This document shows positions 1 through 64,000 of a DNA stretch of 64,000 nucleotides, one piece after another. How positions within the stretch are numbered: the stretch's first letter is position 1; each line of letters begins with the position of its first letter. A program made the position numbers and the translations under genes. The notes below the pieces were generated by a model, which saw only the letters and a list, made by a program, of their open reading frames with translations, did no database searches and was not told the origin of the DNA. Source of the stretch: an uncultured Gemmiger sp. (GTDB lineage Bacteria > Bacillota > Clostridia > Oscillospirales > Ruminococcaceae); assembly GCA_944386495.1 (NCBI GenBank), contig CALXBE010000004.1, positions 62,001 to 126,000 of the forward strand, in the 5' to 3' direction.

Positions 1-246
1 GTTGCCCTGGCAGCGGTATTCCTCTCCGTCCACAGTGTATTTGTAAACAGGAAAGAAGGTATGACCGTTTCCCATATTCCGGAAGTTCCGTGCCCCTACC
101 ACCTTTTCCACCACACCGGTTGCGGTGCTGGTGCAGCTCTGGTACAGTTCTGCATAATACTTCTGGGACACCTTGACTACCAGCCAGAAAGTCCCTCCCA
201 AAATCATCAGAATTGCTCCGATCACAACTAAAACAGGTACGCCCAT
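1..246 (-). CDS. Small membrane protein, DUF3592-like (partial, C-terminus off window)
   Basis: Only the first 82 residues are in the window; the frame is still open at base 1. An ATG at 246 is preceded by AGGAGG about 10 nt upstream, a strong ribosome binding site. Residues 4-24 form one hydrophobic helix. It is followed by TGVVEKV and a segment reading PVYKYTVDGEEYR, the pattern of DUF3592 membrane proteins, whose function is unknown. The family assignment rests on this short pattern only, so it is tentative. There is no sign that it is co-transcribed with the lipoprotein gene upstream of it on the same strand. Confidence 0.55.
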   Translation of the reverse strand, partial: MGVPVLVVIGAILMILGGTFWLVVKVSQKYYAELYQSCTSTATGVVEKVVGARNFRNMGNGHTFFPVYKYTVDGEEYRCQGN

Positions 247-347
247 GATTTATATTCCTCCTGCAACTTTTCGGGATTTTCCCTCATGCAGGAATCATTG
301 TACCACATTTGGGAAGATTTGAATACTCTATTTTTAATTTTCACGCC

Positions 348-1391
348 TTAAAGGCTTTTCGCCAGGGTGCAGAAAGTCCGGCTGTTCCAATCCTCAAAGC
401 CGGGACAGAGTGAGAAGGTATACTCTGCCTTGGTTCCATCTGCCCCTTCAAAGCGGGCCAGGACCCGGTCCTTGCCGCTCTCATAGGTCCAGGTTCCCTC
501 CTGGGCTTCCAAAGCGGTCAGCGCCCCCTGCCAATCCTCCTCCGTAACGGTCTCCAAAGCGGAGGGGTCCTGGGTGCTGTACCACTCATCTTCCCCGGTA
601 AAGTCCACCGCCATAATCAGGCCGGCCATATCAGCGGTATAATAGCCTTCCTCGGTCATCCACTCTTCCGGTTCCATGCCGAAGTCCCGGCCCCGCACCA
701 CCAGGTACCGGGCCAGTTCCCGGGCGGTCCAATCCGCCGGGGTGGAAAAATCAGTGATTCCGGCCAGCGCCAGAGCCCGGCACTGGTGGAGGAGAATATC
801 ATACTGGTAGCCGTTCAGGCCCAGCCTAACAGCCTGAGGGTCAGCGGGTCTTTCCGTCTGGACATCCTGGGTATACCAGGCGCTGAGATACTGAGGCTCT
901 TTTGTCTCATCGGCGTACACCAGGAGATAGATATAGATGGCTCCATCCCCGTACTGAGGCCCCAGATAGTAGGTCTCGGGCTGGTACCAGACGGTAAAGT
1001 CCACCCGGCAGATCCCTGCCGTTCCCCCCTCCAGGGCATCACGGTCCAGTCCTTGGGTATTCTGCAAAATTCTGGACAGTTCCTCCAGGCCTGCCCACTG
1101 ATCAGGGGCAAGGTAGTATCCCTGGATGCCGCTCACCTCTTTATACCGGGTGGGCCAGTCCATGGATTCCTCCCAAAAGGCGGCTGCCCTGGTTTCCAGG
1201 GCCTGGGCCTCTTCCTGGGTAAAGGGGTCACTCCATCCCTCCCAGTAAGGAGGCTCCGCTGTGGCCTGGGCTTCGGTGGACTGGCCCTGAGGGTCCGGGG
1301 TGGTCTGGGCCGGGGTGCTTTCCCGGCTGCACCCGGTCAGGATCAAGATTGCCGACAGTGCCAGTGCGGGCACCAGTCTGCCTAATTTCAT
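348..1391 (-). CDS. Putative lipoprotein of unknown function
   Basis: A protein of about 347 residues with a lipoprotein signal peptide: basic start, hydrophobic core and the lipobox LTGC, so it should be lipid-anchored on the outer face of the membrane. A Thr/Pro/Gln-rich linker follows the cysteine. The mature part is acidic, Trp- and Tyr-rich, and matches no family I recognise. I chose ATG 1391 because AAAGGAGT lies about 10 nt upstream; a GTG three codons earlier (1400) is the alternative. The gene stands alone between two short intergenic regions. Confidence 0.75.
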   Translation of the reverse strand: MKLGRLVPALALSAILILTGCSRESTPAQTTPDPQGQSTEAQATAEPPYWEGWSDPFTQEEAQALETRAAAFWEESMDWPTRYKEVSGIQGYYLAPDQWAGLEELSRILQNTQGLDRDALEGGTAGICRVDFTVWYQPETYYLGPQYGDGAIYIYLLVYADETKEPQYLSAWYTQDVQTERPADPQAVRLGLNGYQYDILLHQCRALALAGITDFSTPADWTARELARYLVVRGRDFGMEPEEWMTEEGYYTADMAGLIMAVDFTGEDEWYSTQDPSALETVTEEDWQGALTALEAQEGTWTYESGKDRVLARFEGADGTKAEYTFSLCPGFEDWNSRTFCTLAKSL

Positions 1392-1488
1392 GAGAGTCAC
1401 TCCTTTCCCATTTGCGGGGTTTTGTTTCTGATTTCAGGATAGCATACCCATCCCCCGCTGCGCAATCCCGTTCTCCCAAAAGTCCTTC

Positions 1489-1517
1489 TTTTACAAGGAT
1501 TCAGGATATGATATACT
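1489..1517 (+). promoter_or_regulatory. Sigma-A-like promoter with extended -10
   Basis: TTTTAC (weak -35), 17 bp, then TATACT preceded by TGA, an extended -10 element. It lies about 30 bp before the start codon at 1546. Confidence 0.5.
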
Positions 1518-1545
1518 GATAAAAAGCGGAAAAGGAGGCGTTTCC

Positions 1546-2136
1546 ATGCCTTTGAAAAAGATTTGGATCTCAAAAGGTCCCGGCGAGAAGAACCGGTATG
1601 CCCTTTCCACTTTGGGCGGAATTCTGGGAATTCTGGCACTCCTCATGGTGCTTATTGTGGGAGGGACCTTCCTCACCCTCTATCTGTCCCTGCCCAAAGA
1701 AGCCTCCCTGGGCACTCTCTGCATTGGAGCGGTGGTCCTGGGGGTAGTTCTGGCTTTGGGCGCCGGCCGCCGTTCCCTGCGGGAATCCCTGGTATTTTTC
1801 CTGACCCAGGATGACCGGCTGTATATGCTGGATTCCCGAACCCTGGCCTCCTACCGCCGGGGAGTTCTGGGATTTACCTCCATGACCCTGGACACCCAGA
1901 AAGCGCTGGACCGGCTGGCCGCCTCCCCCACTCTCCCGCCCCAGGCACTGGAAATTCTGACTGTGAAAAAAATCCGGGAGTACTCCGACTTTTCCCGGGT
2001 CAGCTGCCTTATCCGCCGCCCCACGGGAGAAACAGGCCGGTGGGAGTTTTGTCTGCCCTCCGGTTACCCGGACGAGGACCTGCTCCGGTTTCAGCTGGAG
2101 CGGCGGCAAGGGTTTGATTTTTCCCCGGAAAAATAA
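1546..2136 (+). CDS. Hypothetical membrane protein with two N-terminal helices
   Basis: A 196-residue protein that I do not recognise. Two hydrophobic segments lie at about residues 21-47 and 56-73, followed by a soluble, probably cytoplasmic domain of about 120 residues. That domain begins with a possible beta strand containing DRLYMLDSRTL. AAAGGAGG sits 7 nt before the ATG. It is flanked by an opposing lipoprotein gene and by an XRE regulator about 105 bp downstream on the same strand, with no strong terminator between, so read-through into the regulator is possible. Confidence 0.7.
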   Translation: MPLKKIWISKGPGEKNRYALSTLGGILGILALLMVLIVGGTFLTLYLSLPKEASLGTLCIGAVVLGVVLALGAGRRSLRESLVFFLTQDDRLYMLDSRTLASYRRGVLGFTSMTLDTQKALDRLAASPTLPPQALEILTVKKIREYSDFSRVSCLIRRPTGETGRWEFCLPSGYPDEDLLRFQLERRQGFDFSPEK

Positions 2137-2241
2137 CCGGATGTTAAAAAACCGGGCAAAAGTGACCGCTTTGATTGGTGGAAGTTTTTCTCCTCCGCCG
2201 GTATACTTATAACCGAAAAGTCAAACAAGGAGGATTTAGTT

Positions 2242-2691
2242 ATGAGTTTAGGAAGCAGCTTGTATTCTGCCCGGAAGAAAAGCGGACTGTCCCAGGAGAA
2301 TGTAGCCGAGAAGCTGGGGGTCAGCCGTCAGACCATTTCCAAGTGGGAGACCGGGGAGACCCTCCCCGACATCCGCCAATCCAAAGGTCTGGCTCAGCTC
2401 TACCACATGACCCTGGACGAGCTGATTGAGTATGACTTTGACGAGGCCCAGGCCCAGCAGATGATCGACTCCGTCAGCGAGAAGGCCCAGGAGAAAATCA
2501 ACTGGAATAAGGTCTGGAGCAAAAAATACCCGGTGCTGGCCACCTACCAGGAGAAGGTAAAGGTCAGCGATTACGCTCCCGCCCTGGAGGAGATGATGAC
2601 CCGGCTCAGCGTGGAATACGGATACAACCGCACCGATTCCCTTTTGGTGCTGAAAGATATCCTGGCCCGGGTATGGAAGGGACAAGTATAA
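2242..2691 (+). CDS. XRE-family transcriptional regulator
   Basis: A 149-residue protein with an N-terminal helix-turn-helix of the Cro/C1 type at about residues 6-60; the recognition region contains SRQTISKWETGETLPD. The remaining 85 residues are charged and helical, without recognisable ligand-binding motifs. AAGGAGG lies 9 nt before the ATG. It faces a second XRE gene and the two share a terminator. XRE proteins of this size usually repress their own gene and a neighbour; the target here is not evident. Confidence 0.85.
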   Translation: MSLGSSLYSARKKSGLSQENVAEKLGVSRQTISKWETGETLPDIRQSKGLAQLYHMTLDELIEYDFDEAQAQQMIDSVSEKAQEKINWNKVWSKKYPVLATYQEKVKVSDYAPALEEMMTRLSVEYGYNRTDSLLVLKDILARVWKGQV

Positions 2692-2703
2692 TAAAAATAA
2701 GAT

Positions 2704-2743
2704 AAGCCGCCGGAAGCGAAGCTGCTCCGGCGGCTTTTGTTTT
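2704..2743. terminator. Bidirectional rho-independent terminator
   Basis: An 11-bp stem (AAGCCGCCGGA / TCCGGCGGCTT) is followed by TTTTGTTTT on the plus strand and by an A/T-rich tail on the other side. It lies between two convergent regulator genes. Confidence 0.85.
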
Positions 2744-3134
2744 AATTCTCTTTTTTCAGGGTCCAGAGCGCCAGACAGGCAAGCCCAAGGCCCAGCATGG
2801 GGACAGCCTGTTCCTGCCCTGCCTGCCCCAAGACAGACAGAACCGTTACACCAATTCCCATAGCCAGGGCCACCCCTTTTAGTACAAGAGATGTAAGGGC
2901 ATCCAGCTTTTCTTTTTCCGGGGCTTTGCCGGCCCTTCCCTGCAGCAGTTCGTCCAGGGACAGGTCCAGCTCCCGGGCCAGAACGGGAAGTGTCCCGATG
3001 TCGGGGCAGGACAGGTCCCTCTCCCATTTGGACACTGCCTTATCGGTCACTCCCAGCTTTTGTGCCAGCTCCAGCTGAGTCATCTTTTTTTCTTTTCTTC
3101 TATCGGCAATCACGCTGCCCAGGCTTTTTTCCAT
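2742..3134 (-). CDS. XRE-family regulator with membrane-spanning C-terminus
   Basis: A 130-residue protein. Residues 5-60 are a Cro/C1 helix-turn-helix with TDKAVSKWERDLSCPD. After a charged linker come two hydrophobic helices (about 83-101 and 107-123) ending in a basic tail, so the DNA-binding domain is probably tethered to the membrane. GAAGGAG lies 8 nt before the ATG. Membrane-tethered XRE proteins are common in clostridia, mostly uncharacterised. It is divergent from sigK, and the inverted repeat at 3227-3246 lies between them. Confidence 0.82.
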   Translation of the reverse strand: MEKSLGSVIADRRKEKKMTQLELAQKLGVTDKAVSKWERDLSCPDIGTLPVLARELDLSLDELLQGRAGKAPEKEKLDALTSLVLKGVALAMGIGVTVLSVLGQAGQEQAVPMLGLGLACLALWTLKKEN

Positions 3135-3226
3135 GAGAATCCACTCCTTCGTCGGTTGTTGCTTTCAGCCTACACCAAGGCCCTGTATTTTTCAACCGCC
3201 CTGTGGTTTCCCTCTCTCGACCATCA

Positions 3227-3246
3227 GTTTACCTTTCAGGGTAAAC
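3227..3246. promoter_or_regulatory. Inverted repeat, possible operator between xre and sigK
   Basis: GTTTACC and GGTAAAC form perfect 7-bp arms with a 6-bp loop. The repeat lies in the 232-bp divergent region between the membrane-linked XRE gene and sigK. It has no T tract, so an operator is more likely than a terminator. The binding protein is unknown. Confidence 0.4.
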
Positions 3247-3366
3247 ATTATTTTGACATTTTCCCCAACTTGCTTTTTGAATTGTATTCTATTTCCTGAA
3301 CTCTGGTTCTTTTTTCTACAATCAAAGGCATATTCTCCCACAGAAGTATCTGGGGAGGTGGCCTGT

Positions 3367-4089
3367 ATGCTGGAACTGTTTTTACAATTTGTGCTGGGGA
3401 AATTTCTTTTCCTGGCCCTTCACCTGGAGAGCGGCAGCTTTCCCCGTCCCCTCTCCCCCAAGCAGGAGCAGGAGGCGTTCGCCCGGCTGGCGCAGGGGGA
3501 CTCCGCCGCCCGGGACCTTATCATCCAGCACAATCTCCGGCTGGTGGTGCACATGGCAAAAAAATACCGGTGCGACACGGAATCCCTGGACGATTTGGTG
3601 AGCATTGGCACCATTGGCCTGATCAAAGCTGTCTCCACCTTCCGCCCGGAACGGGGAAGCCGCTTTTCCACCTACGCCAGCCGGTGTATTGAAAACGAAA
3701 TCAAAATGTATTTTCGCCACAGCCGCCGGGGAGCCGTCACCGTCTCCCTTCAGGAGCCCATTGAAACCGGCCGGGCAGACAGCGAGCTGACGGTGGCCGA
3801 CCTGTTGGCGGACGATTTTGTTCTTACCGAGGGCCTGGAGCACCGGGAGGAGCTGGTGCTTCTCCGTCAGGCCCTGGACCGGCTGCCTTCCCGGCTCAAA
3901 CTGATTCTCACCCTGCGATATGGTCTGGACGGACACAAAGCCCTGACCCAGCAGCAGACCGCTCAGCGGCTGGGGATCAGCCGGAGCTATGTATCCCGCC
4001 TGGAGAAAAAGGGGCTTCTGACCTTGGAAAAGGCCCTGTCCTCCACCGGTAAAAATAGCTTGCAAATCTTCCGAAAAGGGATAGAATAA
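3367..4089 (+). CDS. sigK: RNA polymerase sporulation sigma factor SigK
   Basis: A 240-residue sigma-70 family protein that directs late mother-cell transcription during sporulation. The hydrophobic N-terminus, about 20 residues and then PRPLSPKQE, matches the pro-sequence that is cleaved from pro-sigma-K. Region 2 contains HNLRLVVHMAKKY, DLVSIGTIGLIKA and TYASRCIENEI; region 4 ends with QRLGISRSYVSRLEKK. The frame is open upstream to 3133, but GGGGAGGT places the start at ATG 3367. CATATTCT at 3329-3336 resembles a sigma-E/K -10 box at the right distance, though no -35 is clear. The gene is uninterrupted: there is no skin element. Confidence 0.93.
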   Translation: MLELFLQFVLGKFLFLALHLESGSFPRPLSPKQEQEAFARLAQGDSAARDLIIQHNLRLVVHMAKKYRCDTESLDDLVSIGTIGLIKAVSTFRPERGSRFSTYASRCIENEIKMYFRHSRRGAVTVSLQEPIETGRADSELTVADLLADDFVLTEGLEHREELVLLRQALDRLPSRLKLILTLRYGLDGHKALTQQQTAQRLGISRSYVSRLEKKGLLTLEKALSSTGKNSLQIFRKGIE

Positions 4090-4153
4090 AAATAGAGAGG
4101 GATGATATAAGGGGCGCAGGCCCGGGAGAATCCCTGCACAAGGAGGCTGAACC

Positions 4154-4744
4154 ATGAAAAAAATCATCACCATCGGCCGGGAATTCGGCGCAGGCGGCAG
4201 CACCATCGGCCGGGCAGTAGCCAAGGCCCTGGGGATCGCCTATTATGACCGGGATCTCATCATCCGCACGGCAGCAGCCAGCACCAACCTGACCCCTGAG
4301 GAGGTTCGCCAGTGGGACGAACGGGTGCCCCACGAATTCGGGCTTTCCCAGAGTCTGTTCAACTTTTACGCAAAGCCCCTCAGTGAGCAGCTGTGGAAGG
4401 CTCAGGTGGAGGCTATCCGGAACATGGCCGACCGTGAAAGCTGTGTCATTGTGGGACGGAATGCGGACTACATTCTCCGGGAGTTTGATCACTGCCTGCG
4501 GGTATTCCTTCACGCTGACCCCGCCTGGCGGTTGAATCATATGCTGGAGCTGCGGCCTGACAGCACCCTGGAAGAGGTCCAGGCTGAGATGGAGCGTTCC
4601 GACAAGGCCCGGGCAGGATATTGCAAGCGGTTTACCGGCCAGTATTACGGAGACCTGCGGAACTATGACCTCTGCATCAATGTTGGAAAAATCGGCTTTG
4701 AGAAGGCCATCCAGATGGTTCTGGATGCGGCAAAAGACCTGTAA
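4154..4744 (+). CDS. Cytidylate kinase-like family protein
   Basis: A 196-residue protein of the cytidylate-kinase-like family (P-loop NMP kinase fold). The N-terminal GREFGAGG is the family's modified P-loop and is followed by the YYDRDLI segment. VIVGRNADY and a lid-like region with SDKARAGYCKRFTGQ follow. Its substrate is not established for this family and it is not the essential Cmk. It lies 64 bp behind sigK on the same strand with its own AAGGAGG, so co-transcription is likely. Confidence 0.85.
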   Translation: MKKIITIGREFGAGGSTIGRAVAKALGIAYYDRDLIIRTAAASTNLTPEEVRQWDERVPHEFGLSQSLFNFYAKPLSEQLWKAQVEAIRNMADRESCVIVGRNADYILREFDHCLRVFLHADPAWRLNHMLELRPDSTLEEVQAEMERSDKARAGYCKRFTGQYYGDLRNYDLCINVGKIGFEKAIQMVLDAAKDL

Positions 4745-4769
4745 TTCCCTGGCTTTTCACCCTTTTCCC

Positions 4770-4798
4770 TTGACAGGGAGGGTCTAATACTTTATAAT
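4770..4798 (+). promoter_or_regulatory. Consensus sigma-A promoter
   Basis: TTGACA and TATAAT are separated by exactly 17 bp, a perfect match to the vegetative consensus. Transcription should begin near 4804-4806 and meets the hairpin at 4822 almost at once, before the transporter gene at 4941. Confidence 0.88.
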
Positions 4799-4821
4799 AT
4801 TTAGGCATAGGGCGCATATCA

Positions 4822-4859
4822 AAGGCGATAGCAAACCGATTCGTTGCTATTGCCTTTTT
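4822..4859 (+). terminator. Terminator-like hairpin in the transporter leader
   Basis: A 13-bp stem (AAGGCGATAGCAA with TTGCTATTGCCTT, one G-U pair) is followed by TTTTTC. It can terminate the upstream transcript. It also lies only about 17 nt after the expected start site of the strong promoter at 4770, so it would attenuate transporter transcription or yield a short RNA of about 55 nt. A second hairpin (ACGCCC / GGGCGT) lies near 4888-4903. Confidence 0.75.
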
Positions 4860-4940
4860 CTGTTTCCCCTATCAATTGGTTGCTTACGCCCAGAGGGGGC
4901 GTTTGCATAAATAACATATCAAGGAAAGGAACCAAACATC

Positions 4941-5786
4941 ATGAAAAAGCTGATTGCACTTGCACTGGCTTTGGTTCTGGCTCTGTCCCTGGTAGCTTGC
5001 GGCTCCACCGCCCCTGCTGCTGACGACGCTGCCAACTCCGAGGCCACCGCTGCTCCCGATGCCGCCGCTGAGGGCGACGCTGCCGAGGGCGACGCCACCG
5101 CTTCTGACGGCAAGGTATGGGTCATTGCCACCGATACCGTCTTCAAGCCCTTCGAGTATACCGACGAGAGCGGTAACTTTGTAGGCATCGATGTTGACAT
5201 CCTGGCCGCCATTGCTGAGGACCAGGGCTTTGAGTACGAGCTCAAGAGCCTGGGCTGGGACGGCGCCATTGCAGCCTGCCAGTCCGGTCAGGCTGACGGT
5301 ATGATCGCCGGTGCTTCCATCACCGAGGATCGTATTGCTTCCGGCTGGACCTTCTCTGACGGTTACTACACCGCCACCCAGACCATGACCGTTGCCGAGA
5401 ACTCCGACATTGCCGGTTTCGAGGATCTGGAAGGCAAGACCGTTGCCGTGAAGATCGGCACCCAGGGCGCTTCCTACGCCGAGAGCCTGAAGGACGAGTA
5501 CGGCTTCACCATCCAGTCCTTTGAGGATTCCCCCACCATGTACCAGGCAGTTCTGGGCGGCCAGTGTGTTGCCTGCTTTGAGGATACCCCCATTATGCAG
5601 GCTTCCATCAAGGACGGCGGCCTGGCTCTGAAGGTGCTGGAGAACACCGCCAACGAGGGCGGCGACTACGGCTTCGCTATTTTCAGTGAGAACAGCCAGG
5701 AGCTGCTGGATATGTTCAATGCCGGTCTTGCCAACATCAAGGCAAACGGCACCTACGACGAGATCCTTGCCAAGTACCTGGGCTAA
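4941..5786 (+). CDS. Amino-acid ABC transporter substrate-binding lipoprotein
   Basis: A 281-residue extracellular solute-binding protein, family 3. The signal peptide ends in the lipobox LVAC, so it is lipid-anchored outside the membrane. An Ala/Asp/Glu-rich linker of about 35 residues follows. The ligand domain has the family pattern FKPFEYTDESGNFVGIDVD, then WDGAIAACQSGQADGMIAG and KTVAVKIGTQGA. Such proteins bind polar amino acids such as glutamine, glutamate, arginine or cystine; the ligand cannot be told from the sequence. It is the first gene of a three-gene transporter. The unusually even codon use suggests high expression. Confidence 0.93.
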   Translation: MKKLIALALALVLALSLVACGSTAPAADDAANSEATAAPDAAAEGDAAEGDATASDGKVWVIATDTVFKPFEYTDESGNFVGIDVDILAAIAEDQGFEYELKSLGWDGAIAACQSGQADGMIAGASITEDRIASGWTFSDGYYTATQTMTVAENSDIAGFEDLEGKTVAVKIGTQGASYAESLKDEYGFTIQSFEDSPTMYQAVLGGQCVACFEDTPIMQASIKDGGLALKVLENTANEGGDYGFAIFSENSQELLDMFNAGLANIKANGTYDEILAKYLG

Positions 5787-5799
5787 GTAAGATTCCGCG

Positions 5800-5830
5800 G
5801 GGACGCCTGGTGTTTGCAGGCGTCCCTCCT
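5800..5830 (+). terminator. Intercistronic hairpin between binding protein and permease
   Basis: A perfect 10-bp stem (GGGACGCCTG / CAGGCGTCCC) with a 7-nt loop is followed by TCCTTTTA. It lies directly after the binding-protein gene. Such hairpins usually stabilise the upstream mRNA or terminate partly, giving more binding protein than permease. Confidence 0.7.
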
Positions 5831-5867
5831 TTTATATCACCGATTTTCTCTGAAGGGAGTTTTGTCC

Positions 5868-6542
5868 TTGATCCGCATCATCACCACCTACGGCGGCCTG
5901 CTGCTGACCGCCATGGGCCAGACATTGCTGCTGGCTCTCTGCGGGCTGTTTTTTGCCTGTATCCTGGGCCTGATCTTCGGTCTGCTCAGCGTGCTGAAAA
6001 ACCGGGCCTGCAACATTATCTCCATTATCTTTGTAGACGCCATCCGGGGCGTACCCATGATCGTGCTGGCCTTCTATATCTACTTTGGTATGCCGGCCCT
6101 CTTCAACGGTCTGATGGGTTACAACGCCGTCACTCTTACCGCTCTTCAGGCCGGCACCATCTGCCTTTCCCTGAACTGCGGCGCTTATATGGCTGAAATC
6201 ATCCGCGCCGGTATTCAGAGCGTGGACAAGGGCCAGATGGAGGCAGCCCGGAGCCTGGGCCTGCCCTACTGGAAGGCCATGTACCGGGTCGTTCTGCCCC
6301 AGGCCATCCGGACCATGATCCCCAGCATCATCAACCAGTTCATCATCACCCTGAAAGATACCTCTATTCTTTCGGTCATTGGTTTCCCCGAACTGGTCAA
6401 CACCGCCAAGAATGTTGTGGCCAACTCCTTCAAGATTTTTGAAGTCTGGACCCTTGTTGCCCTCATGTATCTGGTGGTCATCACCGTCCTGTCCCGTGTA
6501 GCAAAGATTCTGGAAAGGAGGCTCAACCGTGGCAGAGAATAA
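5868..6542 (+). CDS. Amino-acid ABC transporter permease
   Basis: A 224-residue inner-membrane permease of the His/Glu/Gln/Arg/opine family with five predicted helices. The coupling (EAA) loop is visible as [23 protein letters not shown], where the cytoplasmic ATPase docks. I chose TTG 5868 because GAAGGGAG lies 8 nt before it; an in-frame TTG at 5814 would add 18 residues but falls inside the preceding hairpin. The 3' end overlaps the ATPase gene by 14 bp, indicating translational coupling. Confidence 0.9.
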
Positions 6543-7269
6543 TGTTAAAATCCATGTGAGCCATCTGAAAAAGAGTTTTGGCAACCTGGAAGTTTTGAAA
6601 GATGTTTCCGTAGATGTTACCCAGGGCGAAGTGGTGGTTGTGCTGGGCCCCTCCGGCAGCGGCAAATCCACCTTTCTCCGTTGTCTGAACCGTCTGGAGA
6701 CCATCACCGACGGTCAGGTCATTGTAGATGGCTACGACATTACCGACAAGAAAACCGACATCAACAAGGTGCGGGAGAACATCGGCATGGTGTTCCAGCA
6801 CTTTAATCTGTTCAACAATCTGAATGTTATGGGGAACATGATCCTGGCCCCCACTGAGCTGAAAAAGGCCACCAAGGCCGAGGCCACCGAAAACGCTTTG
6901 AAGCTGCTCAAGCGGGTAGGTCTGCTGGACAAGGCTGAGGCCTATCCCAGCCAGCTGTCCGGTGGTCAGAAGCAGCGTGTGGCCATTGCCCGTGCCCTGG
7001 CTATGAACCCCGACATTCTCCTCTTTGACGAGCCTACCAGCGCTCTGGACCCCGAAATGGTAGGTGAAGTGCTTCAGGTCATGAAGCAGCTGGCCAGCGA
7101 GGGAATGACCATGGTGGTGGTCACCCACGAAATCGGCTTTGCCCGTGAGGTTGCCAGCCGGGTCATCTTTATGGAAGGCGGCTACATTGTGGAGGAAGGC
7201 ACTCCTGAAGAAGTGCTTGATCATCCCAAGGAAGCCCGTACCATTGATTTTCTCAGCAAGGTTCTGTAA
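6529..7269 (+). CDS. Amino-acid ABC transporter ATP-binding protein (GlnQ-like)
   Basis: A 246-residue ATPase that energises the upstream permease. It shows Walker [10 protein letters not shown], the Q-loop in VFQHFNLF, the signature LSGGQKQR, Walker [13 protein letters not shown] and the switch His in VVTHEIGFA. Length and motifs are typical of the polar amino-acid family. The GTG start at 6529 has AAAGGAGG 7 nt upstream and lies inside the permease gene. A strong terminator follows 27 bp after the stop. Confidence 0.94.
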
Positions 7270-7295
7270 ACCTGATTTCTTTCCTGATTTTATAA

Positions 7296-7331
7296 AAAAA
7301 CTCCGGACCCTGATGGGTCCGGAGTTTTTTC
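7296..7331. terminator. Bidirectional rho-independent terminator
   Basis: A 15-bp stem (AAAAACTCCGGACCC / GGGTCCGGAGTTTTT) with a 4-nt loop lies between the convergent transporter operon and the following minus-strand gene. Confidence 0.92.
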
Positions 7332-7340
7332 TTTTTATTC

Positions 7341-8147
7341 TTATTTATCCCCGCCCAAGGTGCTGTTTTCATCCAGCTGCTGCTGGAGGGCTCCTGTGGG
7401 GTCGTAAACCAGGTCTGCGGTGGTTTCCTGGCGGATGATATCCCCTTCTTCGGCCTTCCACTCGCTTTCCTCGATGCCGGTAAGATACCACTCACGGTCC
7501 AGACCCCGCTCGAAGATATAGTCCGCATACTTCTGGGGCTTGGACTGGGTAACGCCCTGGGTAATACCGTCGCTGGTGTTGCTGATGTACCCCACGCTTA
7601 CCCGCAGCTTGCCGTCCTTGTTCTGAAGCTGGACCACGGTGGGAGAGTAACTGTTTTCGGTACTGGTAACGGGGATAAGATATCCCTGGAGAGACTCGTC
7701 ATAGACATATTCCAGGCCGAAATCATCGGTAAAGGTTCCGTGGGTCAGCTGGACAGAAGGTCCGTAGAGCTTTGCTGCAAAGGCGCTCACATCCACTCCG
7801 GGAAGGATAGCCCGCTCGTCCTCAGACCGTTCCAGGCTCTCCCACTGTCCCTTTTCGATCAGTTCAAAGATGGTGCCCCAGACGGAGGTCTGTTTAATGA
7901 AGGAATCGCTTACATTCTCCAATCCGTTGAAGTAGGCGGGGTCATACATGACCACGCTGCGGAGCAGACTCTCATACTCCTTCATTTTTTCGGTGGGGTC
8001 AGTCACCTTCTTGTAAATCCCCACTGCGGTATCGATCAGGTGCAGCATTCCCAGGAACACCATGATCACCACAACTATGCCCAGGAACTGACGGCGACGG
8101 CGGCGCTGCCGGCGTTGATGTTCCTCTCTTGTAATCAATGTGGCCAT
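7341..8147 (-). CDS. Conserved single-pass membrane protein, function unknown
   Basis: A 268-residue protein. The cytoplasmic N-terminus is very basic (RRQRRRRRQ) and is followed by a transmembrane helix at about 21-40, then a soluble extracytoplasmic domain of about 225 residues. I do not recognise a family. The ectodomain has no cysteine pairs or enzyme motifs that I can see. GAAGGAGG lies 5-6 nt before the ATG. It is monocistronic between two terminators. Confidence 0.72.
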   Translation of the reverse strand: MATLITREEHQRRQRRRRRQFLGIVVVIMVFLGMLHLIDTAVGIYKKVTDPTEKMKEYESLLRSVVMYDPAYFNGLENVSDSFIKQTSVWGTIFELIEKGQWESLERSEDERAILPGVDVSAFAAKLYGPSVQLTHGTFTDDFGLEYVYDESLQGYLIPVTSTENSYSPTVVQLQNKDGKLRVSVGYISNTSDGITQGVTQSKPQKYADYIFERGLDREWYLTGIEESEWKAEEGDIIRQETTADLVYDPTGALQQQLDENSTLGGDK

Positions 8148-8325
8148 CTGAGACCTCCTTCTATCGTTCTGCGGGTCCCCCCGCTTTATGCGCTGAAATC
8201 ATGCCGGGCCATGGAAAAATTTCTTTTTCCTCTTCTCCAAGAAGAAAAAGGCCCGCAGTACAATTCCCTACTATTGTACCACAAAACCCCTCCCGGTGCA
8301 ATCGGTAGGTTTTTACAAAACTGAG

Positions 8326-8366
8326 AAAGGACCCCTGCTCCCGCCGGGAGACAGGGGTCCTTTTTT
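8326..8366. terminator. Rho-independent terminator downstream of rmlB
   Basis: A 12-bp stem (AAAGGACCCCTG / CAGGGGTCCTTT) carries a nested CTCCCG/CGGGAG stem in its loop. The T tract is better on the plus strand, but the position right behind the minus-strand rmlB suggests it ends the rml operon. Confidence 0.7.
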
Positions 8367-8382
8367 ATATAATCAGTATAAA

Positions 8383-9447
8383 TTACTTATTTTTGTACAT
8401 TTCTTCGTAGTACTTCTGGTAGTTGCCGCTGGTCACATTCTCCATCCATTCCTGGTGCTCCAGGTACCAGTCAATGGTGAGGACGATTCCCTTCTCAAAG
8501 GGTGTCTCGGGGTACCAGCCCAGTTCGTCCTTGATCTTGGTGGGGTCAATGCCGTACCGGCGGTCATGGCCCAGACGGTCGGCCACATACTGGATCAGGC
8601 CCTCGTCAATGCCGTCATCCTTAAGTCGGTCATGGAGCTGGGCAATGATAGTCTTGACAATGAAGATGTTGGGCCGCTCGTTGTGACCTCCCACATTGTA
8701 CACTTCTCCGTCCCGGCCGCCGTTGGCTACCATGTCAATGGCCTTGCAGTGGTCCTCCACATACAGCCAGTCCCGGACATTCATGCCGTCCCCGTAAACA
8801 GGGAGCTTCTTGTGATTCTTCACATTGTTGATCATGAGAGGAATCAGCTTCTCGGGGAACTGGTAGGGGCCGTAGTTGTTGGAGCAGCGGGTGATATTCA
8901 CCGGCATACCGTAGGTGTCATGGTAAGCCATAACAAACATATCGGCGCTGGCCTTGCTGCTGGAGTAGGGGCTGTGGGGGCAGAGAGGAGTGGTCTCCAT
9001 AAAGTAGCCATCCTCGCCCAGGGAGCCGTATACCTCGTCGGTGGATACCTGGCAGTACTTCTTGCCCTCTGCCCAGGTCTTGGTCTCGCTGTTGTACCAG
9101 GCGTTCTTGGCGCACTGGAGCAGGTTGACGGTGCCCATCACATTGGTCTCCACGAAAATTTCAGGGTTGGTGATGGAGCGGTCCACATGGCTCTCGGCAG
9201 CGAAGTTGATCACATAGTCGAAGTCATATTTTTCAAACAGGCCGGTGACCAGCTCCCGGTCACAGATGTCGCCCTGAACAAAGATATGCCGGGGATCTCC
9301 CTCGCAGTCCTTCAGGTTTTCCAGATTTCCTGCATAGGTCAGCTTATCCAGGTTGACCAGCAGAATCTCGGGGTACTTCTTGAGCATATAGTAAACAAAG
9401 TTGGTGCCAATGAATCCGGCGCAGCCGGTAACAAGATATTTTTTCAT
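8383..9447 (-). CDS. rfbB: dTDP-glucose 4,6-dehydratase
   Basis: A 354-residue short-chain dehydrogenase/reductase family enzyme (RmlB), the second step of dTDP-L-rhamnose synthesis: dTDP-glucose to dTDP-4-keto-6-deoxyglucose. It has the NAD-binding motif TGCAGFIGTNF, the catalytic TDE in STDEVYG and the YxxxK pair in YSSSK, plus the CSNNYGPYQFPEKLIP substrate segment. Full length. It is the last gene of rmlA-rmlD-rmlB, 3 bp behind rmlD. Confidence 0.96.
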   Translation of the reverse strand: MKKYLVTGCAGFIGTNFVYYMLKKYPEILLVNLDKLTYAGNLENLKDCEGDPRHIFVQGDICDRELVTGLFEKYDFDYVINFAAESHVDRSITNPEIFVETNVMGTVNLLQCAKNAWYNSETKTWAEGKKYCQVSTDEVYGSLGEDGYFMETTPLCPHSPYSSSKASADMFVMAYHDTYGMPVNITRCSNNYGPYQFPEKLIPLMINNVKNHKKLPVYGDGMNVRDWLYVEDHCKAIDMVANGGRDGEVYNVGGHNERPNIFIVKTIIAQLHDRLKDDGIDEGLIQYVADRLGHDRRYGIDPTKIKDELGWYPETPFEKGIVLTIDWYLEHQEWMENVTSGNYQKYYEEMYKNK

Positions 9448-9450
9448 GGT

Positions 9451-10353
9451 TCAATTACCGTCCCAATTCTCAAAAAATGTTTTCAGTGCTTCCTGCCAGG
9501 GGCGCATTTCATCCCCCACGGTCACCCGGAGCATCCGGTTCTCCAGTGCGCTCCAGGCCGGGCGGTCCGCAGCGTCCGGATGTTTGGCGGCATACTCGGC
9601 GCTGGTGCAAGGGGCCACGGTAGCCTCCACACCGGACAGCCGGATGATCTCCGCCGCAAAATCGTACCAGCTGCAGATTCCGGTTCCGGTGCAGTGGTAG
9701 GTGCCATACTCGTGGCTTACGGCCAGTTTCAGAATATGATGGGCCAGGTCCACAGCGTTGGTGGGATTGCCCAGCTGGTCGTTGACCACTTCCAGATGGC
9801 CGAACTTCTTTCCGGCGTTCACAATGGTTTTGACAAAGTTCTTTCCCTCATAGCCGTAAAGCCATGCAGTCCGCACGATCATGTGGCGGGGGCAGAACCG
9901 GGCCACATACTCCTCTCCCAGCAGCTTGGTGGAACCGTAAGCGCTTTTGGGGTTGGGCAGAGCGGTCTCGTCCAGGGGGATTCCCCCGTTGGGCTGGCCG
10001 CTGAACACATAGTCGGTGGAGACATGAATCAGCCGGGCTCCCACCTTCCGGGCTGCCTGGGCCAGGTTCCGGGGTCCGATGGCGTTGGCCTTGAAGGCAT
10101 CATCGGTCTGCTTCTCGCAGCCGTCCACATTGGTGAAGGCCGCACAGTTGATGATGGTGTGCGGCTTTTCCTTCTCAATAAAGGCAATGGTCTGGTTCCG
10201 GTCCGAAATATCCAACTGGGGCAGGTCCACCGCTACCACAGTGGCCCCCTGCAGACGGGCAGGGATAGGGCCCAGCTCACTGCGGCCGGATGCCAGCTGC
10301 TTTTGCAGTTCCCGGCCCAGCTGACCATTGCACCCTGTAATCAAAATCTTCAT
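9451..10353 (-). CDS. rfbD: dTDP-4-dehydrorhamnose reductase
   Basis: A 300-residue reductase (RmlD) that makes dTDP-L-rhamnose from dTDP-4-keto-rhamnose with NAD(P)H. It shows the Rossmann start ITGCNGQLGREL, HVSTDYVFSG, and the YxxxK catalytic pair in YGSTK. It lies between rmlA (26 bp upstream) and rmlB (3 bp downstream), clearly one transcription unit. Length is normal for the family. Confidence 0.95.
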   Translation of the reverse strand: MKILITGCNGQLGRELQKQLASGRSELGPIPARLQGATVVAVDLPQLDISDRNQTIAFIEKEKPHTIINCAAFTNVDGCEKQTDDAFKANAIGPRNLAQAARKVGARLIHVSTDYVFSGQPNGGIPLDETALPNPKSAYGSTKLLGEEYVARFCPRHMIVRTAWLYGYEGKNFVKTIVNAGKKFGHLEVVNDQLGNPTNAVDLAHHILKLAVSHEYGTYHCTGTGICSWYDFAAEIIRLSGVEATVAPCTSAEYAAKHPDAADRPAWSALENRMLRVTVGDEMRPWQEALKTFFENWDGN

Positions 10354-10379
10354 AAAACAGTGTTCCTTCTTCCGGGCTA

Positions 10380-11264
10380 TCAGTACTTTACCTTGTTGTC
10401 AGCCACATTCTTGAGATGCTGGCCATAGGGGCTCTTGCCGTACCGCTGAGCACTCTCCAACAGCTTTTCACGGGTGATCCAGCCATACTTGTAAGCAATC
10501 TCTTCGGGAGCGCTGATCTTGATTCCCTGGCGCTTTTCAATCATCTGGATAAAGTCGGCAGCTTCCACCAGGCTGTCCATGGTGCCGGTATCCAGCCAGG
10601 CAAAGCCCCGGCCCAGCAGCTTGACCCCCAGGGTTCCCTCCTGGAGATACATATCGTTGAGGGTGGTGATTTCCAGCTCTCCACGGGCGCTGGGCTTCAC
10701 CTGACCAGCCTTTGCAGAAACGCCTTTGGGGTAGAAGTAAAGGCCGGTAATGGCATAGTTGCTCTTGGGGTTCTGGGGCTTTTCTTCCACGCTGACCACA
10801 TTGCCGGCTTCGTCAAACTCCACGATTCCGAACCGCTCCGGATCATTGACATAGTAACCGAAAACGGTGGCCTTGCCAGCAGCTGCGGCCTCGGCAGCGT
10901 CCTTGAGAATCCGGCTGAAGCCGTTGCCATAGAAGATGTTGTCTCCCAGAATCATGGCACAGGGCTCGTCCCCGATGAACTCCTCGCCCAGGATAAATGC
11001 CTGAGCCAGTCCGTCAGGGCTGGGCTGCACCTTATAGCTGAGGCGTACCCCATACTGGCTGCCATCCCCCAGAAGGTTCTCAAACCGGGGGGTGTCCTCC
11101 GGGGTGGAGATAATCAGGATATCCTGAATCCCCGCCAGCATAAGGGTGGACAAAGGATAGTAGATCATGGGTTTGTCATACACCGGCAGCAGCTGCTTGC
11201 TGGTGACCATGGTCAGAGGATACAGTCTGGTTCCGGCGCCGCCGGCCAAAATGATACCTTTCAT
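10380..11264 (-). CDS. rfbA: Glucose-1-phosphate thymidylyltransferase
   Basis: A 294-residue nucleotidyltransferase (RmlA), the first and usually feedback-regulated step: glucose-1-phosphate plus dTTP to dTDP-glucose. The nucleotide loop [11 protein letters not shown] is at the N-terminus, with [18 protein letters not shown] and [12 protein letters not shown] further on, all typical. AAAGGAG lies before the ATG. It is the first gene of rmlA-rmlD-rmlB; the 117 bp upstream to the GT terminator must hold the promoter, but I see no clear one. Confidence 0.95.
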
Positions 11265-11381
11265 TGCTTAGCTCCTTTTCTCGTATTCTATTTATATTAT
11301 TGGGCTAAGTACCGCCCACCACTTACAAAGGAAAACCATTTCCCAAAAAGGGACAGTCTTATACAGATAATAGTATACAAT

Positions 11382-11413
11382 AAAAACCCGCCCGGGGCAA
11401 CCCCCAGGCGGGT
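11382..11413 (-). terminator. Rho-independent terminator behind the GT2 gene
   Basis: Read on the minus strand, ACCCGCC...GGCGGGT with a G/C-rich loop is followed by TTTTTATTG. It separates the single glycosyltransferase gene from rmlA. Confidence 0.8.
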
Positions 11414-11430
11414 GAAAGGCTCGTTTTCCC

Positions 11431-12201
11431 TTAAAAAAGGGAGAATCCCCACTTTTTCCAGTACCGGAACATACTCTTGAGCTGCATTTTGAAATGGCTG
11501 GAATCCCGCATAGGGTTCCGGTGCCAGGCATGGACCGCCCGGAACTGCGGGACCAGGCAGACTTTTCCGTACTGCAGGGCTTTCTGGGTAATGTCGGCGT
11601 CCTCCACATACATGAAGTAGCCCTGGTCGAAGCCCCCCATCTTCCGGTAAACCTGGGTGCGGATGCAGAAAAAGCTGCCGGTACAGAACTGTATCTCCTG
11701 AGGCTGGGTCAGGTCCCGGTCCTGCATGGTGTACCGCCGGTCAAACCAGGCCAAAGGCCCCGCATGGGAGAGCTGACGGGCCAGCAGACCCATGAAATTG
11801 GGTTTTCGCCGGGGCAGGTGCTGAATCCTGCCATCGGGGAAATAGAGCTGGGGAGTGGCCATGACCACCTGAGGGTGGTCTTCCATCCATTGGGCCAGCT
11901 GGGACAGCACCGGACTGTCCACCAGAATATCCGGGTTGAGGACAAAATGATACCGGGAATCCAGCAGGGGCAGGACTGCGTTATGGCCGCCTCCGAACCC
12001 CAGGTTCTTTTCCAGGCAGATAAGTTTGACCCGGCCATCCCAGTTTTGTTCTGCCAGCCGGGCGGCAGTGTCGTCCGGGCTGTGGTTATCTACCAGATAG
12101 AGGAGGAAATCCTCCGGGGCGTGTGCCAGAATGCTGTTGACAGCGGCGATGATCTCATCTGCTCCCCCGTAAGCCACAATGGTAGCGGTAATGGCCGCCA
12201 T
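11431..12201 (-). CDS. Glycosyltransferase family 2, probable rhamnosyltransferase-type
   Basis: A 256-residue cytoplasmic GT2 enzyme that transfers a sugar from a nucleotide donor. The GT-A fold shows VDNHSPDDTAA, KNLGFGGGHN, the donor/metal site in HFVLNPDILV and FFCIRTQVYRKMGGFD with YVEDADI. Its pattern resembles rhamnosyl/galactosyl transferases of cell-wall polysaccharide loci, fitting the flanking rml genes; the actual sugar is inference. ATG 12201 has GGGGAG upstream; an in-frame start at 12264 lacks one. Confidence 0.88.
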   Translation of the reverse strand: MAAITATIVAYGGADEIIAAVNSILAHAPEDFLLYLVDNHSPDDTAARLAEQNWDGRVKLICLEKNLGFGGGHNAVLPLLDSRYHFVLNPDILVDSPVLSQLAQWMEDHPQVVMATPQLYFPDGRIQHLPRRKPNFMGLLARQLSHAGPLAWFDRRYTMQDRDLTQPQEIQFCTGSFFCIRTQVYRKMGGFDQGYFMYVEDADITQKALQYGKVCLVPQFRAVHAWHRNPMRDSSHFKMQLKSMFRYWKKWGFSLF

Positions 12202-12355
12202 GGCAGATTCTCCCCTTTCCGTTTGTAATCGTTTTATTCTACCACATCCGCCTTCAAAAGGCAAATGTTCTCCTCTCTCCGTTGAATTTTCCCCGGAATT
12301 TTTTTATAATATTCTTTACGGCAAAGTGCGGTTTGCCGGGGAAAGGAAAGATAAA

Positions 12356-13060
12356 ATGGGTATTTTGTTGGGAACGCTGGTAAACACCGGCACCGTCCTG
12401 CTGGGCAGTTCCGCAGGACTTTTATTCAAGAGGGGAATTCCCCCCAGGCTGAGCGACAGCCTTATGAAAGGGCTGGGGCTCTGTGTCATTTATCTGGGCG
12501 TGAACGGTGCCTTTCAGGGAGAAAACTCCCTGGTAATGATTCTGAGCATGATCCTGGGTACTGCCCTGGGGGAAGGGATCGACATTGACAAGCGTGTAAA
12601 CGGATTTTTTCACCGGCTGGAAGCACGGTTTTCCTCTCCGGACAAGGAAAGCAGCATTGCGGACGGGTTCATCAACGCCTGTCTTCTCTTCTGCATTGGA
12701 AGTATGACGGTGGTGGGCGCTCTCAATGCAGGGCTCCGGAACGACCAGACCATGCTTCTCACCAAAAGTATGCTGGATTTATGCAGCAGCATGGTTTTTG
12801 CCAGCACCATGGGGATTGGGGTCCTTCTCAGCGCCGGATTTGTGCTGGTCTACCAGGGAGCCCTCACCCTTCTCGCCAGCCTGCTGGCCCCGGTCCTGAC
12901 CAACTCGGTAATTGCAGAAATGACCTGCGTGGGCAGCCTCATCATCATTGGAACCGGCCTCAACCTTCTGGGTGTCACCCGGCTGAAACTGATGAATTTC
13001 CTGCCAGCCATGTTTCTGCCCATCCTTCTCTGCCAGCTGGATTTTCTTTATATTGCATGA
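12356..13060 (+). CDS. DUF554 family membrane protein
   Basis: A 234-residue polytopic membrane protein of about six to seven helices beginning GILLGTLVNTGTVLLGSSAGLLF, the family signature, with GEGIDIDKR in the first large loop. DUF554 proteins are conserved putative transporters of unknown substrate. GAAAGGAAAG lies before ATG 12356; the frame is open further upstream without a better start. It is the only plus-strand gene inside the polysaccharide locus and probably unrelated to it. Confidence 0.88.
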   Translation: MGILLGTLVNTGTVLLGSSAGLLFKRGIPPRLSDSLMKGLGLCVIYLGVNGAFQGENSLVMILSMILGTALGEGIDIDKRVNGFFHRLEARFSSPDKESSIADGFINACLLFCIGSMTVVGALNAGLRNDQTMLLTKSMLDLCSSMVFASTMGIGVLLSAGFVLVYQGALTLLASLLAPVLTNSVIAEMTCVGSLIIIGTGLNLLGVTRLKLMNFLPAMFLPILLCQLDFLYIA

Positions 13061-13068
13061 GACAAAAA

Positions 13069-13106
13069 AGCCCCCGCTCCACCAAACCGGTGAGGCGGGG
13101 TTTTTG
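13069..13106. terminator. Rho-independent terminator between DUF554 and the GT2 gene
   Basis: An imperfect 12-bp stem built on CCCCGC / GCGGGG, with A and T tracts on both sides, lies between convergent genes. Confidence 0.8.
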
Positions 13107-13107
13107 T

Positions 13108-14922
13108 TCAGATTTCCTGTAAGTTTCTCAGGTCGGGGCTTTCGCTGAAGTCCTCCCGGTCCTTGGTCAGGCTTGGATTGTAGAAGGGGTCGGCCAGGAT
13201 GCCCTCCCGGGTATGCTTGTCATACAGCCGCTTCCGCTCCCCGTTGAACCGTTCCAGCTTGGCCGGGTCTTTCTCGTCGCTTCCCCGGCTCTTGCTCTCG
13301 TAATGGTAGAGGGTGGCGTAGGGGGTCCAGACCACCCGGTATCCCGCATCCCGGATACGGAGGCAGAAATCCACATCGTTGAATGCCACGGTGAACTCTT
13401 CGTCCAGCCCGCCCATCTCATCGTAGACAGAAGCCTTTACCATAAGGCAGGCAGCGGTGACCCCGCTGAAATCCTGGACGGTGGCGGCCCGGAACATATA
13501 TCCGCTGCCTCCCCGCTTATGGTATTTGTGGCTGTGGCCTGCATATCCTCCCAGTCCGGTGATGATACCCGCATGCTGGATGGTATCGTCCGGGTAATAG
13601 AGCATGGCCCCGCAGCATCCCACCCCGGGGCGGGAGGTCTGGCGGACCATCTCGGTCAGCCAGTCCGGATCGATGGCCTCTACATCATTGTTCAAAAGCA
13701 GGAGATATTCCCCCTTGGCTTCCTTCCGGCCAAAGTTGTTGATAGCACTGAAATTGAAGGGGCCCTCGTAGTTGACCACCCGGCAATTGGGATAAACATC
13801 CTGCAGCTGGTGGTAATAGGCAAAGGTAAGGGGATCGGTGGAGTTGTTCTCAATAATGATCCCTTCCCAGTTTTTGTAATTGGTATTGTCCCGGAGGGAA
13901 TCCAGGCATTTTTTCAGTTCCCCGATATGGTCTTTGTTGGGGATAAGGATGGAAACCAGGGGTTCCTCCTCCAGCTCCCACACCACCCGGTAGGTGCTGG
14001 GGAACAATCCTTCCTCCACCCGGCCCTTCTGGCCGGTCCGTTCCAGATGGTCACTGATGGCTTTGATGGCACTCTGGGTCACATATTCCTTGGCCGCCAC
14101 TCCGCCGCTGGTGCTGCCCTCATGGACCCGCCAATAGTAGAGCACATGGGGGATATGTACCGGAGCCTTTCCGCTGGCTTCAATGAGCCGGAGGAACAGG
14201 TCATGATCCTGGCTGCCATCACATTCCGGCCGCTCTCCCCCGATTTCCCGGAACAGGTCTGCCCGGAACACTGCCAGATGGCAGATATAGTTGCAGCAAA
14301 GAAGATAGTCGTAGGCGTAATCCGGCTTGAAATGCCCCACCAGAGGCTTTTGAATGCTGGTGGAGAAGAGAGCTTCATCGCTGTAATAGAAGTCCCCGGA
14401 CCGGTCCTGAATGGCCTTCTGGACCATATAAATGGCATGAGGCGCCAGAATATCATCATGGTCGGCCAGGGCCAGATACTCTCCCCGGGCCAGCTGAGCG
14501 GCCTGGTTGGTATTCTCTGCGATCCCCTTGTTTTCAATTCGGGTGTATCGAATCCGGCTGTCCTGATAGCTTTTTACGATTTCCTCCACCTGAGGGTGGT
14601 CCCGGTCGCTGGCATCCGCCAGGCAGAGCTCCCAGCAGGGACTGGTCTGTCCTTCCAGGCTGTCCAGCAAATCCCGAAGGTAGTTTTCAGGGGTGTTATA
14701 GAGGGGGACCAGCACGCTGACAAGGGGAAGGATCTCCCCCTTTGCCTTCTGCCGCTGGGCCTCCAGTACCTCCTTCTTAGGCAGATACCGGGCCCGCTTG
14801 CCCAGGAACCGGCGGCGGAAAAATCCCGCCCCCCGCTTGACCATGGTGGGCAGTCCCTCCTCCCGGGTAAGGGTAACGGCATACCCTCCCAGCTCCCGGA
14901 TTCGTTTCAAATTTTGATTCAT
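13108..14922 (-). CDS. Double-domain GT2 glycosyltransferase (paralogue 1)
   Basis: A 604-residue protein with two GT2 domains in one chain. The first (about 65-290) has VSVLVPLYNTPENYL and the DxD-type ADHDDIL, the second (about 320-560) has VSILIPNKDHIGEL, LLLLNNDVEAID and FNDVDFCLR. Such tandem proteins extend rhamnan or rhamnose-containing backbones in Firmicutes cell-wall polysaccharide loci. It is the last gene of the unit rmlC-wzm-wzt-GT-GT and about 27 bp behind its paralogue. No membrane helix is seen. Linkage and sugar specificity cannot be read from the sequence. Confidence 0.9.
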   Translation of the reverse strand: MNQNLKRIRELGGYAVTLTREEGLPTMVKRGAGFFRRRFLGKRARYLPKKEVLEAQRQKAKGEILPLVSVLVPLYNTPENYLRDLLDSLEGQTSPCWELCLADASDRDHPQVEEIVKSYQDSRIRYTRIENKGIAENTNQAAQLARGEYLALADHDDILAPHAIYMVQKAIQDRSGDFYYSDEALFSTSIQKPLVGHFKPDYAYDYLLCCNYICHLAVFRADLFREIGGERPECDGSQDHDLFLRLIEASGKAPVHIPHVLYYWRVHEGSTSGGVAAKEYVTQSAIKAISDHLERTGQKGRVEEGLFPSTYRVVWELEEEPLVSILIPNKDHIGELKKCLDSLRDNTNYKNWEGIIIENNSTDPLTFAYYHQLQDVYPNCRVVNYEGPFNFSAINNFGRKEAKGEYLLLLNNDVEAIDPDWLTEMVRQTSRPGVGCCGAMLYYPDDTIQHAGIITGLGGYAGHSHKYHKRGGSGYMFRAATVQDFSGVTAACLMVKASVYDEMGGLDEEFTVAFNDVDFCLRIRDAGYRVVWTPYATLYHYESKSRGSDEKDPAKLERFNGERKRLYDKHTREGILADPFYNPSLTKDREDFSESPDLRNLQEI

Positions 14923-14949
14923 AGCGGCACAGTCCTTCCTCTTCCCCGG

Positions 14950-16827
14950 TCATTTCAGGCCGAAATTTTCAAACAGATTGTTGAAATGGGGATTGTAGTA
15001 GGGGTCGTAGTTGTCAATATACTGGTGATACTTGGCGTAGAAGTTGGCCTTCTCCCGGGCGTACCGCCGGGCGTTTTCCCCGGTAGTGTCCAGGCCCCGG
15101 CTCTTGCTCTCATAGTGGATGGCCTGGGCGTGGGGAGTGAACACATTGAGGAGTCCCTTTTCCCACAGTTTCAGGCAGTAGTCAATATCGTTGTAGGCTA
15201 CGGCAAACTGTTCCTCGTCCAGTCCGCCCATCTCATCGTAGAGGGAAGCCTTGGTCATAAGGCAGGCCCCGGTGACCGCCATATAGTCCTGGGTGGTCAC
15301 CAGCCGGTACATATCCCCCACCTTCCCCCGGGGATATCCCTTATGGCTGTGTCCGGCGCTGCCGTTGATTCCCATAATCACGCCCCCGTGCTGGAGGGTC
15401 CCGTCCGGGTACCAGAGCTTGGCCCCCACCGCGCCCACATCCGGGCGCTGGCTGTAGCTGAGCAGCTCTTTCAGGAAGTTATCGCTCTCCAGTTCAATGT
15501 CGTTGTTGAGCAGGAGAAGCTGTTCTCCCTGAGCAAACTTCCGGCCAAAGTTGTTGATGGCGCTGAAATTGAAGGGGCCCTCATACTTCACCACCTGTAC
15601 TTTGGGGTATCGCCGGGGCAGGGCCTCATAGTAGGCGAAGGTCTCCGGGTCAGTGGAGTTATTCTCGATGACAATGATCTCAAACCGGTCATATCCCGCC
15701 TTGGCATGGAAGCTGGACAGGCACCGTTCCAGGTCATCGGTGTGGTCTTTACTGGGAATGAGGACACTGACCAGAGGCTGGCCGGTCAGCCCATATTCCA
15801 CCCGGAATGCTCCGGGTGCCTTTTCCAGAGGGGTGGCGGTCCCTGCCAGTCCCACCCGGTCCAGGTGAGCCTGGATGGCCCGGGCTCCGGCGGCCACAGC
15901 GTAGGGCTTGGCCTCCATACCGGCGGCCGTGCTTCCCTGCCCTGCCCGCCAGATATACATGACCTTGGGGATATGGGTGATTTTCCCCGCCTTCTCAGTG
16001 AGACGGAGAAGCAGGTCATGGTCCTGGGCTCCGTCAAATTCCTTGTACTGGGCGGCACCTGCCTTGTCCAGCAGTTCCCGGGTAAAGACAGCCAGATGGG
16101 TGATGTAGTTGCACCCCCGCAGGTTATCCGGGGCCCAGTCCGCCTTAAAGTGGTATCCTCCCAGCTCTTTCAAATTGTCAGAGAGGACAATTTCGTCGGT
16201 ATAGACCAGGTCGGCCCCCGTCCCCCCGGCCCGTTCCATACATTCATAGAGGGCGTTGGGGTAGAGCAGGTCGTCGTGGTCCAGCAGGGTGACCCAGTCA
16301 CCGGTTGCCAGGGCAAAGCCGGCGGTGGTATTAAGGGCAATTCCCCCGTTTTCCACCTTCTGGTAGGTGATGCGGGAGTCCTTCTCCCCCTGCTCCTTGG
16401 CGTATTTGCTGAATGCGCTGTGGGCTTCATCCGAGGCATCCACCAGCACCAGCTGCCAATGGGGATAGGTCTGCTTCTTCACGCTGGCCAGCATCTGGTC
16501 AAAGTACTTTTTGGGGGTATTGTAGAGGGGGACTACAATGGACACGGTTCCCTGGTTCAGGGGATTTTCCCGCTGCCGTTTCAGCTGACGGCGGGTGGGC
16601 AGGTCGGCCCGGTGTTGCCAGCTGTCGTAGTGGAAGGCCAGTCCTACCCGGAAGGTCACATCCCGCCAAAGCTGTTCAGCCCCCTCCTCCCGAAGGGTCT
16701 TGACACTCCGGTTCCACAGGTCAGCCAGATGGGCCGGGTTGGCCAGACGACGGGCCATGCTGCCCACACTGTCCGCCCGGGCCACATCGGCGGGCAGGGA
16801 TTGTTTTTTATCCTTGGTATCTGCCAT
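14950..16827 (-). CDS. Double-domain GT2 glycosyltransferase (paralogue 2)
   Basis: A 625-residue paralogue of the downstream gene, with the same architecture: a first GT2 domain with VSIVVPLYNTPKKYF and LDHDDLLYP, and a second with VSVLIPSKDHTDDL, LLLLNNDIELES and YNDIDYCLK. The segment VKYEGPFNFSAINNFGRKFA is nearly identical in both, showing an old tandem duplication. The two probably add different sugars or linkages of the same repeat. It follows wzt by 15 bp. Confidence 0.9.
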   Translation of the reverse strand: MADTKDKKQSLPADVARADSVGSMARRLANPAHLADLWNRSVKTLREEGAEQLWRDVTFRVGLAFHYDSWQHRADLPTRRQLKRQRENPLNQGTVSIVVPLYNTPKKYFDQMLASVKKQTYPHWQLVLVDASDEAHSAFSKYAKEQGEKDSRITYQKVENGGIALNTTAGFALATGDWVTLLDHDDLLYPNALYECMERAGGTGADLVYTDEIVLSDNLKELGGYHFKADWAPDNLRGCNYITHLAVFTRELLDKAGAAQYKEFDGAQDHDLLLRLTEKAGKITHIPKVMYIWRAGQGSTAAGMEAKPYAVAAGARAIQAHLDRVGLAGTATPLEKAPGAFRVEYGLTGQPLVSVLIPSKDHTDDLERCLSSFHAKAGYDRFEIIVIENNSTDPETFAYYEALPRRYPKVQVVKYEGPFNFSAINNFGRKFAQGEQLLLLNNDIELESDNFLKELLSYSQRPDVGAVGAKLWYPDGTLQHGGVIMGINGSAGHSHKGYPRGKVGDMYRLVTTQDYMAVTGACLMTKASLYDEMGGLDEEQFAVAYNDIDYCLKLWEKGLLNVFTPHAQAIHYESKSRGLDTTGENARRYAREKANFYAKYHQYIDNYDPYYNPHFNNLFENFGLK

Positions 16828-16842
16828 TGGTCTCCCCTTTTC

Positions 16843-17607
16843 TCAGCCGCCCTTTTTGGCGGGCATGGCATCCTTCTTTTCAAAATGCCGGTATTCCCGG
16901 GTCACATCCAGGGTCTCTCCCTGCCGCCGCAGGTTGCCGTGGTCCAGCCAGGCCACCTTGTTGCACATCCGTTCGATCTGCTCAATGGAGTGGCTGACCA
17001 GAATCACGGTGGTGCCGCCGCTCATGAGCTCGGCCATCCGCTTCTCGCACTTCTGCTGGAAGAGGAAGTCGCCTACCGACAGAATTTCGTCTGCGATGAG
17101 GATGTCCGGCTTGGTGATGGTGGCTACTGCAAAGGCAAGCCGGGCCACCATGCCGCTGGAAAAGTTTTTCAGAGGCACATCCAGGAAGTCCTTCAGCTCG
17201 CTGAAATCCACAATTTCATCAAACCGGGAGGCAATATACTTGGGAGTATATCCCAGCACGGTGCCGTTCAGGTAGATGTTCTCCCGGGCGGTCAGGTCCA
17301 TGTCAAAACCGGCGCCCAGCTCAATGAGGGGGGCAATGGTTCCCCGGACCGTGACCTTGCCGCTGCTGGGCTTGTATACCCCGGCAATGGTTTTCAGCAG
17401 GGTGGATTTGCCGCTGCCGTTCAGGCCGATGAGTCCATAAAAGTCCCCCGGCATAATGTCCAGAGAGACATCATTGAGGGCATAAAATTCGTCAAAGCGG
17501 ATTCCTCCGTGGAGGAGGGCCACAAAATATTCTTTCAGACTTTCGTGTTTTTCCTTAGCCAGGTTAAACCGCATGGACACATGATCCACACTGATAATGG
17601 GTTCCAT
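16843..17607 (-). CDS. Polysaccharide ABC exporter ATP-binding protein (Wzt/TagH type)
   Basis: A 254-residue ATPase that drives export of an undecaprenyl-linked polysaccharide. Walker A is GLNGSGKS, the signature is the degenerate FSSGM typical of this subfamily, Walker B is PDILIADEIL and the switch His is in VSHS. There is no C-terminal glycan-binding domain as in long Wzt proteins, so export is probably not cap-dependent. It overlaps no gene but lies 11 bp after the permease gene. Confidence 0.93.
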   Translation of the reverse strand: MEPIISVDHVSMRFNLAKEKHESLKEYFVALLHGGIRFDEFYALNDVSLDIMPGDFYGLIGLNGSGKSTLLKTIAGVYKPSSGKVTVRGTIAPLIELGAGFDMDLTARENIYLNGTVLGYTPKYIASRFDEIVDFSELKDFLDVPLKNFSSGMVARLAFAVATITKPDILIADEILSVGDFLFQQKCEKRMAELMSGGTTVILVSHSIEQIERMCNKVAWLDHGNLRRQGETLDVTREYRHFEKKDAMPAKKGG

Positions 17608-17618
17608 CCAGTTCCTCC

Positions 17619-18407
17619 TTACATATACAGCACAAACTTATCCTGGTTTTCCTTGAATACCATAACACCCACACCCAGGCTGAGCAGAGAGCAGCCAGCA
17701 CAGATGACCAGCCGCCAGGGGTCCAGTCCGATTCCCCAGAGCACACACTCACGGACTGCGGTAATGTAATGGTAGATAGGGTTGAATTTAATCACCATCT
17801 GGACCCAGCCCTCCATCTGGGCAGGGTCGTAGAAGATGGCGCTGCCGTAGACCAGCAGGGTGCAGAACACTTCCCAGATATGCATAATGTCCCGTACAAA
17901 GACATACATGGCGGAGAGAAGCAGACCGATTCCCAGGCTGAACACAAAGAGCAGCAGCATGGGCACCACTGCCAGAGGTGCCGTCACGGAGATGGGGGTC
18001 CAGGTGACCAGCAGCACCAGCACCAGGGCAATCAGGCTGAAGAAGCAGTTGACCAGAGCAAAGCAGACCTTCTCCAGAGGGAAGATATACTTAGGAATAT
18101 AAACTTTCCGCAGCAGGGGCGCATTTTTCAGAACGCTCTCCATGGCCATGGTGGTGCTTTCCCGGAAGAAGCTGAACATAAGCTGGCCGATAATCAAAAA
18201 TGCAGGGAAGTTCTCAATCCCGGAGCCCCGGGCATTGAACAGGCTGCCGAACACGGCCCACATGACCAGGCAGGTGAGCAGGGGGTTGAGTACGCTCCAG
18301 GCCACGCCCAGAACGCTGCGGCGGTATTTCAGTTTGAAATCCCTGGTAATAAGATTCTGGAGCAGATACCGATACTTCCAGAAGGCTTGGAATGAATTTT
18401 TAACCAT
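17619..18407 (-). CDS. Polysaccharide ABC exporter permease (Wzm/TagG type)
   Basis: A 262-residue ABC-2 permease with six predicted helices and the cytoplasmic amphipathic start typical of the family: YRYLLQNLITRDFKLKYRRS then VLGVAWSVLNPLL. It should pair with the following ATPase to move the rhamnose polysaccharide across the membrane. It is the second gene of the unit led by rmlC. Confidence 0.93.
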   Translation of the reverse strand: MVKNSFQAFWKYRYLLQNLITRDFKLKYRRSVLGVAWSVLNPLLTCLVMWAVFGSLFNARGSGIENFPAFLIIGQLMFSFFRESTTMAMESVLKNAPLLRKVYIPKYIFPLEKVCFALVNCFFSLIALVLVLLVTWTPISVTAPLAVVPMLLLFVFSLGIGLLLSAMYVFVRDIMHIWEVFCTLLVYGSAIFYDPAQMEGWVQMVIKFNPIYHYITAVRECVLWGIGLDPWRLVICAGCSLLSLGVGVMVFKENQDKFVLYM

Positions 18408-18440
18408 GGGTTGTTGTTTCCTTTTTCCGTTGTTTTACCC

Positions 18441-19010
18441 TTACAGATACTTTTTGAAATATTCAAACTCCTGCTGGGCGAAGGGGGTATGCTTCTCGTC
18501 CTTGGCGCTCAGCTTGTGGGGGCAGCCGCAATCGGGCCATTCCACCCCTACAGTGGGGTCATTGTAAGGGATGCCGCCTTCTGCATTGGGATTGTACACA
18601 TCGGTGCATTTATAGCAGAACTCTGCCTCATCACTGAGGACCAGGAAACCGTGGGCAAAGCCTTCGGGGATATAGAACATTTTCTTGTTCTCCTCGCTGA
18701 GGGTCACACCTACCCATTTCCCGTAGGTGGCACTGCCGGGGCGGCAGTCCACTGCTACATCGTAGACCTCGCCCTTGGTCACCCGGACCAGCTTACCCTG
18801 GGTGTTCTCGGTCTGGAAGTGAAGTCCCCGCAGCACTCCCCGGCTGGACTTGGACTGGTTATCCTGAACAAACTCCTTGTCAATACCGGCGGCGGCAAAC
18901 TCTTCCTTATGGTAGGTTTCCATAAAATAACCCCGGGCATCACCAAACACGGTAGGTTCGATGACCATGACACCGGGGATCGCAGTTTCAGTAAAATGAA
19001 ATTTTCCCAT
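18441..19010 (-). CDS. rfbC: dTDP-4-dehydrorhamnose 3,5-epimerase
   Basis: A 189-residue RmlC epimerase converting dTDP-4-keto-6-deoxyglucose to dTDP-4-keto-L-rhamnose. The cupin motifs are present: ETYHKEEF, QSKSSRGVLRGLHFQ with the catalytic His, and FYIPEGFAHGF. GGGAGAG lies before the ATG. It leads the exporter and glycosyltransferase unit, while the other three rml genes sit 7 kb away in a separate unit; a promoter is visible at 19050-19078. Confidence 0.95.
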   Translation of the reverse strand: MGKFHFTETAIPGVMVIEPTVFGDARGYFMETYHKEEFAAAGIDKEFVQDNQSKSSRGVLRGLHFQTENTQGKLVRVTKGEVYDVAVDCRPGSATYGKWVGVTLSEENKKMFYIPEGFAHGFLVLSDEAEFCYKCTDVYNPNAEGGIPYNDPTVGVEWPDCGCPHKLSAKDEKHTPFAQQEFEYFKKYL

Positions 19011-19049
19011 GAGAAATCTCTCCCGTATCTATCAAATATAATTGTTCTT

Positions 19050-19078
19050 ATTGTAACTGATTTCCCCTGATATTGCAA
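19050..19078 (-). promoter_or_regulatory. Sigma-A-like promoter for the rmlC-exporter unit, with inverted repeat
   Basis: On the minus strand TTGCAA, 17 bp, TACAAT lies about 40 bp before the rmlC start. An inverted repeat (TCCCCTGA / TCAGGGGA, 19063-19100) has one arm in the spacer and one upstream of the -35, so a repressor or activator could act here. Confidence 0.65.
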
Positions 19079-19150
19079 TCCTGTCCCGGCTTTCAGGGGA
19101 TTTCTTTTTCAAAAACTGACAATCCTTCCTTTCTTTTGTTGTTTCTTCCC

Positions 19151-19179
19151 TTGACGAACGGATTTTTACCCCCTATAAT
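19151..19179 (+). promoter_or_regulatory. Sigma-A promoter for the cyclo-ligase gene
   Basis: TTGACG, 17 bp, TATAAT: one mismatch from consensus, 53 bp before the start codon at 19232. Confidence 0.82.
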
Positions 19180-19231
19180 AAAGTTGTTTAATTTGTGCTT
19201 TTTTACCCAAGAGGATACGAGAAGATAAGAA

Positions 19232-19792
19232 ATGATGGAAAAAAATCAACTGCGTACCCTGGCGCGTGAGAGGCTGAGCGCGCTTACCCAGGCTCAGTAC
19301 AAGGAAATGGGGCTGTCCATGCTGGAGCAGCTTCGCAGCCTTCCCGAGTATCAGCAGGCCCAGCGGGTGTTCTGCTTTGTAGGAGCAGAGAATGAACCCG
19401 ATACCATCCCCATCCTGAAAGCAGTGGTGGCGGACGGGAAAGCCCTCTGTGTTCCCAAAATTGTGGGAAAGGGCTCCATGATCCCTCTGGAAATCCCCGA
19501 TTTTTCTTCCCTGATGCCGGGGCTGTACGGGATTCCTGAACCCCTTACCGGCCGCGCCCGCGCTGCCGGAGAAATTGACCTGACCATTCTTCCCTGTCTG
19601 GCCTGCTCCCGGTCCGGCCACCGCCTGGGCCATGGCTGGGGCTGTTATGACCGGTTTATCCAGGAGTATCAGGGTCCCAGTCTCGCCCTTTGCCCCTCCG
19701 TTGTTCTCTACGATGAGATCCCTCTGGAGGACCACGACCAGCCGGTCCACCGGATTCTCACCGGTGAAGAGCTTCTCTCCCCCGGCATATAA
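19232..19792 (+). CDS. 5-formyltetrahydrofolate cyclo-ligase
   Basis: A 186-residue enzyme that converts 5-formyl-THF and ATP to 5,10-methenyl-THF. The family landmarks are the basic N-terminal helix, FVGAENEPDT, LCVPKIVG, and the C-terminal ATP-binding signature with HRLGHGWGCYDRF. Full length. AAGAGGATACGAGAAG precedes the ATG, a modest ribosome binding site; ATG 19235 is an equal alternative. It is monocistronic. Confidence 0.93.
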   Translation: MMEKNQLRTLARERLSALTQAQYKEMGLSMLEQLRSLPEYQQAQRVFCFVGAENEPDTIPILKAVVADGKALCVPKIVGKGSMIPLEIPDFSSLMPGLYGIPEPLTGRARAAGEIDLTILPCLACSRSGHRLGHGWGCYDRFIQEYQGPSLALCPSVVLYDEIPLEDHDQPVHRILTGEELLSPGI

Positions 19793-19809
19793 TCGATTTG
19801 CCAACCTGC

Positions 19810-19845
19810 AAGTGCCTTCGGATGCAATGTCCGGAGGCGCTTTTC
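19810..19845 (+). terminator. Rho-independent terminator of the cyclo-ligase gene
   Basis: A 13-bp stem (AAGTGCCTTCGGA / TCCGGAGGCGCTT, one G-U pair) followed by TTTCTTTAT. Confidence 0.85.
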
Positions 19846-19860
19846 TTTATCTTTAGAAGC

Positions 19861-19898
19861 AAAAAGCCCCCCTCACCCAATCAGGGTGAGGGGGGCTT
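19861..19898 (-). terminator. Rho-independent terminator of the butyrate operon
   Basis: A perfect 15-bp stem (AAGCCCCCCTCACCC / GGGTGAGGGGGGCTT) with a 5-nt loop; read on the minus strand it is followed by TTTTTGC. It lies 13 bp behind etfA. Confidence 0.93.
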
Positions 19899-19910
19899 GA
19901 TACTTTGGAA

Positions 19911-21017
19911 TTACTTGGAGGCGTTGACAGCCTTGATCTCAGCGATCATCTGGGGAACGACCTTGAACAGATCCCCTACGATGCCGTAGGTAGCCACACC
20001 GAAGATGGGGGCGGAATCGTTCTTGTTCACAGCGATGATGGTCTCAGAGTCCTGCATACCAGCGGTGTGCTGGATAGCACCGGAGATACCCAGAGCAACA
20101 TAGATCCGGGGATGGACAGTCTTACCGGTCTGGCCAACCTGGTGGTCAGCACTCATCCAGCCTGCATCCACAACGGCACGGGAAGCGCCAACAACGCCGC
20201 CCAGAGCACCAGCCAGCTCCTCAGCCAGGGCAATGCCCTTCTCAGGATCAGCGCTGATACCACGGCCCACGGAAACGATAACATCTGCACCGATCAGGTC
20301 GACCATCTTCTTGGTGGACTTGACGATCTCCAGGATCTGAACCTTGATGTCGTCAGCGGTGAGAGCTACGGGAACTTCCTCAACTACGCACTTCTCAGCA
20401 CCGGCAGCATCGTACTCCTGGGTCTGCATAACGCCGGGACGAACGGTGGACATCTGGGGACGGAACCGGGGGCAGATAATGGTAGCCATCAGGTGACCGC
20501 CGAAAGCGGGACGGGTCATCTTCAGGTTGGTGGTCTCCTCGAACTTGGTGTTCTCCACATCGATGGTGGAGCTGTTCTTCAGGAACTCAATGTACTTGCC
20601 GGTGTCTACATCCAGATGGGTGGCATCGGCAGTCAGACCGGTGTGGAGACGGGCAGCGCAGCGGGGGCCCAGGTCACGGCCAATGTTGGTAGCGCCAATC
20701 AGGAATACCTCAGGCTTCTTCTCCTCAACCAGGTCGCAGATGACCTTGGTGTAAGCGTCGGTGGTGTAATCCTTCAGCAGGGGGCTGTTGGCATACAGAA
20801 CCTTGTCTGCGCCGTAGCCGCCCAGAGCCTTCAGGTAGGAGGGATCTACATTGCTGCCCAGGACCACGCCGCAGAGCTCGGTGCCCAGATCGTCGGCCAG
20901 CTTCCGGCCCTCGCTGAGCAGCTGGTAGCTGATGGACTGCATAACGCCGTCACGCTGCTCGCAGAATACCCATACGCCGCTGAAAGCGGCGGTATCTTTG
21001 CTATTGAATTCAGCCAT
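19911..21017 (-). CDS. etfA: Electron transfer flavoprotein, alpha subunit
   Basis: A 368-residue EtfA. With EtfB and butyryl-CoA dehydrogenase it forms the cytoplasmic bifurcating complex that couples crotonyl-CoA reduction by NADH to ferredoxin reduction. The C-terminal FAD domain shows SVGRGIS, GASRAVVDAGW, GQTGKTVHPRIYVALGISG and AVNKNDSAPIF. It is the last gene of the operon, 18 bp behind etfB and just before the terminator. Confidence 0.95.
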   Translation of the reverse strand: MAEFNSKDTAAFSGVWVFCEQRDGVMQSISYQLLSEGRKLADDLGTELCGVVLGSNVDPSYLKALGGYGADKVLYANSPLLKDYTTDAYTKVICDLVEEKKPEVFLIGATNIGRDLGPRCAARLHTGLTADATHLDVDTGKYIEFLKNSSTIDVENTKFEETTNLKMTRPAFGGHLMATIICPRFRPQMSTVRPGVMQTQEYDAAGAEKCVVEEVPVALTADDIKVQILEIVKSTKKMVDLIGADVIVSVGRGISADPEKGIALAEELAGALGGVVGASRAVVDAGWMSADHQVGQTGKTVHPRIYVALGISGAIQHTAGMQDSETIIAVNKNDSAPIFGVATYGIVGDLFKVVPQMIAEIKAVNASK

Positions 21018-21035
21018 TTTTTTCTCTCCTCTCTA

Positions 21036-21824
21036 TCAAATCAGGTGCTTTGCGTTCAGGATGCCAACCAGAGCGGCAGCGTCCTCAACCATGGTGCCTG
21101 CACCCTTCTGGGGAGGGGTGAAGCTCTTGTAAACATTGGTGGGAGAGCCCAGCAGGCCGATGGTGTCCTTCTCGATGAGGGGATCATCCTTCAGAGCCTC
21201 ATAGTCATACACTTCCATGGGCTTGGAGTAGCACTCGAAAATGCCGCTGACGGACATATAACGGGGCTCGTTCAGCTCCTTCAGGCAGGTAATCAGGCAG
21301 GGGGTCTGAGCCTTCAGGGTCATGTAGCCGTCTTCCAGCATACGCTTGACCACTACGCTGTCACCCTCCAGCTTGATGTCAGCTGCATAAGTAATCTGGG
21401 GCAGGTTCAGCTTCTCAGCGATCTGAGGACCAACCTGAGCGGTGTCACCGTCGATAGCCTGACGGCCGCAGAGAACGATGTCGCCCTTGCCTACGCCAAC
21501 CTTGTTGACGGCAGCAGCCAGGATCTGGCTGGTAGCAAAGGTATCGGAACCGCCGAACTCACGGGCGGAAACCAGAACGGCCTTGTCGGCGCCCCGGGCC
21601 AGCAGCTCACGGAGCATGCCTTCGGCAGGGGGAGGGCCCATGGTAACTACGACAACTTCCACATCGGAGTTGGCGTCCTTCATCTGGAGGGCGCACTCCA
21701 CAGCGGCCAGGTCATCGGGGTTGGTAATGGTAGCCATGGAAGCACGGTCCAGAGTGCCGTTGGCGTTCACTGCCACCTTACCGGAGGTATCGGGAACTTG
21801 TTTTACGCAAACTACTACTTTCAT
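21036..21824 (-). CDS. etfB: Electron transfer flavoprotein, beta subunit
   Basis: A 262-residue EtfB starting MKVVVCVKQVPD, the family hallmark, with the AMP/FAD-binding segment VCGRQAIDGDTAQVGPQIAEKL. In butyrogenic clostridia the beta-subunit FAD is the bifurcating site fed by NADH. It lies 13 bp behind bcd, in the order bcd-etfB-etfA that is standard for this pathway. Confidence 0.95.
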   Translation of the reverse strand: MKVVVCVKQVPDTSGKVAVNANGTLDRASMATITNPDDLAAVECALQMKDANSDVEVVVVTMGPPPAEGMLRELLARGADKAVLVSAREFGGSDTFATSQILAAAVNKVGVGKGDIVLCGRQAIDGDTAQVGPQIAEKLNLPQITYAADIKLEGDSVVVKRMLEDGYMTLKAQTPCLITCLKELNEPRYMSVSGIFECYSKPMEVYDYEALKDDPLIEKDTIGLLGSPTNVYKSFTPPQKGAGTMVEDAAALVGILNAKHLI

Positions 21825-21837
21825 TGTTTTAGCCTCC

Positions 21838-23007
<1,170 letters not shown>

Positions 23008-23091
23008 AGAAACATCCTCCGTTTACTTGGTTTGTCTCAGCAAAGTCCCGCCGCCGGTATTTTCCACCGGCAGCGGGCAGAAAAGCTTAGT

Positions 23092-23964
23092 TTACAGGGC
23101 GTCCACAGGGGTCTTGGTGCGGTCGGCATTGTAGACATAGAAGCCCTTGCCGGTCTTGGCACCCAGGTTGCCGCCACGGACCATCTTCCGGATCAGGGGG
23201 CAGGCACGATACTTGCTGTCGCCGGTTTCCTTGTACAGAACATCCATGATGGCCAGGCAGATGTCCAGGCCGATGAAGTCGCCCAGCTCCAGGGGGCCCA
23301 TGGGATGGTTGGCACCCAGCTTCATAGCGGTGTCGATGCCGGCGATGTCGGAAACGCCTTCCATCTTAATGAAGGCAGCCTCGTTGATCATGGGGATAAG
23401 GATCCGGTTGACCACGAAGCCGGCAGCCTCATTCACCTGAACGGGGTTCTTGCCGATCTCAACAGAGATCTTCTTGATGGTCTCAACGGTCTCGGCGGGG
23501 GTGTTCACACCGGCGATGACCTCGATGAGCTTCATACGGTCAGCGGGGTTGAAGAAGTGCATGCCGATCATGGGACGGCTCAGGTCCTTGCCGATCTCGG
23601 TGATGGAGAGGCTGGAGGTGTTGGAAGCGAATACGCACTCGGGCTTGCAGATCTTGTCCAGCTCGCCGAAGGTGGTCTTCTTAACGCCCATATCCTCGAA
23701 AGCAGCTTCCACAACCAGGTCGCAGTCAGCGCACAGGTCTTCCTTCAGGCCGGGGGTGATGGCAGCCAGGATGGCGTCTACCTTCTCCTGGGTCATCTTG
23801 CCCTTTTCAACCAGCTTGGCGTAGCCCTTGGCGATCTTGGCCTTGCCGGCCTCAGCCCACTCCTGCTTGATGTCGCAGAGTGCTACAGTGTAGCCTTCGC
23901 ACTGTGCGAAAGCCTTTGCGATGCCCTGGCCCATGGTGCCGGCGCCGATAACTCCTACTTTCAT
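23092..23964 (-). CDS. hbd: 3-hydroxybutyryl-CoA dehydrogenase
   Basis: A 290-residue NAD(P)-dependent dehydrogenase that reduces acetoacetyl-CoA to 3-hydroxybutyryl-CoA. The N-terminal Rossmann motif is GAGTMGQGIA; the catalytic region reads ASNTSSLSI and GMHFFNPADRMKLIEVI with the catalytic His, and NEAAGFVVNRI follows. Length and motifs are classical for clostridial Hbd. It sits between crt (40 bp upstream) and bcd (84 bp downstream). Confidence 0.95.
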   Translation of the reverse strand: MKVGVIGAGTMGQGIAKAFAQCEGYTVALCDIKQEWAEAGKAKIAKGYAKLVEKGKMTQEKVDAILAAITPGLKEDLCADCDLVVEAAFEDMGVKKTTFGELDKICKPECVFASNTSSLSITEIGKDLSRPMIGMHFFNPADRMKLIEVIAGVNTPAETVETIKKISVEIGKNPVQVNEAAGFVVNRILIPMINEAAFIKMEGVSDIAGIDTAMKLGANHPMGPLELGDFIGLDICLAIMDVLYKETGDSKYRACPLIRKMVRGGNLGAKTGKGFYVYNADRTKTPVDAL

Positions 23965-24004
23965 GGTTATATCCTCCTAAAAATCTTAATTTTACAAACT
24001 GAAA

Positions 24005-24790
24005 TCAGTTGTTGGTGAACACTGCCTTGGGTTTGGGCTTCTCACGGGACAGGAAGCAGGCCATGCCTTCCACCTGGTCGTGGGTCTCGAAGCAGTCGCC
24101 GAACAGCTTTTCCTCGATGACGATGGCCTGGTCCATATCCACCTGCAGGCCCTCGTTCATAGCCTTCTTGCAGTTGCGCACTGCAATGGGAGCGTTCCGG
24201 CTGATCTTGGTAGCCAGCTTGAGAGCGGCTTCCATCAGCTCAGCCTGGGGATAAACAGCATTGACCAGGCCGATCCGGAGCGCTTCCTGAGCATCAATGT
24301 TGAGAGCAGCGTAAACCATCTGCTTGGCCATGCCGGGGCTGACCAGACGGGCCAGACGCTGGGTGCCGCCGAAGCCGGGGGTGATACCCAGGCCCACTTC
24401 AGGCTGACCGAACACAGCATTGTCGGAGCAGATGCGGATGTCGCAGCTCATGGCCAGCTCGTTGCCGCCGCCCAGGGCAAAGCCGTTGATGGCAGCGATA
24501 ACAGGCAGGGGGAAGGTTTCGATCATCCGGAAGATGTCGTTGCCCAGCTTGCCGAAGGCCTCGCCTTCAGCCTTGGTCATGGTGCTCATGCTGCCGATGT
24601 CGGCACCGGCCACGAAGCTCTTGTCTCCTGCACCGGTGAGGACCACGCAGCGGATGGTGTTCTGGTCGATGGCTTCGAAGGTAGCCTTCAGCTCAGCCAA
24701 CACATCGGGATTCAGGGCGTTCAGGGCTTTGGGACGGTCGATGGTAACAACGGCCACAGCGCCCTGGACTTCATACTTTACAAATTCCAT
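24005..24790 (-). CDS. crt: 3-hydroxybutyryl-CoA dehydratase (crotonase)
   Basis: A 261-residue enoyl-CoA hydratase-family enzyme giving crotonyl-CoA. The oxyanion-hole and active-site segments AGADIGSM, NGFALGGGNELAMSCDIRI and FGQPEVGLGITPGFGGTQRL are present, the last with the catalytic Glu. Full length. It lies 75 bp behind thl. Confidence 0.95.
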   Translation of the reverse strand: MEFVKYEVQGAVAVVTIDRPKALNALNPDVLAELKATFEAIDQNTIRCVVLTGAGDKSFVAGADIGSMSTMTKAEGEAFGKLGNDIFRMIETFPLPVIAAINGFALGGGNELAMSCDIRICSDNAVFGQPEVGLGITPGFGGTQRLARLVSPGMAKQMVYAALNIDAQEALRIGLVNAVYPQAELMEAALKLATKISRNAPIAVRNCKKAMNEGLQVDMDQAIVIEEKLFGDCFETHDQVEGMACFLSREKPKPKAVFTNN

Positions 24791-24865
24791 GGGAGGTTCC
24801 TCCTTATGTTTTTCTAAAACAGGGGTGCGGCAGGCCTGTTACGGCCTGCCGCAGCCGGAATAGGA

Positions 24866-26044
24866 TCAATCCATCTCCACGATGGTGGCGCAGCCCATGC
24901 CGCCGCCGATGCAGAGGGTAGCCAGGCCCTTCTTGGCTCCACGAGCCTTCATGGCGTAGAGCAGAGTGACCAGGATACGGGCGCCGGAAGCGCCTACGGG
25001 GTGGCCCAGAGCGATAGCACCGCCGTTTACATTGACCTTGGACATATCGAACTTCAGGTCGCGGGCAACAGCCAGGGACTGAGCAGCGAAAGCCTCGTTG
25101 GCCTCGATCAGGTCCATATCGTCAACGGTCAGACCAGCCTTAGCCATGACCTTGTTGGTAGCGGCAACAGGGCCGATACCCATGATGGAGGGCTCAACGC
25201 CAGCCAGAGCGCCGGCCACAACGGTAGCCAGAGGAGTGATACCCAGTTCCTTGGCCTTCTCTTCGCTCATGATGACCAGAGCAGCAGCGCCGTCGTTGAT
25301 GGCGGAGGAGTTGCCGGCGGTGACCATGCCGTCCTTCTTGAAGGCGGGCTTCAGCTTAGCCAGGGTCTCAACGGTGGTGCCTGCACGGGGGCCTTCATCG
25401 GTATCGAACACAACTTCGCCCTTCTTGGTCTTGATGACAACAGGAACGATTTCATCCTTGAAAGCGCCGGACTCAATGGCGGCCACGGCCTTCTGCTGGC
25501 TGGAAGCTGCAAAAGCATCCAGCTCCTCACGAGTCAGACCCCACTGGTCGCAGATGTTCTCAGCAGTGATGCCCATGTGAACATTGTTGCCGCAAGCGTC
25601 CCACAGAGCGTCGTTGACCATGGTGTCAATGATCTTGCCCTCGCCCATACGGTAGCCGTAACGAGCCTTGGGCAGAGCAAAGGGAGCCATATCCATGTTC
25701 TCGGTGCCGCCGGCCACGATGATGTCGGCATCGCCGGCCTTGATCATCTGAGCAGCCATGTTGACGCAGTTCAGACCGGAGCCGCAGACTACATTCACAG
25801 TAACAGCGGGGGTCTCAATGGGCAGACCAGCCTTGAGGGAGGCCTGGCGAGCTACATTCTGGCCCTGACCTGCCTGGATAACACAGCCCATGTACACATG
25901 GTCTACCTGCTCGGGCTTAATGCCTGCACGAGCAATGGCTTCCTTGATGACCACTGCGCCCAGATCGGCTGCAGAGGTGTTGGCCAGAGTGCCGCCAAAC
26001 TTGCCAATGGCGGTACGGCATGCGCTTGCGATAACAACTTTCAT
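24866..26044 (-). CDS. thlA: Acetyl-CoA acetyltransferase (thiolase)
   Basis: A 392-residue biosynthetic thiolase joining two acetyl-CoA into acetoacetyl-CoA, the entry of the butyrate pathway. The nucleophilic Cys is in [22 protein letters not shown] is complete, and the second Cys lies in [16 protein letters not shown] lies before the ATG. It opens the thl-crt-hbd-bcd-etfBA series; coaD lies 88 bp upstream on the same strand. Confidence 0.96.
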
Positions 26045-26132
26045 ACTGAATAGCCTCCTTCAAGTGATTGCTAATCGAAAACAATTTTATTTATTGGAAC
26101 ACCGCCGCTTTCCGGCAGACGGTGCTGCAAAC

Positions 26133-26630
26133 TTATTCTTCCTCCCGGTGGAGGGCGTCCATTTTTTCCTTCATCCGCCGTGCCACCAGGTCAGGGACGA
26201 ACCTGGATACATCGCTCCCGTAGAAAGCCGCCTCCTTGGCGATGGTGCTGGAGAGATATGCATACTCCAGGCTGGTGGTGAAGAACATGGTGTCCACCTG
26301 GGGGTCAATGATGTGGTTGGTCTGGGCGATCTGCATTTCGCTTTCGAAATCAGTTACTGCCCGAAGCCCCCGGATAATGACGGTGGCGCCGTTATCCCGG
26401 GCGAAATCCACGGTCAGCCCGGTAAAGCTCTTGACCTCCACATTGGGCAGGTCCCGGACACATTCCCGGATCAGCTCCACCCTTTCCTCAATGGTAAAGA
26501 GGGGGTCCTTTGCCCGGTTGATGAGCACCCCGATGATCAGCTTGTCCACCACCTTGGCGGCCCGCTGGATAATGTCCAGGTGGCCCCGGGTGACCGGATC
26601 AAAACTGCCGGGATAGATAGCGACGGTCAT
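26133..26630 (-). CDS. coaD: Pantetheine-phosphate adenylyltransferase
   Basis: A 165-residue nucleotidyltransferase, the penultimate step of coenzyme A synthesis. It has the nucleotide-binding [10 protein letters not shown] (a T/HxGH motif), [12 protein letters not shown] and the C-terminal [11 protein letters not shown] 26630 gives the canonical start MTVAIYPGS; ten extra residues from 26660 are not needed. It lies between a minus-strand promoter and thlA, so CoA supply is probably co-transcribed with the CoA-ester pathway, an unusual neighbour since coaD more often follows rsmD. Confidence 0.94.
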
Positions 26631-26692
26631 TGCGATTTTCCGGCCTTTCTCTTGAAACACCCTCCCTTTTTGGGAAAAATGCTTCTCACGGT

Positions 26693-26710
26693 TTGTTAAA
26701 AATCAAACAA
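26693..26710. promoter_or_regulatory. Rex-like operator in the coaD leader
   Basis: TTGTTAA-AAAT-CAAACAA compares with the Rex consensus TTGTTAA-N4-TTAACAA at 12 of 14 positions. It lies just downstream of the minus-strand promoter at 26745-26773, where a bound repressor would block elongation. Confidence 0.45.
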
Positions 26711-26744
26711 AGTAGGGTACGACTCCTCCTTGTTTTGTTAATTA

Positions 26745-26773
26745 AGCATATCACATTGTCAAATTCTTGTCAA
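26745..26773 (-). promoter_or_regulatory. Sigma-A promoter for coaD and the butyrate operon
   Basis: On the minus strand TTGACA, 17 bp, TATGCT. The -10 box abuts the palindrome TTAATTAA and a TTGTTAA half-site (26735-26741). Confidence 0.75.
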
Positions 26774-26854
26774 TGAAAAGGATGTGAATTTTGGAACATT
26801 TGGAAAGATTGTCACTTTGACCAATTTCAGGGGAAAATTTAAATGTCTTTTCAC

Positions 26855-26883
26855 TTGACCCCGGGAATAAAAGAGGCTATATT
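26855..26883 (+). promoter_or_regulatory. Sigma-A promoter for the CoA-transferase gene
   Basis: TTGACC, 17 bp, TATATT, with transcription expected near 26890, inside the Rex-like palindrome. This and the preceding entries account for most of the 343-bp gap between coaD and the CoA-transferase. Confidence 0.7.
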
Positions 26884-26889
26884 TATAAT

Positions 26890-26907
26890 TAGTTAAGAAA
26901 TTAACAT
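26890..26907. promoter_or_regulatory. Rex-like operator at the CoA-transferase start site
   Basis: TAGTTAA-GAAA-TTAACAT is an 18-bp palindrome matching the Rex consensus at 12 of 14 positions, with the conserved GTTAA/TTAAC cores intact. It covers the expected +1 position of the promoter at 26855. Confidence 0.6.
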
Positions 26908-26973
26908 TATATAAAAGGCTATAACACAAGGCCCTCTCCCCCTTTTGGGCGGAAGGGTTCCAGGAGGTTTTTT

Positions 26974-28323
26974 ATGAGCGATTTCAAGGAGATGTATTCC
27001 CAGAAGCTGGTTTCCGCCGAGAAAGCTGCCGCCGTGGTCAATAGCGGCGATTGGGTAGACTACGGCTGGTGTGTCACCACTCCTGTAGCCGTGGACAAGG
27101 CCCTGGCCAAGCGGATGCCCGACCTGTACGATGTAAAGTTCCGGGGCGGTATCCTCATGTGGGTGCCCGAGATCTTCAAGGTGGAGAACCCCGCCGAGCA
27201 TCTGACCTGGAACAGCTGGCACATGGGCGGCATTGAGCGGAAGGCTGTTGCCCAGGGCTTCAGCTTCTATGCTCCCATCCGGTACAGCGAGCTGCCCCGG
27301 TACTACCGTGACAGCCAGGAGCCCCTGGATGTAGCCATCATGCAGGTTGCTCCCATGGATCAGCACGGCTGGTTCAACTTTGGTCCCAGTGCCAGCCATC
27401 TGGCTGCCGCCTGCGAAAAGGCCAAGGTGGTGATCGTTGAGGTCAACGAAAACATTCCCCGCTGCCTGGGCGGCTTTGAAAACGGAATCCACATCAGCCA
27501 GGTAGACATGGTGGTGGAGGGCGAGAATCCCCCCGTAGCCCAGATGGGCGGCGGCGCTGCCCCCAGCGAAGTGGACCAGGCTGTGGCCCGGCTCATCGTC
27601 AACGAGATCCCCAACGGTGCCTGCCTCCAGCTGGGTATTGGCGGTATGCCCAACGCCGTTGGCAGCCTGATTGCCCAGAGTGACCTGAAGGACCTGGGTG
27701 TTCACACCGAGATGTATGTGGATGCTTTTGTGGACATTGCCATGGCCGGCAAGATCAACGGCAGCAAGAAAGCCATTGACCAGGGTCGTCAGGTATACGC
27801 CTTCGGCGCCGGCACCCAGAAGCTGTATGACTATCTGAACAACAACCCCCAGTGCATGAGCGCTCCCGTGGACTACACCAACGACATCCGGAGCATCTCT
27901 GCCCTGGACAACTTTATGAGCATCAACAACGCCGTTGATGTGGACCTGTTCGGTCAGGTCAACGCCGAGAGTGCCGGTATCAAGAACATTTCCGGCGCCG
28001 GCGGACAGCTGGACTTTGTGCTGGGCGCTTATCTGTCCAAGGGCGGCAAGAGCTTCATCTGCTGCAGCTCCACCTTCCAGGACAAGAAGACCGGCCAGCT
28101 GGTAAGCCGCATCCGTCCCACCCTGGCCAACGGCAGCATTGTCACCGACACCCGTGCCAACATCCATTACCTGGTCACCGAGTACGGCATTGTCAATCTG
28201 AAGGGCCTGCCCACCTGGCAGAAGTGTGAGAAAATCATCAGTGTGGCTCACCCCGATTTCCGGGAGCAGCTGATTGCTGATGCTGAGAAAATGAACATCT
28301 GGAAGCGGAGCAACAAGCGCTGA
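26974..28323 (+). CDS. but: Butyryl-CoA:acetate CoA-transferase
   Basis: A 449-residue family I CoA-transferase that would release butyrate by passing CoA to acetate, the terminal step in many gut butyrate producers. The catalytic glutamate lies in [11 protein letters not shown]. The But signature segments [18 protein letters not shown] and SGAGGQLDF are present. The related 4-hydroxybutyrate CoA-transferases share the fold; the divergent butyrate operon favours But. CCAGGAGG lies before the ATG and a strong terminator follows. Confidence 0.85.
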
Positions 28324-28332
28324 TTCTTCCTC

Positions 28333-28368
28333 TCCCGCCTTTCCCCCTCCGGGAAGGCGGGATTTTTT
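28333..28368 (+). terminator. Rho-independent terminator of the CoA-transferase gene
   Basis: TCCCGCCTTTCCC pairs with GGGAAGGCGGGA (one bulged base), followed by TTTTTTG, 10 bp after the stop. Confidence 0.92.
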
Positions 28369-28414
28369 GTTGTTCCTTCCCGAATCACTTCCCGCAGCGC
28401 CCCCGGCCCCCTAC

Positions 28415-28443
28415 TTGACTTTCATATTATAAAGTGGTATTCT
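28415..28443 (+). promoter_or_regulatory. Sigma-A promoter for the cation/proton antiporter
   Basis: TTGACT, 17 bp, TATTCT; transcription should start near 28450, leaving a 120-nt untranslated leader. Confidence 0.72.
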
Positions 28444-28449
28444 AGGAGC

Positions 28450-28570
28450 CGCTGTTCTGAAGGGGCATGGCTGTCCGGTCAGAACAGTTCTTGTTTGGCC
28501 CTGGCGGAGGCTCTGCCGGGCTGATTTTTAAGGATGTGTATATTTTACAGAGAGAGAGGTTAATGTCGCT
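28450..28570 (+). promoter_or_regulatory. Structured 5' leader, possible riboswitch or attenuator
   Basis: The leader can fold into a stem between CTGTTCTGA and TCAGAACAG, and a second hairpin, GCCCTGGC with GCCGGGC, that is followed by GATTTTT, a terminator-like end. AGAGAGAGGT near the start codon is the ribosome binding site. This sensor-then-terminator layout suits ion-responsive control of an antiporter, but I cannot match it to a known class. Confidence 0.4.
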
Positions 28571-29863
28571 ATGTCTTACCAATATTTGTTAGACCTGGCC
28601 CTGATCCTGCTCAGCACAAAGGTGCTGGGAATCATCACCCGCCGCTTCCAGATGCCTCAGGTAGTAGGCGCATTGCTGGCCGGTCTGATCCTGGGACCTG
28701 CCGTGCTGAATGTTCTCAACGGTACGGAGTTTTTGTCTCAGGTCAGCGAGATGGGTGTTATTGTCATCCTGTTCACCGCCGGTATCGGCACCGACCTGCA
28801 TGAATTGAAGAATGCCGGCAAATCCGGTTTCCTGGTCGCCCTCTGCGGCGTGCTGGTCCCCATGGTTCTGGGTACAGTCTTTGGTCTGGCCGCCGGGGAA
28901 CTGGGCTGGCTGCCCAACGCCACCCTTCTGGAGAGCATTTTCCTGGGCACCATCCTCACCGCCACCTCCGTAAGCATTACCGTGGAAACTCTGCGGGAGC
29001 TGGGGCACCTGGACACCAAGGTAGGCGGCACCATTCTGGCTGCTGCCCTCATCGATGATGTTCTGGGTCTGGTTGCTTTGACCATCGTCACCAGCTTTGC
29101 CGGAGAAGGCACCAATGTTCTGCTGGTCCTGCTCAAGATCCTGCTCTTCTTTGTATTTATCACCGTAGTAGGTCTTCTGGCCATCCGGTTCTTCCGTTGG
29201 ATGATCAGCCGGGCTGATGGCCGGAATCTGCGCCGGTATCCGGTCCTGGCATTTGTTCTCTGCCTTCTGCTGGCCTACTGCGCTGAGGAGTTCTTCGGCG
29301 TTGCCGACATCATCGGCGCTTTTGCCGCCGGTCTGGTGATTTCCGCCACCCCCAAAGCCAAGTATGTCCAGTCCAAGTTTGAGGCTCTCAGCTACCTGCT
29401 GCTTACCCCCGTCTTCTTTGCCAGCATAGGCACCAAGGTAATTCTTCCCGAGCTGAGCCTTTCCCTGATTCTTTTCTCCCTCTGCCTGCTGGCCGTGGCC
29501 ATTCTGTCCAAGATCATCGGCTGTGGTCTGGGTGCCAAGTTATGCAAGTTCCAGAACCATGAATGCATCCAGCTCGGTGTTGGCATGGCCTGCCGTGGTG
29601 AGGTTGCCCTGATCGTTGCCAACCGTGGTCTTTCCATGGGAGTGCTCAGTCAGGACCTTATGACCCCCGTCATCATTACCGTTGTAGGCTGTGCCATTCT
29701 CACTCCTATCATGCTCAAGCTCTCCTTCCGCGGCCAGTCCCCTGCTGCCATCCAGGAAAATGGTCTGGTGGACAATTACAGCCAGGTCGAGCGGCTGGAT
29801 ATCGTATCCGCCACCCTGCTCCAGAAGGATGACGAGTACCGCAAAAAGGACAAAAATAAATAA
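28571..29863 (+). CDS. CPA2-family cation/proton antiporter (KefB/GerN-like)
   Basis: A 430-residue membrane protein of about 12-13 helices that should exchange Na+ or K+ for protons. The first helix region reads ITRRFQMPQVVGALLAGLILGP; the ion-binding aspartate pair is in AALIDDVLGL. The C-terminus is a short charged tail of about 40 residues without a TrkA-N domain, so it is not a ligand-gated Kef channel. The substrate ion is not evident. A 120-nt leader precedes it and a strong terminator follows. Confidence 0.9.
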   Translation: MSYQYLLDLALILLSTKVLGIITRRFQMPQVVGALLAGLILGPAVLNVLNGTEFLSQVSEMGVIVILFTAGIGTDLHELKNAGKSGFLVALCGVLVPMVLGTVFGLAAGELGWLPNATLLESIFLGTILTATSVSITVETLRELGHLDTKVGGTILAAALIDDVLGLVALTIVTSFAGEGTNVLLVLLKILLFFVFITVVGLLAIRFFRWMISRADGRNLRRYPVLAFVLCLLLAYCAEEFFGVADIIGAFAAGLVISATPKAKYVQSKFEALSYLLLTPVFFASIGTKVILPELSLSLILFSLCLLAVAILSKIIGCGLGAKLCKFQNHECIQLGVGMACRGEVALIVANRGLSMGVLSQDLMTPVIITVVGCAILTPIMLKLSFRGQSPAAIQENGLVDNYSQVERLDIVSATLLQKDDEYRKKDKNK

Positions 29864-29882
29864 TTGCATTTTGGGGTAAACA

Positions 29883-29917
29883 AAAAGGACACTTCCTGAG
29901 GAAGTGTCCTTTTTTAT
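29883..29917. terminator. Rho-independent terminator between antiporter and amidotransferase
   Basis: AAAAAGGACACTTCC pairs perfectly with GGAAGTGTCCTTTTT around a short loop, with T runs on both strands. It serves convergent genes. Confidence 0.92.
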
Positions 29918-29934
29918 TGTCCTGTTTAGAATGG

Positions 29935-30645
29935 TCACGCCTTTTCCGCTGCCCGGACAAAAGCTTTCAGAATTCTGCGGCTGGCCTCCTGGGTTTTCCA
30001 GGAAAACTCCGGGTGCCACTGCACTCCCCAGACAAACCGTTTTCCCGGCATCCATACCGCCTCGATCAGGCCGTCCTCCGCCCGGGCCATCTCCTCCAGG
30101 CCGGTAGCCAGGGTCTTGATTCCCTGATGGTGGTAGCTGTTTACCTCCAGGGTTTCAGCTTCCAGCAGCCTGGCCAGAGGGCCTTCCCTCTTCAGCTCTA
30201 CCCGGTGGACCGGCTGGTCATAGGGCGGGGTCTGATGATGTTCCAGGTGGGAGGGTCTTTGGGTGGGAATATCCTGGTACAGGGTCCCTCCCAGGGCTGC
30301 ATTGAGGAACTGGATTCCCCGGCATATTCCCAGCACTGGCTTATCCTGTTCCAGTGTCAGTTCCAAAAGGATTTTTTCCATCTCATCCCGGGGGGTGCAT
30401 GGAACTCCGCACTGGGGCAGAGGCTTCTCTCCATAGACAGCCGGGTCCACATCATGGCCGCCTGACAAAAGAACTCCGTCCAGTTCCTCCACCAGCCGGG
30501 CCAGGTCCTCCCGGTCTGCGGTGAGGGGCAGCATTACAGGAATGGCCCCGGCCTGGGTCAGACCCTCCATATATCCCGGAAGCATCCAAAGGCTTTCCCG
30601 TTCCTCGTCTACCAGGGGGACGATTCCCACCAACGGTTTTTTCAT
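29935..30645 (-). CDS. Class I glutamine amidotransferase, PuuD-like (peptidase C26)
   Basis: A 236-residue cytoplasmic hydrolase of the gamma-glutamyl-GABA hydrolase family. The triad is complete: Cys in LGICRG, His and Glu in VQWHPE. LLSGGHDVDPA marks the oxyanion loop. Homologues cleave gamma-glutamyl amides, for instance in putrescine degradation, but no other puu gene lies nearby, so the substrate is open. About 106 bp separate it from the upstream antiporter on the same strand; co-transcription is possible. Confidence 0.87.
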   Translation of the reverse strand: MKKPLVGIVPLVDEERESLWMLPGYMEGLTQAGAIPVMLPLTADREDLARLVEELDGVLLSGGHDVDPAVYGEKPLPQCGVPCTPRDEMEKILLELTLEQDKPVLGICRGIQFLNAALGGTLYQDIPTQRPSHLEHHQTPPYDQPVHRVELKREGPLARLLEAETLEVNSYHHQGIKTLATGLEEMARAEDGLIEAVWMPGKRFVWGVQWHPEFSWKTQEASRRILKAFVRAAEKA

Positions 30646-30751
30646 TTTTCCCTTCCCTCCTTAAACAAACCAGCGGAGCCTCATGATCCGAGACCCCGCT
30701 GTCTTCACTGATGGTATTATACACAATTATTACGCCTGTGGCAATAGATTT

Positions 30752-31981
30752 TCAGGCCTTGTTTCCGGCCTTTCCCATCTCTCCGGCCAGAGTAAATCCC
30801 CACCGGGCCACAAACACCGCAATGATTTCATTGATTACCGCCGCTGCTGCAATGGTTCCCCGGACAATATCCCCGTACTGGCTGTACTCCCCCGTCAGGG
30901 CAGAGATGGCGATCCCGGTCAGGACCAGGGAAACACCGGAGTGAGGCAGCAGAGTCATTCCAAGATATTTTTTCACGGTGGGCGCGCCATGGGACAGTTC
31001 TGCGCCCAAGGCTGCCCCTCCCATTTTTCCCACTGCCCGGGCAATAATATACACAGCGGTAAAAATTCCGGCCCCCAGAATCAGATGATAGTCCAGGGGT
31101 GCACCCAGATTCAGGATGATAACCGTAAAGCAGGCTCCCACAATGGGATTGCAGTATTTCATGGTCTCCTGGAAAGCCTTTTCCTCCGTGCGGTTGGCCA
31201 GCACCGCAGAGTAGACCATTCCGCTCATCATGTAGTTCAGCACCGGGAAGGGCATGAGATAGGCATTGGCAAACATGGTCAGTCCGGCAGTAAGAACGAT
31301 ACCCCCCAGCAGGACCGCCGCGCGCTTTTTTCCGGTGGAGATTCTTTTCAGAACCAGGGACAGGGGCCATCCCACCAGGGTTCCGATGAGAAGGGGGAAG
31401 GCCACAATGAGCAGAATCAGATACCCCGGAATGGAGCCATTGGAGGTATGGTGGAGGACCACCCCCATCACCGAGATAAAGGTACAGATGGCAATTACAT
31501 CGTCTATTACCGCCAGAGGGATCAGGGTCCGGGTGACCGGCCCGTCGGTCTTATACTCCGAGATAATGGAAAGTGCAGGGGCGGGGGCAGTAGCCATGGC
31601 GATTCCGCCGAAAATCAATCCCAGGAATACAGGAATCCCCATAAAATGGAATATAACCGAGAAGGCCAGGCTGACCACCCCAAAAGTGACCAGGGATTGT
31701 GCGAAAGTGATCACCAGGATTTGTTTTCCATAGGACCGCATTTTTTTCCAGACCATCTCGCTGCCCAGCATCAGGCCCATGCAGCATTCCAGGAAAGAGA
31801 CCAGGGTCTCGTAGGCAGGAGCATCCAGAATTCCCTGATTCAGAAGGTTCAGGGCATTGGGCCCCAGTATCATACCCGAAATCAGAACGCCAAGCACAGC
31901 CGGCATTTTCACCAGGGAGGCCAGTTTTCCTGCCCCAAATGCCAGTGCAATGGCTAAAGCCAAGCATAAAATATCCAACAT
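30752..31981 (-). CDS. CPA2-family cation/proton antiporter (second copy)
   Basis: A 409-residue polytopic membrane protein, only distantly related to the antiporter at 28571. It keeps the family landmarks: KLASLVKMPAVLGVLISGMILGP in the first helices and the aspartate pair in PLAVIDDVIAI. GAGGAAAATACA lies before ATG 31981; a start at 32002 lacks this spacing. It is divergent from a TetR gene, whose product probably controls it. Confidence 0.88.
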   Translation of the reverse strand: MLDILCLALAIALAFGAGKLASLVKMPAVLGVLISGMILGPNALNLLNQGILDAPAYETLVSFLECCMGLMLGSEMVWKKMRSYGKQILVITFAQSLVTFGVVSLAFSVIFHFMGIPVFLGLIFGGIAMATAPAPALSIISEYKTDGPVTRTLIPLAVIDDVIAICTFISVMGVVLHHTSNGSIPGYLILLIVAFPLLIGTLVGWPLSLVLKRISTGKKRAAVLLGGIVLTAGLTMFANAYLMPFPVLNYMMSGMVYSAVLANRTEEKAFQETMKYCNPIVGACFTVIILNLGAPLDYHLILGAGIFTAVYIIARAVGKMGGAALGAELSHGAPTVKKYLGMTLLPHSGVSLVLTGIAISALTGEYSQYGDIVRGTIAAAAVINEIIAVFVARWGFTLAGEMGKAGNKA

Positions 31982-32000
31982 TGTATTTTCCTCGCTTTCC

Positions 32001-32024
32001 AAAGAGTTTATTGTAAAGCTCTTT
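32001..32024. promoter_or_regulatory. Inverted repeat, probable TetR operator
   Basis: AAAGAGTTTA and TAAAGCTCTTT form a near-perfect inverted repeat (one bulge) in the 98-bp divergent region. It overlaps the -35 of the tetR promoter, fitting autoregulation and control of the antiporter. Confidence 0.45.
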
Positions 32025-32039
32025 TAAAAATGATATTAT
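32011..32039 (+). promoter_or_regulatory. Sigma-A-like promoter for the TetR gene
   Basis: TTGTAA, 17 bp, TATTAT, about 40 bp before the start codon at 32080. Confidence 0.5.
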
Positions 32040-32079
32040 AACTGTATCTGCCATTCTGCCACAGAGGAGGTCAGGGCTT

Positions 32080-32655
32080 ATGTCCACCGCCGAATTCACC
32101 AAGTACATGATAGCCCGGGGGATGAAGGAACTTTTGGCTGAAAAGAGCTTTGAAAAGATTTCCGTGGGCGACCTTGCCGGTCACTGCCACATCAGCCGAA
32201 ACACCTTCTATTACCATTTCCAGGACAAGTACGATGTGGTCAGCTGGATTTTCTATTCTGAGATCATGCCCCTGATCGGTTCCTCTCCCTTTGTGGGGAA
32301 ATGGGCGGATGTGCTCCTGATACTCTGCCGCTACCTGCAGGAAAATAAGGCTTTTTATATTAAGGTCCTCCAGGTGGAGGGGCAGAACAGCTTTACCGAA
32401 TGCCTCATGGAATTCCATGCCCGGCTGGTTCGGGACCTGCTGGTAAATGCCAAAGGGGACCAGATCCTGACCCCGGAACAGATCCGCACCATCTCTAACT
32501 TTTACGCTTTTGGGATGACCGGTGCCATCTCCAGCTGGGCCAAAAACGGCATGGTGGGAGACCCTGCCCCGGTGATTGAGACCCTCCGGGACCTTATGTC
32601 CGGGAAAATTTTCAAACAGCTTCTGGATTTGCAAAGCCAATCTCAAGATTCCTGA
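32080..32655 (+). CDS. TetR/AcrR-family transcriptional regulator
   Basis: A 191-residue regulator. The N-terminal helix-turn-helix contains ISVGDLAGHCHISRNTFYYHF, followed by KYDVVSWIF, typical of the TetR branch with a C-terminal TetR_C_8-like domain seen in DhaS-type proteins. The ligand is unknown. It is divergent from the antiporter gene with a shared inverted repeat, so that gene is the most likely target. Confidence 0.88.
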   Translation: MSTAEFTKYMIARGMKELLAEKSFEKISVGDLAGHCHISRNTFYYHFQDKYDVVSWIFYSEIMPLIGSSPFVGKWADVLLILCRYLQENKAFYIKVLQVEGQNSFTECLMEFHARLVRDLLVNAKGDQILTPEQIRTISNFYAFGMTGAISSWAKNGMVGDPAPVIETLRDLMSGKIFKQLLDLQSQSQDS

Positions 32656-32845
32656 GCCTTTCGGGCTGGAGCGGTACGGAGTTCTCCTTTCTGCGCAAGT
32701 TTGGCGCTGTTTAAAATAGTAACCATATCTTTCTTTTATTGCACTGTACAGGATTCTTACCCCGTGTAAAATTAGGACAATTCTGTCCGTTTGTCAGTCT
32801 GTTCCCGGAAGTTATTCCGAATCTTCTGACCGCTTGTCACCAATG

Positions 32846-32881
32846 AAAAAGGGACACCCCCGCAGGGGTGTCCCTTTTTTA
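32846..32881. terminator. Bidirectional terminator ending the signalling gene block
   Basis: AAAAAGGGACACCCC pairs with GGGGTGTCCCTTTTT around a short loop, with T runs on both strands. It ends the minus-strand unit that closes with the NHL gene and can also serve tetR. The 180 bp between tetR and this hairpin hold nothing I recognise. Confidence 0.9.
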
Positions 32882-32919
32882 TCTTTCAACAGAAAAAGTC
32901 AGGTTCCTAATCTATTATA

Positions 32920-33903
32920 TTATTCTGCCGGAAGGGTAAACACAATTCCAGCAAAGGAGTCAGCCACATAGAGCACCCCTTCCGCCCAGGCCAGTCCGGA
33001 AGGCGCAGCAGGCCAGAGCTCTCCTCCCGTTCCCTGGAAAGAAATCAGGGTTTTTACCTCTCCCTTTTCAATGCACCGGACCGCAGAGTTTCCGGTATCG
33101 GCCACATAAAGGGTATCGCCCTGCATGAGAACCGCCGTTGGAGAAGAGAATGCCGCCTGGTCTGCCGGTCCATCGGCAAAACCCGCATTGTCCTCCGGGT
33201 TTTCTCCGCCCGTAAGACCTGCGGCCACCTTCAGCTCCTGGCCGTCCCAGGAGAGGATCTGGTTTGCCCCCGCATCTGCAATATACAGAATGTCTCCGTC
33301 CCAGCAAATGCCATAAGGGGAATTCAGGCCTGAGAGAACAGTCTCCACCATTCCCTCCGCGGTAATTTTCCGGATACAGCCGTTGCCGCTGTCCGCCAGG
33401 TAGAGCGCTCCATCCCCGCCCACGGCCAGTCCTTGGGGGTTGTAGAAAGTAGCGTTATTGGCATCCCCATTTTCGCAGCCCTGCACCCCGGTGCCTGCCA
33501 GGGTCTGGACCACTCCATCCTTCAAAAGCCGGAGACGATCGTTGCCCGTGTCACTGATCACAATGCCCCCCAGCCACTCTGCCATGGCAGAAGGCTGATT
33601 GAAGAAGGACTCCGCAGCAGCCCCATCCCCGTACGCTCCGGGAATGATTCCGCCTATCTGGGACAGAACGCTGCCGGCCACACGGTCAGCTTCCCCCTCT
33701 GAAAGTTCCAGAATGGTATGCAGACCGCTGTCCGCCACATAGAGCCTTCCCTCTTCGGTCATCAGGATTCCCTGGGGGGAGCGGAAGGCCAAAGTTCCTT
33801 TAGGGGTTGTCGTCTGGGACGGCCTGGGCAGCAGTGCCACCACCGCCACCGCGGACAGTGCAACCAACCCAATAATTATGGCGAGAATTTTTTTCTTTTT
33901 CAT
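32920..33903 (-). CDS. Membrane-anchored NHL-repeat beta-propeller protein
   Basis: A 327-residue protein with an N-terminal signal anchor (basic MKKKK, hydrophobic to about residue 25). About five to six NHL-type blades follow, recognisable from LYVADSGLHTILEL, VISDTGNDRLRLL, LYLADSGNGCIRKI, LYIADAGANQIL and LYVADTGNSAVRCI. The propeller should lie outside the cell and bind proteins or glycans; no catalytic site is seen. ATG 33903 overlaps the cyclase stop codon (ATGA), so translation is coupled. It is the last gene of the block. Confidence 0.88.
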   Translation of the reverse strand: MKKKKILAIIIGLVALSAVAVVALLPRPSQTTTPKGTLAFRSPQGILMTEEGRLYVADSGLHTILELSEGEADRVAGSVLSQIGGIIPGAYGDGAAAESFFNQPSAMAEWLGGIVISDTGNDRLRLLKDGVVQTLAGTGVQGCENGDANNATFYNPQGLAVGGDGALYLADSGNGCIRKITAEGMVETVLSGLNSPYGICWDGDILYIADAGANQILSWDGQELKVAAGLTGGENPEDNAGFADGPADQAAFSSPTAVLMQGDTLYVADTGNSAVRCIEKGEVKTLISFQGTGGELWPAAPSGLAWAEGVLYVADSFAGIVFTLPAE

Positions 33904-35762
33904 GGTTGGCGGGCGGAATCTCCGCACTCCCTCCTTTTCGGTTTCAAATCATTCAATTCCAGCACTTCAAAGCCCTCAGTTTTTCCTTTGAGCTTTATCC
34001 CTGTTCCCAGGGATGTGACACTGGCACAGTCTCCCAGCATATCCGCCACCCGCCGGCTGATATAAATCTTTCCCGCCGGTGCGTTGGCTTCCAGCCGGGA
34101 GGCGGTGTTCACCGTGTCCCCGATAGCAGTGTAGTCCATCCGGTCCTCTGCCCCGATATTTCCTACCACGGCTGGGCCAAAGTGGACCCCTACGCCAAAG
34201 CTCACGCCAGCTCCAAACTGCCGGCAAAGCTGTTCCTCCATGGGAGCAGCCTGTTCCACCATATCCAAAGCGGCCCTGCAAGCCTGCCAGACAGGATCTT
34301 CACAGGCCAGGGGCGCCCCCCAGATGGCCATGGTACAGTCTCCCACAAACTTGTCCAAGGTCCCTCCATTGGATTTGATGCAGCGGCTGGTCAGTGTAAG
34401 GTACCGGTTCAGTACCTCCACCACCTTTTCAGGTTCCATCTTTTCAGACAGGGAGGTGAATCCCCGGATATCCACAAACAATACTGCTATATCCCGGGTC
34501 TTTCCGCCTAATCCCAGAGATTCCCGGTCTTCCCGCAGCAGTTCCTTCAAAACAGAAGGGTCCACATAATGTTCAAAGGTTGTTACGATAAACCGCCGTT
34601 CCCGGGAAGCCTTGTAATACCGCTCTCCCAGGCTGGCAAAAAAGATAAGGGTAAGCCCTGCCGGCACCCAGAGTGGATGGACCACCCAGCCCCACTGGTA
34701 AAGTGTCTGCGCCCCCAAAAGCGTTCCCGCTGCAAGGAGAAGGTAGAGCACCACCGAGAGGGCCAGACCGGAAAAGTAGATGGCCAGACCTCCTCCCAGG
34801 CAGATTCCCAGAAGAAGCAGATACTGGATGGGCTCCGATACTTCCAAAGGATTGACTCGGTTCAGCAATGCACTGGTCACATTGGCCAGATATTCCACTC
34901 CGTACATCCGACGGGCATGGTCGGCAGCCGTAACAAAGTCATCGGACAGGCCCGTATCATAGGGGCCGATCAGAACGATATTCCCTGCCAGCAGTTCCGG
35001 ATCATATTGGCCTGAAAGAATATCCTGGACAGAGTACGCGTAGTAATCCCCCGGTCCGGCGGAAAAATCGATCCGCCAGAATCCCCGGCTGTCTGTCTCA
35101 GGGCTGAAATCCGCGGAAATCCCGTGGGCCTGGCAGTACATCCGGTACAATTGCTGGGGCATAGAGGGAATGGCTGTTCCGTCCGGGAGCTTTACCTCCC
35201 ACAGATGGTGGCGAAGCACCCCATCCGTATCGTACATGGCGTTGATATGCCCTGTTGCCGCTCTGCGGCTCAGTTCCGGGAAAGGAAGGGCCGTCTCCAC
35301 CACTGTAAAGTCATTGAGAGAAAGGTGGTCTCCTTCTCCCTCCACCCTTGTGCCATATTCTGTCATCCCGGCCACCACCACATTGCCTGCGCTGACGGCT
35401 TCTACCAGGGCCTGATCCCCCGCCAGGTCAGTCTCTCCCGAATATACCACATCAATTCCGATGGCGGCAGGGCGATTGTCAGGGTCCTGGTTCAGGGTTT
35501 CCACCACCTGGGCCATAACCTCCCGGTTCCAGGGCCAGGGACCGATATTTTCCAGGGCATAGGCATCCACCCCTATGACGAAAACCCGGTCATCCGGGCC
35601 TGTTTGGGTCTGGTAAAGGGCATCGCCCAGCATAGAATCCAAACGCCCAAAAAAGAGCATCAGAGTAAGAATCCCTGCTGCCCCTGCTCCACACAGGGAC
35701 AGGCAGAGTCCGCTTAACCATCGTCTGGATTTTTTGCTCAGAGGGCTTTTCTTTCCTGTCAT
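33900..35762 (-). CDS. CHASE2-domain adenylate cyclase
   Basis: A 620-residue sensor. A first helix at about 16-38 leads to an extracytoplasmic CHASE2 domain (about 40-330; GPWPWNREVMAQVVETL is characteristic), then three close helices (about 335-400) and a class III nucleotide cyclase domain from about 419. The metal aspartates are in VLFVDIRGF and DKFVGDC; YTAIGDTVNTASRLE carries the transition-state Asn and Arg. The Lys of DKFVGD and Asp of IGDT indicate ATP rather than GTP as substrate. ATG 35762 overlaps the fecR-like stop (ATGA); the TTG 18 bp earlier is less likely. Confidence 0.9.
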   Translation of the reverse strand: MTGKKSPLSKKSRRWLSGLCLSLCGAGAAGILTLMLFFGRLDSMLGDALYQTQTGPDDRVFVIGVDAYALENIGPWPWNREVMAQVVETLNQDPDNRPAAIGIDVVYSGETDLAGDQALVEAVSAGNVVVAGMTEYGTRVEGEGDHLSLNDFTVVETALPFPELSRRAATGHINAMYDTDGVLRHHLWEVKLPDGTAIPSMPQQLYRMYCQAHGISADFSPETDSRGFWRIDFSAGPGDYYAYSVQDILSGQYDPELLAGNIVLIGPYDTGLSDDFVTAADHARRMYGVEYLANVTSALLNRVNPLEVSEPIQYLLLLGICLGGGLAIYFSGLALSVVLYLLLAAGTLLGAQTLYQWGWVVHPLWVPAGLTLIFFASLGERYYKASRERRFIVTTFEHYVDPSVLKELLREDRESLGLGGKTRDIAVLFVDIRGFTSLSEKMEPEKVVEVLNRYLTLTSRCIKSNGGTLDKFVGDCTMAIWGAPLACEDPVWQACRAALDMVEQAAPMEEQLCRQFGAGVSFGVGVHFGPAVVGNIGAEDRMDYTAIGDTVNTASRLEANAPAGKIYISRRVADMLGDCASVTSLGTGIKLKGKTEGFEVLELNDLKPKRRECGDSARQP

Positions 35763-37039
35763 CAGGGAAGCTCCCTCCAAACCAGGGTGAGATCAGACTT
35801 CACCGGCTGGGAGAAATCATATTCTTTTCCGTCCAAAGTCCAGGCTCCCTGGGCGGTAGGCCGGATCAGGGGTTCTTCCGCCTTGCTGCCCGTGTTCACC
35901 TCTTCCTGGGCGAACTGCTTATCACCGTACTTGAATACCACTGTATTCTGCGTAATCACCGGCTGACTGGGCTTATCCTCCGGTTCATCCTCCCCTCCCC
36001 CTGCGGGCGAAGCCGTAGGAGCGGGCGTTGCCGTCGGGGTTGCTGTGGGAATGGGTTTCTGTCCATTTCCGCCGGGTCGAGGCGTTGCCGTCGGGGTTGC
36101 CGACGGGGTAGCCTCCGGTTTTTCAAACACCGGGTCCGTCACTGGCTGGGAGGGAAGCGCCTCTTCCCGGGCTGCTTCCTCCTCCCGGCGCTGGTCGGAA
36201 TCCTGATCATTTTTTTCTTTCAGCAGTTCCTCTGCCCTGTTTACCAGGTCATCCAGTTCCTCCTGGGTCAGGCCGCCCCCTGCTATCACCCGTTCACCCA
36301 AAGCGGGATTCTGGACAAATTCCATCAATGCGAAGGGATTTTCCTCCAGGGCAGTCTTGGCACTCCTCTGGGTCAGGGTCAGTTCAGAAAGGGGCAGATA
36401 AGCGATTTCCCCATTTCCAGCCTGGGTGCTTTCCAGAGCTGCCAGTGTCCCGGCTGTAAGTTCCCGGGTTTCCAGGCTTTCCCCCTCCAAGGGATAGAAA
36501 GCCAGCAGCACCTTGCCTTCCAGCAGTTCCACCGAAGCGTAGCGCAGGGGGCTCCCGTTCATTCCGGTAAGTTTGGGCTGGGATTCAACCACACCTATGG
36601 TTCCCCGTACACCGGTGGACAGGGTGGAGATCCGGATGTCCAGGGATTCATCCTCCTCCAAGGGCTTTTCTACATCAAAAAATATTTTTCCATACTCCAG
36701 CATGACCACATACTGGGCTCCTGTTTTTTTCACCGTCACCTGGGTATCCCAGTCCAGCTTGATCAGCTTGTCTTGGTCCAGACTGATCCAGGCGTATCCT
36801 TCCCGGGTGGTGACCTTGTAGCCGCTGTACAGCTTTCCCCCTTCCCGGAGGGTGACAGACCGGCCGGAAGCGTTTTCTACCTCTACCTCGCCCTCTGCCT
36901 TTTCCAGCCGCATGGTATCGGCCGCCGGGGTCTCGGTCTCCTCACAGTACACGGGGAGGGCAAACAAAGCTCCCATCAGCACCGCCGTCAGAAGGATTCG
37001 GATAATTCCTTTGATTCCTCTCATTTTTATACCTCTCAT
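35762..37039 (-). CDS. Exported FecR-domain protein
   Basis: A 425-residue secreted or membrane-anchored protein. After the signal sequence comes a FecR domain (about 40-220) with EVENASGRSVTLREGGKLYSG, VTTREGYAWISLD and STGVRGTIGVV. A charged helix, a Thr/Pro/Ala-rich linker with repeated TPTATP units and a small C-terminal beta domain follow. FecR domains outside iron signalling often pair with CHASE2 cyclases in bacteria, probably as periplasmic or surface partners. ATG 37039 overlaps the preceding stop; ATG 37024 with AGAGG before it is an alternative. Confidence 0.85.
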   Translation of the reverse strand: MRGIKMRGIKGIIRILLTAVLMGALFALPVYCEETETPAADTMRLEKAEGEVEVENASGRSVTLREGGKLYSGYKVTTREGYAWISLDQDKLIKLDWDTQVTVKKTGAQYVVMLEYGKIFFDVEKPLEEDESLDIRISTLSTGVRGTIGVVESQPKLTGMNGSPLRYASVELLEGKVLLAFYPLEGESLETRELTAGTLAALESTQAGNGEIAYLPLSELTLTQRSAKTALEENPFALMEFVQNPALGERVIAGGGLTQEELDDLVNRAEELLKEKNDQDSDQRREEEAAREEALPSQPVTDPVFEKPEATPSATPTATPRPGGNGQKPIPTATPTATPAPTASPAGGGEDEPEDKPSQPVITQNTVVFKYGDKQFAQEEVNTGSKAEEPLIRPTAQGAWTLDGKEYDFSQPVKSDLTLVWRELP

Positions 37040-39042
37040 GCCGACCGTGCAAAATGATATGCGCCCGGGGTCGTTACATAAAACAGGTTGCCTCCTGTAT
37101 AGGTCACCTTGTTTTCCTCGCCATTCAGGGTCCAGCTTGTATCAGGAGTTCCCAGAGTATAGCCCCGTCCCGGCTCCAGCATTACCTCCGTTCCCCCCAC
37201 ATAGATGGTAAAGGGAATCGCCAGAGGCTGGCCATCGGCGGTGGTATAGTTGCCCTTGGGCTCAATAAGGATCTGTGCCGGATCGCCTTCCTTGTAAGTG
37301 GGCTGTTTGTTATTCTGGTAGGTCACGGTATAGTCGTCCGGGCCCGGGGTAACACAGTCCTCCAGGGAGACCGGGGAGACATGGGGCTGAGCCGGCTGAT
37401 CTGTACAGGGGACTCCCTGGCTCGGAGCCGAGCTTTCAAAGTCCTTCTCATCCAGAATGTAGGGGTTGATGACCAGCTTCGCAGCAGCTTTTCCGGCCTG
37501 ATAATACTCTGTTTCCGCCGTATAAAGGGTCACTGTATAGGTTCCTGCATTTACCGGCGGCTGGTCAGTCTCCTCCCCTGAATTTTCTTCAGTGTAGAGA
37601 ATCTTTTCCAGCTGAGTATGTTCTGCCAGGGTATACTCCGGTTCCCATGCTTTTCCGCTGTACACCATCTGGGCCGGAGAGAGCGTTATTCCCCCCTCCG
37701 CTTTCTTTATGGTAAGCTCCACATTCAGAAGTGCATACTGCCGGGTCGCCTGGTCACGGCAGGCAAACTGCAGGTCATATTCTCCCGGCATTTCCTCCAC
37801 TGGTCCCAGAAGCCGGTCCCCTTCCACCTTGAGTCCCTGGGGCAGAGTCCCCTGGAACAGGGACCAGATTCCGTTGGTAGTGCTTTGATTTTCCAGCAGG
37901 TAATCAAGTTCATCCAGGTAAACGGTGGTCTCCTGCTTATCTTCAATACTCAGGATCGCCGCATTCCGCACCTGGGCAGTGGCTGTTCCGTTTCCGTCCA
38001 GCCAGACTTCCCGGGAAAGGCCCAGGTATGTAAAGGTAAACCGCCCGGGAAGGCTCACCTGGCTGCCCTGTTTGATTTCCAGGCCATCCTGGGTTTTCCA
38101 GAAACCTTCCTCAAAGGTGTTGAAAATCACATTGCTTCCCTCCACCCAGGCGGCAGCGGAAAGGGCAATATCCCCGTCGGTCACAGCCTGCCGGGCAGTG
38201 TGAGGGTAGAGCCCCTTGGCATAGGTCCACTCTCCTCCCCAATTGGCAGGAGGGCTTCCCGCAGCCATACTCGCTGGAGAGATTTCATTACAGGTCACAT
38301 CACTGCTTCCTGTAGAGGAGGACACCACAGAATAGCATTTACCCTCTACAGTGACGCTGCCGGTATCCACTTCCCCAATGGCATGAAGGGTGGTTCCCAG
38401 AAGAGCCCCTCCATTATAGCAGTAACTGTAGCTGTTATTGGCTGCTTTTGAAGCAATCCCCGCCGCCGGCTGATAGTCGCTGGCGATCCCACAGACCACC
38501 TGGTCCTGGTTGGCGGACTGGACGATTCCTGTGTTATAACAGCGGATATAACTGTTGCCGGCAGCTGACACTCCCACCAGACCGCAGGTACGGCCTCCCT
38601 CTTTATTGAGGACCCAGGCAGCATTCCCACAGTCCGTAAATGTGGTTTCTTCCGCAAAGGAAGCCAGTGCGGCAGAGTCCAGAACCGTTCCCATTATGGT
38701 CAGGTTCTCTACCTCTGCCTGGCTGACCGTTCCCAGAAAAGACTTTCCATCCCGGATGGTCACGGTATGGCCCCCGCCATTGAAGGTGCCGGTAAAAGGA
38801 TGTTCCTGACTGCCCAGACCGTTCCAGTTATCCAGAATAAGATCCCCGGTCAGGGTAACGCTGACCGAAAGCCCCTGTTCCAGCTGCTCTTTTACCTGTT
38901 CCAGGTCCTGGGCAGTTCCCACAGTAAGAGGGACCGCATTTTTTTCTGTCTGATTTTCCTCAGCCAGAACCGCCAGACTCTGGGCCGCAATCATGCACAG
39001 AAGCAGCCATGCCAGAACCAGCCCCGCCATCTTTTTTCTCAT
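37036..39042 (-). CDS. Secreted surface protein with beta-helix and MBG-like domains
   Basis: A 668-residue exported protein. The signal peptide is RKKMAGLVLAWLLL to about residue 28. Then comes a right-handed beta-helix region (HPFTGTFNGGGHTVTI, CGLVGVSAAGNSYIRCYNTG, SYSYCYNGG) of the GLUG kind, also found in the giant protein at 40847. Further on are MBG-type beta domains (VYSGKAWEPEYTL, NAGTYTVTLYTA). No anchor motif or C-terminal helix is seen. I chose ATG 39042, which has GGAG upstream and starts the signal peptide; the frame is open to 39240 inside the GAF gene. Confidence 0.82.
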   Translation of the reverse strand: MRKKMAGLVLAWLLLCMIAAQSLAVLAEENQTEKNAVPLTVGTAQDLEQVKEQLEQGLSVSVTLTGDLILDNWNGLGSQEHPFTGTFNGGGHTVTIRDGKSFLGTVSQAEVENLTIMGTVLDSAALASFAEETTFTDCGNAAWVLNKEGGRTCGLVGVSAAGNSYIRCYNTGIVQSANQDQVVCGIASDYQPAAGIASKAANNSYSYCYNGGALLGTTLHAIGEVDTGSVTVEGKCYSVVSSSTGSSDVTCNEISPASMAAGSPPANWGGEWTYAKGLYPHTARQAVTDGDIALSAAAWVEGSNVIFNTFEEGFWKTQDGLEIKQGSQVSLPGRFTFTYLGLSREVWLDGNGTATAQVRNAAILSIEDKQETTVYLDELDYLLENQSTTNGIWSLFQGTLPQGLKVEGDRLLGPVEEMPGEYDLQFACRDQATRQYALLNVELTIKKAEGGITLSPAQMVYSGKAWEPEYTLAEHTQLEKILYTEENSGEETDQPPVNAGTYTVTLYTAETEYYQAGKAAAKLVINPYILDEKDFESSAPSQGVPCTDQPAQPHVSPVSLEDCVTPGPDDYTVTYQNNKQPTYKEGDPAQILIEPKGNYTTADGQPLAIPFTIYVGGTEVMLEPGRGYTLGTPDTSWTLNGEENKVTYTGGNLFYVTTPGAYHFARSA

Positions 39043-39097
39043 GGTGTATCTTCTCCGTCCGCAACAAGATTTCTCCAACAAGGTCAATATTCCGGGT

Positions 39098-39880
39098 TCA
39101 ACGCTTAAAGAATCCAAAACGGGAACGCTTGGAGGATGCCTCCTCCTCTTGCTCCCGGGATTTCTTCCGGTCCAGGATCTTCCAGATCTCCCGGGCGTGT
39201 TCCAGCAGGATCTTCTGGTCGCTGACCCCCAGACGGGCAAAAGCGCCGCAGCCCCGGAGGGTCACTTCCATTTCCCGCAGATTGGATGCATCCATAGCCT
39301 TGTCCAGGCAGAGGTCCTCCCCGTCCCCGGCATGGGGGGCCTTCCCCTCCGGGCTGTTCTCCACAAATACCTCGGAGACTGCTGCCGCCAGTTTCTGAGC
39401 AAAGGCAAGATCCTTTTCATCAAAAGGCTGTCCGTCAGTTTTATTGATGATCTGAATGCAGCCAAACGCCTGTTCCGCCGCAAGCAGGGGCACACAGATC
39501 ATGGACCGGGTAACGAAGCCTGTCCGTGCGTCCACACGCCCGGCCCATCGGGGGTCCTTCTGGCAATCAGCGATAATGGAAGCCTTGCCGCTCTCGATTA
39601 CCTGACCGGCAACACCCTCCCCCGGAACCAGCGTAATTTGGGAAATTTCTCCGCCGCCATACACTGCACGGGGGCGGATAAGTCCATCTCCAAACCGGTC
39701 ATAGTGCCAGAAGGTTCCGGCCTCGGCGTGTACTGCAGAGGCCACAATATTCAGTGCCGCAGTGAGGGCTGCAGTCTGGTCTGCCTGAGGGTTACAGATG
39801 ATTTCCCGAAGCTGTTCCAGAGTACGACGGTATTTTACATCTTTCATTGCATCCCACATTTCAATGGTCTCTAGGTTCAC
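39098..39880 (-). CDS. GAF-domain protein
   Basis: A 260-residue cytoplasmic protein. One GAF domain spans about 35-180 (LNIVASAVHAEAGTFWHYD, VPGEGVAGQVIESGKASIIADCQKDPR, SMICVPLLAAEQAFGCIQIIN). GAF domains bind small ligands, often cyclic nucleotides. The C-terminal part is helical and ends in a strongly basic tail. No output domain is attached, so it may work as a partner protein. With the adenylate cyclase three genes on, a cAMP-sensing role is plausible but unproved. GTG 39880 has AAAGGAGG 7 nt upstream. Confidence 0.85.
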   Translation of the reverse strand: MNLETIEMWDAMKDVKYRRTLEQLREIICNPQADQTAALTAALNIVASAVHAEAGTFWHYDRFGDGLIRPRAVYGGGEISQITLVPGEGVAGQVIESGKASIIADCQKDPRWAGRVDARTGFVTRSMICVPLLAAEQAFGCIQIINKTDGQPFDEKDLAFAQKLAAAVSEVFVENSPEGKAPHAGDGEDLCLDKAMDASNLREMEVTLRGCGAFARLGVSDQKILLEHAREIWKILDRKKSREQEEEASSKRSRFGFFKR

Positions 39881-39947
39881 GGTAGGGCCTCCTTTTTTAT
39901 CTTCCTTTTATCTTTCTTTTTGGCAAAAGTCCGCAAAACTCATCTTG

Positions 39948-39976
39948 ATTATACTACAAATTCCCAAAAATTCTAT
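39948..39976 (-). promoter_or_regulatory. Possible promoter of the GAF-cyclase unit
   Basis: On the minus strand a perfect TATAAT lies about 70 bp before the GAF start, but the -35 position reads only ATAGAA at 17 bp. The 100-bp gap behind the MBL gene fits a promoter. Confidence 0.3.
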
Positions 39977-39980
39977 AGGA

Positions 39981-40769
39981 TTAAAGTAAAATTGTCTGTC
40001 CCTGGCGGGCAAAATTTGCTAAAGGAAACAGTTCTCTTGCCTGACATTCCCACTGCCGGAGCAAATCGTCTTCGCTCTCGGGGGCATGGTGGGTAACCAG
40101 CAGTTTTTTTGCTTTCATTCGTGCTGCACAGCGGCAGGCCTCCTGCCAGGTGGAGTGTCCCCAACCCCGGTAAGCCGGGTAGGTTTCATCGCTGTACATT
40201 CCGTCATAGATAAGCAGGTCACACCCTTCCATTTCCCTGGGCAGTTGTCCCCCATGCTCATAGTCGCAGAGGATGGCCAGAGTGGTGTTTTCCACCTTTA
40301 TCAGCAGAATGTTTCCCTCATCAGGATGCTCCGATCTATAAAAAACAGCTTCCATGCCATCGCCAAGAAGGACGGGTTCTCCCCGGGTGACCTCCCGGAG
40401 TTGATGCTTTCCCGGGCCCACCGGCCAAAAAGGAGGCCGGCAGAATTCTTCCAGGGGGTCTTTTTCCCCCCAGCAGGAAAAGGTGGAATAGAACACCGGT
40501 TCTATCCCCGCCGGGAACACGCTCCATTCCGTCAGCCCCATAATATGATCGTAATGGAGATGGCTGAGCAGCACATCCACCCGGCTGCACTCCCGCAGCA
40601 GAGGAGCAGCGCAGGTAAGGCCGGACCCGCAGTCTATCACCACTGCCCGGTCTTTCCAGCGGATGACAAAGCAGGTGGTGTGTCCGCCAAATTCCTCGTA
40701 TCCAGGTCCGCTGACCGGGCGGCTGCCTCTGCTGCCGCAAATCGTAAGGACAGCTTGAGATCCCTCCAA
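39981..40769 (-). CDS. Metallo-beta-lactamase-fold hydrolase, possible cyclic-nucleotide phosphodiesterase
   Basis: A 262-residue cytoplasmic metal-dependent hydrolase. The N-terminus GSRGSRPVSGPGYEEFGGHTTC and the metal motif HLHYDH (about 70-75) define the family; later ligands are in CDYEHG and LLVTHHAPE. Proteins of this branch are often annotated as cAMP phosphodiesterase-like, so it may degrade the product of the nearby cyclase; this is inference. I start it at TTG 40769, where AAAGGAG lies 11 nt upstream; an in-frame TTG at 40790 would overlap that site. Confidence 0.8.
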   Translation of the reverse strand: MEGSQAVLTICGSRGSRPVSGPGYEEFGGHTTCFVIRWKDRAVVIDCGSGLTCAAPLLRECSRVDVLLSHLHYDHIMGLTEWSVFPAGIEPVFYSTFSCWGEKDPLEEFCRPPFWPVGPGKHQLREVTRGEPVLLGDGMEAVFYRSEHPDEGNILLIKVENTTLAILCDYEHGGQLPREMEGCDLLIYDGMYSDETYPAYRGWGHSTWQEACRCAARMKAKKLLVTHHAPESEDDLLRQWECQARELFPLANFARQGQTILL

Positions 40770-40799
40770 ATTTATACACTCTCCTTTCAATGATTTATG

Positions 40800-40836
40800 G
40801 AAAAACGGGCGGGCCTTGCTGGTCCGCCCGTTATTT
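40800..40836 (-). terminator. Rho-independent terminator behind the giant surface-protein gene
   Basis: AACGGGCGG pairs with CCGCCCGTT; read on the minus strand the stem is followed by TTTTTCC, 13 bp after the giant gene. It splits the motor/surface unit from the MBL and signalling genes. Confidence 0.85.
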
Positions 40837-40846
40837 TTTCAGGACA

Positions 40847-43800
40847 TTATCTGTCCTTGTGTTTTTTACCTGTGTAACGGAAATAGAGAATGATCAGCGC
40901 TGCAAGGGCTGTCACAGAGATAACACCCAGCAGTACAAAACCGTTGCGCTCGCTTGCGGTCAGCTTCTGGCCGAAGTCTGCATCATTTACGGTGAAATCA
41001 TCTTCCGCCGGTTCCTGTTCAGGCTGTTCCGGCTGAGTTTCCTCAGGAACTTCCTGAGCGGGAGACTCTTCTTTCATGCCCAGCAGAGCAGTGGTTTCCA
41101 CTGTCTCATACCGGCCGGTCTCCTCCGAGTAGACGACCACCTGGCTGCCCAATGCGGTCAGAAGTGCCTGAAGGTCGCTTCCCTGCCCTGCGCCGGTGCC
41201 GTCTGCTGGGGTAGTACCCTGAGCGGAAGCGCCTGCGGGAGCCATGACTACCGCCTGGTTATCTCCCTGAGGCTGACCCACCTGGGCATAGGCCAGGACG
41301 CCATCCTTGTAGAGACCCTCGCCGGGCTGGTAGGTATAGGTTCCTTCCTCTGCTACCGGTGTTCCGTTGAGAGAGAGTCCCTGTCCGGGGATGTACTCGT
41401 ACCGTCCCTGGTCCAGGGCAGAATCGCCCTGGCCGGGCTGCTGTGCAGTACCGTCCGTCTGGTCTCCGGCGCCGTCAAGCTCATCTCCGGTGCCGTTGGG
41501 ATCATTTCCGGTGCCATCCGGCTCACCGGTTCCCAGAACCGTATCGCCTTCCAGCTGGTTTTCAGCATCTCCGCCCGTACCGTCGCCGCCCAGGTCCTCA
41601 GGTGCCTGAGCCTGGCCGCTGCCGGTTCCCAGGGAAGCCTCGCTCTCCAGGAAGCTGTCGCTCACATGGGTGCCGAAGGAATCCATAATTCCGTCCATAC
41701 TTACCTTTGCGTAGCTGAGCAGGGCGGTCATGGCAGGACGGGTATCGGTGATGATGTTCCCGTTGCTGTAATCCACTACCACCACATTGGCGCTGTTATC
41801 GTCACCGGCATAGCGGATGACGGCCACATTTCCGGAATATCCAAAGTTGTTGGATATCTGGACGATTCCCGTCATGGGCAGACCATTCAGCTTCATATTG
41901 TTCCGGTTATCCACCAGGACTCCGTCCTTCTGAAGGAGGGCGTAGTAGTTGGTGTAGCTGCCGGTAATGCTGGCCTTCCGGGAAAGGAGCATTCCGTCTG
42001 CCACTACATTCTGCCGGGGAGATACCACATAGGCGGTACCACCCAGGTCGAACAGCCGGACATCTGCCCGCTGAGAGCCAAACATGGTGTACTCATGGAA
42101 TACCCGTACAGCGGTAAGCTGGCTGTTGCCGGTGTAGGTATAGCTGTAAAGAGGTACGGCTTCCGGTTTGGTATCATTGACAGCGACTACGGTTCTGTCC
42201 GCAGCTGCCACGGAACCGGCAATATCCTTTTTCAGGGTATAGACTGCCCAGCTTCCGTCCCCTGCCTGGCAGAGGATCTTGCCCTGCCACAGGTGAACGG
42301 GGGTATCTGTTTCATCAATTCCCTGAAGGACACCCCGCTCGCCGGTGCTGGAGCCATGGATGACCTTGCCCTCTCCATCCAGATAATACCAGAGTCCATC
42401 GTAGGTCATAACATTCCGACGAAGGGCCTGCATGTCCTGAGAAGTAAAGGCGGTAGGCACTCCATCCACAGTTACGGTGACGGGGGTCTGGAAGTCGGTG
42501 GCGAAGGAAATGGAACCATTGGCATCGGTGGTATAAGTCCCCGCAGCACCATCTCCCAGCTGAACGGTAATGGTAGCTCCGCTTCCGTCCTGACTCTGGA
42601 AGTTTGTCAGATCCAGGGTAAAGGAATCTGCTCCGGTGGCGTAAAGGACTACCTGTGCAGGCTCGGCGCCGGGCTGAGGCAGAAGGATGCCCACTTCCTC
42701 GCCCTGGTAAGAATCGGTATCCGGCAGACGAGCCCCATCGCTGCCCAGCAGGAAGGGCATGTACCGGTTTCCTTCATTTTCCAGAGCTTTCAGGTCCCAT
42801 GCAGTGTCCGCAAAGCCCAGACCAGTGTAGAACTTGGGCTTTGCAAAGCTGTTGCCGGAAGCCAGGCCGCCCTTTTCAGGATAGAGGAAGGTATCGGTGG
42901 TAGTAGCCTCCTGACCTTCCTTGATGGCCTTTGCAGTCTGTCCGTTGAGGGTGGCTTCGTCCCAGATCATAACAGTGCCGTCACCCGCCGGGGCATAGGT
43001 GGACAGGGCGTTGGCCCAGAGAGAGGACCTGTCGCCTGCGGACCGTACCGAGCCGGTCATTACCACGCCGGAAAGATTTTCAGGAAGAATCTGATAATTC
43101 CGGTCATTGAGCTGACCGATGATACCGCCGGCATAGTTGCCCGCATATACCTCGCCGGAGAAGTAGACATTGGAGAACTTGGCATCCGTAGCATAATTCT
43201 CGTTTCTCTCCATCTTGCCCACAATGCCGCCTGCCACATTGCCGGTGGCATGGACCTGGGCACCGCAGGCCACATTGGACAGTTCAAACAGATATCCACG
43301 GCCCAGGATGCCGCCAGCATTTTCGCCGGTGCAGTTGACAACCACATCCTCGGCCACATAGACATTCTGGAAAACAACAGAACTTCCATTGATGTAGTTC
43401 ATTCCAATAAGACCGCCCACATTGTAGGGACCGGTAACCGTAGTATCCCGAACCGTCACATTCTTTACCGTACGACTGTCACGAGAGGGATTGATACCTG
43501 CTAACGCACCAGCAGAAAGATAGTATTCCTGGGCTGGAGGTGTGGTAGGCATAGCGGAAGGATTGGTAATGGTACAGCCTATAATCTGAATATTATCCAT
43601 ACTCCGGTTATCAAGTTGCCCTGACAGGCCTCCCACCATGTTGTAGCCTGTGACTTGTACATTTTCCACTAAAACATTATTCAGCTTATTGTAAGCGTAG
43701 CCCATGGACCCAAAAACGCCGCCAGTATATCTAGTTCCTACAGAAGTATTGGTGGAAGTGACAACTCCATCCCTTGCGGTTATATTTTCCTTATCTCCCA

Positions 43801-46800
43801 CATAAGCATATGAAGTCAGACCGCCTGCAGTGTAAACAGCTGTCACCTTGTAGTCTTCCACGGTAGCGCTGGTAAGGGAAGCTACTTGCTGAGCCAATCC
43901 ACCCACACCATCATAGCCAGTGACGGAAATGTGTTTCAGGGTAACACTACTGGAGCCAGGGGCAACAATGTAGGCCTGAGCACCAAACAAACTTCCTATA
44001 TTGCTTGCCAGTTGCGCATTGATTGTAATGTTTTCTCCGGTCACATTGTTGAAGGACCCGCGGATCTGCCCGGCCAGACCGCCCACATAGTTTCCTCCAT
44101 TTTCAGATGTGGGGATAGTAAGTTCCAGCTGATTCACGGTTATATCCAGGATATTCCCGTTGATCTGGCCAAAGAAGCCAAACCGTTTGTTCGTGTTGCG
44201 GTTTGCGAAAAGACGAATATCCTGGAAGTCACAGTCCGTAATATCATTCACCGAAACAATCACACCGGAAACGCCCCGTGCCGCCGCGACCGCAGAATAG
44301 TCTACCGAGAAGTTCTGGAAAGTAAGTCCGGAAATGTTTCCGTAGACATTTTCCATCCAGGGCGTACCCATGGTGGGGTTGGGGGTATAAATCAGGTTAT
44401 AGAATCCCGCTTCATCCCCTTGACCTTCCAGATTGCCGATTTTCAGACCAACTTCCTGCACATTCTGAGCATTGCCCAGGAAGTCGATTCTACCGGTAAT
44501 CCGGAAGTTTTCTCCTGTATCGGCGTGGCCGCCCCGCATGAGATTCCGCCAGGTGGTCAAATCCGGGACCTCCCAGTAGAGGGGCTGACCAAAGTCCACA
44601 GTACCGTTCAGGCTCCAGCTGCGCCCGTCTGCTGTCTGGTATGCCACTGTCAGAGTATAAACATCCAACCGCTTGGTAAAGATTTCCAAGTCTTCCTTGA
44701 TGAGGATACTGAAAGTGGTGGCTTCTTCGGATTCAGCAGATTTGTTGAAGGAAATCTGCACATTTTTAAGCTGCTGCTGAGACTCGGAAATATCGATTCC
44801 ATCAATGGTAATGCTGCCGGTAGCGGAAGCAGTCTGGAGCAGTGCAATGATTTCCTCGGATGTATATCCGGGGTGTTCCAATTCTCCGGAAAGCTGGAAG
44901 GGATAGTTCTGGCCCGGCAGATATCCTGCCTGGGTAATGCGAAGGGTCGGCGGTTCTGCCTGGCCGGGAAGTTCTATCCAAATCTGCCCCTCTACCAGAG
45001 TGCCGTCCTCCCGAAGGATGAGAGGCATGCCCGGCTGTTCCAGAGTGAGCTGGCTGTAGTCGAAGGAATCTCCCATTCCTGCCACATCCGCCCAGAAATT
45101 TTTGCTGGTCAGGTCCTGAGCATCTGCCAGCCCCCGGGCATCGGACACATCCTCCGCCGGCAGGTTATTCACCGTCTGACCTTCGTAGGCATAAACATTC
45201 AGGTACTGTCCAGACACAGAGGTACCATATGCCTCACCATTGACCCGGTTCACCTTTTCGCCGGTGGTCAGAATGTTGCCAAAGACAATGCCTCCTCGGT
45301 GGCGACCGGTGGTTCTGCCCACAAAGCCGCCCACCTGATCCCCGGTGGCGGTAATATCCACATCGGCCCATACATGGTCGGTATAGCCATAGGTTTCACT
45401 GTTGAAGCCGAAGATGCCGCCTGTCACGCCGCCGTTGGCCTGGATGGTCCCCTGGGCATAGCAGTTGGTTATCGGGACCCGGGCGTCATACCCCACCAGG
45501 CCGCCCACGCCCTCCACGACCGGAGAACTGATGACCTGAATGTCCACGTTCCGGGTGTAGCAGCGGTCCAGCTTATAGCTGTACATATATCCCACCAGAC
45601 CGCCTACCCGGGCAGGATGGGCGCCGGTGCCGTCATTGATGACCGCATCCGCCACAGAACATTCCTGGACGGAACCATATTCCACCTGGCCGGCCAGGCC
45701 GCCCACATAGCCGGTTCCGGAGACAGACACATCCCTAAGATGGACATTTACCAAGCTGCCACTGCCGAGATTTCTCACAAAGCCTGCCATAGAACTGGTC
45801 ACGGTACCGGCAGCCTTGATGGTAAGCCCCTGGACTGTCAGATTCCGGATCTCGCTGGTGCCACCAGACATGTTGTAAATCACCCAGGGCTGGGCCAGAT
45901 TTTCCAGAGAAATATTGCTGATGGTATGTCCATCCCCATCCAATTTTCCGGTAAAGCTACTGCCGCCGCTGGTCAGGCTGGTCTTTCTGCCGTCGAGTAT
46001 AAGGGCTGCGGGAGTAAGGGGATCGGCCTTGAAATCAATGTCCGATGTGAGCCGGTAGTTCCAGTTCATATGGTCATTGATGTTGGACCATTCGTTGGCG
46101 TTGCTTACGGTCTTCCAAAATTCAAAACCGGTGGTTTTATAGTTGGGGTAGGCCGTCACATTGGAAGAGCCTGCCGTATACTGCATTTCGGTGATGGTAT
46201 AGGTACTCAGGTACTGAGGATTTTCTCCATCTACCGCTGCATAGGCAATCACCTGGTACAAGCCGTCTCCCAAGGGATACTGATCTTGGATAGTAAACTT
46301 CAAGCCTGCCGCCGTAAAACCGGTAACGGTGGCATTCCGGGGGTTGTTCAGAATGAAGGAGACATTTCCCCCTTCATTGGAAATAAACTCACTGTCCCCG
46401 GAAGCCCAGCTGTCGCTGAGGATCTGAGGTTCGCTGTCTCCCAGAACCGGCAGAGGGATATAGTTCTGGTATTTCTGCATAACCGTGGACAGATTGAGCC
46501 GGGGATAGAATCCCACCTGAATGGTGCTGGTATCAAACCCTTCGCCCAGTATGCTCTGCTGCCATTCCTCGTCATAGAGGGTCGCCGGCTTGGAACTCTT
46601 TAACCAGCTGGTACGGGCTGCATAGCTGTTGAGGGAGATATAATAAACATCATGATTTTTTGCCGAGTTCGCGCTATGATAAAATACCCGTTCCTGGGCC
46701 ATAGGGCTGACGGTGCTCTTGTCGCTTACATACTGGTAGAAGTCTCCCACATGGTAGCTGTTGGAGTAATCGTAGTGAGAATAAACGGCAACTGCGCCGG

Positions 46801-49800
46801 CGGTACTCTCTGCACCGCCCAAGAACCAGGTATCATACAGGGTGAACACATTCCGGGTAACGCCTGTGGGGTAGTTCTCCCCCATGAATCCGCCGGCGTA
46901 ATTCTTCATAAGCATGACCCCGGCGCCGTTTTTCCCGTACATATAGCCATTTTCCACCAGACCGTTATTGTATCGGACACCGCCGCCTACAGCATTCTCC
47001 TGAATTGTAAGGTCGCCCCCCAGTTCAAGGATGAAATTCCGAAGGACACCGCCCCTTTCAACTGCATACGCCAGCAGGCTGCTACCATTTTGGTAGAGTG
47101 TAACCTTTCCCTGGGTGCGGACGATATAATTTTCTACAGTACCATAGATATTGCCTATAGGTCCATTTTTCACCGTGGTAGCGGCACCGAAATCATACAC
47201 CAGATTCCGCACCACCCCACCGCTCTGAACGGTATTGATAAGATAGTTATCTACACCAGACCGTGTAATTACATGCCCCTGGAAGTCAACGGTTCCCCAC
47301 AGATAGTCCACAGTTGTGCTTATGTAGTGGTCAAAGTCCTCCACCACCAGATAGTTGGCAAAGGGATTCTGTCTCACCTGCAGCAGGTCACGCTGATTCC
47401 GGATGACAAAGTAGGCCCCGTCGGTCTGGAAAGCGGTGCTGTCCAGGGTGACCTGACTTCCCTGATAGGTGGCTTTGAGTATCAGCTGGTAAGGCCGGTT
47501 GGCCGGCAGGCCCGAGATAACTTTGGCTGCATCCTCCGGATTCAGCTCATATTTGTTATCTCCATCTTCGTCCTGGAGAGGGAGTTTCCAGGTCTGGCTC
47601 AGCTCCCACTGGGTCGCAGAGAGGGTGTCGCCCATGTACAGTTCCAAGGTGACGGTGGGTTCCTGACCTTCCGGCAGGCCCACGGTCAGATAGCCATTAC
47701 TATCTGTCACTGTCAGCGTAGTGGAAACTGTGTAGCCGTCTTCCTGAACAGCATCTGCCACGAGGAACAGTTCATAGTTGTTACAAGTCTTCCAGTAGGC
47801 AAACCGGACATAACCTACCCCTTCAGGGATAGTCATGACCTGATTTTTCCGGTTTCGCACATATCCTATGTAACCGCCGGTGTCCGTATACAAGTACATG
47901 GAATACTCTGATTCCGAAGCATCACTGCTGGTCCAGAAACAGAGCTGGCCCGGTTCAACGGGAATCATGCTGGTCACTTTGTAGCTTGCATTGTCTATTA
48001 TTTTACCAGTATTTATATCAATATTTTTCCCTTCCTCGTAGGCCGTCCCCTGGAGCAAATCATTTTTGGCAGCTGTGTAACCGTATACCTCCAGCCCCCA
48101 CTGAAGGGCCCCTTCCTCTGTAACCGGAATCATCAGAGTAAAGGTGACCGCCCCATCCGGCACCGCAAAAATGGCGTCGCCACCAGTACCAAAGTAGGAG
48201 TCTTGGCTATGGCTGTTTTGAGTCACCAACTTTCCTTCACTATTATAGAATTTAGGAATGACATTGTAGAGTCCCGGGTTTGCATTGTACCAGGTAAAAT
48301 GGTCCTCTTCCAGCTGGAGGAAAGTGATGCCCTCCGGAATTTCAAATTTCTGGGTAGTGTATGTATCCTTGTAATAACCTTGCGGTATCCACTCGCCGCT
48401 TTCGATCTGGGCACGCACTTCCTCCCCGGTCATCTGAATCACCGGGTTCCGGGCCTGGCTGGTGGAAGCATACTCTATGCTCTCAATATTGATATCACCA
48501 TTCAGGCTGCTTCCGCCCTCTACAATATAGCTCCAAAGGAGATAGTTGGTCTCGTAGTTGGAGAAGCCCTCGGAGTCGTTATATGCCGCAGCCACAAACT
48601 TCAGCTCATACTCGGCCCCTTCGATGATGCCGTCAAAGGTGATGGTCTGGGTCTCACCGTTCTCCTTGGTGTCCGCATACATCTTCTCCATGTCCAGGAG
48701 GGTCCCGTTGTAATACAGGTAGACATAAACAAGTCCGTCTCCCTGAACCGTACCATCCGGGTCATAAATCCGGGCATCGATGAGGCTCAAAATATCGCCT
48801 GCTGCAAACAGGTCATTGTACTGCAGCTTGGGCCGAATCTTTTTTGTAGTGAACGCACTGGTAGAAAGGGTGGTAGGAATCTGATATTCCTCGCCGCTCT
48901 TGATAACCACAGACTGGATCTGCACATTATACCGTGTGGAAGTCTGCAATACCGCAGGTACATCCACCCTGATCCGGGCGGGAGTAGTGTACTGGATGTT
49001 TTCCGCATCCGGATTTACCACCTTGGGAGACAAAGCCTCCCAGGGAGTATAAGTTGCAAACAGGCTCTTGTCTGCCACCAGCATGATAGCCGGAGTCAGG
49101 GCATCCCCCTTCTGCAGGACCAATGCTCCCAGGGTATCGTCATAGTACCAGCTTCCGTCTGCCTCGCCCTCACTGGTGGGACGGTTCAGCTCCTCCATGG
49201 ACAGCGCACAGCTTACAGCCGGGGTTTTGCTGCCCTCCTTGGTGATATTGATACGATACTCGTCCACCAGCGGCAGAATATCCAGGGTGGTCTTGCTGGT
49301 CATGGTGGCATTCAGGGTCATGCTGGTATCCGCAAGATTGGCCACACTGGTGCTGAAATTCACCAGACCGGAAGACAAGGAGGCCGTATAAATACGGGCA
49401 TAACCCATCTGTACATCCCGCTGCACCGGCAGGGAGGGAGAAGTCACTCCATCCGGCTGGGAAGCGTACATACCGGTCACAATAAACTGATAAGTCCGGG
49501 CAAAGGCAAGGCTGTCAATGGTAAAGGTGTAACTCTTTCCATCCTCCGGCTCCGCCAGGGTGAGGGTCTTGCTCTGGCTGTCTCCAAAGGGAGTGCCATC
49601 CTCAAAGGTGCCCGTAAGGACCGCTGCCTGGCCGTTGGTGTCCTGAGCGGTCAGGGTGAGAGGCAGACTGACCCCGTCCTCCTGTGCCAGTGCTCCATCC
49701 GGATCGCTGACTTTCAGAGTAAGGGTGAGCTTATCGGTCACATTGGCGGTTTCAATAATTTCCACCTTGGGCAGGACCTTGGCTGTGTAAGCATCAAAAG

Positions 49801-51859
49801 ACTGGGCACTGTCGGTACCGTTGACCAGCAGGGGAAGCTCGTTGCCATACCGGTCCCGCAGAACTGCCTGGACCGAGTACCTCTGGTTGGACTTCAACTT
49901 GGGCATGCTGGAAGTAAAGGTGGTGCCGCCCTCCTGCTGGGCACGGGTCAGCACGGTGGAGCTCATTACAAGTTCCACCGTATCCTCCCCGGTGGGGTCA
50001 CCGTTCTGGTCCAGGGGAGTACATCTCAGCAAAATGCGGTTGGCGTAGGGCAGCATATTCTTCTTGAAGTTTTCGAAGCTCTCGTCTTCCGCAGAGTAGT
50101 CCGTAGTATTGGTCAGGGTAAAGTCATTTACCTGGATTGCATCAGAATGCTGTGCAAAAAGCAGTTCCCAATCCGCTGCGATAGGGTACACTCCTCCCTC
50201 TTCAATGGAGGGGGTATGCACCTTGATAAAGTCAGAATAATAGGTCTTCCGGATGCGAACTTCAATAAACTCGCCCGGATTATCCGGATCTTCCATCTTT
50301 TCCTCTGCAATATAGGTATAAGAGTACTGGAGATAAAGATCCGTATCAGGAGACACGGGAGAAAGATTCAGGGTCTGGGCGGAGGTATAGGATTTCCGCA
50401 GCAAGGCGCTGCGGCCTTCCTCTGCCCGGAAGATGGGGAAGCCTTCCTCGGTGGTGCCCACCTGCTCGGCATTTTCTTCCCCGCCTTTAAGCTCCTTATA
50501 TGCGGTGATCCGCACACCCTTGGAGATGGTGCCCGACGGGTCATCAATCTGAAGCTGCATATTGACGGCATAGCTCCAGGGGTCCAGATTCAGCAGCTGC
50601 ACCTCGGGAGGTGTATAGGGGACAGGCTGGCCGGAGCCGCTGCCTTCGCCGCTGCCGTCTTCGGAACCGCTCTCGCCGCCCTCGCCGGGTTCGCCCCCTT
50701 CACCAGGTTCAGTGGGTTCGCCGGGGTTTTCTCCTTCGCCATCGCCGCCTTCACCCCCATCACCGGGTTCGCCGCCGCCACCGGGCTGTTCAGGGTCTAC
50801 GGGTGTTTCCGGGGTCTCCCCGCCGCCTTCGCTGCCGCCGTGGTCGGAACCGCCTTCCCCTCCGGGGCCGGTATCTCCGCCGGTAGCGCTGCCGCCGGAA
50901 CCGCCGTGTGCTTCGTCAGCAGGTCCGCCGGAAGCGGTGGAATCGGTTTCCGGGTCAGCGCCGTTGCCTTCTGCGCCTTCCTGGCGGAGAGAAGAGCCTC
51001 CGGTAGCAGGGATCTTCTGGCCCTGCTCCTCCGAATCTGCTCCGCCCTGGTTGGCATCCTCAGCCTGGCCTGCAAGATCAGAGCCGCTGCCCTTTCCGCC
51101 GTTGTCCTGACCGGCCAGAATCTCCTGGGCCTGGTTCAGCTCATCGGTGGGGTCTTTTCCATCCTCCAGCTTTCCGATGGCATCACTGATCAGCCCCAGT
51201 GCTTTCAGCAGTGAGGCATAGTCATATTCATGGCTGCCGATCCGCAGAACGGCATCAAATACTTCGTCGGCCTGGCCAAACTCCATTGCGCTCCCGTTGG
51301 GAGAGTACCAGCGCAGGGCATTTTCGCCCAGCATAAGTACACTGTTGGCCGGGATATCGTAGGTGTCCAGCTTGGTGATAAACTGGGCATCCTGTGCATT
51401 CATGTAAAGACCGTTCTGGAGCTGAAGGAGAATAAACTCTTCAAGATCAGCCTGGGTACGGTCTGCGTTATATGTAGTGCCGCCGGTAAGATAAAGTCCC
51501 TCGAAGGTACGCAGCACCTCTACATCCGCTGTGATCAGCCAATTTTCATCGTCCAGGAAGCGCAGGCCTGCACCTCCGCTGATCCACATGGGGTAATCCA
51601 CATCCACGGCTTTCCGATCGTCGCCCACATAAAAACGGCCGAAAGAGGTGTAGATAACATCTTCGCTGCCCACTGATACAAGGGCAATGGGGTCCCCTTT
51701 CTTTCCACTATTCAGCGCCTGGGAAAGCCCGGAGGATGCCGGCATCATCATGCCGTCGTCCACTGCCGCCGCAAAACTTCTGGATGCGCCCAGCACTGCC
51801 ACCACAAACACGGCTATAACCAGTATGGCAACAATAAAAAACGCTCTGACTTTCTTCAT
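40847..51859 (-). CDS. Giant membrane-anchored surface protein (3,670 residues)
   Basis: An exported protein of roughly 385 kDa. N-terminus: basic, then a hydrophobic segment (7-24) ending in SFA, a signal peptide or anchor. Residues about 55-225 resemble a domain of the 540- and 279-residue neighbours. A Gly/Pro/Glu-rich stretch (about 250-413) is followed by Fn3-like domains (about 414-1130), a jelly-roll module like those of phage tail fibres (about 1150-1320), and a long GLUG beta-helix (about 1480-2950; repeats of VGGLVG type). Then come a small beta domain, an Asp/Gly-rich linker (about 3405-3525), and a C-terminal helix (3641-3661) with basic tail KKHKDR. No LPXTG or S-layer motif. Last gene of the rotary ATPase unit; GGGAGG precedes the ATG. 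Confidence 0.85.
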   Translation of the reverse strand: MKKVRAFFIVAILVIAVFVVAVLGASRSFAAAVDDGMMMPASSGLSQALNSGKKGDPIALVSVGSEDVIYTSFGRFYVGDDRKAVDVDYPMWISGGAGLRFLDDENWLITADVEVLRTFEGLYLTGGTTYNADRTQADLEEFILLQLQNGLYMNAQDAQFITKLDTYDIPANSVLMLGENALRWYSPNGSAMEFGQADEVFDAVLRIGSHEYDYASLLKALGLISDAIGKLEDGKDPTDELNQAQEILAGQDNGGKGSGSDLAGQAEDANQGGADSEEQGQKIPATGGSSLRQEGAEGNGADPETDSTASGGPADEAHGGSGGSATGGDTGPGGEGGSDHGGSEGGGETPETPVDPEQPGGGGEPGDGGEGGDGEGENPGEPTEPGEGGEPGEGGESGSEDGSGEGSGSGQPVPYTPPEVQLLNLDPWSYAVNMQLQIDDPSGTISKGVRITAYKELKGGEENAEQVGTTEEGFPIFRAEEGRSALLRKSYTSAQTLNLSPVSPDTDLYLQYSYTYIAEEKMEDPDNPGEFIEVRIRKTYYSDFIKVHTPSIEEGGVYPIAADWELLFAQHSDAIQVNDFTLTNTTDYSAEDESFENFKKNMLPYANRILLRCTPLDQNGDPTGEDTVELVMSSTVLTRAQQEGGTTFTSSMPKLKSNQRYSVQAVLRDRYGNELPLLVNGTDSAQSFDAYTAKVLPKVEIIETANVTDKLTLTLKVSDPDGALAQEDGVSLPLTLTAQDTNGQAAVLTGTFEDGTPFGDSQSKTLTLAEPEDGKSYTFTIDSLAFARTYQFIVTGMYASQPDGVTSPSLPVQRDVQMGYARIYTASLSSGLVNFSTSVANLADTSMTLNATMTSKTTLDILPLVDEYRINITKEGSKTPAVSCALSMEELNRPTSEGEADGSWYYDDTLGALVLQKGDALTPAIMLVADKSLFATYTPWEALSPKVVNPDAENIQYTTPARIRVDVPAVLQTSTRYNVQIQSVVIKSGEEYQIPTTLSTSAFTTKKIRPKLQYNDLFAAGDILSLIDARIYDPDGTVQGDGLVYVYLYYNGTLLDMEKMYADTKENGETQTITFDGIIEGAEYELKFVAAAYNDSEGFSNYETNYLLWSYIVEGGSSLNGDINIESIEYASTSQARNPVIQMTGEEVRAQIESGEWIPQGYYKDTYTTQKFEIPEGITFLQLEEDHFTWYNANPGLYNVIPKFYNSEGKLVTQNSHSQDSYFGTGGDAIFAVPDGAVTFTLMIPVTEEGALQWGLEVYGYTAAKNDLLQGTAYEEGKNIDINTGKIIDNASYKVTSMIPVEPGQLCFWTSSDASESEYSMYLYTDTGGYIGYVRNRKNQVMTIPEGVGYVRFAYWKTCNNYELFLVADAVQEDGYTVSTTLTVTDSNGYLTVGLPEGQEPTVTLELYMGDTLSATQWELSQTWKLPLQDEDGDNKYELNPEDAAKVISGLPANRPYQLILKATYQGSQVTLDSTAFQTDGAYFVIRNQRDLLQVRQNPFANYLVVEDFDHYISTTVDYLWGTVDFQGHVITRSGVDNYLINTVQSGGVVRNLVYDFGAATTVKNGPIGNIYGTVENYIVRTQGKVTLYQNGSSLLAYAVERGGVLRNFILELGGDLTIQENAVGGGVRYNNGLVENGYMYGKNGAGVMLMKNYAGGFMGENYPTGVTRNVFTLYDTWFLGGAESTAGAVAVYSHYDYSNSYHVGDFYQYVSDKSTVSPMAQERVFYHSANSAKNHDVYYISLNSYAARTSWLKSSKPATLYDEEWQQSILGEGFDTSTIQVGFYPRLNLSTVMQKYQNYIPLPVLGDSEPQILSDSWASGDSEFISNEGGNVSFILNNPRNATVTGFTAAGLKFTIQDQYPLGDGLYQVIAYAAVDGENPQYLSTYTITEMQYTAGSSNVTAYPNYKTTGFEFWKTVSNANEWSNINDHMNWNYRLTSDIDFKADPLTPAALILDGRKTSLTSGGSSFTGKLDGDGHTISNISLENLAQPWVIYNMSGGTSEIRNLTVQGLTIKAAGTVTSSMAGFVRNLGSGSLVNVHLRDVSVSGTGYVGGLAGQVEYGSVQECSVADAVINDGTGAHPARVGGLVGYMYSYKLDRCYTRNVDIQVISSPVVEGVGGLVGYDARVPITNCYAQGTIQANGGVTGGIFGFNSETYGYTDHVWADVDITATGDQVGGFVGRTTGRHRGGIVFGNILTTGEKVNRVNGEAYGTSVSGQYLNVYAYEGQTVNNLPAEDVSDARGLADAQDLTSKNFWADVAGMGDSFDYSQLTLEQPGMPLILREDGTLVEGQIWIELPGQAEPPTLRITQAGYLPGQNYPFQLSGELEHPGYTSEEIIALLQTASATGSITIDGIDISESQQQLKNVQISFNKSAESEEATTFSILIKEDLEIFTKRLDVYTLTVAYQTADGRSWSLNGTVDFGQPLYWEVPDLTTWRNLMRGGHADTGENFRITGRIDFLGNAQNVQEVGLKIGNLEGQGDEAGFYNLIYTPNPTMGTPWMENVYGNISGLTFQNFSVDYSAVAAARGVSGVIVSVNDITDCDFQDIRLFANRNTNKRFGFFGQINGNILDITVNQLELTIPTSENGGNYVGGLAGQIRGSFNNVTGENITINAQLASNIGSLFGAQAYIVAPGSSSVTLKHISVTGYDGVGGLAQQVASLTSATVEDYKVTAVYTAGGLTSYAYVGDKENITARDGVVTSTNTSVGTRYTGGVFGSMGYAYNKLNNVLVENVQVTGYNMVGGLSGQLDNRSMDNIQIIGCTITNPSAMPTTPPAQEYYLSAGALAGINPSRDSRTVKNVTVRDTTVTGPYNVGGLIGMNYINGSSVVFQNVYVAEDVVVNCTGENAGGILGRGYLFELSNVACGAQVHATGNVAGGIVGKMERNENYATDAKFSNVYFSGEVYAGNYAGGIIGQLNDRNYQILPENLSGVVMTGSVRSAGDRSSLWANALSTYAPAGDGTVMIWDEATLNGQTAKAIKEGQEATTTDTFLYPEKGGLASGNSFAKPKFYTGLGFADTAWDLKALENEGNRYMPFLLGSDGARLPDTDSYQGEEVGILLPQPGAEPAQVVLYATGADSFTLDLTNFQSQDGSGATITVQLGDGAAGTYTTDANGSISFATDFQTPVTVTVDGVPTAFTSQDMQALRRNVMTYDGLWYYLDGEGKVIHGSSTGERGVLQGIDETDTPVHLWQGKILCQAGDGSWAVYTLKKDIAGSVAAADRTVVAVNDTKPEAVPLYSYTYTGNSQLTAVRVFHEYTMFGSQRADVRLFDLGGTAYVVSPRQNVVADGMLLSRKASITGSYTNYYALLQKDGVLVDNRNNMKLNGLPMTGIVQISNNFGYSGNVAVIRYAGDDNSANVVVVDYSNGNIITDTRPAMTALLSYAKVSMDGIMDSFGTHVSDSFLESEASLGTGSGQAQAPEDLGGDGTGGDAENQLEGDTVLGTGEPDGTGNDPNGTGDELDGAGDQTDGTAQQPGQGDSALDQGRYEYIPGQGLSLNGTPVAEEGTYTYQPGEGLYKDGVLAYAQVGQPQGDNQAVVMAPAGASAQGTTPADGTGAGQGSDLQALLTALGSQVVVYSEETGRYETVETTALLGMKEESPAQEVPEETQPEQPEQEPAEDDFTVNDADFGQKLTASERNGFVLLGVISVTALAALIILYFRYTGKKHKDR
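50621..51112 (-). repeat. Gly/Pro/Glu-rich low-complexity tract in the giant gene
   Basis: This part of the giant gene encodes about 164 residues dominated by Gly, Glu, Pro, Ser and Asp, with recurring EPGEGG-type units. It is in frame and probably forms a flexible spacer crossing the cell wall. Confidence 0.75.
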
Positions 51860-51959
51860 GGAAACCTCCCGGAAACGCCCTAACCGGCTTTGAAATCAAT
51901 GTCCGTTTACTCGCCCAAAGGTGAAGAGAGCCATACGCCGCAGCGACAGCCCCGGACTG

Positions 51960-52799
51960 TTATTTCAGCCCGTCCAACAGATCGGGCCGTGTAAAGAGCA
52001 GCACTTTTGTGCCGTCCTGTAATGTCAGCGAATCCTCCAGCAGAGACACGGTATAATCCCCGGACACGGCCTTGGCCCTCACCGCCCCGGTGGGAGGCTC
52101 CATGGTCATGGTGCCGTCGGCCCGGTTATATACCATTACATCGTTCTGATAATCCGCAATAACATAAGACATGGCTCCCAGCTCCAGCTGGTAGCCGTTG
52201 AATTCCAGGGTCACCGGCTCCAGGAAGAGATAGGTGTCCTGTCCATCATACATAAAGCCTCGGGTAAGAGAGGTCTCTCTCCCTCCCGAAACGGCGGTAA
52301 CTGTGCCGTTATCCAGATAATCCAGCTCCGTGAAGCATTCCGCCCGCACGGCTGTGACGCTTCCGGATGCGTAGTAGACCATGGGCTGGGGAAGCACCAC
52401 CGTCTGCCGGTCCTCATAGTACACAGGCAGGCTGCTCATTTCCCCTTCCAGCTGGCTCCCCTTCATTTCGGTCACGCCTTCCGCATTTCTGCTCAGCCGG
52501 GTGCCGTCTGCCAGAGGAGTCTGCTGTCCGGCATAATATCGGTATGCCGTTCCGTTTATGGTGTAGCTGCCCGCCATCTGTGCAAACTGCACCATGAGCA
52601 GCGCAGCCAGTATCACTATATCCGCAGGAATAATGATCATGAGAATATTTCTGATCCTGCGTTTTTTCCGCCGTTCCAGAGCCTTGGCTCCACCGATTTT
52701 CTCTTTGAGCTGTGCATCTGTCTCCGGAGGTGCCTGGGGCACACGGCGGACGGGAGGCCGGCGGGTATCTCCCGTTTCCCGAATCTCTTTAGTCTTCAA
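51960..52799 (-). CDS. Membrane protein with extracytoplasmic domain, rotary-locus specific
   Basis: A 279-residue bitopic protein. About 50 basic, proline-containing cytoplasmic residues precede one helix (about 52-74). An exported domain of about 200 residues follows, rich in short beta strands (YLFLEPVTLEFNGYQLELG, then VMVYNRADG). A similar domain follows the N-terminal helix of the giant protein and of the 540-residue protein. I know no family for it. The cytoplasmic tail could contact the F1-like head or stalk; this is a guess from topology. TTG 52799 has AAGGAG upstream and overlaps the preceding gene by 11 bp. Confidence 0.75.
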   Translation of the reverse strand: MKTKEIRETGDTRRPPVRRVPQAPPETDAQLKEKIGGAKALERRKKRRIRNILMIIIPADIVILAALLMVQFAQMAGSYTINGTAYRYYAGQQTPLADGTRLSRNAEGVTEMKGSQLEGEMSSLPVYYEDRQTVVLPQPMVYYASGSVTAVRAECFTELDYLDNGTVTAVSGGRETSLTRGFMYDGQDTYLFLEPVTLEFNGYQLELGAMSYVIADYQNDVMVYNRADGTMTMEPPTGAVRAKAVSGDYTVSLLEDSLTLQDGTKVLLFTRPDLLDGLK

Positions 52800-53331
52800 T
52801 TAGGATTCTCCTTCCATTGGAAATCACATTCAGCTCGGTCAGGAACAGGTAGACCCCATACAGCGCCAAAAACAGGCTGATGAGGATATACACCACTACA
52901 AACCCTGCCCCGGGGTGAAAATCCCGGATATATCCGCAGACCACATTGGCTGCGCCCAATCCCACCAGTTCCATCAGGCAGCCCAGCAGGTTGGCCGGAA
53001 TTCCTTTCGGAGAGCGGATCTGGATGGAAAAAAGAAGGCTGGGAATCAGAATCACCAGGTAATGAATCCCTTCCAGCTTTTGGAAGGCAATCAAATAAGA
53101 CAAAAGCAGGCTCAGTTTGACCCAGGCCGAACCCAGCCGGACACAGTCATATTTCCCGAGCCCGTAAAACAGTCCCAGCCACCGGAAAGCCGGACGGTCA
53201 AACCAAAGGCCGCGGCTCAGCAAGAGCAGCGCGGCCAGCAGGGCGCAGGTAGACACCCCTACCGCCCCCAAAAAGGGCAGCAAGGGCTGTGCGGCATAAA
53301 ATATCCGCAGCGCTAATTCCTGAAATGTCAT
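52789..53331 (-). CDS. Five-helix membrane protein in the rotary ATPase locus
   Basis: A 180-residue very hydrophobic protein with helices at about 17-39, 66-85, 89-105, 113-134 and 142-164. It is not subunit a of F-type ATPases: the conserved arginine helix and its surrounding pattern are absent, and I find no relative among flagellar or secretion export proteins. It lies between the epsilon-like gene and the 279-residue membrane protein, with an 11-bp overlap to the latter. It could be the static membrane partner of the c-like ring, but nothing in the sequence proves it. Confidence 0.75.
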   Translation of the reverse strand: MTFQELALRIFYAAQPLLPFLGAVGVSTCALLAALLLLSRGLWFDRPAFRWLGLFYGLGKYDCVRLGSAWVKLSLLLSYLIAFQKLEGIHYLVILIPSLLFSIQIRSPKGIPANLLGCLMELVGLGAANVVCGYIRDFHPGAGFVVVYILISLFLALYGVYLFLTELNVISNGRRILIED

Positions 53332-53353
53332 CCTTCCTGCACCTCACTTACCT

Positions 53354-53692
53354 TCAATCCGTTTCGGTTTCATCATCCGCCGGCGGCATTTCCTTCTGGT
53401 CATCCTGCTCATGCTCGATCAAAAGGGTGAATTCGTTGTGCTGATGCTTGTAGAATCCTTTGATCCCGTCGTAGGCGATTTCTCCCTCGGTGGTGATGAT
53501 GACGATACTGCCGTCGATTCTGCCCAGCGTGGGAAGATAGTCTTCCATGATCAGCATACGGTTGTGCCGGTCGATTACCCGCACGCCTCTTACTCCGCTG
53601 ATCACCCGCAGGCCATTTTCTTCATCGATGACACGGGCATGAATCCTTCCCCGCTGCTGCTCAACGATGGACGGCTTTTTCTCTTTCGCCAT
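53354..53692 (-). CDS. F1-type ATPase epsilon-like subunit (beta-sandwich only)
   Basis: A 112-residue protein at the position of atpC. The segment from LIMEDYLPTLGRIDGSIVIITTEGE through YDGIKGFYKHQHNEFTLLIE follows the pattern of the epsilon N-terminal beta-sandwich, where GF-x-(5)-N-x-(2)-T-x-L is usual. The C-terminal two-helix domain that inhibits ATP hydrolysis in many epsilon subunits is missing; the end is a short acidic tail. The assignment rests on pattern, size and gene order, so it is moderate. It lies 13 bp behind the beta gene. Confidence 0.65.
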   Translation of the reverse strand: MAKEKKPSIVEQQRGRIHARVIDEENGLRVISGVRGVRVIDRHNRMLIMEDYLPTLGRIDGSIVIITTEGEIAYDGIKGFYKHQHNEFTLLIEHEQDDQKEMPPADDETETD

Positions 53693-53705
53693 TTCGGGTC
53701 CTCCC

Positions 53706-55961
<2,256 letters not shown>

Positions 55962-55965
<4 letters not shown>

Positions 55966-57290
55966 TCTCTCTCCCCCTGTTGGATCTGGCTGGCAGCCGC
56001 CAGCATCTGATCCGGTGTACGGCCGGCAAACTTGGGCTGGCAGAGCATCTGCAGGATCTTTGCGCCCCTGCGCATGGTTCTGCGCAGATTCTCGCCCATC
56101 TCGTCTGCATTGGCCAGCTCAAAGACCTCCCGCTGTTCCAGGTAGGCCAGCAGCTCCCGCCGCAGAGGCGGGCCGGCTTTCTTCATGGCCGGGCTCTGAA
56201 CTGCGCCGCCCAGACGGGAAACGGACAGGCCGTAGTTGATGGCAGGCTTTTGCCCTTTTTCAAAGTTTTTGGCAGACAGTACGATCTGTCCGTCGGTGAT
56301 GGAGATGATGTTGGTGGAAATATAGTCGGTAATGTCCCCGCCCTTGGTTTCACAGATAGGCAGGATGGTAATGGAACCGCCGTTCTTATGCTGGCAGCCC
56401 AGCTCCAGCATACGGGAATGGCTGTAGAAGATATCCGGGGGATAAGCATCACGGCCGGGAGTCTTTCCCATAAGAAGGGCAAGTTCACGGCAGACATCTG
56501 CGTGGCGCTTCAGGTCATCGATGGCCACCAGCACATCATACCGCTGTTCAAGGTAGTACCGGGCAATGGAAAGGGCCGCATAGGGAGTATTCCGGAGCAC
56601 AGGAGCCGGGTCGTCATTAAAGGCGGCCACGATCACGGTGTAAACCATGGCGCCCCGGGCCAGCAGCTGGCTGTAAATATCCTTGATCTCCTTCTTGGTC
56701 TTGCCCACCGCCACATAGATGCAGAGGACATTGGCCCCTGCCTGGTTGCAGATGGTGTCCAATGTGATCTGGGTTTTTCCGGTTTTCTTATCGCCGATGA
56801 TCAGCTGGCGCTGGCCCCGGCCGATGGGATACATCAGGTCAATGCCGGTGATTCCGGTGAGAAGAGGCCGGTTGACGGTGGTCCGGTCCATAATGGGGAT
56901 GGGAGCGGTCTCCAAAGGCAGTTCCTTCAACTCATCCATCCGCTTGCCTACCAGCCGGTCCATGCCGGACAGGTCAATGACATGGCCCAGGGAGTTGGGG
57001 GAATACTGGACAGTATATTCCCGTCCGGTAGCCACCACCTGGTCTCCAATATGTACCTTCCCGGTGACCCGGGTCAGCGCCACCAGAACACAGTCCTGAC
57101 GGATGGCATCAATGTAACCTTCGGCCTTGTCTCCCACGGTCACCCGCTCAAAATATGCGGCGCCTTCCAACCCGGTTACTTCCAGGATATATTCCCGCAC
57201 AAGCCGTACATGGCCGGTGGCAAAGGCATTGGCGCCCTTTTTGATATCTGCAATTTTCTGCTCCAGGACAGTATCAATGGTGCTGTTCAT
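55962..57290 (-). CDS. Divergent F1-type ATPase alpha subunit (atpA-like)
   Basis: A 442-residue non-catalytic nucleotide-binding subunit, about 60 residues shorter than housekeeping AtpA (about 500). It has Walker A GDKKTGKT (166-173; usual form GDRQTGKT), AIDDLKRHA, and the arginine finger in SVSRLGGAVQ (R359). The N-terminal helix that anchors the delta subunit is shortened, and the C-terminal helical domain is trimmed. ATG follows directly on the stop of the stalk gene (TAAATG) with GGGAG upstream. The intact arginine finger means the alpha-beta interface should be catalytically competent. Confidence 0.92.
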
Positions 57291-58079
57291 TTAACTGATC
57301 TCCCTTGTTTTGATACAATAGTCGAATACGCAATTATCGGCCTCCAGCAAAAAGCCCTCACAGATGGCCGGATCTTCCACCACCTGTACCTGGGGGGGAA
57401 TCCCCTGACACCGGGTCATGGGGGCCACCCGCAGCAGGGGCGGATGAGGCTCCCGGTCTGCTTTTTCTCTCAGGAAGTCATAGAACCCCAGGCTTTTGAA
57501 GCCGCCGCTGCACTGGCTGTGATATTCCTGAACCAGGTTCCGCTGTTCAGGGGACAAAGACTCCATAAGCAGCCGGTACTGGTCCTTCCCGGGCAGGGTG
57601 GACAGGGTAAACACCGTTTCAAAAGAAAGTTCTTTCAGCAAGCGGGAGGCAGGCCCCGGCTTGCATTCCAAAGCCTCCCGGGGTATCCGGGCAAGGGCTT
57701 CCTGGGGAGAAAAGGCAAATCCCGTGCGGATCTTCTGGTAAAGGCGGGCTGCCCCATCGTCCCGGTACCGGGCAGAGGAGATTTTCTCCACGGCTCCCAG
57801 CAGGGCGGTGCGGGCTGCCGCCTCCCCGGCAGGAGCCTTGGGCTGGAAGGGCTGTTTTTTCTCTACCCGGGGCTGTTCCTGGGCCGAATTCTTTTTGCTC
57901 TCGATCCAGGCCAGTTCCCGGCTCCGCTCCTCCAGGATGTCATCGTAAGCAGAAACCAGCTCCAGGGTCCTGGAACGGATGCTTCTGCCCACCGTTTTTG
58001 CCAGCCAGGCCACAGCCAAAGCCGCAAGTCCCACCAGCAGCCCCACTACCAGGGCTACTGCTATGTAAGCGTAGATCAT
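57291..58079 (-). CDS. Peripheral-stalk-like protein (b/delta-like fusion)
   Basis: A 262-residue protein at the place of atpF and atpH. An N-terminal helix (5-27) is followed by a basic, helical stretch with coiled-coil character (28-65), a Pro/Ala linker and a globular part. Its last 25 residues (EGFLLEADNCVFDYCIKTRE) match the pattern with which delta and V-type E subunits end. This suggests one protein acts as both b and delta, as known for fused stalk subunits elsewhere. The middle does not resemble the delta helical bundle, so the assignment is by position, topology and C-terminus. It lies 15 bp behind the c-like gene. Confidence 0.65.
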   Translation of the reverse strand: MIYAYIAVALVVGLLVGLAALAVAWLAKTVGRSIRSRTLELVSAYDDILEERSRELAWIESKKNSAQEQPRVEKKQPFQPKAPAGEAAARTALLGAVEKISSARYRDDGAARLYQKIRTGFAFSPQEALARIPREALECKPGPASRLLKELSFETVFTLSTLPGKDQYRLLMESLSPEQRNLVQEYHSQCSGGFKSLGFYDFLREKADREPHPPLLRVAPMTRCQGIPPQVQVVEDPAICEGFLLEADNCVFDYCIKTREIS

Positions 58080-58094
58080 AGTCTCCGCCCCTAC

Positions 58095-58388
<294 letters not shown>

Positions 58389-58428
58389 TTACGGAACGCT
58401 CCCTTTCAAGGGGCGTATTTTCTGCCCG

Positions 58429-60051
58429 TTAGGGCTGCGTGGTGTAGAAGTTGTTGATGCAGCGTGCCGTCATCATTTCGGCATCATTTACATCCAGCAG
58501 CTTAACCTCCAGCACCTGGGTAGCCTTGAAGGCCGCCAGCTGATCTTCCTTGATGGGCAGTTCCACCAGCACGCCGCCGGAAGAAGCCTTTTTCAGGTCA
58601 TCAGCAGTCAGCTCCCGGGTAATGACCTGTGGACTGCCGCCGGCGCCGTTCAGGGTCATTTCCAGCCGGGAAGGCTCACCCTCCAGAGAATCCATCAGCA
58701 GGGTGACTCCAACGGCTCCGGTATTTACATAGTCAATGGCCAGCCGGTTCTGAAGCTGAGGAGTGACCAGACGGTAATAATCGTCCAGGGTCCTTTCCAT
58801 ACTGCCCATCTCGTCTTCCGCCACATGGGCCAAAACCACATAGTATTCCGTAGCCGGAGTGATTCCGTTGTTGAAAACATAACTGGAATCGTAGGTGCTG
58901 ACAGAAGTGCGGAAAGCCGCGTTGAAGTTGGCCCAGTAATTATCCACTGCATCGGCCTTGTCCGTATCACTGTCATACAGGTCCTGAACGGTGATGCCCA
59001 GATTTTTCAGATCGCTGGCCTTGTGCAGTTCCAGATAAACCATACCCAGGGTGCCGAAGGGATCCACAAAGTAGTAGTCCACCTTGATAATGTTGCTGCT
59101 CAGGGCCTGGGCACTCTTCAGGGTGACGATCTGGACTACCTCCTGATCCTCACCAACACCGCCATCGCCGCCTGCGCCGCCGGAACCACCGGTACCGCCA
59201 GTGCCGCCTGCGCCGCCAACACCGCCGGTGCCGCCTGCACCGCCAGTGCCGCCCACGCCGCCTGTTCCACCGGTGCCGCCAGTGCCGCCGGTACCGCCGG
59301 TACCGCCGTCACCGCCATCACCGCCCCGGATGGTCAGGTCGATGGAGTCGGGAGTCTGCTCTTCCTCAATGGTTTTGTAGATTCCGGAATCGTAAGTATT
59401 GGTGCTGCCGATCACCCGTGCCATATCAATGGTCTGTCCGGTGACTGTAAGCAGCTCGTTGGCAATATCAAAGGTAAGGTCTCCCGCCACCAGGGTGGTG
59501 GGCTGAGTGGTTTTAAGGCTCAGGTTGCTGGAGTACATCCGTGCGTTGCCTACCATATCCATAACAATGTAAAGGTAGTTTTCCGCAGTGAAAGTTCCTT
59601 CTGTGTCGGTAATCTCGTCATAGGTGATGAGATACCGGCGGTCAGCCAGCTTGTAAAGGCTGGGAGTATCCCCTGCCAGTTCCTCTCCATCGGTGACGCT
59701 GGTCACCTGTCCATTCACATCCACCTGGTAGCCGCCGCCGAAGATGACGGCACCGCCGCCGGTGTATGCCATGGTATGGGCTCCCAGAGGAAGGCTGACG
59801 CCCCCTTCCACCCCCAGGGTGTACTGTCCGTCAGCGCCAAGGCGAACCACTCCGCCGTCCGTCAGTTCCACGGGAGTGAAGGTGTTGTCATAGAGAACCG
59901 CACCGGCAGGCAGGGTCACCCCTGCCGCCTGGTGGGTTACGGTTGTTCGGGCCGATACAGCCATGGCGCCGAACATAATCAGCAGCAATGCGGCAAAAAC
60001 GGCAAAGCAGACCTTTGTACCCGTATTGAATTTCCGTGTAGGGTTCATCAT
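58429..60051 (-). CDS. Anchored surface protein with polyglycine (GGX) tract
   Basis: A 540-residue exported protein. A basic N-terminus and a hydrophobic segment (14-33) ending in VSA form a signal peptide or anchor. The first extracytoplasmic domain (about 40-235) resembles, in strand pattern, the domain after the helix of the giant and 279-residue proteins. Residues 243-300 are an almost pure GGX repeat. The C-terminal half (about 305-540) looks like two Fn3-type beta domains. No C-terminal anchor. It is directly upstream of the c-like gene (91 bp) and 17 bp behind the large partial gene. GGAGG precedes the ATG. Confidence 0.8.
   Translation of the reverse strand: MMNPTRKFNTGTKVCFAVFAALLLIMFGAMAVSARTTVTHQAAGVTLPAGAVLYDNTFTPVELTDGGVVRLGADGQYTLGVEGGVSLPLGAHTMAYTGGGAVIFGGGYQVDVNGQVTSVTDGEELAGDTPSLYKLADRRYLITYDEITDTEGTFTAENYLYIVMDMVGNARMYSSNLSLKTTQPTTLVAGDLTFDIANELLTVTGQTIDMARVIGSTNTYDSGIYKTIEEEQTPDSIDLTIRGGDGGDGGTGGTGGTGGTGGTGGVGGTGGAGGTGGVGGAGGTGGTGGSGGAGGDGGVGEDQEVVQIVTLKSAQALSSNIIKVDYYFVDPFGTLGMVYLELHKASDLKNLGITVQDLYDSDTDKADAVDNYWANFNAAFRTSVSTYDSSYVFNNGITPATEYYVVLAHVAEDEMGSMERTLDDYYRLVTPQLQNRLAIDYVNTGAVGVTLLMDSLEGEPSRLEMTLNGAGGSPQVITRELTADDLKKASSGGVLVELPIKEDQLAAFKATQVLEVKLLDVNDAEMMTARCINNFYTTQP
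59152..59325 (-). repeat. In-frame 9-bp minisatellite coding a GGX tract
   Basis: About 19 consecutive Gly-Gly-X triplets (X mostly Thr, Val, Ala, Ser, Asp) come from 9-bp units. Such tracts can form polyglycine-II helices, stiff rods known from some phage fibres. The unit can expand or contract by slippage without shifting the frame. Confidence 0.9.
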
Positions 60052-60068
60052 CTAACCTCCGTTCTTTT

Positions 60069-63000
60069 TTAGCCGCGGTATGTGAGACTCAGAGTCTTGT
60101 AAGGTGCAGAAGCATCCTCACTTCTGTAAAGCTGGACGGTAATAAGGTAGTTACCGCTTGTGACCTGTGCGGGGATATCGTAAGTGTATACCTCGTATCC
60201 CTGTGCGTCGGTCGTCCGGGTAAAGATCTTATCGCCTGCGGAAACCCTGGACTCACCGGACAGGAAGGTAGGCACATTCAAGCCGGTAACCGACCACTTG
60301 ACCAGGGGGAAGCTCTGGCGTGCCTGATCGTTTTCGTCAATGGTGACTACGCCGTAGCTTTCGGCCAGGTTGAGCTGAAGGGTGTTGGTTCCCACACGCA
60401 GGATGGAAGCCATCTTCTCATTGATGAGGATACCCTCGGAGTCGGTGGTCTGCTGGGTCTTGAGGCCCACCTCATACCGTTTCTTGATCCACTTCATGGA
60501 ATCAAGCTCGGTATAGGAACCGCCCTGATCGTCCCAAATTCGGTTGATCATCTTCTGGAAATTGTCCTCGTCTCCGAAGAACCATTCATAGCTCTGAAGC
60601 TGATCCTCAGACCCTGCTTCGTCGGTTTCCACCAGACCATCATGGTCAAAGTCGGGCACCGCAAACACATGCATGGTGTACTCGGTGGCCTGGTCGATCT
60701 TCTGTCCTTCCAGGTTGCTTGCCGTGAGGCAATCCGCCGAGAGGACAAAGGATTTCTGAAGATCTGCACCGGAATACAGCTCTTCATCGTAGGTGGTAAG
60801 GAGACGGTATTCCTTTTCCCCGTTCTTTGCGGTAAACCGCACGGCATACAGGGCTCCTTCATCGGTCTCTGTGGAGCCTTCCTTCCGTCCCATGTAAGAG
60901 AACTGGGCATCGCTGAGGGTCACCTGGAAGGTAAGAGCGTCAGAGGTTGCATTCTGTGCATAGATGAGTGCGCCGGTATTGCCCACCGGAGAAATGGTGA
61001 ACTTGAAGGTGTTTTCACCCACAATGTCTTCCCCGCCCTGCTCGGTTACATAGATCCGCAGGTAGTAAGTACCGCCGGGAACCAGCTTGTTGCGGAGCTG
61101 AGAGGGTTCCAGGTTGAGGGTGAGTTCACAGTTGGAAGTGGTCAGGTTCTTGGGAGCTGTCAGGATGGAATCCAGTTCTGCTCCGCTGTAAATGGGAGTC
61201 TGGCTCTCATAGTTGCCTTCGCTGGCATAGATGGCATAATGTGCCTCAAATCCCAGGAAGGGGGTAATGGTGTAATTCATTTTGAAGAACTTTTCAAAAT
61301 AGGAATTATTGTAATACACCATTTCCTGCGCAGACTCGATGACTACATCGTCTACCGCGGTAAAGCGGTAGATTGCCCGCTGTGCGGACTGCGCATCCAT
61401 CAGAACAGTGGGCTGGCCATCAATCATCATGCAAACGGCCAGCCAGTAGGTCTTGCCGGCTTCCAGGCCTTCCAGAACAAGGTTTGTGCTCTGGTCCACC
61501 GGCTTGGCGGTTCCCTTTTCATCGATGGCGACCCTTACCTGTCCGGAGGTGATGGGATTTTTCAGTCCCTGTGCATCCTCCTGGCTGGCGAATACACCCA
61601 TGTACACAAGGCGGATATTCTCTGCCTCACCCTCTGCGGGGTCTGCATTGGCAGCGCCGTCAATGGTAAAGTTGGGGGAGACCTCCAGCTTTGTGGTGGT
61701 TGCCCGGTAGTTGCCCATGGCGATGGCGGGAGTGATGGAGGTAAGCTGGAACTGTCCATCGCCTGCGGAAGGAACCGACAGGACCGCGCAGCCCTTGGGC
61801 ACTGCATACCGTCCGGTAAGGAGATCCACACTGGAATCGGTGGAAATATCCATACCGTAATGGTCAATGTAGAAGTAGCGTCCTACCGCAGCGTTTGTTG
61901 CGCTGGTAAGGTATCGGGTAACACCGTAAGTCTTGGCAGGCTTATTCAGGTCATTCAGGCCGTTGTACAGCCGCTTCAGGCTCAGATGATTGTTGCCGCC
62001 GTCGTGGACTGCAACAGCGCCGCTGGGAGATGCACCGGTACCGCCAGTTACGGAACTGAGGTAACTCTCAAATCCGAAGGTATTGCTTTCCTCACCGGTA
62101 CCGTTGATTATCTGGAGGGCAAACATGGCATCATCTTCGTCTATCAGCGCCCAGCCCAGTTCTCCGTTATCGTACAGGAGCTCTGCAGTGTACCGGATGG
62201 TCTTGCCCACCAGATTGGCGATCCGTCCGGTAGCCAGTTCTGCATAGGGCCGTCCATCCACACCGACACCTACGGGCAGATAAATGGGATCGGTAGTGAC
62301 CGTTTCCCTTCCATCCTGATAGGAGAAGGTCAGCTTCATGGCGTAAAGCCGCTCCGCAATGGTCGCTGCTGCTGCACCGCCGCCCACCGTATCCTTTACC
62401 CGGAAGGTGATGATGTTTCCTGCCATGTTGCTCAGGTCTGCTTCCACCTGGATCTGGCTGCCGTAATTTGCGAACCGGTCATCCCAGGCCCAGTCCACAG
62501 GCACCTGGCACAGATAGAAGGTATCGGTGTCCTGGTCCTCCCAGGCAGTTCCCTCGGTCAGATCCTTCATAATCTCGGTATAGTCAATGCCATACCGGCT
62601 GATTTCCAGCTGAGGAGTTATCATGCCGGTAGCAGGCTGGTTGCCCACGGCAGCGATCCGGTAGGGGATGTCCACCTGCCACCAGCCATCACCCACCTCT
62701 TCCATTCCGGTGTCTGTATCATATGTGGCCTTGGTGTCGTTGATTGCGCAGGACTGGGTAATTCCATCCGCATCCACCCAGGTGACCTTGGTCTTTTCCT
62801 CGAAGGTTCCCGTATCGTTGATGGTTCCATCCACATCCCGGTATTTGTACTGGATGGTAATTGTACCGGATGTGGCCAGGCCCATGCTATCCTCGCTGGA
62901 CTTTGTCTCGTAAACCATGGTATGGATCTCGGGGTCCATACGAGGTGCCTCATACATACCGGAGTTCAGCACATAGGCGCTGTTCTGGCCAATGACCTTG

Positions 63001-64000
63001 CCGAACTGCTGACCGGCGCCGTAAGCCGCCTTGTAAGCAGTGTAATCCGCATGCCCGTAGGGATAGACCGACAGCTGGCTCTCGTCAAAGTTGCCGGTGG
63101 TAGAATACCGGACCGTATAGGCAAAAGTATACCGGTATCCGCGGCCCATACCGCTGAGAGCACCGCTGGTGAGCTGATCTTCTCCGGTATAGTACACATA
63201 GCAGTTATTGATGAACTGAGCATCCTTATCCTCGGTCTTGGTTCCTCCAAAGAGGAAGGCTACCGAAGGCACCGCATCCGATGCGGCAGAAATGCGCTGG
63301 GTCGCCTCGATCAGATGGTTTGCATTCTGGATGGGGTCCTTGCCGCCCAGGAGGGCATTATAGAACTCGCTGTATTCCAGGGCATAGTAGGTCACATCGT
63401 AGCCCAGCCGCTGCACATTATCGTAGGTGGATTCCAGCCGATAGCCAATGAGCAGTTCATCAGGCTGGGTCTCATCATACTTGGCTCCGTATTTGGGCGC
63501 ATCCTCATTATAAATGGGAGTCACCTTCACACCCTGGGCAGGGTTGGAAAGCAAGTCCGGCGGAGTTGCCTGTGCAGTAATGGGCAGGTTTGCGTTGGCC
63601 ACCGAGTCAAAGACATTCTGGTATCCCAGAGCCATGCTGTAGGTGGCGTCGGTGACAGTGGTAACCACCAGGGTGTAGTCCACGCTGGGGCTGAGGGTCA
63701 GGCTGCCGCCGAAAGTGTTTTCTGTTATGTCAATACCGGCGGAGCCGTACAGCTGTTCCAGCTGGGTGGTGCTGGTAATATCGGTGTAGGCAATACGCAC
63801 CTTGTTCACGCCGGTGCCATTGTAGAGTTCCAGCCGGACAGAACCGGACCGCAGTTCGTTGAGAGCATAAGCCTCACGCTCTTTGTCCTCGGTGGTATTG
63901 GCTGCGGACAGTTTCAGATTCCGGGAAATGGCGGTACCGGTGCTTTCGCTGGGGGTGCTCCAGGTAGCTGCCAGGTTGATGGGGGCATAGGTGCGGAACC
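60069..64000 (-). CDS. Very large secreted multidomain protein (partial, N-terminus off window)
   Basis: The frame is open to the right edge, giving at least 1,309 residues; the N-terminus is missing. The visible part is a series of beta-sandwich, Fn3-like units of about 100-130 residues with recurring TEYTMHVFA, KTYWLAVCM and GTYYLRIYVTE-type strands. The end (ITVQLYRSEDASAPYKTLSLTYRG) has no helix or sorting motif. Composition and domain type match the giant protein at 40847. It is followed 17 bp later by the 540-residue protein, so it belongs to the rotary ATPase unit and the promoter lies outside the window. Confidence 0.8.
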   Translation of the reverse strand, partial: FRTYAPINLAATWSTPSESTGTAISRNLKLSAANTTEDKEREAYALNELRSGSVRLELYNGTGVNKVRIAYTDITSTTQLEQLYGSAGIDITENTFGGSLTLSPSVDYTLVVTTVTDATYSMALGYQNVFDSVANANLPITAQATPPDLLSNPAQGVKVTPIYNEDAPKYGAKYDETQPDELLIGYRLESTYDNVQRLGYDVTYYALEYSEFYNALLGGKDPIQNANHLIEATQRISAASDAVPSVAFLFGGTKTEDKDAQFINNCYVYYTGEDQLTSGALSGMGRGYRYTFAYTVRYSTTGNFDESQLSVYPYGHADYTAYKAAYGAGQQFGKVIGQNSAYVLNSGMYEAPRMDPEIHTMVYETKSSEDSMGLATSGTITIQYKYRDVDGTINDTGTFEEKTKVTWVDADGITQSCAINDTKATYDTDTGMEEVGDGWWQVDIPYRIAAVGNQPATGMITPQLEISRYGIDYTEIMKDLTEGTAWEDQDTDTFYLCQVPVDWAWDDRFANYGSQIQVEADLSNMAGNIITFRVKDTVGGGAAAATIAERLYAMKLTFSYQDGRETVTTDPIYLPVGVGVDGRPYAELATGRIANLVGKTIRYTAELLYDNGELGWALIDEDDAMFALQIINGTGEESNTFGFESYLSSVTGGTGASPSGAVAVHDGGNNHLSLKRLYNGLNDLNKPAKTYGVTRYLTSATNAAVGRYFYIDHYGMDISTDSSVDLLTGRYAVPKGCAVLSVPSAGDGQFQLTSITPAIAMGNYRATTTKLEVSPNFTIDGAANADPAEGEAENIRLVYMGVFASQEDAQGLKNPITSGQVRVAIDEKGTAKPVDQSTNLVLEGLEAGKTYWLAVCMMIDGQPTVLMDAQSAQRAIYRFTAVDDVVIESAQEMVYYNNSYFEKFFKMNYTITPFLGFEAHYAIYASEGNYESQTPIYSGAELDSILTAPKNLTTSNCELTLNLEPSQLRNKLVPGGTYYLRIYVTEQGGEDIVGENTFKFTISPVGNTGALIYAQNATSDALTFQVTLSDAQFSYMGRKEGSTETDEGALYAVRFTAKNGEKEYRLLTTYDEELYSGADLQKSFVLSADCLTASNLEGQKIDQATEYTMHVFAVPDFDHDGLVETDEAGSEDQLQSYEWFFGDEDNFQKMINRIWDDQGGSYTELDSMKWIKKRYEVGLKTQQTTDSEGILINEKMASILRVGTNTLQLNLAESYGVVTIDENDQARQSFPLVKWSVTGLNVPTFLSGESRVSAGDKIFTRTTDAQGYEVYTYDIPAQVTSGNYLITVQLYRSEDASAPYKTLSLTYRG

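What the first reader, a model, noticed from the sequence alone, without database searches (positions are those of the whole stretch)
40847..64000. F1-type rotary ATPase embedded in a giant surface-protein operon: candidate new machine
Seen: c-like, stalk-like, alpha, gamma, beta and epsilon-like genes in canonical F-ATPase order lie in one minus-strand run between huge exported proteins (at least 1,309, 540 and 3,670 residues) with gaps of 0-100 bp and several ATGA overlaps. Known: housekeeping atp operons carry subunit a and no surface proteins; mollicutes have F1-like-X0 clusters linked to surface proteins. Inference: ATP hydrolysis drives rotation or conformational change of a surface structure, for adhesion, motility, wall-spanning export or glycan handling.
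Basis: partly seen in the sequence, partly recalled or inferred. Interest (0 to 1): 0.93.

Follow-up and report, generated by a model that had tools for sequence, protein, structure and literature searches.

The report
Ion-dead rotary ATPase for surface proteins
Some Clostridia and related bacteria carry a conserved set of about eleven genes that joins ATP-synthase-like motor parts, whose membrane-ring subunit lacks the acidic residue that normally carries ions, to giant proteins predicted to sit on the cell surface, so the machine likely burns ATP to move the cell surface instead of pumping ions.

Summary
An 11-gene minus-strand operon encodes a 2,131-aa predicted surface protein (running past the window), a 540-aa one, c, a stalk protein, alpha, gamma, beta, an epsilon-position protein, a 5-TM protein, a single-pass protein and a 3,670-aa giant. 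The same order recurs in 15 loci of four other families. The c-subunit lacks the ion-binding carboxylate in 136 of 136 rows examined (133 distinct), against Glu in 24 of 24 ordinary c. No subunit a lies in the operon; 0 of 13 relatives from one order have one anywhere, and 12 of these 13 have no other alpha/beta pair. The host genome has two other F-type operons with subunit a. Alpha and beta keep catalytic motifs and form clades apart from ordinary ones. Best reading: an ATP-driven rotary motor with mechanical output to giant surface proteins, analogous to, but not a member of, the Mycoplasma gliding and MIB-MIP ATPases. Assembly, rotation and coupling are inferred; epsilon homology was not supported.

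The parts
60069..64000 (-). Giant predicted surface protein 1 (2,131 aa in full; continues past the window to L007:6464 = C4:128464): N-terminal hydrophobic anchor, membrane-proximal domain, Gly-rich/collagen-like linker, weak fn3 match
   Evidence: found in 14 of 14 loci where the contig reaches it
58429..60051 (-). 540-aa N-terminally anchored predicted surface protein with Gly-rich linker; membrane-proximal domain similar to that of surface protein 1
   Evidence: 15 of 15 loci; domain similarity over 69 columns, E 2.8e-4, 0 of 60 shuffles as good
58095..58337 (-). c-subunit (80 aa): keeps a GxGxGxG helix and the GRNPET polar loop, lacks the ion-binding carboxylate in TM2
   Evidence: PF00137; 136 of 136 family rows (133 distinct) lack the acid, 24 of 24 ordinary c have Glu
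57291..58079 (-). b-delta-like stalk protein (262 aa): N-terminal TM and charged helix, C-terminal delta-like part
   Evidence: delta profile E 3.6e-5, 0 of 100 shuffles; no sequence match to b; position between c and alpha
55962..57290 (-). alpha subunit (442 aa), Walker A GDKKTGKT and arginine motif SRLGGA
55186..55965 (-). gamma subunit (259 aa)
   Evidence: PF00231, 94 bits
53706..55118 (-). beta subunit (470 aa), Walker A GGAGVGKT, GERSREG, DELS
53354..53692 (-). Epsilon-position protein (112 aa; 87-129 aa in relatives); homology to epsilon not shown
   Evidence: negative profile test
52789..53331 (-). 5-TM protein (180 aa), candidate membrane stator in place of subunit a; no Arg/Lys among the positions near-invariant in the wide alignment
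   Evidence: AlphaFold2 model of five helices, mean pLDDT 78.7
51960..52799 (-). 279-aa single-pass protein with a predicted outside all-beta domain
40847..51859 (-). Giant predicted surface protein 2 (3,670 aa), hydrophobic segment at both ends; 30-31% identical to four relatives over 2,717-2,921 aligned residues

Best explanation
A conserved operon of about eleven genes encodes an F1-type ATPase with a c-subunit that lacks the ion-binding carboxylate, a delta-like stalk protein and giant predicted surface proteins, and its products are predicted to form an ATP-driven rotary motor that would move those surface proteins instead of pumping ions. Proposed working (inferred): alpha3beta3 hydrolyses ATP and turns gamma; gamma, perhaps with the epsilon-position protein, turns a c-ring that still has the polar loop that grips the central stalk but cannot bind ions by the usual residue; the stalk protein holds alpha3beta3 to a membrane stator, most likely the 5-TM protein where subunit a would sit; the relative motion of ring and stator is passed to the membrane-anchored single-pass and giant proteins outside, which crank, extend or reset, as proposed for the surface machinery of Mycoplasma F1-like ATPases. 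Shown: operon, conservation, loss of the carboxylate, absence of subunit a, intact catalytic motifs. Inferred: assembly, rotation, coupling to the surface, biological use.
For: Same gene order in 15 loci outside the window's genus. Profiles built without G1249 and G1343 found 11 of 11 components in G1343 and 10 of 11 in G1249, whose c was seen (both genomes were found through c). Carboxylate absent in 136 of 136 rows (133 distinct: the 120 listed of 1,499 search hits, the window, 15 loci), present in 24 of 24 ordinary c. No PF00119 in 13 of 13 relatives of one order; 12 of them have only this alpha/beta pair. Catalytic motifs in 13 of 13 aligned rows of alpha and of beta. 14 alpha and 14 beta of the system each form one clade apart from five ordinary ones, also those of the same genomes (99.5/100 and 99.3/97). 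Giants conserved at full length like the membrane parts (G1249-G1343: 63-67% for the three surface proteins, 52-63% for stalk, 5-TM and 279-aa). Delta match. Precedents: PMC12994834 (introduction, section 2.1, first part of discussion read), PMC11864180 (discussion and passages read).
Confidence: 0.62

Rival explanations
1. The ATPase powers export, wall passage or assembly of the giant surface proteins rather than moving them once in place.
For: Giants are encoded in the same operon on both sides of the motor; their N-terminal hydrophobic segments allow ordinary Sec export as a first step.
Against: Alpha and beta are F1-like with gamma and c, not FliI/SctN-like (best 178 and 214 bits, cut-offs 379.5 and up); keeping c and a stalk argues for a rotary output; giant 2 has a hydrophobic segment at both ends, unlike a freed substrate.
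Confidence: 0.15
2. The motor resets a ligand-handling surface complex (capture, cleave, release), as proposed for MIB-MIP and the Type 3 ATPase, rather than driving movement or force.
For: Closest functional precedent (PMC12994834); weak fn3, collagen and GLUG matches in the giants fit binding roles.
Against: Pfam/NCBIfam recognised no protease in the operon proteins scanned. MIB/MIP homologues were not searched for.
Confidence: 0.15
3. It is still an ion pump: the 5-TM protein is a diverged subunit a and ions use another site on c.
For: The top-ranked Foldseek chain for the 5-TM model is from an ATP synthase Fo entry; the protein lies in the same operon.
Against: No acid at the ion site in 136 of 136 rows and none in the TM1 core; one TM2 acid in one sequence. 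No near-invariant Arg/Lys in the wide 5-TM alignment. Foldseek E 2.7 is not significant.
Confidence: 0.06
4. A decayed, non-working ATP synthase operon that hitch-hikes beside surface genes.
For: Loss of the carboxylate and of subunit a.
Against: Catalytic motifs and gene order are kept in lineages whose alpha differ by about 40%; c is 60-68% identical across orders while lacking the acid throughout, which looks like purifying selection, not decay.
Confidence: 0.02

Closest known systems
Mycoplasma Type 3 F1-like X0 ATPase (MIB-MIP associated)
   Same: Extra F1-like alpha, beta, gamma in a cluster linked to surface proteins; no subunit a; mycoplasmas keep a separate ATP synthase
   Different: Seven genes with a 12-TM protein, a two-TM protein and a small cytosolic protein, described as not homologous to Fo subunits (PMC3369863 section 19; PMC12994834); here a c-subunit and a delta-like stalk are kept, with a 5-TM protein and up to three giant or large surface proteins; alpha and beta score below the MSC_0619/MSC_0618 cut-offs
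Mycoplasma mobile Type 2 G1-ATPase (gliding twin motor)
   Same: Proposed mechanical output to large surface proteins; GliD is thought to derive from a b-delta fusion (PMC11864180, discussion), as the stalk protein here appears to be
   Different: beta has a large N-terminal extension and the motor is dimeric; no c-subunit in the cluster; alpha and beta here are below the MMOB1660/MMOB1670 cut-offs; the stalk profile did not find GliD in the PDB
Bacterial F1Fo ATP synthase
   Same: alpha, beta, gamma, c, delta-like part; order c-(stalk)-alpha-gamma-beta; beta near NCBIfam's atpD cut-off
   Different: No subunit a; c lacks the ion-binding residue; surface-type giants in the operon; separate clade
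N-ATPase
   Same: A further F-type operon beside the housekeeping one, patchily spread
   Different: N-ATPase order is beta-epsilon-I-R-a-c-b-alpha-gamma, with a and without delta (PMC4154653, passages); alpha 333-362 bits against a cut-off of 750.5

Membership tests
F1Fo ATP synthase | Subunit a (PF00119) for the ion path | tested here: not met
   Absent from the operon; 0 of 13 relatives of one order have it anywhere; in G000, G110, G1249, G1343 it lies only on other contigs
F1Fo ATP synthase | Carboxylate in TM2 of c | tested here: not met
   0 of 136 family rows (133 distinct); 24 of 24 ordinary c have it
F1Fo ATP synthase | Catalytic alpha/beta motifs and gamma | tested here: met
F1Fo ATP synthase | NCBIfam equivalog scores atpA / atpD | tested here: inconclusive
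   alpha below the atpA cut-off 484 in 3 of 3 full-length proteins (362, 406, 407); beta above the atpD cut-off 463 in 2 of 3 (468, 476, 440)
F1Fo ATP synthase | Peripheral stalk b and delta | tested here: inconclusive
   delta part supported though not by Pfam in the window protein or in the PDB search; b part only by TM, position and charge
F1Fo ATP synthase | Epsilon subunit | tested here: inconclusive
   A 112-aa gene in the right place; no profile similarity to five ordinary epsilons
Mycoplasma Type 2 / Type 3 F1-like X0 | alpha/beta above the NCBIfam cut-offs (MMOB1660/1670, MSC_0619/0618) | tested here: not met
   window alpha 367 (cut-off 600) and 289 (520); beta 365 (850) and 393 (570); G1041 and G937 likewise below
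Mycoplasma Type 2 / Type 3 F1-like X0 | 12-TM X0 protein in the cluster | tested here: not met
   The polytopic protein of the operon has 4-5 hydrophobic segments
Mycoplasma Type 3 | Neighbouring MIB and MIP genes | not tested
   No MIB/MIP search was made; Pfam/NCBIfam scans of the giants did not suggest them
N-ATPase | alpha/beta above alt_F1F0 cut-offs; subunit a; no delta | tested here: not met
   alpha 333 (750.5), beta 420 (752); no a; delta-like part present
Type III secretion / flagellar export ATPase | FliI/SctN family score | tested here: not met
   alpha 178, beta 214 bits at best, cut-offs 379.5 and up; gamma and c present

The most novel reading that the evidence does not exclude
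A new class of rotary ATPase: a membrane rotor made from an ATP-synthase c-ring that has permanently given up ions and works as a mechanical gearwheel, spinning or cranking giant fibres on the outside of walled bacteria, and in some small-genome Clostridia the only rotary ATPase the cell has.
Probability: 0.5. Interest if true: 0.97.

Novelty: new variant of a known kind. Interest (0 to 1): 0.91.

Why it matters
Rotary ATPases are textbook ion machines. To my knowledge the described F1 motors with mechanical output are those of wall-less mycoplasmas, whose membrane part has no recognised Fo homologue. Here the Fo rotor subunit is kept and its ion site is gone, so the usual output is very unlikely. 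It shows a possible route from ATP synthase to surface motor, makes the question of how F1 torque crosses a membrane directly testable, and points to an unrecognised surface machine in Clostridia, including one named species (Chakrabartyella piscis) that has at least the c-subunit and the 5-TM protein.
Full report
What is in the window. A minus-strand run of eleven genes spans 40847 to beyond 64000; the first gene starts at L007:6464, that is C4:128464. In reading order: a 2,131-aa predicted surface protein, a 540-aa one, c (80 aa), a stalk protein (262 aa), alpha (442 aa), gamma (259 aa), beta (470 aa), a 112-aa protein in the place of epsilon, a 180-aa polytopic protein, a 279-aa single-pass protein and a 3,670-aa protein with hydrophobic segments at both ends. 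Pfam names c, alpha, beta and gamma over their cut-offs and none of the other seven. Nearby stand a metallo-hydrolase, a GAF protein, a FecR protein, two CHASE2 cyclases and a GGDEF/EAL protein; none of these was the best label of an ORF printed for the 13 relatives.

The genome has other F-type ATPases. PF00006 gives six matches in G000. C5 holds a complete ordinary operon: a, c with Glu, b, delta, alpha, gamma, beta, epsilon. C20 holds a second F-type operon with a, b, a delta-alpha ORF of 679 aa, gamma, beta and epsilon; I did not identify its c. So the operon in the window is a third F-type set. The genome is 81% complete.

The c-subunit lacks the usual ion site. A protein search with the window's c gave 1,499 matches, of which the best 120 were listed. 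I aligned these 120, the window and 15 loci from other genomes with the host's own ordinary c: 136 rows, 133 distinct, one of the 120 being the window's own protein. At the position of the ordinary Glu66 all 136 have A, V, T, S, M or I, while 24 of 24 ordinary c taken from 27 loci of the class sample have Glu. No member has an acid in the core of the first helix; one (P0113) has a Glu elsewhere in the second helix. The GxGxGxG helix and the GRNPET loop, which in ordinary c pack the ring and grip gamma/epsilon (recalled), are kept. The 120 were ranked by likeness to the window's c, so they are not a random sample of the 1,499.

Distribution. A profile of the c family separates cleanly: in 391 genomes of the class only G000, G392 and G461 score above 120 bits, the others at most 44.1. 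In the order of G392 it is in 13 of 191 genomes; in a phylum sample in 3 of 398 (G000, G1249, G1343). In the window's family a gamma search found only G000 and G110 at high score among 148 genomes; five others match at 25 bits or less. In its genus the stalk protein is in 2 of 3 genomes, and in its order only G000 has a full-length stalk match among 394 (G872 has a partial 28-bit match). A stalk scan of the named genome collection gave one locus, L017, which I take for the G110 record. So the system is rare and patchy. Chakrabartyella piscis, a named Clostridia species, has a c (P0106) and a 5-TM protein (P0027) of the families; its gene order could not be seen.

The operon is one unit. In the 13 loci and the two the order is the same. 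Counts over these 15 loci: s540-like in 15 of 15; s2131-like in 14 of 14 where the contig reaches it; stalk in 14 of 14 (the G1014 contig ends inside it); alpha, gamma, beta, epsilon-position, 5-TM and 279-aa in 15 of 15, those of G1014 lying on a second contig, with alpha in two pieces. G988 gamma is in two pieces and its 5-TM ORF is short. Stalk and 5-TM genes diverge fast: in the first 12 loci the stalk was assigned by position alone in 5 and the 5-TM in 9. Matches to the second giant follow in 10 of 15: near full length, in one or two ORFs, in G937, G969, G1064, G1065, G1249 and G1343, 855 aa in G1005, and only the part before the contig end in G1014, G1041 and G1061. It is absent in G967, not seen in the 2.2 kb left in G392 and G461, and the contigs of G958 and G988 end too soon. 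Profiles built without G1249 and G1343 found all 11 components in G1343 and 10 in G1249, whose c overlaps a long stalk call but is there. G392 and G461 are near copies, so 14 loci are distinct.

In one order it is nearly always the only rotary ATPase. PF00119 gives 0 of 13 genomes, and PF00006 shows only this alpha/beta pair in 12 of 13, plus in 10 of 13 a match of 85-103 bits that I take for Rho and one sub-threshold match in G392; G1061 has a further pair, V/A-like in length (597 and 444 aa). Twelve of these 13 genomes are at least 90% complete. G1249 and G1343 do have a subunit a on other contigs and further PF00006 matches.

Sequence state. GERSREG, DELS and Walker A of beta and SRLGGA of alpha are the same in 13 of 13 aligned rows; Walker A of alpha keeps its consensus, with R for K at a free position in two. 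Trees with five ordinary alpha and five ordinary beta from G000 (C5, C20), G110, G1249 and G1343 put the 14 alpha of this system in one clade (99.5/100) and the 14 beta in one clade (99.3/97). So it looks like an old side branch, not a recent duplication. Between the window and four other lineages alpha is 55-61% identical, beta 60-66%, the two giants 27-31% over 1,719-2,921 aligned residues (s2131 with three lineages only), and c 60-65% with three lineages; between G1249 and G1343 the three surface proteins are 63-67% identical, like the 5-TM (63%) and the 279-aa protein (59%). The giants therefore change at the pace of the membrane parts of the motor, as fixed components would.

Membrane and outer parts. 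The stalk protein's C-terminal part matches delta (107 columns, E 3.6e-5, 0 of 100 shuffles); two of 13 members also touch PF00213 weakly, but the profile found no delta in the PDB. The 5-TM protein is predicted as five helices (mean pLDDT 78.7); the structural search is not significant. The 279-aa protein is predicted as one long helix and an all-beta domain (mean pLDDT 79.9) without a convincing PDB match. The 540- and 2,131-aa proteins share a stretch of a membrane-proximal domain, often followed by a Gly- or Asn-rich linker.

Mechanism. Shown: intact catalytic motifs, a rotor subunit without its ion site, a delta-like stalk part, no subunit a, giants in the same unit. Inferred: the complex hydrolyses ATP, gamma turns the c-ring, the stalk and the 5-TM protein hold the stator, and the motion goes to the single-pass and giant proteins outside. 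The nearest precedents are the Mycoplasma Type 2 gliding ATPase and the Type 3 ATPase needed for MIB-MIP (PMC11864180: discussion and passages read; PMC12994834: introduction, section 2.1 and first part of the discussion read; PMC3369863: section 19 and passages read). Those authors describe a membrane sector not homologous to Fo, and a GliD thought to come from b and delta. The present system would work in a similar way, but is not a member: its alpha and beta fall below those families' cut-offs and come no closer to them than the host's ordinary subunits do, it has no 12-TM protein, and it keeps c.

Novelty. Seven searches of the paper library listed no description of a c family without the carboxylate or of this operon; only listings were seen, two of the searches had many more matches than rows, and most subscription journals are not held. 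I rate it a new variant of a known kind (F1 motors with surface output) that may prove to be a class of its own.

Noticed in passing
G000:C20:6362-8401 (L009): In the second F-type operon of the host genome delta and alpha read as one 679-aa ORF; G110 has an open frame of the same length there (681 aa), so it may be a real fusion.
   Followed up: partly
window 33900-35780 and L007:8883-10775: Two CHASE2-adenylate/guanylate cyclase genes flank the operon on both sides, with a GGDEF/EAL protein just upstream of the first giant; a possible local nucleotide-signalling set, not seen beside the operon in the 13 relatives.
   Followed up: partly
window 58396-58416: A 7-pair stem-loop in the 91-base gap between the 540-aa gene and c, where a step up in c expression would be useful; listed as terminator-like on the plus strand only.
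   Followed up: no
L007:642-6548 and window 40790-43504, 43886-46603, 48203-51214 (+): Very long antisense open frames (up to 1,968 aa) opposite the giant surface genes; most likely a by-product of codon use and composition.
   Followed up: no
window 19911-28323: A butyrate-type gene run (Etf alpha/beta, acyl-CoA dehydrogenase, 3-hydroxybutyryl-CoA dehydrogenase, enoyl-CoA hydratase, thiolase, CoA transferase), judged by eye from the ORFs.
   Followed up: no
G1061:C29:15080-29706, G967:C11:21212-30842, G1014:C8:13587-20000: Further large ORFs (about 810-2,240 aa) upstream of the operon in several relatives, without a match to the window's proteins.
   Followed up: no
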